40,675 nucleotides of DNA from Chitinophagaceae bacterium. Lineage in GTDB: Bacteria > Bacteroidota > Bacteroidia > Chitinophagales > Chitinophagaceae. Numbering within the stretch: the first letter of the stretch is position 1; each line of letters begins with the position of its first letter. The translations under genes were made by a program, and so were the position numbers. A model generated the notes under the pieces. That model searched no databases and was not told the origin of the DNA. It was given only the letters and a program-made list of their open reading frames with translations. The stretch spans positions 1 through 40,675 of the forward strand of contig JADLCD010000061.1 in the NCBI GenBank assembly GCA_020847395.1, given 5' to 3'. Shown piece by piece: positions 1-40,675 of this stretch.

Positions 1-45
1 ACTACCAGCCAATGCTGCGAATTAAAATGGTCTTTTATCTTATAA

Positions 46-426
46 TCACCTGCCTTTTGCGGATAAATACTTATAAGCACAGCCTTCAATACAAGGAGGG
101 ATAAGGGTAAGTGTATCGTTGTTAATCTGGTAGTGGTGCTCGAAGCTCTCCTCATTATGCAGGAGAAATATAAGCACAGAATCGTTTTTTATTTTAAACC
201 GATCAACCCCATAGGATGAGGCTGGTTCCTGGATATATTGTCCATTATTTTTAAAAGTAATGTACTGGGGGGTTCCGGGATCAACAACCTGCCATTCGCT
301 AAGTCCACCCGGGCTTCTATAAAAAGAATGTAGCTTCCACGATCCGATAAGAGGTGATGAAATTCTTTTTTCTTTTGAACATCCCCCCGTCATGCAGAGT
401 AAAAAAAGAAAGAAAAAGTATCTCAT
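46..426 (-). CDS. Small lipoprotein, lipocalin-like
   Basis: This 126-residue protein has a short signal peptide ending in a lipobox (TGG-C, Cys16), so it should be lipid-anchored in the periplasm or outer membrane. After the Cys come SKEKR and then a compact beta-rich domain with the pattern LIGSWKL...ITFKNNGQY...NDTLTLIP. This resembles the lipocalin-like domains common in small Bacteroidota lipoproteins, which begin with a G-x-W motif and carry a 'NDTLTL' strand near the end. The ligand is unknown. No partner gene is visible, because the gene points out of the window's left side and the next gene to the right is on the other strand. The family assignment rests on the motif pattern only. 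Confidence 0.7.
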   Translation of the reverse strand: MRYFFFLFLLCMTGGCSKEKRISSPLIGSWKLHSFYRSPGGLSEWQVVDPGTPQYITFKNNGQYIQEPASSYGVDRFKIKNDSVLIFLLHNEESFEHHYQINNDTLTLIPPCIEGCAYKYLSAKGR

Positions 427-686
427 ATTGTTTTTTATTTGCTGACAAGGGATTTTCCTTTAGCGTTGCTTTGCTTAACAATATATTAGGGTACTGTACA
501 CGGTAGTATTTTAATTCAGACGGTCGCAGGATACTGTGCAGGAACGACACATGTGGTTGGGAAATATGTAACCTGTATGATGGCTTCAATTATTCAGCCT
601 TTCCTCTTTTCTTTAGCCAAACTCTTTGAATAACTTTATGCTCTCCCCTGCCCCCAATGTTCCGAACGTTGAAGAGTGCGACGCAA

Positions 687-924
687 CAGACGCCCCATAG
701 TAGCAACACAGCCCGGCCCATAAAAATCCCCTTCTTCTCCACATTTCTTCCCCTTATCTCATAATCTCAGCATCCCAGTCCCAACATCCCATCATCCCCA
801 TCCCATAATCCCAGTCCCTTTTCGTAGTTTTGCCGCTTCCTTTACTTTGATACAACTATACATGGAAACAACAGTTGAAACAGCCGAAAAATCAGGACTT
901 CGCCCGGATGAATTTGAGATGATC
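687..924 (+). repeat. Direct repeat, copy 1: purL leader and codons 1-21
   Basis: This stretch matches 1821-2049 from 'cagacgccccatagtag' through the purL start codon to codon 21 (ATC). In copy 1 the reading frame starts at 862 and hits TGA at 925-927, giving a 21-residue dead-end peptide. The coding part differs from intact purL by one visible base, at codon 11 (TCA here, TTA in purL). The non-coding part differs by several substitutions and indels. The two copies are about 1,125 bases apart and bracket the kinase-like gene at 1045-1680. Confidence 0.9.
825..832 (+). promoter_or_regulatory. -7 promoter element (TAGTTTTG) in purL leader copy 1
   Basis: TAGTTTTG fits the Bacteroidota -7 consensus TAnnTTTG and lies 29 bases before the duplicated ATG at 862. 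No clear TTTG element is seen about 20 bases upstream. The equivalent site in copy 2 is the degenerate TAATTTCG at 1952-1959. Confidence 0.5.
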
Positions 925-927
925 TGA
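862..927 (+). pseudogene. purL: purL 5' fragment (21 codons, then stop)
   Basis: The frame opens METTVETAEK like purL at 1987 and ends in TGA right after codon 21 (ATGATC-TGA). It is a truncated duplicate, not a functional synthetase. It could still be translated as a short upstream peptide if the copy 1 promoter is active. Confidence 0.85.
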
Positions 928-936
928 TCTATCTTT

Positions 937-959
937 CCGGCACGTGAGGCATGTGCCGG
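937..959. repeat. Imperfect hairpin after the purL fragment
   Basis: CCGGCACGTG (937-946) and CATGTGCCGG (950-959) pair over 10 bases with one mismatch around a 3-base loop. There is no T-tract, so it is not a typical terminator. It sits at the left end of the unique insert. Confidence 0.6.
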
Positions 960-1044
960 CGATCGAAATAATGCTACTGTATGCCCAACACTTTAATATT
1001 TAAAAAACAGCGGGAAAATTGTATCTTTAGAACAAGAAATGTGA

Positions 1045-1680
1045 ATGGAACATGTCAAAAATGAAATACAACATATCATTCTTGGAAATGAACCGCCTGG
1101 CTCAAAAAGCAAACTCAAAAAAGCCCAGGCTTTCCTTAGACGAAATGCGGAAGCAGGCTTCTATGCTCAGGAACAGCAGTACCTCAAAAATGAAGAAGCA
1201 GCAAAACTGATTGTATTTGCACAGGCTGAAGACTTGCTATATCAGCCAGAGATTAATGAAGCATATTTCATAAGTGCCGGCGCAGAACAAAGAGTATACC
1301 GATATGACGATTACGATATACTAAAAACCAACGATAGCATATTTTATAAATACTGGCTTGATTATTTCAACAGCCTTTTGCTGCATAATTACTTTTTCCC
1401 CGCTACCTGTTACGAATTTGTTGGCTTTAAAATTATTAATGATGTTTTGCATGCAGTGGTAAAGCAGGGGTTTGTGCATACAACAGAAGCTACAGACCTG
1501 GCAGCGGTAAAGCAATTTATGGCATATAACGGCTTTCATAATACCCGCAATAACGATTATATACACCCGCAACTGGGTATTATCTGCGAAGACCTGCACG
1601 ACGAGAATGTGCTTTGCAGTAATGATATCCTGTTTTTTATAGATACCGTATTTTATCTTACGAAGACGTTTTATGAGTAA
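1045..1680 (+). CDS. Kinase-like protein of the polyvalent-protein type
   Basis: This 211-residue protein has features of a protein-kinase-fold enzyme. An N-lobe-like stretch, SAGAEQRVYRYDDYDILK (about 77-94), looks like a degenerate glycine loop followed by a candidate ATP-binding Lys94. The C-lobe carries CEDLHDENVL (181-190), with candidate catalytic Asp183 and Asn188, and then FFIDTVFY with candidate metal-binding Asp200. The middle segment (LLLHNYFFPATCYEFVGF) and overall plan match my memory of the Ser/Thr/Tyr kinase domain found in phage and conjugative 'polyvalent' proteins, here standing alone. A weak -7-like TATCTTTA (1022-1029) lies just before it, so the transcript may have almost no leader. 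It sits between two copies of the purL leader, which suggests acquisition. Substrate and biological role are unknown. Confidence 0.65.
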   Translation: MEHVKNEIQHIILGNEPPGSKSKLKKAQAFLRRNAEAGFYAQEQQYLKNEEAAKLIVFAQAEDLLYQPEINEAYFISAGAEQRVYRYDDYDILKTNDSIFYKYWLDYFNSLLLHNYFFPATCYEFVGFKIINDVLHAVVKQGFVHTTEATDLAAVKQFMAYNGFHNTRNNDYIHPQLGIICEDLHDENVLCSNDILFFIDTVFYLTKTFYE

Positions 1681-1986
1681 GTAAAAGACAATACCTTTTT
1701 TAAAACAGCTTATCCTACAGCAAGGTGAATTTTATAAACACTTTTGCCCAATGCCCAATAGCACCCCGAACGTACAAGTGAGTGATCCCGATTTCGCTTC
1801 ACTCATCGGGACAGGCTCCACAGACGCCCCATAGTAGCGCCACAGCCCGGCCCAGCCCCCTCCTTCTCCACATTTCTTCCCCTTATCTCATAATCTCAGC
1901 ATCCTAATCCCAATATCCCATCATCCCAGTCAATATCTCAGTCCCTTTTCGTAATTTCGCCGCTTCCTATACTTATACAACTATAC
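1681..1986. other. Intergenic region with interleaved stems and purL leader
   Basis: Bases 1681-1779 show nothing recognisable. Bases 1780-1811 carry two interleaved inverted repeats (separate entry). From 1821 onward the sequence is copy 2 of the duplicated purL leader, which includes a C-rich stretch of degenerate 6-8-base units ('catccca', 'atcccag') at about 1882-1944. Confidence 0.7.
1780..1811 (+). repeat. Interleaved inverted repeats, possible H-type pseudoknot
   Basis: GAGTGA (1780-1785) pairs with TCACTC (1799-1804), and TCCCGAT (1786-1792) pairs with ATCGGGA (1805-1811). The order is A-B-A'-B', so the stems cross: an RNA could form either hairpin or a pseudoknot, but not a simple nested fold. 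Confidence 0.6.
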
Positions 1987-2049
1987 ATGGAAACAACAGT
2001 TGAAACAGCCGAAAAATTAGGACTTCGCCCGGATGAATTTGAGATGATC
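1821..2049 (+). repeat. Direct repeat, copy 2: leader and codons 1-21 of intact purL
   Basis: This is the partner of 687-924. Here codon 21 continues into the full purL reading frame (ATC AAA AAG). The -7-like site at 1952-1959 is TAATTTCG, one base away from TAnnTTTG. Confidence 0.9.
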
Positions 2050-4209
2050 AAAAAGATATTGGGGCGCACACCAAACTTTACCGAACTGAGCGCTTACTCC
2101 GTAATGTGGAGCGAGCATTGTAGCTATAAAAATTCTATTAAGTGGTTGAAAACGCTTCCCCGCGAAGGGGCAAAATTGCTGGTGAAAGCCGGCGAGGAAA
2201 ATGCGGGGCTTGCAGATATTGGTGACGGCTGGGGCGTGGTGTTTAAAATTGAGAGTCATAACCACCCGTCTGCTATTGAGCCGTTCCAGGGTGCGGCAAC
2301 CGGCGTGGGTGGCATTCACCGCGATATTTTTACGATGGGTGCCCGCCCGATAGCGGCGCTGAATTCGCTGCGCTTCGGCAACCTTACTGAAGAAAAAACG
2401 CAGCACCTGATGAATGGTATTGTGCATGGCATTGGTCATTACGGCAACTGCTTTGGCGTACCTACCGTGGGCGGTGAAATATATTTTGAAGACTGCTATC
2501 ATACCAACCCGCTGGTGAACGCTATGAGTGTGGGTGTGGGAAAAGCAGGACAAACCGTAAGTGCCACCGCCGAAGGCAGGGGCAACCCGGTGTTTATTGT
2601 GGGGTCTGCAACGGGTAAGGATGGTCTGGGCGGCGCCGCATTCGCCTCGGCTGACATTACCGAAAGCAGTGTGGAAGATTTACCCGCGGTGCAGGTGGGC
2701 GACCCCTTCCAGGAGAAAAAATTATTAGAAGCTTGTTTGGAGCTGATACCCAAAGGCGCGTTGGTGGGCATGCAGGACATGGGTGCAGCGGGCATTATAT
2801 GTTCTACCGCAGAAACCAGTGCTAAAGGCGGTGTGGGTATGCACATTGACTTAGATAAAGTACCGATGCGTCAACAAAATATGAAAGCATGGGAATTGTT
2901 GCTGAGCGAAAGCCAGGAGCGTATGCTGATGATTGTGAAGAAAGGTCGCGAAAAAGAGGTGCTGGAAGTGTTTGAAAAATGGGACCTGCCCTGTTCGCAG
3001 ATTGGCGAAGTAACGGATGGCGGTATACTGCAATTTTATATGAATGGTGAACTGGAAGCGGAATTACCTGCAGAGAGTTTGGTATTGGGCGGCGGTGCGC
3101 CGGTATATGAAAGAGAATATCGTGAACCAAAGTATTTTGCGGAGATCAAAAAGTTTGACCCGGCTTCGATACCTGTGCCGAAGGACCTGAAAGCGGTGGC
3201 GGAGAAAATAATTACTATTCCGAATATAGCGTCTAAACGCTGGATATATACGCAGTACGACAGCATGGTGGGTACAGGCAATACCAGCACCAATGAACCA
3301 AGTGATGCACAGATCGTAAAAGTAAAAGGCACTACAAAAGGTTTAGCGGTTACAGTTGACTGTAACAGTCGCTATGTGTTTGCTGACCCGTTTGTGGGTT
3401 GCATGATTGCGGTGAGTGAAGCGGCAAGGAATATTGTTGTGAGCGGTGGTGTGCCGCTGGGCGTGACCAACTGTTTGAACTTTGGTAATCCTTACGACCC
3501 GGAAGTGTATTACCAGTTTGTACATGCAATAAAAGGTATGGGTGAAGCCTGCCGGAAATTCGATACACCGGTTACAGGTGGTAATGTGAGCTTTTATAAC
3601 CAAAGCCCGGATGGTGCAGTATACCCGACACCTACTATTGGTATGGTGGGATTGCTGGAAGATATTGACACGAAGATGACGCTTGATTTTAAGCAGTCGG
3701 GTGATGCTATTTACTTGCTGGGTGAGGTGAATGATGATATCAATTCGTCGGAATATATCCACAAGCTGCACAACATTGAATATTCTCCTGTGCCGCATTT
3801 TGACCTGGAAGAGGAATATCGTTTACAGCAGACCGTTAGTAAGCTGATCGGTAGCAAAGCTATTGCTTCTGCGCATGATCTGAGTGAAGGTGGATTGTTT
3901 GTTACGCTTTGCGAAAGCGGGTTTACTAATGAATTAGGATTTAAAGCTGCTACTTCTGCTAAAGTAAGAGCGGATGCGTTCTGGTTTGGCGAATCTCAAA
4001 GTCGTGTAGCCGTAAGCGTTAGTGCGGCTGATATTGCGGCATTTGAAAAGATAGTGAAAGATAGCGGTGTGCCGTTTATAAAAGTAGGAGAGGTTACAGA
4101 TGGCGAAGTGATAGTTGACGGTGCAAGCTGGGGCGATATTGCTGACTGGAAGGAGAAATATGATACTGCTATTGAAAAATATATGCAATATGAAGAGCAA
4201 CATATATAG
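1987..4209 (+). CDS. purL: Phosphoribosylformylglycinamidine synthase, PurL subunit
   Basis: PurL uses ATP and ammonia (from PurQ glutaminase) to convert FGAR to FGAM, the fourth step of purine synthesis. At 740 residues it is the short PurL form, which works with separate PurS and PurQ, rather than the ~1,300-residue fused enzyme; neither partner is in the window. Motifs include SEHCSYK (42-48), SHNHPSAIEPF (90-100) with the family's substrate and metal site, GVTNCLNFGNP in the second half, and HDLSEGG near the C-terminus, consistent with the paired AIRS-like N and C domains. The start is fixed by the METTVETAEK frame and by the duplicated leader ending at the same ATG. Its -7 element looks weaker than the one in the upstream duplicate, so some transcription may come from upstream (inference). 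Confidence 0.97.
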   Translation: METTVETAEKLGLRPDEFEMIKKILGRTPNFTELSAYSVMWSEHCSYKNSIKWLKTLPREGAKLLVKAGEENAGLADIGDGWGVVFKIESHNHPSAIEPFQGAATGVGGIHRDIFTMGARPIAALNSLRFGNLTEEKTQHLMNGIVHGIGHYGNCFGVPTVGGEIYFEDCYHTNPLVNAMSVGVGKAGQTVSATAEGRGNPVFIVGSATGKDGLGGAAFASADITESSVEDLPAVQVGDPFQEKKLLEACLELIPKGALVGMQDMGAAGIICSTAETSAKGGVGMHIDLDKVPMRQQNMKAWELLLSESQERMLMIVKKGREKEVLEVFEKWDLPCSQIGEVTDGGILQFYMNGELEAELPAESLVLGGGAPVYEREYREPKYFAEIKKFDPASIPVPKDLKAVAEKIITIPNIASKRWIYTQYDSMVGTGNTSTNEPSDAQIVKVKGTTKGLAVTVDCNSRYVFADPFVGCMIAVSEAARNIVVSGGVPLGVTNCLNFGNPYDPEVYYQFVHAIKGMGEACRKFDTPVTGGNVSFYNQSPDGAVYPTPTIGMVGLLEDIDTKMTLDFKQSGDAIYLLGEVNDDINSSEYIHKLHNIEYSPVPHFDLEEEYRLQQTVSKLIGSKAIASAHDLSEGGLFVTLCESGFTNELGFKAATSAKVRADAFWFGESQSRVAVSVSAADIAAFEKIVKDSGVPFIKVGEVTDGEVIVDGASWGDIADWKEKYDTAIEKYMQYEEQHI

Positions 4210-4215
4210 ATAGAG

Positions 4216-4267
4216 GCAAACCCATGAATAGGGACGCCATTAATGGCGTCCCTATTCATGGGTTTGC
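4216..4267. repeat. Perfect 52-base palindrome
   Basis: Arms 4216-4240 and 4243-4267 are exact reverse complements around a central TA, so the whole 52 bases are self-complementary. The left arm begins GCAAACCCATGAATAGGG. It starts 7 bases after the purL stop. In RNA it would form a very stable hairpin that could end purL transcription or protect its 3' end. No T-run follows. Confidence 0.95.
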
Positions 4268-4274
4268 AAATCAC

Positions 4275-4304
4275 AATTGCGCCGCCCTTAAGGGCGGCGC
4301 AATT
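4275..4304. repeat. Perfect 30-base GC-rich palindrome
   Basis: AATTGCGCCGCCCTT (4275-4289) is followed directly by its exact reverse complement (4290-4304). It lies 7 bases after the larger palindrome and 14 bases before the next start codon. There is no T-run, so factor-independent termination is not obvious. Confidence 0.95.
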
Positions 4305-4318
4305 CAATTAACAAGATT

Positions 4319-5101
4319 ATGGCTAAATATTATATACCCGGAATTGTTACAGCTATAACAATATTGCTTTTTGCATGCAATGGTAATACTGATAAATCCA
4401 CAAATGCTTCCGGCAAAACGGCTGAATTAATATTACTGGAAAAACAGGTAGCTTCCCGCCCTGATTCGATAGGATTAAGATACCAGTTGATGAATGAGTT
4501 GCTGAAGAATAATTTGTATGAAGCAGCAATAATGCAAAATGATACTTTGCTGAAGGGAGATAGCGCCAACGCGGTATTTTGGTACAGGCGCGGCGCTATT
4601 CAGTTGCAGAAGGGTGATACTGCTACGGCAATCACTTCTATGCAAACTGCTGTGCAAAAAGAACCAATGTTCATGGAGCCGCTGCTGGATATTGCTTCGG
4701 TATATGCGTCTCAATCGGATAGTAATGCAATTACTGTTACGAATAAAGTTATTCAAATTACGCCTGATCCTAAACTAAAGTCTGAAGCGAAATTTATCCA
4801 GGGATTATATTACTCCAACATTAACAATAAAGCTAAAGCGTTGGCCAGTTTTGACGAGTGTATAAAAAATGATTATACTTTCCTGGATGCGTATGTGGAG
4901 AAGGGATTGCTGCTGTATGATTCAAAAGACTACAAAGCTGCACTCGCTGTATTTGAACAAACCATACAGGTGAGCAATACTTTTGCCGAGGGATATTATA
5001 ATGCAGGAAGATGCGAGGAAGCATTGGGTAATAAAGAAGAGGCTAAATTGTATTACAACAAGGCACATGGGTTGGATAAGAGTTTGAGTAAGCCGGAGTA
5101 A
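4319..5101 (+). CDS. TPR-repeat lipoprotein
   Basis: This 260-residue protein has a signal peptide with a lipobox (LLFA-C, Cys20), so it is probably lipid-anchored in the envelope. The mature part consists of tetratricopeptide-like helical repeats: typical signatures are AVFWYRRGAIQLQKGDTATAI, FLDAYVEKGLLLYDSKDYKAAL and FAEGYYNAGRCEEALGNKEEA, each with the small/aromatic spacing of TPRs. Such proteins act as protein-protein scaffolds, and no specific partner can be read from the sequence. It follows purL on the same strand but is separated by two palindromes, so co-transcription is uncertain. It converges on map from the ribosomal cluster, with only about 40 bases between the stop codons. Confidence 0.85.
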   Translation: MAKYYIPGIVTAITILLFACNGNTDKSTNASGKTAELILLEKQVASRPDSIGLRYQLMNELLKNNLYEAAIMQNDTLLKGDSANAVFWYRRGAIQLQKGDTATAITSMQTAVQKEPMFMEPLLDIASVYASQSDSNAITVTNKVIQITPDPKLKSEAKFIQGLYYSNINNKAKALASFDECIKNDYTFLDAYVEKGLLLYDSKDYKAALAVFEQTIQVSNTFAEGYYNAGRCEEALGNKEEAKLYYNKAHGLDKSLSKPE

Positions 5102-5141
5102 AAAGTGTCTCACGCCTCTCCGTTGTGGGTAAGAATAAAAT

Positions 5142-5942
5142 TTAGTACGACGAATCCAAATTACTATTCGCCTTCTCGTTCTTTTCTATTTCTGCAAATG
5201 AAGAAAGTAAATCAGGTTTATTTTTTTGCACGCAAACATTATGTTCATAATGCGCTGCCGGTTTACCATCTTTTGTTCTCACCGTCCAGCCATCGGTATC
5301 ATAATATACTTCTTTTTTACCCAGGTTAATCATGGGTTCTATGGCAATAACTAACCCTTCTTTCATCTTTAAACCCGTTCCTCTTTTACCAAAATTTGGC
5401 ACTTGTGGGTCTTCATGCAAATGTCTTCCCAAGCCATGCCCTACAAGTTCTCTCACTACACCGTATCCGTATTGGCGTTCTGTATATTCCTGTATGGCAA
5501 AAGCAATATCACCTATCCTGTTACCTGCTATAGCCTTTTCTACACCCTTGTTTAATGATTCTTTTGTAACCCTCAGTAATTTCTTCACATCACCGGAAAT
5601 AGAACCTAACGCAAACGTATAGGCGCTATCGCCATGATAACCGTTCAATAATACTCCCAAATCAACTGAAACAACATCTCCGTCTTTCAATTCAACATTG
5701 TTGGGAAAACCATGCACAACAGCATCGTTCACGGAAATACAACTTGTAAAAGGGAAACCTTTATAATTTTTAAAAGAAGGCACCGCACCATTATCGCGTA
5801 TAAATTTCTCCGCCATTGCATCTACCTGCAACGTGGTAATACCTGGCTTTAAAAATTTTGCCACCTCTGCTAAGGTGGCACTAACCAATAAACTACTTTT
5901 CCGGATCAGTTCGATCTCTTCTTTCGTTTTATAATAAACCAT
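5142..5942 (-). CDS. map: Methionine aminopeptidase, type I
   Basis: Map removes the initiator methionine from new proteins on the ribosome. The 266-residue sequence keeps the pita-bread fold signature: His77 (VVHGFP), metal ligands Asp94 (VSVDLG), Asp105 (HGDSAY), His169 (VGHGLGR), Glu202 (AIEPM) and Glu233 (HYEHNV). There is no N-terminal zinc-finger extension, so it is the short bacterial form. It is the last gene of the ribosomal cluster, starting 8 bases after the secY stop. In many Bacteroidota map is followed by infA and the alpha operon; here the cluster ends and converges on a plus-strand lipoprotein gene. Confidence 0.97.
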   Translation of the reverse strand: MVYYKTKEEIELIRKSSLLVSATLAEVAKFLKPGITTLQVDAMAEKFIRDNGAVPSFKNYKGFPFTSCISVNDAVVHGFPNNVELKDGDVVSVDLGVLLNGYHGDSAYTFALGSISGDVKKLLRVTKESLNKGVEKAIAGNRIGDIAFAIQEYTERQYGYGVVRELVGHGLGRHLHEDPQVPNFGKRGTGLKMKEGLVIAIEPMINLGKKEVYYDTDGWTVRTKDGKPAAHYEHNVCVQKNKPDLLSSFAEIEKNEKANSNLDSSY

Positions 5943-5950
5943 GATATCCG

Positions 5951-7291
5951 TTATAAGGAAACAGGAGAAGAAGTTTGTCTTCCCTGTATACGTCCGCTCT
6001 TCATCAATCCATCATATTGACGCATGAGTAAATGCGTTTCTATTTGTTGTAATGTATCAAGTATAACACCAACCATAATTAAGAGTGATGTACCACCAAA
6101 AAAAGTTGAGAATTGTGGTGTAACACCCGCTCTTTGAGCAAGCCCTGGTAATATACCAACTACTGCAAGAAATACAGCGCCGGGTAATGTTATACGGTCC
6201 ATTATCTGCCCGATATAATCAGTTGTTGGCTGACCAGGTTTAACACCCGGAATAAAGCCGTTGCTTTGCTTAAGGCTATCTGAAATTTGCTTTGGGTTAA
6301 ATATTAATGCTGTATATAAGAAAGTAAATGCAATTACCATTACAGCATATATAATCATGTACCACACATTACTATGGTCAGAAAATATCCTGGCAATACC
6401 CTGTCCTGATTCAAGTGAGGTGAAAGAGAACAATGTTGGCAAGAACATAATTGCCTGAGCAAAGATGATAGGCATTACACCCGCAGCATTCACTTTTAAA
6501 GGAAGAAACTGTCTTGCACCGGTAAACTGCCTGTTACCAACAATTTGTTTTGCATAGTTAACAGGTATCTTTCTTACTCCTTGCACAAGAACGATTAATC
6601 CCATAATGATAGCTATCAGCACTGCTATTTCAATAAGGAAGAAAATTAAACCACCGCCGCCTCTTACATTTTTTGCAGCAAACTCCTGCATAAATGATTG
6701 TGGGAGACGGGCAAGAATGCCTATCATGATGATGATAGAAGTACCATTACCCAAACCTTTATCCTGGATTTTTTCGCCCAGCCACATTACAAATAAAGTA
6801 CCTGCGGTAAGAATGATTACAGTTGATATCCAGAAATAAGGCTGGTATGCCGGAATAAGCGCATCCCTGTTTTGATTGGTAAGATAGGCAACAAAAGTAC
6901 CTGCCTGCAATAAGGTAACTACAGCGGTAAGATATCTTGTCCATTGATTGATTTTCTTTCTGCCGCTGTCACCTTCTTTCTGTACCTTCTGCATTTGCGG
7001 CACAAGAATGGTCATCAACTGCATAAATATAGAAGCAGAGATATATGGCATGATACCCAATGCAAGAATAGATGCATTTGAAAATGCACCACCTGCAAAC
7101 GTATCAAAGAGGCCTAAAAGACCTTTTTGGGAATTTTGTGAAAAAGTATTAAGCTTATTAGGATCGATACCTGGTAATACAATGTGAGCACCTAAGCGGT
7201 AAATAAATACAAGCAATAGTGTTACAAGTATCTTGCTCCTCAGTTCTTCAATAGTCCAGATATTCTTCAGTGTCTGAATGAATTTCTTCAC
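5951..7291 (-). CDS. secY: Preprotein translocase subunit SecY
   Basis: SecY forms the protein-conducting channel of the Sec translocon with SecE and SecG. The 446 residues show the expected ten hydrophobic segments, a cytosolic N-terminus (LKNIWTIEELRSKI), the plug region after TM1 (LPGIDPNKLNTF), the AGVMPIIFAQA segment and the conserved IFNPKQISDSLKQ loop before the later helices. It lies between rplO and map, the classic end of the spc operon. The C-terminal tail GRIQGRQTSSPVSL is short and basic, as expected for the ribosome-facing side. Confidence 0.98.
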   Translation of the reverse strand: MKKFIQTLKNIWTIEELRSKILVTLLLVFIYRLGAHIVLPGIDPNKLNTFSQNSQKGLLGLFDTFAGGAFSNASILALGIMPYISASIFMQLMTILVPQMQKVQKEGDSGRKKINQWTRYLTAVVTLLQAGTFVAYLTNQNRDALIPAYQPYFWISTVIILTAGTLFVMWLGEKIQDKGLGNGTSIIIMIGILARLPQSFMQEFAAKNVRGGGGLIFFLIEIAVLIAIIMGLIVLVQGVRKIPVNYAKQIVGNRQFTGARQFLPLKVNAAGVMPIIFAQAIMFLPTLFSFTSLESGQGIARIFSDHSNVWYMIIYAVMVIAFTFLYTALIFNPKQISDSLKQSNGFIPGVKPGQPTTDYIGQIMDRITLPGAVFLAVVGILPGLAQRAGVTPQFSTFFGGTSLLIMVGVILDTLQQIETHLLMRQYDGLMKSGRIQGRQTSSPVSL

Positions 7292-7326
7292 GAATAGTGT
7301 ATTTTAGTTTGAGCCCAAAATGAAAA

Positions 7327-7347
7327 TAACGCACTTTAAATGCGTTA
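7327..7347. repeat. Hairpin between rplO and secY
   Basis: TAACGCA (7327-7333) and TGCGTTA (7341-7347) form a 7-base stem with a 7-base loop in the 72-base gap. It is one of several short stems in the gaps of this operon. Confidence 0.55.
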
Positions 7348-7363
7348 CGCAAGGTAAGAAAAA

Positions 7364-7813
7364 TTACTTTACTAACTCAATACTTCCGCCGGCAGCTTCA
7401 ATAGCAGATTTTGCTTTTTCGCTTACAGCGTTTACTTTAAAAGTTAATTTGGCTTTTAATTCACCATTGCCAAGAATCTTCACTATATCGGTCTTTTTGA
7501 TAAGCCCGTTTACATACAATGTTTCAGCAGAAACTTCCTGTATATTATATTTTTGTGATAATTGCTCAATCTGGCCAAGGTTAAATACCGCGAATTCAAC
7601 ACGATGCGGGTTTTTGAAACCACGCTTGGGCAACCGACGCTGAATAGGCATCTGACCACCTTCGTGCGCCATTTTAGATTTATAACCTGTTCTTGATTGC
7701 TGACCTTTGTTACCTTTTGTAGATGTTCCGCCATGTCCGGATGCTTCACCACGACCAAGACGTTTTTCTTTATGAGTTGCTCCTTTTGCGGGTCTTAACT
7801 GATGCAGTTTCAT
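7364..7813 (-). CDS. rplO: 50S ribosomal protein L15
   Basis: L15 helps assemble the large subunit and threads an extended N-terminal arm into 23S rRNA. The 149 residues start MKLHQLRPAKGATHKEKR and carry the glycine/basic arm GRGEASGHGGTSTKGNKGQ typical of the family, followed by a globular C-terminal domain (VSEKAKSAIEAAGGSIELV). Length and motif order are normal. It sits in the standard order rpmD-rplO-secY, with a 135-base gap to rpmD that is unusually long and filled with short-period repeats. Confidence 0.98.
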   Translation of the reverse strand: MKLHQLRPAKGATHKEKRLGRGEASGHGGTSTKGNKGQQSRTGYKSKMAHEGGQMPIQRRLPKRGFKNPHRVEFAVFNLGQIEQLSQKYNIQEVSAETLYVNGLIKKTDIVKILGNGELKAKLTFKVNAVSEKAKSAIEAAGGSIELVK

Positions 7814-7834
7814 TGTTTATCTTTTTTACTCAAC

Positions 7835-7852
7835 GCCCGGAAAACGTCGGGC
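7835..7852. repeat. Short hairpin after rpmD
   Basis: GCCCG (7835-7839) and CGGGC (7848-7852) face each other across an 8-base loop in the rpmD-rplO gap. It is a weak stem, listed because similar ones occur in neighbouring gaps. Confidence 0.4.
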
Positions 7853-7873
7853 TCGCTTGTTAATTAAGAATCT

Positions 7874-7950
7874 GAGATTTGAAATTTGAAATTAAGCGAT
7901 CAACGATCATCCAGCATTTTCAAATTTTCAAATTCATACATTTTCAAATT
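7874..7950. repeat. Short-period repeat arms (7-8 bases) between rpmD and rplO
   Basis: The left arm 7874-7894 has heptamers of the type GAAATTT. The right arm 7915-7950 has octamers TTTTCAAA, complementary in character to the left arm, so the two can pair in RNA. The right arm ends next to the rpmD stop codon. Confidence 0.75.
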
Positions 7951-8131
7951 ACTTCACTTCCTCAACCTTAACCAGGTGATTAACTTTTGTAATCATGCCC
8001 AGTATTTGAGGCGTAGCTTCAACTTCTACAGTAGCGTTTAACTTTTTAAGTCCAAGCGCTGAAATAGTTTTTTTCTGACGCTCCGGTCTGTCGATTACGC
8101 TTTTTACCTGTGTTATTTTAATTTTTGCCAT
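7949..8131 (-). CDS. rpmD: 50S ribosomal protein L30
   Basis: A 60-residue L30 of normal length: [20 protein letters not shown], then [22 protein letters not shown], matching the family's single small alpha/beta domain on the large subunit. The gene begins 4 bases after the rpsE stop, so the two are almost certainly translated from one message. Confidence 0.97.
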
Positions 8132-8135
8132 GATG

Positions 8136-8654
8136 TTATCCGTTAAATACTTTTTTAAGAGCTATCCTTCTTTCTTTTGAAACAACAATTGGCTCACGCA
8201 ACAAGCCCAATGCTTTAAAAGTTGCTTTTACCACGTTGTGAGGATTAGCAGAGCCAAGAGATTTAGCCAAAACGTCTGTAATACCGGCGCTTTCCAATAC
8301 GGCACGCATGCTTCCCCCGGCTATTACACCGGTACCATGAGCGGCTGGTTTAATCAATACTTTAGCAGCACCTTCTTTTGCCCATTGGTCGTGAGGAATA
8401 GTTCCTTTCATTACAGGCACTTTAATCAGGTTTTTCTTGGCATCATCAATGCCTTTTGAAATAGCCTGCTGAACTTCTTTAGCCTTGCCCAAACCATGAC
8501 CTACCACTCCATTCTCGTTACCTACAACTACCAATGCAGAAAAGCTGAAAGCACGTCCACCTTTGGTTGTTTTTACCACACGGTTAATCGCAACCACTTT
8601 TTCCTTAAACTCTATTTCACCGGCTTTTACCTTGTTTAAATTTACTTTTGACAT
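8136..8654 (-). CDS. rpsE: 30S ribosomal protein S5
   Basis: S5 lies near the mRNA entry and decoding region of the small subunit and affects translational accuracy. The 172 residues include the dsRNA-binding-like N-domain ([37 protein letters not shown]) and the C-domain with [19 protein letters not shown] and [18 protein letters not shown]. All are canonical. It is closely coupled to rpmD downstream and follows rplR upstream. Confidence 0.98.
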
Positions 8655-8697
8655 TATAATACTTGTTATTGGTATTTATGATTTGTTATCTCCAACA

Positions 8698-9051
8698 TTA
8701 GAGTGTTAATCCGCCTTCACGTGCACCTTCTGCCACAGCTTTAATACGACCGTGATACAGGTAACCGCCACGATCAAATACTACATTAGTAATACCGGCT
8801 GCGATTGCTTTTGAAGCGATTGCTTTACCAACCAAACCACTCAACTCAACTTTAGGAGCTTTCTGTGCTTTAATATCTTTATCTTTTGTTGAAGCAGACA
8901 AAATAGTTTCGCCATTCTCATCATTAATGAGCTGAGCGTATATATCAGTATTGCTTCTGAATACTGATAATCTTGGCCTTTGTGCCGTACCAGATACTGT
9001 TTTGCGGATGTTGTACCTGATCTTTTGTCTCCTGATAACTTTTGCGTCCAT
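8698..9051 (-). CDS. rplR: 50S ribosomal protein L18
   Basis: L18 binds 5S rRNA in the central protuberance together with L5. The 117 residues start [21 protein letters not shown] and contain [18 protein letters not shown], the usual RNA-binding start of the globular domain, and the C-terminal [24 protein letters not shown]. Length is typical for the bacterial protein. Confidence 0.98.
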
Positions 9052-9066
9052 GTTTCTTTATTTTTC

Positions 9067-9085
9067 CTTCCGATTCTGCCGGAAG
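9067..9085. repeat. Hairpin between rplF and rplR
   Basis: CTTCCG (9067-9072) and CGGAAG (9080-9085) form a 6-base stem with a 7-base loop in the 45-base gap. Position and size resemble the stems in other gaps of this operon. Confidence 0.5.
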
Positions 9086-9096
9086 TAATATTAAAA

Positions 9097-9651
9097 TTAT
9101 TTACCAGCAGCTTTACCAGCTTTACGACGGAGCTGCTCACCAGCGTATTTAACACCTTTACCTTTGTACGGCTCAGGCTTACGAAGGCTGCGCAATTTTG
9201 CCGCTACCTGTCCAAGCAATTGCTTGTCTGTTCCTTCCAAAGTAATAGTAGGGTTCTGACCTTTTTCCTGGGCAGTAGCTACCTTCAATTCCTTAGGTAT
9301 TTCAATCAAAATATTGTGAGAATATCCTAAAGTAAGGTCGAGCAGGTTACCCTGGTTAGATGCTTTAAAACCCACACCCACTAACTCTAACTGCTTTTTA
9401 TAACCTTCTGTTACACCTTTTACAAGATTGGCAGTGATGGCACGATATAAACCGTGTAATGCACGATGCCTGATCTGGTCAGTAGGGCGTGTGAAAACCA
9501 CTTCGCCATCTTTCACTTCTACTTTAATATCACGATCTACGGATTGTTTTAATTCGCCCTTCGGTCCTTTAACAGTAATCACGTTATCGTTTCCTACTGA
9601 AACAGTAACACCTGCAGGAACTGTAACCGGTTGTTTACCTATACGAGACAT
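9097..9651 (-). CDS. rplF: 50S ribosomal protein L6
   Basis: L6 sits near the factor-binding region of the large subunit. The 184 residues show two related beta/alpha halves: MSRIGKQPVTVPAGV at the start, GVTEGYKKQLELVGVGFKA in the middle, and the signature KPEPYKGKGVKYAGEQLRRK near the end. The extra AGKAAGK tail is basic and unremarkable. Confidence 0.98.
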   Translation of the reverse strand: MSRIGKQPVTVPAGVTVSVGNDNVITVKGPKGELKQSVDRDIKVEVKDGEVVFTRPTDQIRHRALHGLYRAITANLVKGVTEGYKKQLELVGVGFKASNQGNLLDLTLGYSHNILIEIPKELKVATAQEKGQNPTITLEGTDKQLLGQVAAKLRSLRKPEPYKGKGVKYAGEQLRRKAGKAAGK

Positions 9652-9690
9652 AATAATTTGAAATTTAAAATTTGATATTTATTGTTACCT

Positions 9691-9706
9691 GCTGAAAGTG
9701 TTCAGC
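9691..9706. repeat. Hairpin between rpsH and rplF
   Basis: GCTGAA (9691-9696) and TTCAGC (9701-9706) form a 6-base stem with a 4-base loop. The same 98-base gap also contains AT-rich TTTGAAA-like units near 9656-9680. Confidence 0.5.
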
Positions 9707-9749
9707 TCCGTATAGAGAGCTTAAATTATCGATCAGCATATTTTCGCAA

Positions 9750-10148
9750 TTAAGAAATATAGCAAAGTACTTCACCACCTACATTCTGCAATTTTGCCTG
9801 CTTATCCGTCATCACGCCTTTTGAAGTGCTTACAATAGCAATACCCAAACCATTCATCACTCTTTTAAAGTCTGCCGGTTTTGAATACTGACGCAAACCC
9901 GGGCGGCTGATTCTTTCCAAAGACCTGATAGCAGGTTGCTTTGTTTGAGCATCATATTTCAACGCGATTTTAATCACGCCTTGTTTGCTGTCATCTTCAA
10001 ACTTATATTTCAGAATGTAACCCTGATCGTACAGTATCTCTGTAATACGCTTTTTAAGGTTAGAAGCGGGGATTTCCACAATACGATGTCCAGCCAACTG
10101 GGCGTTACGCACTCTTGTGAGAAAATCTGCAATAGGATCTGTTACCAT
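9750..10148 (-). CDS. rpsH: 30S ribosomal protein S8
   Basis: S8 is a primary 16S rRNA-binding protein of the central domain, and in E. coli it also represses the spc operon by binding its mRNA. The 132 residues run MVTDPIADFLTRVRNAQ to the conserved C-terminus STSKGVMTDKQAKLQNVGGE, which holds the RNA-binding Ser/Thr loop. Whether it autoregulates this message is not visible from the sequence. Confidence 0.98.
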   Translation of the reverse strand: MVTDPIADFLTRVRNAQLAGHRIVEIPASNLKKRITEILYDQGYILKYKFEDDSKQGVIKIALKYDAQTKQPAIRSLERISRPGLRQYSKPADFKRVMNGLGIAIVSTSKGVMTDKQAKLQNVGGEVLCYIS

Positions 10149-10164
10149 TTTTATGAATTAATCT

Positions 10165-10215
10165 GTTGAAAATTTAATTTATCAAATTTCAATTCTGCAA
10201 TTTCAGATTTGAAAT
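10165..10215. repeat. AT-rich TTTGAAA/TTTCAAA units between rpsN and rpsH
   Basis: Scattered units such as GAAAATTTAA, TCAAATTTCAA and GATTTGAAATTT lie in this gap and could pair with each other. They look like a more degenerate version of the short-period arrays found in other gaps. Confidence 0.5.
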
Positions 10216-10485
10216 TTACCAGCTCGCTTTTTTTACGCCTGGTATTATACCATTTAAAGCCATATCACGAAAAGCTACCCTCGACAATCCGAAGTAACGG
10301 ATATAACCCCTTGGGCGGCCTGAAACCTGGCAACGGTTTTTCAAACGAACTTTTGATGAGTTTTTCGGTAACGCGTCAAGCGCTTTCCAATCGCCTGCAG
10401 CTTTTAAAGCCGCACGCTTTTCAGCATAAAGTTCTACCAGGTGTTCTCTTTTTCTTTGTCTGGCTTTTACTGATTCTTTTGCCAT
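10216..10485 (-). CDS. rpsN: 30S ribosomal protein S14 (zinc-free form)
   Basis: An 89-residue S14: [17 protein letters not shown], then [21 protein letters not shown], the family signature. The CxxC pairs that bind zinc in the C+ form are missing (only one Cys remains), so this is the zinc-independent C- type. It is shorter than the ~101-residue E. coli form. It sits in the standard rplE-rpsN-rpsH order. Confidence 0.97.
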
Positions 10486-10515
10486 ATTGTTTTAATTCAG
10501 ATTATTGATTGTCAC

Positions 10516-10532
10516 TCCGGCTTTATACCGGA
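10516..10532. repeat. Short hairpin between rplE and rpsN
   Basis: TCCGG (10516-10520) and CCGGA (10528-10532) pair around a 7-base loop. It is a weak stem in a 63-base gap. Confidence 0.4.
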
Positions 10533-10548
10533 TTGATAATTATGTTGA

Positions 10549-11118
10549 TTAATCTTTTTTAGTGTTTCTGAAAGGCATACCCAATTCCTTCAGCAACTCA
10601 TACGCTTCTTCGTTAGTATTAGCTGAAGTAACAAAGGTGATATCAAGACCTGTGATTTTATTTACTTTATCAATATCAATCTCAGGAAAAATAATTTGTT
10701 CAGTGATACCGAGTGTATAGTTTCCACGGCCGTCAAATGCTTTTTCGTTGATGCCTTTAAAATCACGTACACGGGGTAATGAAGCAGCAATAAGGCGATC
10801 AAGAAACTCATACATTTTTACACCACGCAATGTTACCCTTGCACCAATAGGTACTCCTTTACGTAATTTAAAGTTTGATATATCTTTTTTAGATGTAGTT
10901 GCCACCGCTTTCTGACCGGTGATATTACCAAGTTCTTCCACTGCAATATCAACCAGTTTTTTATCGTTTACAGCTCCGTTAACACCGCGGTTAATACAAA
11001 TTTTTTCCAACGCAGGAACCTGCATTACACTTTTGTAGGCAAAGCGTTTCATCAATGCCGGTACAACATCCTTTTTGTACTTATCGGCTAACCTTGGAGT
11101 ATATTTTGTAGTGCTCAT
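10549..11118 (-). CDS. rplE: 50S ribosomal protein L5
   Basis: L5 binds 5S rRNA and contacts the P-site tRNA and bridge region. The 189 residues show the family features: [19 protein letters not shown], the [21 protein letters not shown] region, the loop [11 protein letters not shown], and the C-terminal [23 protein letters not shown]. Length is slightly above the ~180 usual in other phyla because of the N-terminal extension [13 protein letters not shown]. Confidence 0.98.
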
Positions 11119-11141
11119 CTTTTCAACTTTTAATTTCGTGC

Positions 11142-11159
11142 GGTATCTTAAAGGATACC
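11142..11159. repeat. Hairpin between rplX and rplE
   Basis: GGTATC (11142-11147) and GATACC (11154-11159) form a perfect 6-base stem with a 6-base loop in the 50-base gap. Confidence 0.5.
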
Positions 11160-11168
11160 AAAATTATT

Positions 11169-11504
11169 TTAGATTGTTGCGCCTGACTTTTTAGACACGC
11201 GAACTAATTTTCCGGTTTCCCTGGTGCGCTTTACTTTAGTAGCTTCACCTTTTTTTGCATCCCACAGTTTTACATTACTGATGTGAATAGGCGCTTCTTT
11301 TTTTACCAAACCACCCTTGGTATTTTGTGCTGATGGTTTTGTGTGACGGGTAATGATGTTTGCACCCTCAACTACCACACGGTTTTTTTCAGGAAATACT
11401 TCCAGCACCTTACGTGGTTTTTTAACGTCTTTATCATCACCGGCAATAATCACTACTGAATCGCCTTTTTTAATGTTAAACTTGGGTTTAAATCTTGTGC
11501 TCAT
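11169..11504 (-). CDS. rplX: 50S ribosomal protein L24
   Basis: L24 starts large-subunit assembly by binding the 5' region of 23S rRNA. The 111 residues begin with a KOW motif (NIKKGDSVVIIAGDDKDV, KVLEVFPEKNRVVVEGANI) and continue with TRHTKPSAQNTKGGLVKKEAPIH, all typical. It lies in the order rplN-rplX-rplE; the gap to rplN (93 bases) carries short-period repeats. Confidence 0.98.
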   Translation of the reverse strand: MSTRFKPKFNIKKGDSVVIIAGDDKDVKKPRKVLEVFPEKNRVVVEGANIITRHTKPSAQNTKGGLVKKEAPIHISNVKLWDAKKGEATKVKRTRETGKLVRVSKKSGATI

Positions 11505-11518
11505 TTTATTTCGCTTTT

Positions 11519-11600
11519 GGCTGCCAGCTTTCAGCTACCAGCCGATTTAATGTAAATTCTATATTTGCCACAAGCCTATAGCTCATAGCTCAATGCCCTA
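11519..11600. repeat. Heptamer repeat arms between rplN and rplX
   Basis: The first arm, 11519-11546, holds four consecutive 7-base units (GGCTGCC, AGCTTTC, AGCTACC, AGCCGAT). The second, 11573-11600, holds four more (AGCCTAT, AGCTCAT, AGCTCAA, TGCCCTA). The last unit overlaps the rplN stop codon (11598-11600). The AGCT core is self-complementary, so arms can pair with each other. Confidence 0.8.
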
Positions 11601-11966
11601 TAACACCTCAGGTGCAAGAGATATAATTTTCATATATCCCTTATCGCGCAACTCCCTTGCCACAGGTCCAAAAATACGTGTGCCGCGGGGTTCATCTGCC
11701 TGGTTAAGCAACACTACTGCGTTATCATCAAACCTGATATAAGAACCATCTTTACGACGTAACTTATTTTTTGTACGAACAATTACTGCTTTAGTAACAG
11801 TTCCTTTTTTAATACCGCCTGCAGGAATGGCGTCTTTTACCGTAACTACTATTTTATCGCCAATCTTTGCGTAATCCTGGCCGCTGTTTCCCAGCACACG
11901 AATACAAAGCACTTCTTTAGCGCCGCTGTTGTCTGCTACGTTTAACCTGCTTTCTTGCTGAATCAT
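11598..11966 (-). CDS. rplN: 50S ribosomal protein L14
   Basis: L14 is a core large-subunit protein that forms a bridge to the small subunit near helix 44. The 122 residues start [20 protein letters not shown] and include the conserved [16 protein letters not shown]-type segment ([17 protein letters not shown]) and [20 protein letters not shown]. Length is exactly as expected. Confidence 0.98.
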
Positions 11967-11976
11967 CTTTTTGTTA

Positions 11977-12076
11977 TTTGAAATTTGAAATTTGAAATTT
12001 GAAATTTGGACCGATATAAATGTTCAGGATGTGTAACATATCAAATCTCAAATCTTAAATCTCAAATCAGAAATAA
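11977..12076. repeat. Heptamer repeat arms between rpsQ and rplN
   Basis: The left arm (11977-12008) has four exact copies of the unit TTTGAAA in a row plus a partial one. The right arm (12042-12076) has CAAATCT, CAAATCT, TAAATCT, CAAATCA, GAAATAA in a row. The arms are roughly complementary, so the gap can form a long imperfect hairpin. Confidence 0.85.
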
Positions 12077-12077
12077 T

Positions 12078-12335
12078 TTATTTCGCTTTTTCTACTACTT
12101 CTACCAGGCGCCAGCGTTTTGTTTTACTCAACGGGCGGGATTCCATAATTTTTACAGTATCGCCTACACCACACTCGTTCTTCTCATCATGAGCATGGAA
12201 TTTGGTAGTTTTTTTAACGAATTTACCGTAGATAGGGTGCTTTACTTTTGTTTCAATTTCTACCGTAACAGTTTTTTCCATCCTGTTACTGGTAACCACC
12301 CCAATCTTTGTTTTACGCAAATTTCTTTCAGCCAT
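12078..12335 (-). CDS. rpsQ: 30S ribosomal protein S17
   Basis: S17 is a primary 16S rRNA-binding protein needed for small-subunit assembly. The 85 residues contain the family's OB-fold signature: [39 protein letters not shown], and [20 protein letters not shown]. Its start is 4 bases downstream of the rpmC stop, indicating tight coupling. Confidence 0.98.
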
Positions 12336-12339
12336 TGTA

Positions 12340-12546
12340 TTAGCTTTTAGCTTTTTTCTTTAATTCTGTTTTTAATCTCGCGATATCTCTACGCAATAAT
12401 TGTATGCTCATTGGATTTTCCAATGGTGAAGTTGAATGTGCAAATTTTAATTTCTTAAGACGCACTTCATCTTCTTTAATGCGAGCCTGCAAATCAACCT
12501 CATTCAAACCATTCAGGCTACTTAAAAACTCAGATTTCTTTGACAT
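12340..12546 (-). CDS. rpmC: 50S ribosomal protein L29
   Basis: L29 is a small two-helix protein near the peptide exit tunnel and helps form the docking site for SRP and trigger factor. The 68 residues run [20 protein letters not shown], then [20 protein letters not shown] and a basic tail, matching the family. Confidence 0.96.
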
Positions 12547-12580
12547 TTCTTATCTGTTTGAAAATTAAGAACATTAAATA

Positions 12581-13003
12581 TTACGCTCCTGCATAGTCGC
12601 GGCGAATGATGAACTGGGTTTTAATCGGCAACTTAGCCGCAGCAAGTTCCATCGCCTCTTTTGCTACCTGAACAGGTACACCGTCAGCTTCAAAAATAAT
12701 GCGACCCGGCTCTACCACAGCAGCCCAGAATTCAGGGTTACCTTTACCTTTACCCATTCTCACTTCGGCTGGTTTACGTGTAATTGGCTTATCAGGGAAA
12801 ATGCGGATCCAAACATTACCTTCACGTTTCATGGCACGTGTCATTGCCTGGCGTGCAGATTCAATCTGGCGGTTGGTAAGCCATATAGGCTCTAAAGCCT
12901 TTAACGCAAACGAACCAAAAGATATAGTTGCACCACGCTTCGCTACCTCTCTAATTCTTCCTTTCTGTGCTGTTCTGTGTTTTGTTCTCTTTGGCTGTAA
13001 CAT
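12581..13003 (-). CDS. rplP: 50S ribosomal protein L16
   Basis: L16 binds near the A-site tRNA elbow and organises the tRNA-binding region. The 140 residues include [16 protein letters not shown], the [21 protein letters not shown] helix, and the Gly-rich loop [20 protein letters not shown]. Order (rpsC-rplP-rpmC) and length are standard. Confidence 0.98.
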
Positions 13004-13040
13004 TATATTACAATTTGAAAATTTTAAATATTATTCTTTA

Positions 13041-13096
13041 ACCTTAAACCCTACACCTTCCACCTTAAACCTTCTACCTCTCCCCTATCTCCTGTC
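13041..13096. repeat. Heptamer array running into the rpsC stop
   Basis: Eight consecutive 7-base units, read on the plus strand: ACCTTAA, ACCCTAC, ACCTTCC, ACCTTAA, ACCTTCT, ACCTCTC, CCCTATC, TCCTGTC. The array starts between rplP and rpsC and continues through the rpsC stop codon (13085-13087) into its last codons, in the same register. Confidence 0.8.
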
Positions 13097-13867
13097 TCCG
13101 CCTCTTCTATCACCGCCTCTCCTGTCGCCTCTGTCTCCACCGCCTCTTCTGTCATCTCTCCTGTCTTCTCTTCTGCCTTCACCTACACCAGATTCACCTT
13201 TATTACCTTCAATGATATTAGGATTAAGATCACGTTTGCTCAATACTTCACCTTTACATATCCATACTTTAATACCGATTTTTCCATAAACAGTCAACGC
13301 AAATACATTGGCGTAATCAATTTCCATACGAAAAGTATGTAAAGGAACACGACCTTGCTTGATTTCTTCTGTACGGGCAATTTCAGCACCGCCCAAACGA
13401 CCGCTAACTTTAATCTTTATACCTTCAGCACCCATACGGAGTGCAGAAGCTATTGCTAATTTGATAGCACGCTTGTAGTTAATACGGTTTTCTATCTGGC
13501 GGGCAATAGTATCACCCACAATATTTGCATCAAGCTCAGGGCGGCGAACCTGCAGAATGTTAATCTGCACATCTTCCTTACCGGTAAGCTTTTTCAATTC
13601 TTCTTTAATATGGTCAACTTCACCACCACCTTTACCAATGATGATACCAGGCTTTGAAGTATGTATAGTAACGATCAGCTTATTGAGCGTACGTTCAATT
13701 ACGATTTTTGAAATACCGCCTTTATTAATACGGGCGTTCAGGTAAGTCCTGATCCTGTTGTCTTCAATCAGTTTCTTAGAAAAATCCTTTTTGTTTCCGT
13801 ACCAGTTGCTTTCCCAACCGCGGATGATACCTAACCTGTTACCAATTGGATTTGCTTTCTGACCCAT
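13085..13867 (-). CDS. rpsC: 30S ribosomal protein S3 with Arg/Gly/Asp-rich tail
   Basis: S3 forms part of the mRNA entry channel and has helicase activity there. The start is taken at the ATG giving [14 protein letters not shown], the conserved S3 N-terminus; an upstream in-frame ATG would add 14 residues that do not fit the family and reach into rplV. The 260-residue protein has the KH domain [14 protein letters not shown] and the C-domain [23 protein letters not shown]. After [18 protein letters not shown] comes a low-complexity tail of about 30 residues built from DRR, GGD and GD units. Acidic or basic S3 tails vary among bacteria, but this repetitive one coincides with a heptamer array at the DNA level. 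Confidence 0.97.
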
Positions 13868-13892
13868 GTTTATTATTTGAATATTTTCACTT

Positions 13893-14234
13893 TTATTTCT
13901 GGTCAACAATTACTGTTACATGATTGCTGCGCTTACGAACCCTGTAAGCTCTTCCCTGTGGTGCGGGTAACATTCTTTTTAATACTCTGCCACCGTCAAC
14001 AAAAACGGTTTTTACCAGCAACGCACTGTCAGCCGCGCTTTTACCTTCATTCTTCTGTTCCCAGTTACTAACTGCACTTCTTACCAATTTGTAGAGCGGT
14101 GTAGAAGAATGCTGTGGATGATGCTCCAATATTGCCAAAGCCTTCTCTACATCCATACCGCGGATAACATCTGCCAACAGACGCATTTTGCGCGGAGATG
14201 TAGGATAGTTTCTGAGTTTAGCTACTGCTTCCAT
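13893..14234 (-). CDS. rplV: 50S ribosomal protein L22
   Basis: L22 lines the peptide exit tunnel. The 113 residues start [19 protein letters not shown] and hold the [18 protein letters not shown] helix, and the tunnel loop region [20 protein letters not shown], with the family's conserved Arg residues. It ends 25 bases before the rpsC start. Confidence 0.97.
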
Positions 14235-14260
14235 TGTTTTATATTTCTGGTGCAGGCTTC

Positions 14261-14288
14261 ATGTAACTTGTAACATGTAACCTGTAAC
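14261..14288. repeat. Four-unit heptamer repeat between rpsS and rplV
   Basis: ATGTAAC, TTGTAAC, ATGTAAC and CTGTAAC follow each other without gaps; only the first base varies. It lies in the 61-base gap on the leader side of rplV. Confidence 0.85.
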
Positions 14289-14295
14289 TGTTTTA

Positions 14296-14568
14296 TTATG
14301 CTATTTTCTTGCTTGAGTGTCCTTTAAAGTTTCTTGTTGGTGCAAACTCTCCTAATTTATGACCAACCATAAACTCCGTTACGTATACCGGAATAAACTT
14401 GTTGCCATTGTGCACCGCAAAAGTGTTTCCAACAAAATCTGGTGTAATGGTGGAACGACGGCTCCATGTTTTTATAACACCTTTTTTTGATTTGCCCTCA
14501 TTCATAGCCAGCACTTTCTTTTCGAGGTAATCTGCTACGTAAGGACCTTTTTTAATTGAACGAGCCAT
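14296..14568 (-). CDS. rpsS: 30S ribosomal protein S19
   Basis: S19 is in the head of the small subunit and pairs with S13. The 90 residues read [19 protein letters not shown], then [20 protein letters not shown] and [17 protein letters not shown], the family signature. Normal length and order (rplB-rpsS-rplV). Confidence 0.98.
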
Positions 14569-14581
14569 GTTAATTAGTTAA

Positions 14582-14684
14582 TTTGAAAATTTGAAAATTT
14601 GAAAATGTCCTGGTGATATTCTATTCTGGTAGTGGTGGACTTGAAAAACATTTTCAAATTTTCAAATCCACACATTTTCAAATT
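14582..14684. repeat. Octamer repeat arms between rplB and rpsS
   Basis: Three exact tandem copies of TTTGAAAA (14582-14605) face TTTTCAAA units at 14651-14658, 14659-14666 and 14675-14682. The arms are reverse complements, so a long AT-rich hairpin can form with a ~45-base loop. The right arm ends directly at the rplB stop codon (14685). Confidence 0.9.
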
Positions 14685-15521
14685 CTATTTAGTCAGCTTC
14701 TTTCCGTTTTTACGCTGAATAATCAGCTTATCAGAACCTTTATGCTTACGTGTTTTTAACCCTTTGGCATATTTACCGGTTCTTGATCTTGGGTGACCTC
14801 CTGAAGCTCTACCTTCACCACCACCCATCGGGTGATCAACAGGGTTCATCGCAACACCACGGGTACGTGGGCGAACACCTTTCCAACGGTTTACACCTGC
14901 TTTACCAGCTCTTTCCAAACTATGATCGCTGTTGCTTACCACACCTATAGTAGCATAGCAGTTGATCAATATTTTTCTTAACTCCCCGCTTGGCATTTTT
15001 AATACTCCGTATTTTTCTTCTTTGTTGCTTAACTGGGCAGAAGAACCGGCGCTGCGTACCAATTTACCGCCCTGACCAGGCTGTAATTCTATATTGTGCA
15101 CATTAGTACCAAGAGGCATGTTTTTTAATTGCAATGCATTTCCAACTTCAGGAGCAACGCTGTCGCCACTTACTACAGTAGCACCAACCTGCAATCCCTG
15201 TGGAGCAATGATGTATCTTTTCTCACCATCAGCATAGCTTAACAAAGCGATAAATGCTGTGCGGTTCGGGTCGTATTCTATTGATAATACTGTTGCATTA
15301 ATGCCTTTCTTTTCTCTCTTAAAATCAACTACACGGTATTTCTTTTTATGACCACCGCCAATATATCTCATTGCACGGCGTCCCTGGGCGTTACGTCCGC
15401 CGGTGCCTGGTTTCTTTTCAAGAAGGCTTTTTTCAGGAGTGTCGGTAGTAATTTCAGCGTATGAATTTCCTATTCTCCAACGTGTACCTGCTGTAACCGG
15501 TTTATACTTTTTTACTGCCAT
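14685..15521 (-). CDS. rplB: 50S ribosomal protein L2
   Basis: L2 is one of the most conserved large-subunit proteins, needed for subunit association and peptidyl transfer. The 278 residues include the RNA-binding domain ([19 protein letters not shown]) and the C-terminal [20 protein letters not shown], keeping the functionally important first His; the second His of the common HPH motif is Met here. The basic tail [18 protein letters not shown] is typical. Confidence 0.98.
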
Positions 15522-15576
15522 TGTTTATTCTTTTTTGCGAAATTTTCAGCTTCGCTAACTATAATAATTTAATTTC

Positions 15577-15876
15577 TTATAAGCTACCGTACAGGTCAAT
15601 GTTTTCACCTTCTGCTACAGTTACATAAGCTTTTTTAAAAGCCGGTTTACGACCGGAAATCACTCCTGCTTTTGTAAACCTTGATTTGCTTTTGCTGGGC
15701 GCTACAACGGTGTTCACGTTTACTACGTTTACACCATAAAACTCTTCCACAGCCTTTTTAATTTCAAGCTTATTTGACTTACGACCTACGCGGAAAGCAT
15801 ATGTATTTCTTTTTTCAGAAAGCTTATTGCTTTTCTCGCTGATAATAGGTTTTATAAGAACGTCTGCAAATTTCAT
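15577..15876 (-). CDS. rplW: 50S ribosomal protein L23
   Basis: L23 sits at the tunnel exit and docks SRP, trigger factor and the translocon. The 99 residues start MKFADVLIKPIISEKSNKL, followed by YAFRVGRKSNKLEIKKAVEE and FYGVNVVNVNTVVAPSK, matching the family. Gap to rplD contains AT-rich inverted repeats. Confidence 0.97.
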   Translation of the reverse strand: MKFADVLIKPIISEKSNKLSEKRNTYAFRVGRKSNKLEIKKAVEEFYGVNVVNVNTVVAPSKSKSRFTKAGVISGRKPAFKKAYVTVAEGENIDLYGSL

Positions 15877-15891
15877 CTCTATCTAATTTGA

Positions 15892-15932
15892 AAATTTCTT
15901 AATTTGAAAATTTGAAAATGTTTTCAAATTTT
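15892..15932. repeat. TTTGAAAA array with perfect inverted repeat between rplD and rplW
   Basis: Units of TTTGAAAA occur at 15892 onward. AAAATTTGAAAA (15907-15918) is followed after TG by its exact reverse complement (15921-15932), giving a 12-base stem. It lies immediately before the rplD stop on the minus strand. Confidence 0.85.
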
Positions 15933-15934
15933 AA

Positions 15935-16573
15935 TTATGCTTCTGCCGGTGTTTCTTCTTCTGAAAAAATCTTTGCTGCATTTTCAGTCAATACCAACAC
16001 ATCGCTGTTCACTATATCGTACGTATTGATATCTGCCAGCAATACACCTAATACGGTAGGAATATTGCGAAGGCTCAACTGCACGTTTTCGTTATAATCA
16101 GGCAATACGAACAAGGTTCTTTTTTCTGCCAGGTTCAAATTTTTGATTACGCTTGCAGCATCCTTTGTTTTAGGCGAGTCAAGCTTTAAATCTTCAACTA
16201 TTACTATTGCATTTTCTTTTGCTTTATAAGAAAGCGCAGAAATTTTTGCAAGGTCTTTTACTTTACGGTTAAGCTTGATATCGTAGCTGTGTGGTTTAGG
16301 ACCAAATACAGTACCACCACCTTTATATAAAGGGTTACGGATATTACCTTTACGGGCACCGCCGGTTCCTTTTTGACGATGCAGTTTGCGGCTTGCACCA
16401 TGTACTTCAGCACGGGTTTTTACTTTATGCGTTCCCTGGCGCTGTGCCGCTAAAAATTGTTTAACGGAAAGATAGATCACATGATCATTCGGCTCAATTC
16501 CGAAAATATCATCAGGCAACTCAGCAGTACGACCTGTTTTTTTCCCTTCCTTATTTAAAATATCTACTTGCAT
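15935..16573 (-). CDS. rplD: 50S ribosomal protein L4
   Basis: L4 lines the exit tunnel and, in E. coli, represses the S10 operon by binding its leader. The start is taken at MQVDILNKEGKKTGR; an upstream in-frame ATG would add 8 unlikely residues. The 212-residue protein has the tunnel loop GASRKLHRQKGTGGARKG and GGGTVFGPKPHSYDIKLN. The C-terminus ends FSEEETPAEA, a short acidic tail. A strong hairpin lies just upstream, between rplC and rplD. Confidence 0.97.
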   Translation of the reverse strand: MQVDILNKEGKKTGRTAELPDDIFGIEPNDHVIYLSVKQFLAAQRQGTHKVKTRAEVHGASRKLHRQKGTGGARKGNIRNPLYKGGGTVFGPKPHSYDIKLNRKVKDLAKISALSYKAKENAIVIVEDLKLDSPKTKDAASVIKNLNLAEKRTLFVLPDYNENVQLSLRNIPTVLGVLLADINTYDIVNSDVLVLTENAAKIFSEEETPAEA

Positions 16574-16587
16574 TGTATAAAAATTTT

Positions 16588-16616
16588 GCCGGTACACAGC
16601 TTAACCGTGTACCGGC
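16588..16616 (-). promoter_or_regulatory. Strong hairpin between rplC and rplD
   Basis: GCCGGTACAC (16588-16597) and GTGTACCGGC (16607-16616) form a perfect 10-base stem with a 9-base loop, 15 bases before the rplD start. No T-run follows, so it is probably not a plain terminator. It could affect L4 translation or mRNA stability. Function is inferred from position only. Confidence 0.6.
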
Positions 16617-16623
16617 AGTGACA

Positions 16624-17244
16624 TTACTTTTGAATTAAAACAATTGAACCATTATAACCAGGAACCGCTCCACTTACAAGGATATAATTCTTTTCAGGGA
16701 AAAGTTTTACCACCTTCAATCCTTTCACCTTCACCCTGTCGGCACCCATACGACCCGCCATGCGCATACCTTTAAATACACGAGACGCATCAGAAGAGTT
16801 ACCAATTGAACCCGGAGCTCTCTGGCGGTCGTGCTGACCGTGTGATTGCTCACCCACACCACTAAAGCCGTGGCGTTTTACAACACCCTGAAAGCCTTTA
16901 CCTTTTGTAGTGCCAACTACATCAACTTTATCGCCTTCGGCAAAAATGTCGAGTGTAACTGTTTCACCAATATTTTTTTCGAGAGAAAAATCGCGGAATT
17001 CTTTTACGAATTTTTTAGCGGGAGTATTTGATTTTGCGTAATGACCAGCTTCAGCTTTTGTAGTGTGCTTATCATTTTTATCGCCAAAACCTAATTGAAC
17101 AGAACTGTAACCGTCGGTTTCTTTTGTTTTAACCTGCGTAACTACGCAGGGACCAGCTTCAATTATAGTAACGGCTGTTTGCTTGCCGTCGGCAGGATTG
17201 AAGATGCTGGTCATCCCGATTTTTTTTCCAATAATACCTTTCAT
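16624..17244 (-). CDS. rplC: 50S ribosomal protein L3
   Basis: L3 is an early assembly protein reaching toward the peptidyl transferase centre. The start is placed at [15 protein letters not shown], the universal L3 N-terminus; an upstream ATG would add 21 hydrophobic residues not seen in the family. The 206 residues include [15 protein letters not shown] and [20 protein letters not shown]. It starts 294 bases after rpsJ, an unusually large gap. Confidence 0.97.
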
Positions 17245-17538
17245 TGTTTTGTATTTATACCCTTTTAGGTTAAAGAGACAGAATGGATATAAATTTCCAT
17301 GCTTCAATCCCCGTTTGCCACCGACCTTTTCCCGTATTTCCCACTTGCGAAAGAGGAAGTACCAGTGGTAAACTAACCTCGAAGGGCTAGTTCATATTTA
17401 ATTCTTTTCTGCCGGACCATTAACTGGTTTTACCCGGCTTTTCCAGCGCTGCTTTATTCCTTTTTACCGGCTTTGGCAGATGGAGTATAGTAAGAACTAA
17501 TTTCTTTTTGTTTGCCCCTATTTGCGGGGGCTTTACTT
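17245..17538 (-). other. Long rpsJ-rplC spacer, possible leader
   Basis: These 294 bases carry no convincing gene. On the operon strand there are pairable stretches: GCCCC/GGGGC at 17514-17531 right after rpsJ, and CCACT/AGTGG flanking a 19-base loop (plus-strand 17341-17369 region). The composition is less AT-rich than the other gaps and it lacks the 7-8-base repeats. It may be a structured leader or hold an internal promoter for rplC onward. Confidence 0.4.
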
Positions 17539-17844
17539 TTACGCTTTGATCTCAACATCCACACCACTTGGCAAATCCAACTTGCTCAACGCATCAACTG
17601 TGCGTGAAGAGGAAGTGTATATATCCAGCAAACGCTTGTGTGTAGCTAACTGGAACTGCTCACGACTCTTTTTGTTTACGTGGGGTGAACGCAATACCGT
17701 AAATATTTTCTTTTGGGTAGGTAAAGGAATAGGACCTGTTACCACCGCGCCGGTACCGCGTACAGTTTTTACGATCTTTTCAGCAGATTTATCTACCAGG
17801 TTGTGATCGTAGCTCTGTAATTTTATTCTGATTCTTTGAGACAT
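17539..17844 (-). CDS. rpsJ: 30S ribosomal protein S10
   Basis: S10 (NusE) is in the small-subunit head and also joins transcription antitermination complexes with NusB. The 101 residues start [20 protein letters not shown] and include [20 protein letters not shown] and the loop [15 protein letters not shown], as expected. It is the first gene of the cluster; fusA, normally just upstream, is absent and an unrelated divergent gene lies there instead. Confidence 0.98.
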
Positions 17845-17875
17845 ACCGTAAAGTACCCTTTTGATTTTGGGAGTG

Positions 17876-17907
17876 CAAAGGTATGTGTATGATTATTTAT
17901 TGCCAAA
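17876..17907 (-). promoter_or_regulatory. S10 operon promoter
   Basis: On the minus strand TTTG (17907-17904) is followed after 20 bases by TACCTTTG (17883-17876), matching the Bacteroidota consensus TTTG-N19-21-TAnnTTTG. It lies about 32 bases upstream of the rpsJ start, so the leader is short. Confidence 0.8.
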
Positions 17908-17937
17908 TAGTTAGAAAAGATTTTTAAAAAAATTTAT

Positions 17938-17994
17938 AGCTGTGAGCCGGTCAGCTTTGGGCTATCAGCATTGGGCTATGAGCTTTCAGCACCG
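17938..17994. repeat. Heptamer array upstream of the S10 promoter
   Basis: Eight units in a row with one 8-base exception: AGCTGTG, AGCCGGTC, AGCTTTG, GGCTATC, AGCATTG, GGCTATG, AGCTTTC, AGCACCG. It lies between the divergent rpsJ and ORF6N promoters. Confidence 0.85.
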
Positions 17995-18010
17995 GCTTTT
18001 GACCAAAAGC

Positions 18011-18042
18011 CTTGGATATTTTATTGAATATGAATATGTTTG
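18011..18042 (+). promoter_or_regulatory. Promoter of the ORF6N gene
   Basis: CTTG (18011-18014), 20 bases, then TATGTTTG (18035-18042) fits the Bacteroidota promoter pattern. The start codon follows 29 bases later at 18072. Confidence 0.7.
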
Positions 18043-18071
18043 GAATATTAACCACCTAAAAAACACCAACA

Positions 18072-18575
18072 ATGCAACTTACTGTCATCCAGCAAAAGAT
18101 ATTCACTATAAGAGGCGAACGGGTAATACTTGATTTTGATATTTCCGGGCTTTACGAGGTAGAAACAAAAATTTTAAACCAGGCGGTTAAAAGGAACATT
18201 GATCGTTTCCCGGAAGATTTTATGTTTCAATTGACCGAAAGTGAGTGGGAGAACTTGAGGTCACAAATTGTGACCTCAAGTTGGGGAGGCAGAAGATACC
18301 TGCCCTATGCTTTTACAGAACATGGTGTAACCATGCTTGCCAGTGTATTAAAGAGTGAGAAAGCTGTACAAATGAATATTGCTGTAGTAAGAGCCTTTAT
18401 TGCCCTGAGAGAAGCCGGGCAACAGTATAAAGAGTTAAACAGGAAGCTGGCAGAAATTGAGCAATCTACTCAAAAACATTTTAAAGACATTTATCATGCG
18501 CTCAATTACCTGCTTGATAAAAAACAAAAGGAGGAAGATTTTAGTAAACGGGAAAGGATTGGATTTAAAAAATAA
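18072..18575 (+). CDS. ORF6N-domain protein
   Basis: This 167-residue protein carries an ORF6N domain, a DNA-binding module first seen in phage and virus regulators of the KilA-N/Bro group. Key parts are VILDFDISGLYEVETKILNQ (the 'LYGVETKxLNQAVKRN' block), RFPEDFMFQLT, and YLPYAFTEHGVTMLASVLKS. A C-terminal helical stretch (QQYKELNRKLAEIEQSTQKH) is probably a coiled coil for dimerisation. ORF6N genes are scattered singly in Bacteroidota chromosomes, often near mobile DNA; their cellular role is not established. It has its own promoter and is followed by the remnant of a second ORF6N gene. A 31-base palindrome lies inside the coding region. Confidence 0.9.
   Translation: MQLTVIQQKIFTIRGERVILDFDISGLYEVETKILNQAVKRNIDRFPEDFMFQLTESEWENLRSQIVTSSWGGRRYLPYAFTEHGVTMLASVLKSEKAVQMNIAVVRAFIALREAGQQYKELNRKLAEIEQSTQKHFKDIYHALNYLLDKKQKEEDFSKRERIGFKK
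18252..18282. repeat. 31-base palindrome within the ORF6N gene
   Basis: AACTTGAGGTCACAA (18252-18266) and TTGTGACCTCAAGTT (18268-18282) are exact reverse complements around one A. It encodes NLRSQIVTSS. A decayed version recurs at 18665-18697. Confidence 0.95.
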
Positions 18576-18615
18576 TAAGGAACCGCCAACCACCGGCATT
18601 GTTTCGGGATATTAG

Positions 18616-18708
18616 TTGTTTTCAAAATGATTTCATGTTTATACTCATTACTAAAAGAATGAGAAAACTTGAGGATCCAATTTGACACCTCAAGTTTGGA
18701 GGTTTAAA
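18616..18708 (+). pseudogene. Remnant of a second ORF6N gene
   Basis: Reading across a frameshift, this stretch gives DFMFILITK and then ENLRIQFDTSSLEV followed by a stop, clearly related to DFMFQLT...ENLRSQIVTSSWGG of the intact gene just upstream. The DNA also keeps the outer arms of the palindrome: AAACTTGAGG (18665-18674) and CCTCAAGTTT (18688-18697). The rest of the gene is gone. Confidence 0.75.
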
Positions 18709-18734
18709 ATATTATTCAAATACATTCGCTGACT

Positions 18735-18742
18735 TAATTTTG
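18735..18742 (+). promoter_or_regulatory. -7 element (TAATTTTG) before the methyltransferase
   Basis: TAATTTTG matches TAnnTTTG and lies 34 bases before the start codon. No good -33 TTTG is seen at the usual spacing. Confidence 0.5.
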
Positions 18743-18776
18743 GTTCATTATTTTTTATCGTAAAAAATTCATCTCT

Positions 18777-19538
18777 ATGCCAACAAACAGCACCACCAGA
18801 TTCAGTAACCGGGTTGAAAATTATGTAAAATACCGCCCCGGATACCCGGAAGAACTTGTATTATGGCTGCAAACGCATTATACATTTCCGGCTTCAACAG
18901 TAATTGCAGATATAGGTTCCGGTACGGGCATTTCTGCCAACCTGTTTTTAAAAAACGGGTATACAGTCTTTGGGGTAGAGCCTAATGCGCCCATGCGCGA
19001 AATGTCGGAACAACTGTTAAAAGAGTATACAAATTTTAAAGCAATAAACGGAACGGCAGAAGCTACTACCCTGCCTGATGAAAGTATAAATGCTATTGTT
19101 GCCGGGCAGGCGTTTCATTGGTTTGATGCTGCCAAAACAAAAACTGAATTCCTGCGAATACTTAAGCCGGGAGGTTTGGTTATACTGATATGGAATGAAA
19201 GGCTTACCCATTCTCCTTTTGAAGAAGCATATGATCAATTTATCATAAAACACAGTAAAGATTATGTGCAGGTTGACCACCGCAATATCAATACGGAGAA
19301 TATTGAGCAGTTTTTTCAACCTCAAAAATGCCGGCTACAGGTTTTTCCCAACCAGCAGGTTTTTGATTTTGAAGGTTTGAAAGGAAGACTGTTGTCTTCT
19401 TCTTACATACCTGCCGAAGGCGATGAAGGATACGATGCAATGATAGATGATCTGCAGCAATTATTTAATCAATTCCATAGCAAAGGTTTTATTACCATTC
19501 ATTATGATACTAAAATGTATTCGGGAGTGTTCAAATGA
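18777..19538 (+). CDS. Class I SAM-dependent methyltransferase
   Basis: A 253-residue soluble methyltransferase. Motif I is VIADIGSGTGISA (42-54), the SAM-binding glycine loop; Glu68 (VFGVEPN) should bind the ribose hydroxyls; AEATTLPDESINAIVAGQAFHWFD matches the motif II region, and LRILKPGGLVILIWNE the later strand. This layout fits the Methyltransf_11-type family, and HWFD is common in its trans-aconitate/ubiquinone-like members. The substrate cannot be told from sequence. It appears to be a single-gene unit facing the minus-strand gene downstream. Confidence 0.88.
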   Translation: MPTNSTTRFSNRVENYVKYRPGYPEELVLWLQTHYTFPASTVIADIGSGTGISANLFLKNGYTVFGVEPNAPMREMSEQLLKEYTNFKAINGTAEATTLPDESINAIVAGQAFHWFDAAKTKTEFLRILKPGGLVILIWNERLTHSPFEEAYDQFIIKHSKDYVQVDHRNINTENIEQFFQPQKCRLQVFPNQQVFDFEGLKGRLLSSSYIPAEGDEGYDAMIDDLQQLFNQFHSKGFITIHYDTKMYSGVFK

Positions 19539-19549
19539 TCAGGTTGAAT

Positions 19550-19588
19550 AAAAAAAGCCTGGTACAGATTAGTGACCTGTACCAGGCT
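19550..19588 (-). terminator. Terminator of the two-helix membrane protein gene
   Basis: AGCCTGGTACAG (19556-19567) and CTGTACCAGGCT (19577-19588) form a perfect 12-base stem with a 9-base loop. On the minus strand it is followed by seven T's (19556-19550), the classic factor-independent pattern. In the plus direction no T-run follows. Confidence 0.85.
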
Positions 19589-19616
19589 GTATAAACTCAT
19601 CAGTTTATTTATAGCA

Positions 19617-20174
19617 TTATTTCACACCGTTTCCATTGCTGGAAATACCATTTGTGCTAAGGCTTTTTTGCGCAGTGTGGTTGGCAGCTTCCTGCTGTTC
19701 TGTTTTATTTTCCTTGTATGCAGGGGCATCTGCATAGTACTGCTCCGGCGCAATATTTTGCCTTTCACCAGCCATAAATCCTATTCTTAAAAATGAAGAT
19801 TCATGTCTGCGGATTATTTCCTGTAATCTTTGCGCAGCCCTGTATGCATTTATTTTTCCAAATTCATAATCATTCTTCAACTCCTGCAATTCAATTTTAT
19901 ACATAATACCCGATGATGATCTTCTTGCAAAATCAAAGGTTTTATCTAACAGCACCACCAACCCGGGAATGCCAGCTATGATAGACAACCAGATATTATT
20001 CACAAAAATTTTCTGTCCTGAAGCTACCATTATAGCTGAAGCAAAGCTTGCGATAATGGAAACCCATAGTATAATATGAGCCAGGCTGGAATCCCTGGTA
20101 ATATCCTTAACGCGTTTTTTTAATTCTTTTTCAATCTCTGATTCGAGGGCTTGGGTGGCTTTATTTGTGTCCAT
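19617..20174 (-). CDS. Two-helix membrane protein, SLATT-like
   Basis: The start is placed at the ATG giving MDTNKATQALESEIEKEL, since a -7-like TGTATTTG at 20219-20226 would put the transcript start near the alternative ATG at 20216. The 185-residue protein has a charged N-terminal helix (EKELKKRVKDITRDSS), two close hydrophobic segments (LAHIILWVSIIASFASAIMV and IWLSIIAGIPGLVVLL), then a soluble helical part (KIELQELKNDYEFGKINAYR...RRHESSFLR) and a polar tail. This two-TM-plus-helices layout resembles SLATT or DUF4231 proteins, some of which are pore-forming effectors of nucleotide-signalling defence. No nucleotidyltransferase or SLOG gene is nearby, so a defence role is only a possibility. 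Confidence 0.65.
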   Translation of the reverse strand: MDTNKATQALESEIEKELKKRVKDITRDSSLAHIILWVSIIASFASAIMVASGQKIFVNNIWLSIIAGIPGLVVLLDKTFDFARRSSSGIMYKIELQELKNDYEFGKINAYRAAQRLQEIIRRHESSFLRIGFMAGERQNIAPEQYYADAPAYKENKTEQQEAANHTAQKSLSTNGISSNGNGVK

Positions 20175-20557
20175 AGAAACTATATTTATTACTTGTGAAA
20201 TTTTTTTAGACAACATTACAAATACATTTTTACAGGTATAAATTTTTCAACTTATTCCAGTAGTTAAGTAACTGTTTTTTTAATAGTGCTTGCAGGTAAA
20301 AAGCCTTGGGTGCCTCAGAAGAATATTCAGATTGGAGATGATAAAAATAAAACGTTCTGTTCAATAAAATTGATGTAGGAGGTTATTTGGAGAGGAAATT
20401 ATCAATTGGTAATTCTTTAGAAAAATACTCATAAGCGATAAAATATCCCGAATGAGGTTTAATCGTGCCTGCGGCAGACAGTCTTTTACAAAAAGTTATC
20501 AACCAACCCCAATCACATAACATAAACCACTACATTTACCATTACTAAAATGTTATT
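20175..20557. other. Divergent intergenic region
   Basis: About 380 bases between two divergent genes. A -7-like TGTATTTG on the minus strand (20226-20219) and TACATTTA on the plus strand (20531-20538) are the only regulatory candidates. The middle is AT-rich with no gene or strong repeat. Confidence 0.6.
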
Positions 20558-21085
20558 GTGGTAGCACAAGGTTTATATACAACTTACTACTCCTCTCCCA
20601 TCGGCTTATTGGAAATAAGAGCCGATGAAGAAGCAGTGAACGCCATATTATTTGTAAATACCTGGAAAGGTCCAAAACTGGATGAGTCATCTTTACAACC
20701 CAATCCTGAAAAAAATAGTATAGCTGAACGTTGCATGCAACAGTTAGATGAATATTTTGGAGGAAAAAGAATAGCATTCGATTTCCCATTCAGGCAGAAT
20801 GGAACAGTTTTTCAATTAAAAGTATGGAATGCGCTTTTGGATATTCCTTACGGTAAAACCATATCCTATCTTGAACTGTCAAAACGAACCGGCGATGTAA
20901 AAGCAATAAGAGCCGTTGGTACTACCAATGGAAAAAATCAATTGTGTATTGTTGTTCCCTGCCACCGGGTAATTGGCGCAAATGGAAGCCTTGTAGGTTA
21001 TGGCGGTGATCTCTGGCGAAAAAAGTGGCTACTCGATCATGAAGCAAAATTTGCCAATGGCGTGCGAACGCTGGGGGAATGGTGA
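20558..21085 (+). CDS. ogt: Methylated-DNA-protein cysteine methyltransferase
   Basis: Repairs O6-alkylguanine by moving the alkyl group to its own cysteine in a one-time reaction. The 175-residue protein has the active-site motif IVVPCHRVIG with acceptor Cys135, the upstream helix-turn-helix part FQLKVWNALLDIPYGKTISY with the Arg-finger region IRAVGTTNGKN, and the C-terminal YGGDLWRKKWLLDHE. The only in-frame start before the N-terminal domain is GTG at 20558. There is no Ada-type N-domain, so it is the Ogt type. No neighbour suggests an adaptive-response regulon. Confidence 0.95.
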   Translation: MVAQGLYTTYYSSPIGLLEIRADEEAVNAILFVNTWKGPKLDESSLQPNPEKNSIAERCMQQLDEYFGGKRIAFDFPFRQNGTVFQLKVWNALLDIPYGKTISYLELSKRTGDVKAIRAVGTTNGKNQLCIVVPCHRVIGANGSLVGYGGDLWRKKWLLDHEAKFANGVRTLGEW

Positions 21086-21089
21086 GAAT

Positions 21090-21221
21090 GAGCTGTGGGC
21101 CGTGAGCTATGACAGATGCGTTTAATTAAAAATTAAATTTTTTTTCTGTTATTATCATAATTTGTTTGCCGACAGCCACAGCTCATAGCTCATGGCTCAT
21201 AGCCCATAGCCGACAGCGCAA
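21090..21221. repeat. Facing heptamer arrays after ogt
   Basis: The left arm at 21090-21110 holds GAGCTGT, GGGCCGT, GAGCTAT, beginning 5 bases after the ogt stop. The right arm at 21180-21221 holds six units in strict register: AGCTCAT, AGCTCAT, GGCTCAT, AGCCCAT, AGCCGAC, AGCGCAA. The arms are complementary (GAGCTATG against CATAGCTC), so a stem with a ~70-base AT-rich loop can form. Confidence 0.9.
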
Positions 21222-21325
21222 ACCCAGCGCAAAATGATTTTAATCTTATCATGAGTATTTAAGCTTAATTTCCATCTCTAATATTCTCTTAATCAAACGA
21301 GGCTTATAACGATTGAATACATTTT

Positions 21326-22018
21326 ATGAAACCTATAGTTCAGATTTCTCTTGATCTTACTAATATTGACGAAGCACTTGAAACTGCTGCACTGGCAATG
21401 CGTGCAGGCGTTGACTGGCTTGAAGCCGGCACTCCGCTTATTCTTGCGGAAGGGTTACATGGTGTAAAGAAGTTAAGGGAAGCTTTTCCAGGGGTTCCGA
21501 TTGTTGCCGATCTGAAAACAATGGATGGCGGGTATCTTGAAGCTGAAATGATGGCTAAAGCCGGGGCAACGCATGTGGTGGTAATGGCAAGAGCTCACGA
21601 AGAGACCATTAAATGCGTGGTAAATGCAGGAAAAGATTTTGGTGCCAAAGTAATGGGCGATAATCTCGGCTGCCCCGATATGATAGCAGCTGCAAAATGG
21701 CTGGAAGATCTGGGTTGCGATTACATAATCCATCACATAGGATATGATGAACGCAGGGGCATAGCTGCACAGGGAAAAAGAATGCCAAGCCCGCTGGATC
21801 AGTTAAAGCAGGTAGTCGATGCCGTTAGTATACCCGTGCAGGCTGTTGGCGGGTTAACACTTGAGCAGGCAATCCGTTGCCCTGAATACGGCGCACCGCT
21901 GGTAGTACTGGGTGCACCACTTACGATAGACGCAGACGCGTTTAAAACAGCAGATGGTGACCTGGAAAGTTCGCTCAGGCTTATTTGTGAGAAGATACAT
22001 GCGTATGAGATACCGTGA
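21326..22018 (+). CDS. Hexulose-6-phosphate synthase / ketogulonate-6-P decarboxylase family enzyme
   Basis: A 230-residue TIM-barrel of the OMP-decarboxylase superfamily. It keeps the core catalytic residues at almost the positions of E. coli UlaD: Asp10, Glu33 (WLEAGTP), Asp62, Lys64, Asp67 (ADLKTMDGG) and His136. Position 112 is Asp (MGDNLG) and no Arg follows at about 139, which is closer to hexulose-6-phosphate synthase than to ketogulonate decarboxylase. No isomerase partner (PHI) or ulaE/F-like gene is next to it; instead it leads a three-gene unit with a zinc-type dehydrogenase and an SDR. So it may act on another phosphorylated sugar or sugar acid. It could perform aldol-type or decarboxylating chemistry; the exact substrate is not readable. 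Confidence 0.85.
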   Translation: MKPIVQISLDLTNIDEALETAALAMRAGVDWLEAGTPLILAEGLHGVKKLREAFPGVPIVADLKTMDGGYLEAEMMAKAGATHVVVMARAHEETIKCVVNAGKDFGAKVMGDNLGCPDMIAAAKWLEDLGCDYIIHHIGYDERRGIAAQGKRMPSPLDQLKQVVDAVSIPVQAVGGLTLEQAIRCPEYGAPLVVLGAPLTIDADAFKTADGDLESSLRLICEKIHAYEIP

Positions 22019-22126
22019 GCTATGGGGCGATGAGCTATCAGCTAAATATTTATGGTTTGTGGTTTTGGGTTTATAGTTGACCGCAAATCCGAAACTATAA
22101 ACTGTAAACGACGAACTATAAATAAC
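22017..22126. repeat. Heptamer arrays between the HPS-like and dehydrogenase genes
   Basis: The first units (GAGCTAT, GGGGCGAT, GAGCTAT, CAGCTAA; 22017-22045) overlap the stop codon of the upstream gene. Then come GTTTGTG, GTTTTGG, GTTTATA, GTTGACC (22055-22082) and, facing them, AAACTAT, AAACTGT, AAACGAC, GAACTAT, AAATAAC (22092-22126). The latter two sets are complementary in character and form a hairpin just before the next start codon. Confidence 0.9.
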
Positions 22127-22131
22127 TACAT

Positions 22132-23157
22132 ATGAAATCCGCAGCAGTTGTAAACTACGCACCGGAAAAAGGATCAGTTGAAATACGCGAAATAGAAAAA
22201 CCTGAAATCGGGGAAGAAGATGTTTTGCTTGAAGTAGTTAATGTGGGGGTTTGCGGCAGCGACCTTCACCAATGGACTGCAGACCACAGTTGGCCGGTAA
22301 ATTACCCTGTTATACTTGGTCATGAATTTGGAGGGCATATTGTTGCACTTGGCAGCCGGGTTACCGGATGGAAAGAAGGTGATCGTGTAGTTAGTGAAAC
22401 AGCAGCCGTTATTAACCCCAACAGCCCTATGACCAGGAGCGGATTATATAATCTTGATCCCGGGCGAAAAGGATTTGGCTATGGCGTAAATGGCGCAATG
22501 ACAAAATACGTGCGTGTGCCTGCACGCTGTTTGCATAAAGTTCCGGATCAGCTTGCGTTTGAACAAGCCTGCTTAACAGAACCATGTTGTGTTGCCTTTA
22601 ACGCAGTGGTAGAAAATGCAAGACTAAAACCCGGCGACAGGGTAATTGTGCTTGGCCCCGGCACTATAGGAATTTTATGTGCGGCCATGGCAAGATTGTG
22701 CGGAGCAGAAGTAGCAGTAGTTGGTTTGGAAGCTGATCGTAACCGTATTGAAATTGCAAAGCAATATGGCTGCGAGGGAATTATTGGTGACGCAACGCCC
22801 TGGGCTACCGCAAGAGATGGCATGGGTGCAGACTGTGTAATTGATGCCGCCGGTGCAAGCATTACCTTAAAAATGGCTTTACAATTAGTTCGCCCAAAAG
22901 GCACTATTTCAAAAGTTGGCTGGGGCCCTCAGCCCTTGAATTTTTCTCTTGATCCTTTGGTACAGAAAAATGTAACGCTACAGGGAAGCTTCAGTCATAA
23001 CTGGCCGATATGGGAAAGAGTGATTGCATTACTGGCAAGCGGGCAATTGGATGTAAAGCCCATTATAGGCGGCGTATGGCCTGTTACCGAATGGCATGAA
23101 GCATTTGAAAAAATGCATAAAGGTGAAGTGGTGAAGAGTGTGTTGAAACCGGTGTAG
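22132..23157 (+). CDS. Zinc-type alcohol/polyol dehydrogenase (MDR family)
   Basis: A 341-residue medium-chain dehydrogenase, likely oxidising a sugar or polyol hydroxyl with NAD(P). The catalytic-zinc ligands are visible: Cys41 (VGVCGSDLHQW), His64-Glu65 (LGHEFGG) and Glu150. The Rossmann fold carries VIVLGPGTIGILCA (171-184). The four-cysteine loop that binds structural zinc in many relatives is missing (the region reads SETAAVINPNSPMTRSGLY), as in some sorbitol dehydrogenases. The gene is 113 bases downstream of the HPS-like gene and 82 bases upstream of the SDR, so the three probably form one catabolic operon. Confidence 0.9.
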   Translation: MKSAAVVNYAPEKGSVEIREIEKPEIGEEDVLLEVVNVGVCGSDLHQWTADHSWPVNYPVILGHEFGGHIVALGSRVTGWKEGDRVVSETAAVINPNSPMTRSGLYNLDPGRKGFGYGVNGAMTKYVRVPARCLHKVPDQLAFEQACLTEPCCVAFNAVVENARLKPGDRVIVLGPGTIGILCAAMARLCGAEVAVVGLEADRNRIEIAKQYGCEGIIGDATPWATARDGMGADCVIDAAGASITLKMALQLVRPKGTISKVGWGPQPLNFSLDPLVQKNVTLQGSFSHNWPIWERVIALLASGQLDVKPIIGGVWPVTEWHEAFEKMHKGEVVKSVLKPV

Positions 23158-23234
23158 GTTTGTGATTTATGGTTTGAGGTTTATGGTTTAACCTCTGACT
23201 CTAACTCCAAACCATAAACTATAAACCATAAACT
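23158..23234. repeat. Eleven heptamers in one register between dehydrogenase and SDR genes
   Basis: Starting one base after the stop codon, the gap divides into 11 consecutive 7-base units: GTTTGTG, ATTTATG, GTTTGAG, GTTTATG, GTTTAAC, then two linker units, then CCAAACC, ATAAACT, ATAAACC, ATAAACT. The first five and last four are mutually complementary, giving a long imperfect hairpin. It ends 5 bases before the next ATG. Confidence 0.92.
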
Positions 23235-23239
23235 TTTTT

Positions 23240-24034
23240 ATGCGCTTAAAAAATAAAGTAATCATCATCACAGGTAGTTGCACCGGCATTGGTAAAGCCA
23301 TTGCTATTCGAGCTGTATCGGAAGGAGCTAAAGTGGTGGTGCATGGTCTTGAAAAAGAATGGGGCGAAGCAGTAGTGAACGGGCTGGGAAGTGATAACGC
23401 TGTTTTATTAATTGAAGATATTACCAATGAAGGAGCAGCGCAGCAGTTGGTTGATCTTGCCATAACAACATTTGGTAAACTGGATGCTATAGTAAATAAT
23501 GCAGCAATAGTTGCTTCTTCAAACCTGCATACTACAGATGCAGCTTTACTGCGCAGGGTTATTGAAGTAAATACTATCGCTCCTTTTAATTTAATAAAGG
23601 CAGCATTGCCGCATTTAAAAAAACAAAAAGGAAGTGTATTAAATATAGGTTCTGTAAATGCCTATAGCGGAGAACCTAACCTGTTTGCATATAGCGTATC
23701 CAAAGGAGCATTGATGACGCTAACGCATAATCTTGGCGATACACTGTTTCGTGAAGAAGGAGTAAGGGTTAACCAGATAAACCCGGGTTGGGTGTTAACT
23801 GAAAACGAAACTATCCGGAAAAAGCAACATGGTTTAGCCGAAGACTGGTATAAAGATTTGCCTGCTGTATATGCCCCTGCCAGGAGAATTATCTGGCCTG
23901 CGGAAATTGCGGCAGGAGCAGTATATTTTTTATCAGATGAGAGTGGACCTGTAAGTGGCCAGGTGCTTACACTTGAGCAGTACCCCTCCAACAGTAGAAA
24001 TCCACCAAAAGATACAAGTACCATCCCTACGTAA
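23240..24034 (+). CDS. Short-chain dehydrogenase/reductase (SDR)
   Basis: A 264-residue classical SDR. The nucleotide-binding loop is TGSCTGIGKA (11-20), followed by the NNAA stabilising motif (86-89) and the catalytic Ser138 (NIGSVN), Tyr151 and Lys155 (YSVSK), with Asn111. After NINPGWVLTE-type sequence (NQINPGWVLTENE) comes a lid region and a C-terminus with SGPVSGQVLTL. It probably interconverts a sugar ketone and alcohol in the pathway of the two upstream genes. Cofactor choice is unclear: no acidic residue is evident at the end of strand 2 (VVVHGLEKE). Confidence 0.9.
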   Translation: MRLKNKVIIITGSCTGIGKAIAIRAVSEGAKVVVHGLEKEWGEAVVNGLGSDNAVLLIEDITNEGAAQQLVDLAITTFGKLDAIVNNAAIVASSNLHTTDAALLRRVIEVNTIAPFNLIKAALPHLKKQKGSVLNIGSVNAYSGEPNLFAYSVSKGALMTLTHNLGDTLFREEGVRVNQINPGWVLTENETIRKKQHGLAEDWYKDLPAVYAPARRIIWPAEIAAGAVYFLSDESGPVSGQVLTLEQYPSNSRNPPKDTSTIPT

Positions 24035-24089
24035 AATTTAACGTTCATTCCTATGTAACCACCAAATCTCCCGAATTTATCCGCCCTCC

Positions 24090-24133
24090 CTAGAAGAACG
24101 TTAACTATGGAAACGAAATATCATTTTCGTTAA
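24090..24133 (+). promoter_or_regulatory. Inverted repeats before the sigma factor gene
   Basis: AACGAAA and TTTCGTT around 24111-24131 form a 7-base stem, and GTTAAC sites flank it on both sides ('aacgttaac' and 'cgttaacc'). The arrangement would suit an operator or autoregulation site for the ECF sigma gene at 24153. No matching sequence was seen before SusC. Confidence 0.35.
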
Positions 24134-24152
24134 CCTCTTAGCTTTTTCATAA

Positions 24153-24773
24153 ATGAACCTTACAAACCAAAACATGTATTGTGAGAGAATGCTTTTGCAT
24201 GCCCTTTCCAATAATAATCAAAATGCTTTTGAACAATTATTTAACCGATATAAAAACAAAATTTATGGCGTCGCTCATAAATTCACACATTGTGTTATCA
24301 CGTCTGAAGAGATAGTGCAGGAAGTTTTTATGATTGTTTGGCTCAAACGTTCTGAATTTTCAAAAGTTGAAAATTTTGAGGCTTATATCCTCACCATTAC
24401 AAAGCACCTGGTTTATAAATTCCTCCGGGAAAAAGCCAGGCAATCTATTAATAGCGCATCTCCTGTAGCTACTTACTCTTCTGTGCATCATGCAGAAATA
24501 CAATTGCGCGATAAAGAATACAGCCAAATTTTAAGGCAGGCAGTAAAAAAACTTCCATTACAGCAACAGAAAGTATATATGCTGATAAAAGAAAATGGAT
24601 TAAAAAGAAATGAAGTGGCAAAAATGCTGCAACTAACTCCCGATACAATTAAATTTCACCTTGCACAGGCAATGAAGAGCATCAGAATCCATTGCATGAT
24701 GTATCTCAATACATTATTCTTTCCTTTTTCCGCATTAATGGTAGACAACTTAATACTATTTGACTTTTTTTAA
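24153..24773 (+). CDS. ECF sigma-70 factor, FecI-like
   Basis: A 206-residue extracytoplasmic-function sigma factor of the type that controls SusC/SusD loci in Bacteroidota. Region 2 runs from about residue 20 (NNQNAFEQLFNRYKNKIYGV...EEIVQEVFMIVW) and region 4 from about 125 (LPLQQQKVYMLIKENGLKRN, then EVAKMLQLTPDTIKFHL, the -35-recognition helix-turn-helix). The last ~25 residues are strongly hydrophobic (LNTLFFPFSALMVDNLILF), which may anchor it to the membrane; similar tails occur in some relatives. It is followed by a mini FecR-like gene and then SusC. Confidence 0.93.
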   Translation: MNLTNQNMYCERMLLHALSNNNQNAFEQLFNRYKNKIYGVAHKFTHCVITSEEIVQEVFMIVWLKRSEFSKVENFEAYILTITKHLVYKFLREKARQSINSASPVATYSSVHHAEIQLRDKEYSQILRQAVKKLPLQQQKVYMLIKENGLKRNEVAKMLQLTPDTIKFHLAQAMKSIRIHCMMYLNTLFFPFSALMVDNLILFDFF

Positions 24774-24826
24774 CACTTAACCTACCCATTTCCCTCAAAA
24801 AAAGCTCTACGCAGTATACAGATACT

Positions 24827-25075
24827 ATGAATCTATATACAACTGATTGCATGCTTCAACCACGTTTGGAATATTTATTTGGTCTTTACCTCCCCGAAAA
24901 GATCAGCAAGGAAGAAAATGCTGAGTTAATGCATCTCATTGCAGATATAGATAATAAAGATATAGTGCTCTCTATCATAGACAAGCTGATTGTTCAGATT
25001 AATCCCTATAGAAAAATTACTAAAGAAATATCAGGTAAAATACTAAGGAACATTTTAAAAAAAGAGACCAACTAA
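24827..25075 (+). CDS. Very short FecR-like anti-sigma domain
   Basis: An 82-residue protein located where a ~350-residue FecR-type anti-sigma usually sits. Its start, RLEYLFGLYLPEKISKEENA, followed by ELMHLIAD and a helical end ITKEISGKILRNIL, resembles the cytoplasmic sigma-binding part of Bacteroidota FecR proteins. The transmembrane helix and the periplasmic FecR domain are absent. The frame closes with TAA, and no continuation is found in the next 200 bases in any frame, so it does not look like a simple recent frameshift. It may hold the sigma factor in the cytosol without an envelope signal. The assignment rests on position and weak sequence pattern. Confidence 0.6.
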   Translation: MNLYTTDCMLQPRLEYLFGLYLPEKISKEENAELMHLIADIDNKDIVLSIIDKLIVQINPYRKITKEISGKILRNILKKETN

Positions 25076-25207
25076 AGCATGATAGGTAACATTCAATAAC
25101 ACTTTTATTATTCACATTTAAAACCAAAAACAAATAAAAAAACCAAAATCTACATGAGACATTAACAATTCACTTCGCCATATATCTGCATCAGGTATAT
25201 AGGACAT

Positions 25208-25231
25208 GCCTGTGGCTGTTGGCCATCAGGC
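25208..25231 (+). promoter_or_regulatory. Leader hairpin before SusC
   Basis: GCCTGTGG and CCATCAGGC pair with a single bulged base around a short loop, 52 bases before the SusC start. The 208-base leader shows no other gene; no TAnnTTTG promoter is seen, consistent with control by the ECF sigma upstream. Confidence 0.4.
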
Positions 25232-25283
25232 AAAACTGTTTGTTGTTCACTAAACTATTTATTCATCCCAATTCACAGAATTT

Positions 25284-28200
25284 ATGAATGCTTATGCCAG
25301 GCACAATCTCAGGCATTGTGCCAACAAAAACCTTAACCGGGTATTATTAGTAATGAAACTAACTTTTGTTTTGCTTTTAAGTTTTACGCTTTGTGCAAAT
25401 GCGGGAGAACTTAAAGGAAAAAAATTAACGGCTGCACCTCCGCCAATTGAAATAAGAGGTAAAGTGGTAGACAAAAACGGGGCTCCGCTTGAAGGCGTGT
25501 CCGTTACAGTTGCCGGTACCTCCCGCGGTACTACAACTAATAAAGATGGCAATTTTACAATTACTATTGATTCAGATAAACGATCACAATTGGTTATATC
25601 TATTGTGGGTTTCAAATCACAAACTGTTGATGCTAAAAATAACATAACTATTACGCTCGAAGATTCCGTTGAAGGATTAAGCGATATCGTAGTGGTTGGT
25701 TATGGTACTGCAAAGAAAAGCGATCTCGTTGGTTCTGTGGCTCAAATCAAGGCAGACAAACTGGTTGACAGGCCCATTGCCAACGTGGGAAATGGTTTGC
25801 AGGGAAAAATCGCGGGTGTGCAGGTAGTTAACCAGGGTGCGGGTGTTCCGGGCGGTAAACCCATGATCAGGATACGTGGTACAAACTCCATCAACACCAG
25901 CAGTGATCCATTATTTGTGGTTGATGGCATCATTGGTGTTGCCAATGCACTGTCTACATTAAACCCCGAAGACATTGTGGCAATGGAAGTTTTAAAAGAC
26001 GCTTCTGCAACTGCAATATATGGAGCACGCGGTGCAAATGGTGTAATTATGATCACTACAAAAAGAGGTGTTAACGGTAAAACACAGGTTGATTATAGTG
26101 GCAGTATTTCACGTAATATTTTGCAACGCCACCTGTATGCTATGGATGCGGATCAGCTGATGTATGTGTACGAACAGGCAATGGCTAATGGTGATAAATA
26201 CGGAACAATCAATCGTGCAAAGGATTTTCGCGGAGCCACTGCTTCCGGCATTTCCTATTCTGAAATGCCCTGGCTGTTTGAAAAAGTTAATAAAGGAGAT
26301 TATATATTAGACCTGGTTGGTAAAGACGGCAACTATTATAAGCCTATTTATAATACCAATTGGGAAGATCTCGCATTTAAATCTTCTACCAATAACAATC
26401 ACCATATTGATATAAGGGGCGGAGGGGAAAATGCAAAATATTCTGCTTCCTTAGGCTACACTGATCAAAGGGGGTTAATGACGAGATCATGGTTTAAAAG
26501 ATATACAGGCAGAATTACCGGTGATGTAAAAATTACCAAATGGCTGGATATGAGCACTAATATTGCATATGCACGCAGCCAGGAAACCAATGATGACGGT
26601 ATTACCCGTTCTACCGCAGAGGTTTGGAGTATATTGCCCGTGCAATATCCGAATGATCCAAGCCTGGGTACATATGCCAACAGGTGGGGAACCAACGGAG
26701 ACTTTAATGTGGGTGAACAATGGTACAATATCGTATTCAGGAGATCGCAGATATTCGCGTTTACCAACCGCGATCAAACCACAGGAAGCATCGCGTTGAA
26801 TGCAAAGATCACTCCTGACCTGAGCCTTAAAACAGATTTCTCTGTTGACTATAATGCTTACAAGTATAATGGTTATAGCGGAAAATTATATGGAGGTAAC
26901 GGAACGGCCACCATCAATACACAAAATACTTTTTACTGGCAAAATCAATACTATCTCAACTACGATAAAAAAGTAGGCGATGCTCATAAAGTAAATGCTA
27001 TGCTGGGTTTGGCGTGGACACAGTTTAACTGGGAATACCTTAACACCTCAAACTCTGTATTCTTTTCCAACTTCTACGAGTACCATAATATTGGCGCGGG
27101 TGCACAAACACGCCCCGTACCAGGCAGCAGCGATGGTAAGAGTTCGCTTAACTCATACTTTGCAAGGGTAAACTACACTTACAAAAACAAATACTTACTT
27201 ACTGCAACAGGTCGTATAGATGGTTCTTCCAAATTTGGTCCTAACAGCAAGTATGGTTTCTTCCCATCTGCAGGTGTAGCATGGAGAGTTTCCCAGGAAA
27301 AATTTATGGAAAATGTTAAAGGTGTGAGCGAGTTAAAGTTAAGGGCAAGCATGGGTAAAACAGGTAACCAGGAAATTGGTAGCTATGTATCTCAAACCTA
27401 TGTGGGTGTAGGTAGTGTGGTATTGGGCGGTTCTTCTCAAACAGGCATTTACCCCAGCCAAATGGGTAACCCCGATTTGAAATGGGAATCTACCACCCAG
27501 TATGACGGAGGTTTAGAATTAGGCGTGCTGGATGGCAGAATAAACTTCACACTGGATTATTATTATAAAGTAACCAAAGACATGTTGCTTGATGTGCCTT
27601 TGCCACGCTCTACCACAACAGGTACTGCAAAAATGAATTATGGTTCTGTTGAAAACAAAGGCTGGGAATTTGGTTTGGGCGCAGCAATAATAGATGGCGC
27701 AAACTTTAAATGGAATACCGACATTTCTGTAAGTCTTAATAAAAATAAGATTATTGCATTAGGACCTACCGGTGCGCCTATATATGTGCAAACCGGTGCA
27801 GGTAATGGTACTTCAATTTTAAAAGTAGGAGAACCAATCGGCGCATTTTTCGGACTTACCCGCCTTGGCACGTACAGCACAGAAGAAGCTTCATTGGCTG
27901 CACGCTATGGCATGCTGCCCGGCGACCTTAAATTCCTTGACAGGAATGACGATGGTAAGATTGACCTGTTTTCTGATGGAGGCATTATCGGTTATTCATT
28001 TCCGAAAGTTTTAGGCGGGTTCAATAATTACTTTAAATACAAAAGATTTGATGCCAGCATTCTTATTCAATTTGTATCTGGCGTTAATAAAGCTTTTGTA
28101 CACGAATCTGCTGAAGACAGGCAGTTGGTATCCGGAGGTTTAAACAGTACGCTGCAGGCCTGGAGACCGGATAATCAAAATACCATGATTGCACAAATGC

Positions 28201-28499
28201 GCCCGGGTAATGGCGGTGCATACTACCAGTCATATCCTGATACGCATATGATCAGCGATGCTTCATTTATAAGAGGAGGCTCTGCAACCATAGGCTATTC
28301 TTTTCCGGTGCAGGTATGGAAACTGCAGAAAATAAGAGCTTATATATCCGCGGCCAACTTCTTCTTAATTACCAATGTTGAGGGGTACGATCCTGAAGGA
28401 AGTTCGCTGGATAAGCAGTATTCACTGGTGCCGAACGTGGATAAATACCAATATCCTAATCCTTCTATCTACAGCTTCGGTGTTAATGTTAGTTTCTAA
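25284..28499 (+). CDS. SusC-like TonB-dependent outer-membrane transporter
   Basis: A 1,071-residue outer-membrane receptor that imports a glycan or other nutrient captured with SusD. The order is: signal peptide (MKLTFVLLLSFTLCANA, preceded by a ~23-residue extension that is common in this family), a carboxypeptidase-like beta domain (IRGKVVDKNGAPLEGVSVTV), the TonB-box region (DSVEGLSDIVVVGYGTAKKS), a plug (IRGTNSINTSSDPLFVVDG, KDASATAIYGARGANGVI), and a long beta-barrel ending NPSIYSFGVNVSF with terminal Phe. There is no N-terminal STN domain, the part that would signal to a FecR anti-sigma. It is followed by SusD after 18 bases, so the pair is co-expressed. Confidence 0.97.
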   Translation: MNAYARHNLRHCANKNLNRVLLVMKLTFVLLLSFTLCANAGELKGKKLTAAPPPIEIRGKVVDKNGAPLEGVSVTVAGTSRGTTTNKDGNFTITIDSDKRSQLVISIVGFKSQTVDAKNNITITLEDSVEGLSDIVVVGYGTAKKSDLVGSVAQIKADKLVDRPIANVGNGLQGKIAGVQVVNQGAGVPGGKPMIRIRGTNSINTSSDPLFVVDGIIGVANALSTLNPEDIVAMEVLKDASATAIYGARGANGVIMITTKRGVNGKTQVDYSGSISRNILQRHLYAMDADQLMYVYEQAMANGDKYGTINRAKDFRGATASGISYSEMPWLFEKVNKGDYILDLVGKDGNYYKPIYNTNWEDLAFKSSTNNNHHIDIRGGGENAKYSASLGYTDQRGLMTRSWFKRYTGRITGDVKITKWLDMSTNIAYARSQETNDDGITRSTAEVWSILPVQYPNDPSLGTYANRWGTNGDFNVGEQWYNIVFRRSQIFAFTNRDQTTGSIALNAKITPDLSLKTDFSVDYNAYKYNGYSGKLYGGNGTATINTQNTFYWQNQYYLNYDKKVGDAHKVNAMLGLAWTQFNWEYLNTSNSVFFSNFYEYHNIGAGAQTRPVPGSSDGKSSLNSYFARVNYTYKNKYLLTATGRIDGSSKFGPNSKYGFFPSAGVAWRVSQEKFMENVKGVSELKLRASMGKTGNQEIGSYVSQTYVGVGSVVLGGSSQTGIYPSQMGNPDLKWESTTQYDGGLELGVLDGRINFTLDYYYKVTKDMLLDVPLPRSTTTGTAKMNYGSVENKGWEFGLGAAIIDGANFKWNTDISVSLNKNKIIALGPTGAPIYVQTGAGNGTSILKVGEPIGAFFGLTRLGTYSTEEASLAARYGMLPGDLKFLDRNDDGKIDLFSDGGIIGYSFPKVLGGFNNYFKYKRFDASILIQFVSGVNKAFVHESAEDRQLVSGGLNSTLQAWRPDNQNTMIAQMRPGNGGAYYQSYPDTHMISDASFIRGGSATIGYSFPVQVWKLQKIRAYISAANFFLITNVEGYDPEGSSLDKQYSLVPNVDKYQYPNPSIYSFGVNVSF

Positions 28500-28517
28500 T
28501 TCTTAAAGCGTATTATC

Positions 28518-30167
28518 ATGTATTCAAATAAAAGAATCATACAATTTTTTAAATACCAGGCAATACTTACCCTTATTGTAATAATGACGGGTAGTTGTAA
28601 AAAATTCCTCGAAGAAGTGCCTACCGGCAACATGACAGATCAAACTGTTTTTACTACAGCACAGGAGGGCGCCGCTCTTATTATAGGACCTTATCGTTCT
28701 CTGGCATCGTGGACAGGCGGCGCCGATGACTGGGGTAACTATTTGCCAGCTACACTGGAATATCCTACCGGTAAAGCCTATACATCTGACACACACGTGC
28801 AGATATGGAAATACCAGACCAACCAGATATCCGGCGATATGCTGGGTAATTTTAACAACCAATGGAATAACTGGTACCAGGGTGTAAGAGATTGTAACTT
28901 TGCCATCGCTAAAATACCCGGAATTACTGAATGGTCAGAGTCTGATATTCAAAAAGCACTGGCGGAAGTAAAAACACTCAGAGCATGGTATTATTTCTGC
29001 CTTGTTCGCTATTTTGGTGATGTGCCTTTAACTACAACTGTAGTAAGCACACTCGATAGCGTTCAGTTGCCACGCGCTTCATTAAAACAGATATATGATG
29101 AAGTGATCATTCCTGACCTTGAATATGCTGTTAACAGCCCATTGTCCGACAGTCGTTCATCTAACGGAAGAGTAACCAAGCATGTTGCCCGCGCAATACT
29201 GGCAGACGTATATTTAACCTGTGCAGGCTACCCTTACCAGGAAGTAACAACTGCACCAGAAAAGAACTGGTGTGTGGATGGCTCCTGGTCTGCCAGCGCA
29301 TATCCTGTAAATTCAGCTTCTGCTAAAGACTTTTTAAAGAAAGCGCAAACTAATCTGAATGTATTATATGGTGCTTATACTTTAGGTTCCTATGATGATC
29401 TTCGCGATCCTGGGAAAAACAATGCGGGCGAAGCAATCTTCCAGGCTCAATACCTGAGTGGTGTTACCAACAACAGCATTATTCCGGCTGCATTACCCGG
29501 GCTTAGCCACGTATCTATGTTTGGCGATGAATACGGCACTTTTATTCCAAGCACTCCCTATTTTAAATCTTACAACGCTGCCGACAAACGTATACAGGAC
29601 AGGCAGATGTTTTATTTTTCTGATACCAGGTCTACGAAATACGATCCGTCACAAGGCCCTGCAGATAAATTCGGCATGGCTTACCTGTATAAATTCTATG
29701 ATCAGAATGCTATTAAAGTTACCGGTCAATCCGGGCTGAACTGGAGCTTTTACCGCTATGCAGATATACTGCTGATGCTTACTGAAGTGAACTGGACATT
29801 AAGATCACTTGGCGAAGCGGTAAGTGATGATGATGTTATAAAAGGGATAAACCTGGTAAGGGCAAGAGCATCACTTCCTGCATACAGAGCTACAGATATT
29901 AACCTGCTTACTATCATGAGTGAAAGAGCGTATGAACTGGTATTTGAAAACAAAATGCTTTGGGATCAACGCCGCACACGGATGTGCCTGGTTGATGGAG
30001 ATGGACAGTTTGCTGCAATAGAATCTTTCTTTGGCCATCGCCCTGTTGATTTCAGTTTTGAATTTGGACCTATGAATTTACTTTCTCCTATTTCAGGTAC
30101 TGAAATTATCAACAATGCGCAGTGCATGCAAAACTTTGGATACCTGCCAAAACAATCTGGTCAGTAA
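28518..30167 (+). CDS. SusD/RagB-like nutrient-binding lipoprotein
   Basis: A 549-residue surface lipoprotein that works as the lid of the SusC channel. It has a signal peptide ending in GSC (lipid Cys) followed by KKFLEEVPTG, the usual SusD start with its acidic export signal. The conserved helices appear as AEVKTLRAWYYFCLVRYFGDV and the RADILLMLTEV-type segment (RYADILLMLTEVNW), then LVRARASLPA and SERAYELVFENKMLWDQRR, the SusD C-terminal domain. Ligand specificity cannot be inferred. It is paired with the SusC just upstream. Confidence 0.96.
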   Translation: MYSNKRIIQFFKYQAILTLIVIMTGSCKKFLEEVPTGNMTDQTVFTTAQEGAALIIGPYRSLASWTGGADDWGNYLPATLEYPTGKAYTSDTHVQIWKYQTNQISGDMLGNFNNQWNNWYQGVRDCNFAIAKIPGITEWSESDIQKALAEVKTLRAWYYFCLVRYFGDVPLTTTVVSTLDSVQLPRASLKQIYDEVIIPDLEYAVNSPLSDSRSSNGRVTKHVARAILADVYLTCAGYPYQEVTTAPEKNWCVDGSWSASAYPVNSASAKDFLKKAQTNLNVLYGAYTLGSYDDLRDPGKNNAGEAIFQAQYLSGVTNNSIIPAALPGLSHVSMFGDEYGTFIPSTPYFKSYNAADKRIQDRQMFYFSDTRSTKYDPSQGPADKFGMAYLYKFYDQNAIKVTGQSGLNWSFYRYADILLMLTEVNWTLRSLGEAVSDDDVIKGINLVRARASLPAYRATDINLLTIMSERAYELVFENKMLWDQRRTRMCLVDGDGQFAAIESFFGHRPVDFSFEFGPMNLLSPISGTEIINNAQCMQNFGYLPKQSGQ

Positions 30168-30196
30168 ACAAATTGAGTATTTATAATTATCATACA

Positions 30197-31360
30197 ATGA
30201 AGACATACATAAAAAATATATTTATAATAGCAGCGGCGGCTTCTATATGGAGTTGTACCAAGCAGCCTTATTATGAAGTACCAACAGACGGGGATGGCAA
30301 TGTTACGATTACCGGCGTGGCTAAAACCACATCTGCCGGTATTACTACGCTCGACGATGCATTTACCGTAACATCCATACTGCCAAATGCCAAAGCCGGC
30401 GATGTGATGAAAGTGGAATTGCTGCAACTGCAAACCCCTCCGGGTGGCGGCGCACTACAGTTATTGCCTATGGCTGGCACACAAAAAGAGGTAACATTGG
30501 GCTCCGACCTTACCGCCGTAGTAAATTATACCAGGGCTGAAGCGAAGCTGAATAATACCGGCGATTATGTAACAGTTACCTTTTCCGGAAAAACAGATGC
30601 GGCTACTTACAGGGTTAACCTTAAAGATGCTACTACGGTAACTAATCCCCAGTATAATGGTAAAGATGTAGATGTTATAAGAACTGCAGGCATTGCAAGT
30701 TTTAAAGTAACCGTAACTCCTGCCTCAGGAACTTATGCAGGAAATGTGGTGGTAAAAAAGAAGAATGGTACAAACGAAGCATGGCAATCCGTAGGTACTT
30801 TCGCGCCAACTGACCTTATAAATGTATCAGGTGATGATTTTGCGGTAGGCAAAGACACCATGATTTACTCATTTATTACCACACAGGGAACCTATACCAA
30901 TGAAGTAATTAAGACGGTAGTAGCCAGCAACCCTTATTTCTTCTTAAAGAAAACAGGCACACTAAGCACTTCAACCGATGGTTTTAATTTACTCAATGGT
31001 TCAGCAGTGGCTTCAACCAACGCGAATGCCGTAATTACATTGGGAGCAAACCTTACCATTGCACAGGGATCAGCATGGGCTACCGGTGGAAAAGGCATCA
31101 GTTTTGTTCCTTCTACTGTTGCAACATATAACCTTAACAATGTAACCACTGCTAAAAATGAATTTGCAGCAGGTACCGCTGTTACCTCTATTGATCCATC
31201 AATGGGCACAGGGATATATGTATTTAAACTGGTAAACGGTGCTACAGCTTCTGATATACTATACGGAATGCTGAAAGTAACCAAGCTTACACCCGGCACA
31301 TCAGCAGAGTTTGAATACAGGATCGGGAATTTATATGCACACAACAGTGTAATACAATAA
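30197..31360 (+). CDS. Secreted lipoprotein of the SusCD locus
   Basis: The start is placed at MKTYIKNIFIIAAAASIWSC, a signal peptide with lipid Cys20; an earlier start overlapping susD would put 25 non-signal residues in front. The 387-residue mature part is rich in Thr, Val and Gly and looks like beta-sandwich repeats (TVTPASGTYAGNVVVKKKNG, GDYVTVTFSGKTDAATYRV). It takes the SusE/SusF position, so it is probably a surface glycan-binding or structural lipoprotein. I do not recognise a specific family. Confidence 0.75.
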   Translation: MKTYIKNIFIIAAAASIWSCTKQPYYEVPTDGDGNVTITGVAKTTSAGITTLDDAFTVTSILPNAKAGDVMKVELLQLQTPPGGGALQLLPMAGTQKEVTLGSDLTAVVNYTRAEAKLNNTGDYVTVTFSGKTDAATYRVNLKDATTVTNPQYNGKDVDVIRTAGIASFKVTVTPASGTYAGNVVVKKKNGTNEAWQSVGTFAPTDLINVSGDDFAVGKDTMIYSFITTQGTYTNEVIKTVVASNPYFFLKKTGTLSTSTDGFNLLNGSAVASTNANAVITLGANLTIAQGSAWATGGKGISFVPSTVATYNLNNVTTAKNEFAAGTAVTSIDPSMGTGIYVFKLVNGATASDILYGMLKVTKLTPGTSAEFEYRIGNLYAHNSVIQ

Positions 31361-31467
31361 CGGTAATAGTGCTATGTAAAACGATAAATAAGAGACGGAA
31401 GAGTTTGTTTCCCGTTTCCGGTTTCACAACAACGCACAGCCATTTTTTAATTGACATAACACTGGTA

Positions 31468-31523
31468 TAAACCATTAAGAGATTGAGATAAAAGTTAAAT
31501 AACCTTAATTTCTTAATGGTTTA
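31468..31523 (+). terminator. Long inverted repeat after the SusCD lipoprotein
   Basis: TAAACCATTAAGAGATT (31468-31484) pairs with AATTTCTTAATGGTTTA (31507-31523) over 17 bases with one mismatch and a 22-base loop. It could end the SusCD transcript. The following sequence (CTTTAAATATT) is AT-rich but has no clean T-run. The rest of the 260-base gap holds AGAGG/CCTCT (about 31579-31591) and no gene. Confidence 0.45.
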
Positions 31524-31620
31524 CTTTAAATATTACCCGCATAATGAGTAGCTTGTTAACTACTGTGTCTCCACGATTAGAGGAAACCTCTCTCAATTTT
31601 GATTGCTTAAACAAATACTT

Positions 31621-33066
31621 ATGGCTAAAAAACTATTTAAATCCCGCAGAAACTTTATTAAAAATACCGCTATGGGCGCAGCGGGTTTTATGATTGTACC
31701 CCGCAATGTTTTAGGTAAAGGATACCTGGCTCCAAGTGATAAGCTGGTGGTAGCCGGTGTTGGAGCCGGTGGTAAAGGCCGTTCTGATATTGCTAATTTT
31801 TACAAAAGCGGCAAAGCGGAAATAGGTTTTTTATGTGATGTTGATGACCGCATGGCAGAAGAGTCCAGAAAAGCTTTCCCTAAAGCCAAATATTATAAAG
31901 ATTGGAGGGAAATGTTTGATAAAGAAGCTAAATCATTTGATGCCGTTTCTGTATCAACCCCAGACCACACACACGCTGTAGTAGCTATGGCTGCCATGCG
32001 CAGGAAGAAACATGTATATGTACAAAAACCTTTAACCCACGATATTTATGAAGCACGTATGTTAACAGAAGCGGCTGACAAATATAAGGTGGTAACCCAA
32101 ATGGGTAACCAGGGCTCTTCAGGTGATGGCGTGCGCCAGATGCAGGAATGGTATGATGCTGGTATAATAGGAGACGTGGATAAAGTATTTATTTTTACTA
32201 ACCGGCCAATATGGCCACAGGGCATTCCCTGGCCTACCGAAAAACCAGCGGTACCCCAGGGCCTTGATTGGGATTTATGGCTGGGTACTGCCCCTCAAAA
32301 AGATTATGTTGATAATCTTATTCCCGGAAGCTGGCGCGGCTGGTGGGACTATGGTACCGGTGCATTGGGTGATCTTGGCTGCCACCTTATGGAAGCGCCT
32401 TTCAGAATACTTGGTATTCAATATGCGCTGGATGTACAGGCATCTGTAACCAGTGTGTTTACCGCATTCGGTAAACGTGGCTATTTCCCCGATAGTTTTC
32501 CGCCCTCAAGCCATGCAACACTCACCTTCCCCAAAACAAATAAAACCAAAGGCGAAGTAATAATGCACTGGATGGATGGCGGTATAAAACCTGAGCGCCC
32601 TGAAGAATTAGGACCTAATGAAGTATTTGGCGATGGCAACAGCGGTATTTTGTTTGTGGGTTCAAAAGGAAAAATGATGGCGAGTGAATATGCTGCCAAC
32701 CCAAGATTATTGCCATTAAAAAGAAATGAGGAAGTAAAAGTTCCCCAAACCATCAAACGTGTTCCCGGCAGCGCAGACGGCCATTATGCACAATGGGTAG
32801 AAGGTTGCATTGCAGGCTATGGCAATATGGAACTTAGTTCTCCATTCTCAAAAGCCGGCCCGCTTACCGAAGCTATCTTAATGGCTAATCTTGGTCTAAG
32901 AGCTGCAGATACACCCAAGCCAAGAGCAAATGGAAGAGGCAATGATTATCCGGGTGCAAATATGAAGTTACTTTGGGATTATAAAAACATGCGTGTAACC
33001 AATCTTGATGAAGTAAATCAATTTGTGAAGAGAGAATATCGCAAAGGCTGGACACTCGATTTTTAA
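31621..33066 (+). CDS. Tat-exported Gfo/Idh/MocA oxidoreductase
   Basis: A 481-residue NAD(P)-dependent dehydrogenase. It starts with a twin-arginine signal (KSRRNFIK, Arg9-Arg10, then a hydrophobic stretch GAAGFMIV), so it is folded with its cofactor and exported to the periplasm. The Rossmann motif LVVAGVGAGGKG (42-53), the STPDHTHA loop (112-119) and the catalytic Lys136 in VQKPLTH are typical. The C-terminal part matches the bacterial-type alpha/beta domain of glycoside-acting members. In Bacteroides, relatives oxidise sugars at C3 for 3-keto glycoside cleavage. An ATG at 31621 is preferred over an upstream TTG. Confidence 0.93.
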   Translation: MAKKLFKSRRNFIKNTAMGAAGFMIVPRNVLGKGYLAPSDKLVVAGVGAGGKGRSDIANFYKSGKAEIGFLCDVDDRMAEESRKAFPKAKYYKDWREMFDKEAKSFDAVSVSTPDHTHAVVAMAAMRRKKHVYVQKPLTHDIYEARMLTEAADKYKVVTQMGNQGSSGDGVRQMQEWYDAGIIGDVDKVFIFTNRPIWPQGIPWPTEKPAVPQGLDWDLWLGTAPQKDYVDNLIPGSWRGWWDYGTGALGDLGCHLMEAPFRILGIQYALDVQASVTSVFTAFGKRGYFPDSFPPSSHATLTFPKTNKTKGEVIMHWMDGGIKPERPEELGPNEVFGDGNSGILFVGSKGKMMASEYAANPRLLPLKRNEEVKVPQTIKRVPGSADGHYAQWVEGCIAGYGNMELSSPFSKAGPLTEAILMANLGLRAADTPKPRANGRGNDYPGANMKLLWDYKNMRVTNLDEVNQFVKREYRKGWTLDF

Positions 33067-33075
33067 TACATTTGA

Positions 33076-33106
33076 AGTCCCGCAAAAAAAGCGGGACTCT
33101 TTTTTT
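33076..33106 (+). terminator. Terminator between Gfo/Idh and DUF1080 genes
   Basis: AGTCCCGC (33076-33083) and GCGGGACT (33091-33098) form a perfect 8-base stem with a 7-base A loop, followed by C and a run of seven T's. It is a classic factor-independent terminator placed inside the apparent operon. Confidence 0.85.
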
Positions 33107-33126
33107 ATTTCATTTAAAGTTATATC

Positions 33127-33780
33127 GTGAAAAAAAATATTTTTTTTATTGCAGCCATCATATTGCTTGCGGCATGCAGCAACAAAAAAATAAATGGCAG
33201 CAAAAGCAGTAATGCCAGCGGCGAATGGATTAGTCTTTATGATGGTAAATCACTCGACGGCTGGAAAGAAAGTGAAGGCCCATCCTTCAGCATTGAAGAT
33301 GGCGCTATTAAGGTTGCCGGCAAACGCTCTCACCTGTATTACGACGGGCCTGTTCAAAATCATGAGTTCAAAAATTTTGAAATCAAAATGCAGGTAATGA
33401 CAAAACCCGGCTCAAACTCAGGTGTTTATTTTCAAACTAAATTTCAGCAAAAAGGTTTTCCTGATGATGGTTTTGAAGTGCAGGTAAACAATTCGCACAC
33501 CGACTGGAAAAGAACCGCGGGCTTGTATGATATTAAAGATACTGCAGCCACTTTTGTAAAAGATGATGAGTGGTTTGAACTGGGTATACGTGTGGAAGGC
33601 AAACATGTAATTACCAAAATAAACGGGCAAACTATTATTGACTGGACAGAACCTGAAAATGCTGTTGCGCCAAAAGGTCACCCCGGTCGTTTAATAAAAC
33701 CCGGCACATTTGCCATACAGGCGCACGATCCTAAAAGCATAGTATATTTTAAAGATATTTATGTGAAGTCTTTGCCGTAA
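33127..33780 (+). CDS. DUF1080 lipoprotein, 3-keto-glycoside hydrolase-like
   Basis: A 217-residue lipoprotein starting with GTG: MKKNIFFIAAIILLAAC (lipid Cys17) and a Ser/Lys-rich linker. The DUF1080 (3-keto-disaccharide hydrolase) fold shows as WISLYDGKSLDGWK, FKNFEIKMQVMTKPGSNSG, VYFQTKFQ, FEVQVNNSH and the C-terminal GTFAIQAHDPKSIVYFKDI. Family members break the glycosidic bond of sugars already oxidised to the 3-ketone. The Gfo/Idh dehydrogenase just upstream is the natural partner. The intervening terminator suggests this gene may be expressed less than, or apart from, the upstream one. Confidence 0.9.
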   Translation: MKKNIFFIAAIILLAACSNKKINGSKSSNASGEWISLYDGKSLDGWKESEGPSFSIEDGAIKVAGKRSHLYYDGPVQNHEFKNFEIKMQVMTKPGSNSGVYFQTKFQQKGFPDDGFEVQVNNSHTDWKRTAGLYDIKDTAATFVKDDEWFELGIRVEGKHVITKINGQTIIDWTEPENAVAPKGHPGRLIKPGTFAIQAHDPKSIVYFKDIYVKSLP

Positions 33781-33806
33781 GGCTTTATACTATACACTTT
33801 GAGCAG

Positions 33807-33838
33807 GGGTAGAAGTTAGAATAACTTCTACCCTTTTT
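33807..33838 (+). terminator. Terminator after the DUF1080 gene
   Basis: GGGTAGAAGTTA (33807-33818) and TAACTTCTACCC (33822-33833) pair perfectly around a 3-base loop, followed directly by TTTTT. It closes the SusCD-sugar locus. Confidence 0.92.
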
Positions 33839-34265
33839 GCTGACATTAAAACCAATACACTCATCGTCATTTCGATTCCGCCCTCTGGTTGCAATGAATT
33901 AAAGACATGTTTTGGCGGAAGAGAAATCCGTTTGGCAGTAGTACAGAAGATGAACATGAGTACCAATGCCCGGCAGACTTCTCCCTCGCAAAAGAGCGAT
34001 TAAAGTATAGTGTTCGTGTTGGCTCAGTCGAAAAGACGGTAAAAGTGCTTCAAATATACAACCAGCACTAAGGCAAAGCATATGTGAAAACTTGAAATAC
34101 ACCCGCGAAATATTAATCTGCATCGTTTGTGTTTTAATATCTCGGTGCGTTGCAGCTCCTTAGCGTATTTTATATGTTTTGAAGGCGCCCCTGCTCTCTT
34201 AATTTGAAATGCGCCGGTGAAACTTTTCCCTGAACCGCGATACGCAGTTTCCTGTATCTTGCATT
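33839..34265. other. Intergenic region with degenerate repeat-like sequence
   Basis: About 430 bases without a gene. Part of it (about 33866-33991) has complementary pieces such as GATTCCGCC against GGCGGAAGAG, and 'gagaaatcc' against 'acttctccctcgc', resembling worn copies of an intergenic repeat family seen in Bacteroidota. I cannot name the family. The last bases before the start codon include TATCTT (34255-34260), a poor -7 site. Confidence 0.45.
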
Positions 34266-35420
34266 ATGCTCAATCTGCCCATATATCTTGATAATAATGC
34301 CACCACTCCTATTGACCCGGCAGTGCTTAATGCCATGATGCCATATCTTACCAACCAGTTTGGTAATGCGGCAAGCAGGAGTCATAGTTTTGGCTGGGTG
34401 GCAGAGGAAGCCGTTAAACTTGCAAGAGAACAGGTTGCAGCATTAACAGGTGCACACAGCAGCGAAATCATTTTTACCTCCGGCGCTACAGAAGCTATCA
34501 ATCTTGCTATAAAAGGCGTTATTGAAATATATGCTGATAGTGGCAAACACATCATCACCTGCGCCACCGAACATAAAGCTGTACTTGATACCTGCAAACA
34601 TCTTGAAAAATCCGGCGTGGAAATAACTTTACTGCCGGTACAACACAATGGCATTATTAATATAACAGATCTGAAAAAAGCCATCCGGAAAGATACCCTG
34701 CTCATTACCGTTATGTATGCCAATAACGAAACAGGTGTACTGCAACCCATCCGTGAAATTGGTGCAATAGCCAGGGAACATAACATTTTATTTTTTACGG
34801 ATGCTACACAGGCTGTTGGTAAAATACCGGTGCATGTTATTGAAGATAATATTGATTTGCTATGCCTGTCTGCTCATAAAATATATGGACCTAAAGGCAT
34901 TGGCGCATTATATGTAAGAAGAAAAAATCCGCGTGTAAGATTATCTCCGCAAATAGATGGTGGCGGTCACGAAAAAGGATTGCGCAGCGGAACTTTAAAT
35001 GTGCCTGGTATAGCGGCATTAGGAAAAGCAGCAGAACTATGCAGATCACAAATGCAGGAAGAAGCATTGCGCATAAAAAAACTGAGAGACAAACTTGAAT
35101 ATGCCTTAGTGAGCATTGGAGGTGTAACAGTAAACGGCGATACGGCACATCGCTTACCTAACGTAACCAATCTTTCTTTTAGTAATATAAAAGGAAACCA
35201 GTTACTCACAGCTATTACCAAAACCATTGCTGTTTCATCCGGTTCAGCCTGTACTTCGGCCAATCCTGAGCCCTCGCATGTTTTAAAAGCAATGGGTATT
35301 GCAGATGAATTGGCTAAAAATTCCATACGCTTTGGCTTAGGAAGATTTACTACCGGCGAAGAAATTGAATATTGCATTGAAGAAGTAACCCGCATTTTGA
35401 AAAAGCTGCGTAATGTATAA
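34266..35420 (+). CDS. Cysteine desulfurase (IscS/NifS family)
   Basis: A 384-residue PLP enzyme that takes sulfur from cysteine for Fe-S clusters or tRNA thiolation. PLP-binding Lys205 is in LSAHKIYGPKG, with His103 (ATEHKAV) and Asp179 (FTDATQAVGK) in their usual places. The mobile catalytic Cys329 is in VSSGSACTSANPEPSHVL, the long-loop IscS (group I) type. No iscU or other Fe-S assembly genes follow, so it may serve tRNA or general sulfur transfer. The N-terminus IYLDNNATTPIDPAV fixes the start. Confidence 0.95.
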   Translation: MLNLPIYLDNNATTPIDPAVLNAMMPYLTNQFGNAASRSHSFGWVAEEAVKLAREQVAALTGAHSSEIIFTSGATEAINLAIKGVIEIYADSGKHIITCATEHKAVLDTCKHLEKSGVEITLLPVQHNGIINITDLKKAIRKDTLLITVMYANNETGVLQPIREIGAIAREHNILFFTDATQAVGKIPVHVIEDNIDLLCLSAHKIYGPKGIGALYVRRKNPRVRLSPQIDGGGHEKGLRSGTLNVPGIAALGKAAELCRSQMQEEALRIKKLRDKLEYALVSIGGVTVNGDTAHRLPNVTNLSFSNIKGNQLLTAITKTIAVSSGSACTSANPEPSHVLKAMGIADELAKNSIRFGLGRFTTGEEIEYCIEEVTRILKKLRNV

Positions 35421-35491
35421 AACAGCTCATTCTCAGAAATACTATACACAAATTTGTTTTAATTTAACAACCACTTATTACATCTCATTCC

Positions 35492-37855
35492 ATGCATACT
35501 TTTATAAAAAATATTTTTCTTACTGCTGTTGTACTGCTGTTAGCTGTTCATGCACTTACCCAAACACATTTTTATGTGGCGGCTGATGGCAGCGATACAC
35601 ACAATGGTTCTATCATTCAGCCCTTCAAAACATTACAACAGGCACTATCTGCGGCCTGTATACAAAAAGGTAAAGCGGTTACCATTGAATTGCGAAAAGG
35701 CATTTATTATCTTAACAAAACTATTAACATAGATGCTAAATACTGTAAGCTTTCGTCATTATATATAAAAGCCTACAAGAATGAAGAAGTAATGATCAGT
35801 GCCGGAAAGCGCCTGCAACTGCAATGGAAACCCTGGAAAAATGGCATATATGTAGCCGATGTTACTCAGGGAATTGTTTTTGAACGCTTATATGTAAATC
35901 ATATTCTGCAACCTCTTGCACGGTATCCCAACTACGATTCATCTGCCAGGATATTTCATGGAACCGCCGCGGATGCAATTGCACCAGAACGTGTAAAGAA
36001 ATGGAAAGACCCCGCAGGTGGTTATATACATGCCTTGCATGCCTATGAATGGGGCGGGTTCCATTATCGCATAACCGGCACCGACAGTAATGGTAACTTA
36101 CAGATGGAAGGTGGATGGCAAAACAATCGTCCCAACGAAATGCATAAAGAATATCGTTTTGCCGAAAACATTTTTGAAGAACTGGATGCCCCCGGTGAAT
36201 GGTGGCTGGATAAGAAAAAGCACCTGCTTTATTATTATCCGGCTAAAGGAGTAGATATACATAAAGCCGTGGTAGAAATAGCCCAGCTTAAAAACAGCAT
36301 TGAATTAAAAGGCAGCATTGCACAACCTGTAAAAAACATTCGGTTGAGTAACCTGCGTTTCGCACACAATGAGCGCACATTTATGAACACCAAAGAACCT
36401 CTGCTGCGCAGCGACTGGACGATTTATCGTGGTGGTGCAGTTCTTTTAGACGGCACTGAAAATTGTGTGATTGAGGATTGCGTTTTTGAAGGAATAGGAG
36501 GCAATGCGGTAATGTTGAGTAACTATAATAAAAATGATACAGTAAGAGGTTGCCATATATATAATACAGGTGCGAATGCCATATGTTTTATCGGCGATAC
36601 AAAAGCGGTTCGCTCTGCCACTTTTGGTTATGAAAATTACACTCCCTATGATCAATTAGATAAAACGCCGGGACCACTCACCAACAATTTTCCACAGGAT
36701 TGTGTAGTGGAAAACAACCTGCTGCATGATCTTGGTGATATTGAAAAGCAGGCTACAGGCGTGGAAATAGAAGTTGCCTCCTCCATTACGGTAAGGCATA
36801 ACAGCATTTACCACACTTCACGTGCAGGAATCAATATCGGGGATGGATGTTTTGGAGGGCATATACTGGAATTCAACGATGTATTCAATACGGTTCGCGA
36901 AACAGGAGATCATGGTTCCTTTAATTCGTGGGGGCGTGACCGTTATTGGGCGCCCGGCAGAAGCTACATGGATAGTCTCGCGGCCATACATCCTGAACTG
37001 ATTTTCCTGGATGCACAAAAACAAACCATTATCCGCAACAATCGTTTCCGTTGTGATCATGGTTGGGATATTGATCTTGATGACGGTTCATCCAATTATC
37101 ATATCTATAACAATCTTTGCCTGAATGGCGGATTAAAACTGCGCGAAGGATTTAAACGAATTGTAGAAAACAATATCATGATCAACAATTCTTTTCATCC
37201 GCATGTGTGGTTCAAAAACAGCGGTGACGTATTTGAAAGAAATATTGTGATGAAAAAATACGCACCGATCCAGGTAAACGACTGGGGCAACAGCATTAAC
37301 TATAATTTATTTCCCGACACAGCCGCTTTGCATGACGCGCAATCAAGAGGTACGGATGCAAATAGTATAGCGGGAGACCCTCTCTTTGCAAATCCCCTGA
37401 AAGGCGATTATACAGTAGCATCCGCATCACCGGCTATAGCCCTGGGTTTCAAAAACTTTCCGATGGATTCATTTGGTGTACAAAAACCTTCACTCAAAAA
37501 AATAGCGCAGCAACCGCAAATACCGGTGCTGATTACAGATGCAGGGCTTTCAGACAAATCTACCGTGGTAGCTTTTTTAGGAGGAAGTATAAAATCAGTT
37601 GACGGCTTAGGCGATCGCTCCGCATACGGGCTGCCTGATGAAACCGGTGTAATCATTTTTAATACAGGAGAAAACAGCCTGCTCGCTCAATCAGGGCTTC
37701 AGCCCAAAGATGTGATACGCTTTGCCGGGGGTAAAGTTGTTAAAGACGTAAAACAATGGATGGATATTTATCAAACCCTCAACTGGACAGGGCGTATACC
37801 GCTCACGATTATGCGTAACCAACAAATACTGCATATCGAGTTAAGAACAAAATGA
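35492..37855 (+). CDS. Secreted parallel beta-helix protein with C-terminal PDZ domain
   Basis: A 787-residue exported protein: signal peptide (FLTAVVLLLAVHALTQ), then a DUF1565-type opening FYVAADGSDTHNGSIIQPFK, and a long right-handed beta-helix with turn repeats such as CVIEDCVFEGIGGNAVMLSN, HNSIYHTSRAGINIGDGCFG and NNRFRCDHGWDIDLDDGSSN. This layout is shared with polysaccharide lyases and GH141-like glycoside hydrolases. The last ~100 residues form a PDZ-like domain (VIIFNTGENSLLAQSGLQPK, DVIRFAGGKVVKDVKQ). A PDZ at the end of a beta-helix enzyme is unusual and may bind a C-terminal peptide or substrate chain. Activity is unknown. Confidence 0.85.
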   Translation: MHTFIKNIFLTAVVLLLAVHALTQTHFYVAADGSDTHNGSIIQPFKTLQQALSAACIQKGKAVTIELRKGIYYLNKTINIDAKYCKLSSLYIKAYKNEEVMISAGKRLQLQWKPWKNGIYVADVTQGIVFERLYVNHILQPLARYPNYDSSARIFHGTAADAIAPERVKKWKDPAGGYIHALHAYEWGGFHYRITGTDSNGNLQMEGGWQNNRPNEMHKEYRFAENIFEELDAPGEWWLDKKKHLLYYYPAKGVDIHKAVVEIAQLKNSIELKGSIAQPVKNIRLSNLRFAHNERTFMNTKEPLLRSDWTIYRGGAVLLDGTENCVIEDCVFEGIGGNAVMLSNYNKNDTVRGCHIYNTGANAICFIGDTKAVRSATFGYENYTPYDQLDKTPGPLTNNFPQDCVVENNLLHDLGDIEKQATGVEIEVASSITVRHNSIYHTSRAGINIGDGCFGGHILEFNDVFNTVRETGDHGSFNSWGRDRYWAPGRSYMDSLAAIHPELIFLDAQKQTIIRNNRFRCDHGWDIDLDDGSSNYHIYNNLCLNGGLKLREGFKRIVENNIMINNSFHPHVWFKNSGDVFERNIVMKKYAPIQVNDWGNSINYNLFPDTAALHDAQSRGTDANSIAGDPLFANPLKGDYTVASASPAIALGFKNFPMDSFGVQKPSLKKIAQQPQIPVLITDAGLSDKSTVVAFLGGSIKSVDGLGDRSAYGLPDETGVIIFNTGENSLLAQSGLQPKDVIRFAGGKVVKDVKQWMDIYQTLNWTGRIPLTIMRNQQILHIELRTK

Positions 37856-37880
37856 TCAAACTGGTTCTTGCGACTTTCAC

Positions 37881-39809
37881 CTACCAGTTCAACTCCAGCT
37901 TATTATTCTTCCTGTTTATATCAGCCATTCGTTGTGTGGGATCAATCTCAATAGATTTAATATTCATCAATCGCTGATTAACTTCAAAAGTATAGGTAGG
38001 ATGCGTCCATTTCCATGGCTCGTGTACTACCATCGGCGTTGCATCTTCCTGAGGCTTTTTGCCAAACATAATCAACTGGGGTATATAAGCCATTTCTTTT
38101 GAGCCATCTTTGAATTGCAGTGCTACGTCTACTGGCATTGGCATTTGCCCTATCATCTTTAAACGGATATTGGTTTTACCATTTTGTTCCCACAAGCTGT
38201 CAATAGCATAATCAATGGTTTTGGTGGTGTTCACCCAATATTCCTTATACCAATCCAGTTGTACTCCACTAACCTTTTCAGCCACACGAATAAAATCACC
38301 GGCATTTGGATGTTTAAACCGCCATGTTTTATAATATTCCAACAGGGTTTTATTTCTTAATGAATCACTGATAATATAGCCTAACTGTGCAAGAAACACT
38401 GCGCCTTTTGAATAGGCAGCGTTGCTGTAAGCGTAATTAGTATTAAAGTGATCAGCATGCGTAGTGAGCGGTTCTTCCAATCCGCTCCTGGTAAGATTAA
38501 AATAACCAGCGTATGAATCATCCTGGTATAATGGCAGGTCTGCAGGTTGCCCTGCTTTTCCGGAATCAGTGAGTAATTCAAGACCGCTGATAAGCCCGGC
38601 TTTCTTTTGTTTATAAAAAGCAGAAACCAGTCCTTCTGCGTAGCTGGTAAATCCTTCGTCCATCCAGGCATATAATGACTCGTTGGTTGCCAGCATCATC
38701 TGGTACCAGCTATGCATCCACTCATGAAAAGCAGTGCCCAGGCTTGGCCCATTAATCAATGTAGCCATCGGGTATTCCATGCCGCCATCACCACCGTGTA
38801 TAAACGAATATTGTTTATAAGGATACTCCCCAAAATGTTTTTCTATAAAAGGCAATACCGTTACAGCGGCATCAGCCACTTCCTTCCAGGCGGCATCATT
38901 ACCCGCATTATCAGGTTTGTATTTATACAATACGTGAATGACAGGGCCATTAGGAATATTACGGGTAAGGTGTTTAAACTCAGGATCTGCAGCCCATACA
39001 AAATCGTGCACATTGGGTGCACTAAATTTCCAGGTAAGCGTATTGCCGGGAGGGCGTGTTACTTTTGTTCCTGCACTTTCATAACCGTACCCAATTTGAT
39101 TTGCATTCTGCAAATAACCAGAACCGCCGATAATATAATTTTTATCAATAGTGATATTTACGTCGAAGTCTCCCCATATTCCGTAAAATTCACGGGCAAC
39201 ATATGGCGTAGGATGCCATCCCTCATAATCATATTCACACATTTTAGGATACCACTGGCTCATAGAATATCGTACACCGGTGTTGGGATTATCTCTTCCT
39301 GAGCGGCGGACCTGTAAAGGCACCTGCGCTTCAAAGTCCATATCAAATACCACTTTTGATTTAGGAAGAACAGGTTTTGACAAATTAACTTCCAGTATTG
39401 TTTCATATACTTTAAACTGCTGGTCAACACCATTCAATTTTAAGGTATTGATTTTCTGGTAACCAATTTCTTCTGGTTTAAGATTTTGTATACGATCTTT
39501 CACCCTCGGATCCCAATCACCTACAGGCTTACCGTCTCTTCCGCGAAATTGAGTTTTTCCAAGTTCACGGCTTCTTGCATCCATCATACTATTGGGTTGA
39601 AACGCATTCCAGTACAGATGATAAAATACCTTGTGTAAAGTATCAGGAGAATTATTCCAGTATTCCAGTTTTTGTTTACCACTGAATTTATTGGTTTGCA
39701 CATCCATATTGATGTCCATAATATATTTTACTTTTTGCTGCCAGCGATCAGGCTGCGCAAAAACACTTATACTTATCAAACAAATGATCAGCGTCGCAAA
39801 TATTCTCAT
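37881..39809 (-). CDS. M1 family zinc metallopeptidase
   Basis: A 642-residue secreted aminopeptidase-like enzyme. The start is set at MRIFATLIICLISISVFAQP, a signal peptide, because a promoter -7 element lies upstream and the earlier in-frame Mets give a non-signal leader. The zinc site is HEWMH (362-366) with Glu385 in WMDEGFTSYAE, the HEXXH-x18-E pattern; the substrate loop is GGMEYPMA (342-349), a variant of the GAMEN motif. A large N-terminal beta-domain (VQTNKFSGKQKLEYWNN) precedes the catalytic part. M1 members with this layout in Bacteroidota are periplasmic or secreted; the peptide substrate is unknown. It follows a TonB receptor gene on the same strand. Confidence 0.93.
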   Translation of the reverse strand: MRIFATLIICLISISVFAQPDRWQQKVKYIMDINMDVQTNKFSGKQKLEYWNNSPDTLHKVFYHLYWNAFQPNSMMDARSRELGKTQFRGRDGKPVGDWDPRVKDRIQNLKPEEIGYQKINTLKLNGVDQQFKVYETILEVNLSKPVLPKSKVVFDMDFEAQVPLQVRRSGRDNPNTGVRYSMSQWYPKMCEYDYEGWHPTPYVAREFYGIWGDFDVNITIDKNYIIGGSGYLQNANQIGYGYESAGTKVTRPPGNTLTWKFSAPNVHDFVWAADPEFKHLTRNIPNGPVIHVLYKYKPDNAGNDAAWKEVADAAVTVLPFIEKHFGEYPYKQYSFIHGGDGGMEYPMATLINGPSLGTAFHEWMHSWYQMMLATNESLYAWMDEGFTSYAEGLVSAFYKQKKAGLISGLELLTDSGKAGQPADLPLYQDDSYAGYFNLTRSGLEEPLTTHADHFNTNYAYSNAAYSKGAVFLAQLGYIISDSLRNKTLLEYYKTWRFKHPNAGDFIRVAEKVSGVQLDWYKEYWVNTTKTIDYAIDSLWEQNGKTNIRLKMIGQMPMPVDVALQFKDGSKEMAYIPQLIMFGKKPQEDATPMVVHEPWKWTHPTYTFEVNQRLMNIKSIEIDPTQRMADINRKNNKLELNW

Positions 39810-39831
39810 CATTACTATTTTTAAACTGCCG

Positions 39832-39839
39832 CAAAGGTA
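39832..39839 (-). promoter_or_regulatory. -7 element before the M1 peptidase gene
   Basis: On the minus strand TACCTTTG fits TAnnTTTG exactly, 23 bases upstream of the chosen start. No TTTG is at the ideal -33 spacing. Confidence 0.55.
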
Positions 39840-39885
39840 GCAAAGCATCTCTATCAATACCCTGCAATTGAACCTGGTGAAATTA

Positions 39886-39933
39886 TTTAACAAAAGCCTA
39901 TCCTCATTTTCACATTCCCACATTTCCACATTA
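39886..39933. repeat. Octamer repeat at the TonB receptor stop
   Basis: Units CATTTTCA, CATTCCCA, CATTTCCA and CATTACTC follow one another at about 39902-39933, ending at the stop codon of the receptor gene. It is another 8-base-period array in an intergenic gap. Confidence 0.7.
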
Positions 39934-40675
39934 CTCTCCCTTTTTCTCTGTAAACTGAAACCTCACTCCTGCCATAAACCACCTGCCCGGCATAATTGAT
40001 CCGAGAAGATCGCTATACTTCCTGTTGAATACGTTATCCATTTGAGCAAATACAGAAAACCGCCGGTTAAAAAAATAGTATGCCATTTTAGCGTTCATTA
40101 AAAAATAATCAGGTGATACAATGGTATTGATGGCAGATGCAGTTCTTTCATTTCTCTTTTTATACAAACCAGTTGCACTAAAAGAGAAATTATGATATTG
40201 ATATATTACAGAAAAGTTGCTGAGAAATTTCGCATGTGAAGAAATATAAAAAGAAGGAACACTGTCGCTGCTTTTACTATCAAGCCATACCAAACCTATA
40301 CTACCGGAAACATGTTGCTTATCGTTAATGGTATGTGTATACTGAATATCTGTTTCAAAGCCCGTAGTATTTACTTCGGCAATATTTTTGGCTAATGCAT
40401 ATATACCATTGGGCACAAGATTTTCTTTACGCGGCATTTCATCATAAGCCGTAGTAGTAAAATCAACCAGCCTGCGGTGAAAGCGCTGGAAGAAAGTGGA
40501 AGATATTTTCAGATAATCTTTAACAAACCAGTCTATTCCTGCTTCATAGCTCAATGACCGTTCCGCTTTTAATGCAGGATTTCCTATTGAACCTGATCGT
40601 ACGATTGTTTTATTATAGTTGTTATATCTTTCCGTGAAATCAGCATCTCGAATTGTTTTTCCTGCACTTGCCCTG
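39931..40675 (-). CDS. TonB-dependent receptor, BtuB-like, 3' part (cut by window end)
   Basis: The C-terminal ~248 residues of an outer-membrane receptor; the gene continues past the right edge. Read from the edge inward it gives ASAGKTIRDADFTERYNNYN, then IGNPALKAERSLSYEAG, the late-barrel signature of vitamin B12/siderophore-type receptors (GNPxLKxExSxxYExG). The last strands are MDNVFNRKYSDLLGSI, PGRWFMAGVRFQF and a short charged tail TEKKGE. It is not a SusC type. The M1 peptidase follows 121 bases downstream with its own promoter. The substrate is unknown. Confidence 0.9.
   Translation of the reverse strand, partial: RASAGKTIRDADFTERYNNYNKTIVRSGSIGNPALKAERSLSYEAGIDWFVKDYLKISSTFFQRFHRRLVDFTTTAYDEMPRKENLVPNGIYALAKNIAEVNTTGFETDIQYTHTINDKQHVSGSIGLVWLDSKSSDSVPSFYISSHAKFLSNFSVIYQYHNFSFSATGLYKKRNERTASAINTIVSPDYFLMNAKMAYYFFNRRFSVFAQMDNVFNRKYSDLLGSIMPGRWFMAGVRFQFTEKKGE

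Follow-up and report, generated by a model that had tools for sequence, protein, structure and literature searches.

Among long simple repeats, heptamers are reported to be the commonest in most of the repeat-rich prokaryote genomes covered by a survey cited in PMC4679880, a paper that itself describes TAACTGA direct repeats in Beggiatoaceae, Cyanobacteria, and five Bacteroidetes. The GGGAATC and GGGGA(C/T)T heptamers of Xanthomonas and Nostoc are documented in PMC4692102; its authors found no role for them, and the Xanthomonas GGGAATC heptamers form two convergent repeat sites in 70 of 186 and 75 of 183 repeat patterns. In the Nostoc trnL intron, the P6b stem contains heptanucleotide repeats of two interchangeable cores, Class I or II (PMC4476775). 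The Xanthomonas heptamers and the P6b stem are precedents for the repeats considered here, contrary to the preliminary description, which knew of no matching case. For Bacteroidota, a matching description was not found in the open-access literature searched.

The window, i.e., the whole 40,675-nucleotide stretch of Chitinophagaceae DNA analysed, had been described as carrying repeat arrays with a 7- or 8-base step in its intergenic gaps. TRF reports arrays of period 7, 8, or 14 at nearly all of the places named (21090 is the exception), and 13 of the 15 stretches tested are confirmed, since of 1000 dinucleotide shuffles made from the gap itself only 0-6 reach an equal or higher score. The period is not distinct from shuffles in the left arm 21087-21115 (611 of 1000 score as high or higher) and in the AGCTTTC array 17945-17992 (617 of 1000). 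Arrays of score at least 10 are carried by 10 of the 38 window gaps of at least 25 bp, and no Rfam family matches the window at gathering scores. The arrays are listed below, with the supporting method in parentheses.

7870-7893: period-7 array, ATTTGA core, rpmD-rplO gap (TRF, shuffle test)
7916-7934: period-8 array, ATTTTCAA core, rpmD-rplO gap (TRF)
9655-9680: period-7 array, rpsH-rplF gap, adjoining the rplF start (TRF)
11970-12008: period-7 array TTTGAAA, rpsQ-rplN gap, rplN start side, first arm on the + strand (shuffle test)
12038-12074: facing period-7 arm TCAAATC, rpsQ stop side (shuffle test)
13036-13079: period-7 array ACCTTAA/ACCTTCN, adjoining the rpsC stop (shuffle test)
14262-14288: period-7 array TGTAACN, rpsS-rplV gap (shuffle test)
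14569-14606: period-8 array AATTTGAA, rpsS start side (shuffle test)
14650-14684: facing period-8 arm ATTTTCAA, scored core 14650-14667, abutting the rplB stop (TRF, shuffle test)
15885-15919: period-8 array AATTTGAA, rplD-rplW gap
21177-21217: period-7 array AGCTCAT/AGCCCAT (shuffle test)
22049-22072: weaker period-7 arm TTTATGG, after an OMPdecase/HUMPS-family gene (TRF, shuffle test)
22092-22122: weaker facing arm AAACTAT, scored core 22092-22109 (TRF, shuffle test)
23159-23190: period-7 array GTTTATG/GTTTGAG, directly after the stop codon of a zinc-dehydrogenase-like gene (shuffle test)
23209-23233: facing arm AAACCAT/AAACTAT, just before a short-chain-dehydrogenase start (shuffle test)
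39905-39932: period-8 array CACATTCC (TRF, shuffle test)

The gap 23158-23234 does divide, as stated earlier, into 11 heptamers sharing one register. The three in the middle, however, fall outside the family; the gap consists of two arms in register flanking an 18-base middle.

A genome-wide lag test, called for beforehand, found an excess at lags 7 and 8 in gaps, and not the lack of excess that had been named as counting against the idea. The data support a fixed step of 7 or 8 bases, realised in many cores, in intergenic gaps across the genome. The sample covers 1.076 Mb of the 5.17-Mb genome, G000 (692 gaps, 172 kb of gap sequence) and comes mostly from contigs matched by the TTTGAAA pattern, the matched places outside the window being excluded. 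Its gaps contain 87 period-7 arrays against 1.45 in dinucleotide shuffles and 25 period-8 arrays against 2.05, with corresponding values of 76 and 1.1 for period 14 and 25 and 0.75 for period 16; slight excesses appear at periods 9, 12, 13, and 15 (5-6 versus 1.1-1.3), and periods 3-6, 10, and 11 stay at background level. Over 398 kb, lag runs in gaps number 14, 28, and 14 at lags 7, 14, and 28, and 11, 15, and 12 at lags 8, 16, and 24 (0.5-0.8 in shuffles), with 4 at lag 21 (0.47 in shuffles). Coding sequence, five times longer and given as raw counts without shuffles, yields 3, 2, and 1 at lags 7, 14, and 28, and 2, 3, and 9 at lags 8, 16, and 24; the count of 9 belongs to lag 24, a multiple of three. 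Samples of G003 and G015 both show the period-7 excess, and only G003 that of period 8. Gap edges are approximate, as genes were called with a simple custom hexamer caller; gaps shorter than 25 bp were excluded.

The reading favoured here, which falls somewhat short of probable, is that arrays arising by short-step duplication are kept as transcribed stem-loops and form a many-core family akin to the Xanthomonas and Nostoc heptamers. Duplication in 7- or 8-base steps would create and renew the arrays, and recombination or re-growth could swap one core for another at the same gap. Matching arms would be transcribed into mRNA, giving a stem-loop between a stop codon and the next start, possibly an intercistronic or 3' element that protects or separates neighbouring messages. 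As the form and not the sequence would be retained, the core would be free to change. The slippage origin suggested in the preliminary description is plausible. Its suggestion that the arrays act as mRNA 3' ends is plausible too, though no more than a conjecture: T-runs are scarce next to arrays, and many of the gaps sit in the S10-spc ribosomal operon. A strong rival, and a real possibility, is neutral slippage, in which a 7/8-base tendency would fill tolerant gaps, divergent promoters and start regions would purge the arrays, and facing arms would arise via template switching, all without function. The excess is nearly confined to periods 7, 8, and their multiples, as this rival would have it, and a polymerase-slippage idea for heptamers is cited in PMC4692102 and PMC4679880.

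Among gaps of 80-400 bp in G000, arrays occupy 51 of 256 tandem, 5 of 52 convergent, and 2 of 89 divergent gaps (tandem versus divergent, p = 1.2e-5). With G003 and G015 included, the counts are 72 of 426, 11 of 80, and 3 of 130, the scarcity between divergent genes being significant in G000 alone (p =.21 in G003, p =.45 in G015). Neutral slippage predicts that promoter-free convergent gaps should be the richest, whereas in G000 their occupancy lies below that of tandem gaps, a difference that is not significant (p =.11). REP and BIME elements are stem-loops that lie in tandem and convergent gaps and avoid divergent genes, but they are not short tandem units; the arrays share this gap preference while consisting of short tandem units without a fixed consensus. 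Many array gaps are situated within the S10-spc ribosomal operon. The location of arrays at or near stop codons, pointed out earlier, proved frequent: 40 of 93 tandem-gap arrays lie within 30 nt of a stop, and 24 of 93 within 30 nt of a start.

The order of units bears further on neutral slippage. Neighbouring heptads in G000 (.10 versus.16) and G003 (.034 versus.115) are less often the same than after shuffling their order, which is unlike simple one-unit slippage and opposite to its expectation; the deficit is confined to these two samples, and a small cyanobacterial set looks slippage-like (.61 versus.46 for seven arrays in 150 kb of plasmid sequence). For period 8 in G000, adjacent-unit identity is.23-.28. 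G000 (62 arrays) and G003 (19) show a clear ABAB pattern of alternating heptads, which is kept out of the main claim because the remaining sets lack it: the pooled congeneric loci with 58 arrays, other Chitinophagaceae and relatives with 50, other Bacteroidota with 11, and G015 with 10. A reverse-transcriptase origin was set aside, as the one RVT_1 match in the genome has nothing linking it to the arrays.

Comparisons of orthologous gaps, made partly by eye, show that in a sister species both arms of the same gap can be built of heptads with a different core, the switch stopping at the gene ends; the rpsQ-rplN gap has undergone such a core swap between two sister species. Many orthologous gaps carry no array or one with a different core, which suits neutral slippage. 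Against it, occupancy of S10-operon gaps in the genus correlates with that in other Chitinophagaceae and relatives across 19 gaps (rho =.60, p =.0066), also after gap length is accounted for (.64, p =.003). At rplB-rpsS, inner arm identity is 1.00,.98, and 1.00 in L161, L162, and L166, versus.53,.56, and.58 for the inner rest, suggesting that arms can outlast the loop where a cassette is retained. In pooled S10 gaps, by contrast, inner arm identity (.712) barely exceeds that of the inner rest (.668) and falls short of array-free gaps (.766), which counts against the favoured reading. The g11-g10 gap of L204 has heptad arms in L204, L221, and L222, and a hairpin with a T-rich run, judged by eye, in 7 of 10 other species.

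The two facing arms noted in the preliminary description are indeed frequent. In two-sided gaps, the arms share a core in 13 of 23 cases versus 4.3 for permuted arms, and the mean core match within one gap (.731, permuted.598) is reached by 0 of 2000 permutations. In three sets of other loci (orthologous gaps counted apart), inverted pairs outnumber direct ones by 20:5, 33:1, and 6:1; the ratio is 6:1 in G003 and 5:0 in G015. In G000 the excess is slight (20:16 of 64), six of the direct pairs coming from one duplicated locus. The G-rich arm stands first in all 31 inverted pairs of the three genome samples and in 51 of 59 drawn from other loci, the latter counts taking in orthologous gaps of several species and not being independent. 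Under neutral slippage, both the G-first rule and the same-core arms require an extra cause. Predicted RNA folding is stronger in tandem array gaps (median z of -2.11, 20 of 39 below -2) than in sampled other tandem gaps (-0.41, 18 of 84), while among convergent gaps those with arrays show no such advantage over the others (n = 5 versus 21). Same-family arms are slightly more alike in true than in cross pairs (.878 versus.833, p =.03, n = 13); with crude length scaling, duplex energy favours true pairs in only 8 of 20. Covariation does not support arm-arm pairing: in the rplN-rplX hairpin (one gap, eight species), pairs changed on both sides number 2 versus 1.6 shuffled, a point for neutral slippage, and RNAalifold prefers a local hairpin inside each arm.

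Strand polarity is a tendency: on the sense strand, stop-side arrays are GU-rich in 41 of 61 cases (18 are AC-rich, of the opposite polarity, a point against the favoured reading), with G of.265 and C of.10, and start-side arrays AC-rich in 24 of 32 (GU-rich in 5), with G of.093 and C of.244. An explanation built on this composition, in which C-rich, G-poor arrays before starts would aid initiation, G-rich ones after stops would act separately, and the hairpin would be a by-product of one vocabulary in two orientations, seems improbable. It gains from the 10 of 23 two-sided gaps with unlike cores, where left arrays as a group still have G over C and right ones C over G, so that pairing fails to explain polarity. 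Yet it does not account for the excess of same-core arms over permuted pairs, and polarity also appears in start-free convergent gaps, where, within 60 bp of the gap edge, 6 of 7 right-edge arrays are AC-rich and one of only two left-edge arrays is GT-rich; gaps at the ends of stretches did not contribute arrays to this set or to the side counts of G003 and G015.

Mobile REP-type palindromes moved by an IS200/RAYT-like transposase are a very unlikely source. Although Y1_Tnp homologues exist in the genome (five matches) and ectopic matches turn up in the sample for 67 of 75 array gaps, only 26 of 75 keep one after the arrays are masked, the strongest being other dispersed repeats; in most cases, therefore, loops do not travel with their arms. 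The L161 cassette is found elsewhere in its genome (G005) as single arms and a single weak match to both arms (70%, E =.08) among 40 of 120 candidates scored. A fixed palindrome moved as a unit was rejected, given the many cores and the loops that mostly fail to recur with their arms. Intrinsic terminators, the least credible candidate, would suit hairpin-forming arrays often near stop codons but were rejected because T-runs are scarce beside them (TTTTT lies no more than 12 nt from 3 of 117 arrays, versus 141 of 1599 random places), and arrays occur frequently between S10-spc operon genes.

Retention of arrays as transcribed stem-loops, the favoured reading, can be extended to a bolder and unlikely proposition: gap ends in Chitinophagaceae may be selected for form only (a 7/8-base step, G-rich arm first) and re-spelled with divergence, two-arm cassettes being swapped whole between stop and start codons, and a single factor or process would read or write the heptads. 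The arrays have many cores and are nearly all without G-quadruplex capacity: GGG or CCC of any kind occurs in 26 of 117, four G2 tracts in 26, and four G3 tracts in 3. The placement rule would thus be owed to the 7-base step and polarity, since it is common to the G-tract repeats of Xanthomonas and Nostoc and to these nearly tract-free arrays, and the family argues against G-quadruplexes as its cause. As step, polarity, and gap persist through turnover of the core, sequence becomes separable from form, and the rpsQ-rplN gap of two sister species offers a natural core-swap pair.

Compared with known systems, the arrays most resemble the Xanthomonas and Nostoc GGGAATC and GGGGA(C/T)T repeats, which, according to PMC4692102, are likewise heptameric, imperfect, and intergenic, favour aligned ORFs and rarely occupy divergent gaps, are G-rich on the sense strand after stops and on the antisense strand before starts, form numerous convergent inverted pairs, and lie mostly in the same gaps of two sister species with varying length and sequence. 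Those repeats have one G-tract core and are quadruplex-capable. TAACTGA repeats are also intergenic heptamers, occurring among other places in some Bacteroidetes and ahead of certain ribosomal protein genes, but have one core, are direct in 169 sets and indirect in one in the main genome, and mostly lie just before start codons (PMC4679880). STRR and long simple sequence repeats of cyanobacteria and others form 7-base tandem arrays with several cores as well; in the 150 kb of cyanobacterial plasmid sequence, neighbouring units of seven arrays are mostly identical (.61) and 13 arrays include one inverted pair, whereas the present arrays are heterogeneous and their arms often paired. The Nostoc trnL P6b stem similarly has heptads in both arms and unlike cores that swap wholesale within one structure, but it is a single site in a group I intron (PMC4476775), while the present arrays are genome-wide and intergenic. 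Relative to these precedents, what is new is the multitude of cores nearly all lacking G-quadruplex capacity, the class with an 8-base step, and the exchange of one core for another at orthologous gaps.

Imperfect tandem arrays of 7-base (heptad) and 8-base (octad) units are a real, genome-wide feature of intergenic gaps in this Chitinophagaceae genome (G000). TRF reports periods of 7, 8, and 14 at nearly all arrays located in the preliminary description, and 13 of the 15 stretches singled out there score beyond chance when each is compared with shuffled versions of its own gap, the two exceptions being 17945-17992 and the left arm at 21087. The lag test proposed at that stage gave, within gaps, strong peaks at 7, 14, 28 and at 8, 16, 24, with a weaker one at 21, while coding sequence of five times the gap length gave counts of 3, 2, 1 at 7, 14, 28 and 2, 3, 9 at 8, 16, 24. 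In 692 gaps of the sampled 1.076 Mb (including the window, about 21% of the genome), there are 87 period-7 arrays (1.45 expected) and 25 period-8 arrays (2.05 expected); periods 9, 12, 13, and 15 give 5-6 vs 1.1-1.3, and periods 3-6, 10, and 11 stay at background level. Period 7 is also enriched in 400 kb from each of two further genomes, G003 (23 vs 0.6) and G015, which represents another genus (14 vs 0.1). Period 8 is in excess in G003 (5 vs 0.5), with no excess in the 400 kb of G015 (1 vs 0.2).

The window is the entire contig C62 of a 5.17-Mb genome in 190 contigs. The nearest named records for its ribosomal protein L6 are Chitinophagaceae (best 84%, among 80 matches listed), and eleven congeners were located. 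The S10-spc ribosomal operon occupies the minus strand; S17, L14, L24, L2, S19, and S3 are confirmed by Pfam, and the remaining genes are presumed from their order. The plus strand encodes an OMPdecase/HUMPS-family gene, a zinc dehydrogenase, and a short-chain dehydrogenase.

The catalogued period-7/8 arrays (n=117) have numerous cores, each unit combining a constant part with a variable remainder. Heptad cores include ATTTGAA, AGCTATC, GTTTATG, GTTNCAG, AGGTGTA, and AGTGAGT, among others, and octad cores include AATTTGAA and AATGTGGA; by eye, the words are partly common to congeners, with additional ones in other genera. Any GGG or CCC is present in 26 of the 117 arrays, and four G3 tracts in 3. 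Longer repeats also occur: a unit of ~56 bp stands four times in tandem at L215:7204-7406, with an octad array inside each copy; octad arrays of the L169 rpmD-rplO gap lie inside a longer GC-rich segment that is itself tandemly repeated; and a dispersed repeat of ~110-190 bp is found at L211:15657-15848, L039, L205, L183, and L200 (87-89% identity between loci).

Identity between adjacent heptads is below that of shuffled order in G000 (.10 vs.16) and G003 (.034 vs.115), and that between next-nearest heptads is above it (.25-.29 vs.16 and.257 vs.117, respectively). In at least two species, then, slippage by single units is not a sufficient description of the arrays. The pattern is absent from pooled congeneric loci, other Chitinophagaceae and relatives, other Bacteroidota, and G015; cyanobacterial arrays (n=7) show the reverse (adjacent identity.61 vs.46).

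Arms facing each other across a gap share a core in 13 of 23 two-sided gaps (4.3 permuted), and their direct likeness is slightly raised (.533 vs.499 permuted, 55/2000). In inverted pairs the G-rich arm precedes the C-rich one in 20/20 cases in G000, 6/6 in G003, 5/5 in G015, 6/6 in other Bacteroidota, 30/33 in other Chitinophagaceae and relatives (2 reversed, 1 tie), and 15/20 at other congeneric loci, where the 5 exceptions have the AGCT core. Perfect stems show this order at 41:13 in array gaps and 106:87 in array-free gaps. Direct pairs nearly match inverted ones in G000 (16 vs 20, six of them from one duplicated locus) and are scarce in the remaining five sets (5, 1, 1, 1, 0). Cores are unlike in 10 of the 23 two-sided gaps, yet even there the left arrays, taken together, have more G than C and the right arrays more C than G; pairing alone thus does not account for the polarity.

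Our leading account, held tentatively and somewhat short of even confidence, is that the arrays would be intercistronic stem-loops selected for form and renewed through short-step duplication. Tandem array gaps fold more stably than shuffles (median z -2.11, vs -0.41 for other tandem gaps); convergent ones fold no better than other convergent gaps (z -0.70 vs -1.75; n=5 and 21). Across 8 species, 84% of cells in the rplN-rplX cassette are paired. The main rival, that the arrays are neutral slippage repeats, we rate as only slightly less likely: both-side pair changes in that cassette are at shuffle level (2 vs 1.6), in its favour, but the unit order of G000 and G003 speaks against it. RNAalifold on the cassette favours local hairpins inside each arm, and in duplex energy true arm pairs are not superior to cross pairs (8/20). 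An RNA hairpin is possible and common; because of the shuffle-level changes and these last two results, selection on it is not proven.

Orthologous gaps either keep or replace their arrays. The rpsQ-rplN gap carries ATTTGA-type arrays in the window and six congeners (a remnant in L168), and AGCT-type arms or arrays in L161, L165, and other genera (L051, L052, L054, L063, L171, and L073). L161 is the closest congener (rplN.92, rplX.94), and its identity to the window is.93-1.00 in rpsQ,.97-1.00 in the first 150 bases of rplN, and.37-.60 in the gap; for L162 and L166, the arms match the window at.97-1.00 and.90-.93 and the loop at.65-.73. The L161 cassette has an ortholog in another genome, G008 (85%). 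Of 120 candidates elsewhere in its own genome, 40 were scored; these match single arms, except for a weak one that covers both (70%, E.08). In the kept rplB-rpsS cassette of L161, L162, and L166, arms reach 1.00/.98/1.00 vs.53/.56/.58 for the loop; over all S10 gaps pooled, arms stand at.712 vs.668 for the rest, and array-free gaps are higher (.766). This alternation of keeping and replacing is consistent with either arm selection or homogenisation to a family consensus. Occupancy of the 19 S10 gaps correlates between the genus and outside it (rho.60, p.0066;.64, p.003, with gap length allowed for). At the L204 g13-g14 gap of twelve species, at least five spellings are seen by eye (GTTGCAG, AGCTTTC, GGTATAA, GATTTAT, and AGTAAGG), clear heptads being absent from L228, L230, and L240. 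In the L204 g11-g10 gap, L204, L221, and L222 have heptad arms by eye, and seven congeners (L223-L229) a hairpin that leads into a T-rich run; one 3' element was possibly swapped for another.

Blocks conserved by eye in the window are the following.
7814-7869, before rplO: short block GCGAGCCCGA..GGGCGTTGAGT, across congeners, beside variable arrays.
9652-9749, rpsH-rplF gap: short block CTCTATACGG..GAACAC, across congeners, beside variable arrays.
17245-17538, rpsJ-rplC gap: heptad-free block, across genus and family.
The last looks like a structured leader; 0/9 genus gaps have an array there, and Rfam gave no match within the window, this block included.

Among gaps of 80-400 bp, arrays occur in 51/256 tandem, 5/52 convergent, and 2/89 divergent gaps of G000, and in 72/426, 11/80, and 3/130, respectively, of G000, G003, and G015 together; tandem and divergent gaps are not separated in G003 alone (p.21) or G015 alone (p.45). 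Read on the sense strand, most arrays closer to a stop are GU-rich (41/61; AC-rich, 18/61), and most of those closer to a start are AC-rich (24/32; GU-rich, 5/32). A terminator role is disfavoured by the scarcity of T-runs beside arrays (3/117 vs 141/1599 random places) and by location inside the S10-spc operon.

The arrays are a newly found variant of a known yet unexplained kind, the heptamer repeats. In the open-access literature searched, the closest description is that of GGGAATC and GGGGA(C/T)T repeats of Xanthomonas and Nostoc, which are intergenic, seldom lie between divergent ORFs, occur on the sense strand within 50 bp of a stop or on the antisense strand upstream of an ORF, and stand in convergent inverted arrangement in 70 and 75 cases (PMC4692102). 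Exchange of cores within a heptad stem has a precedent in the Nostoc trnL P6b loop (PMC4476775), TAACTGA repeats are described from five Bacteroidetes, with other heptamers mentioned in passing (PMC4679880), and a survey found 7-base repeats weakly over-represented in Bacteroidetes (median 0.75 on a scale of -4 to +4; PMC4060949). The authors of the Xanthomonas/Nostoc study identified no function and suggested that the avoidance may reflect non-canonical structures, e.g., quadruplexes (PMC4692102). The present arrays share the placement tendency of those G-rich repeats, but nearly all lack the tracts for a quadruplex, so the placement rule does not seem to depend on such structures.
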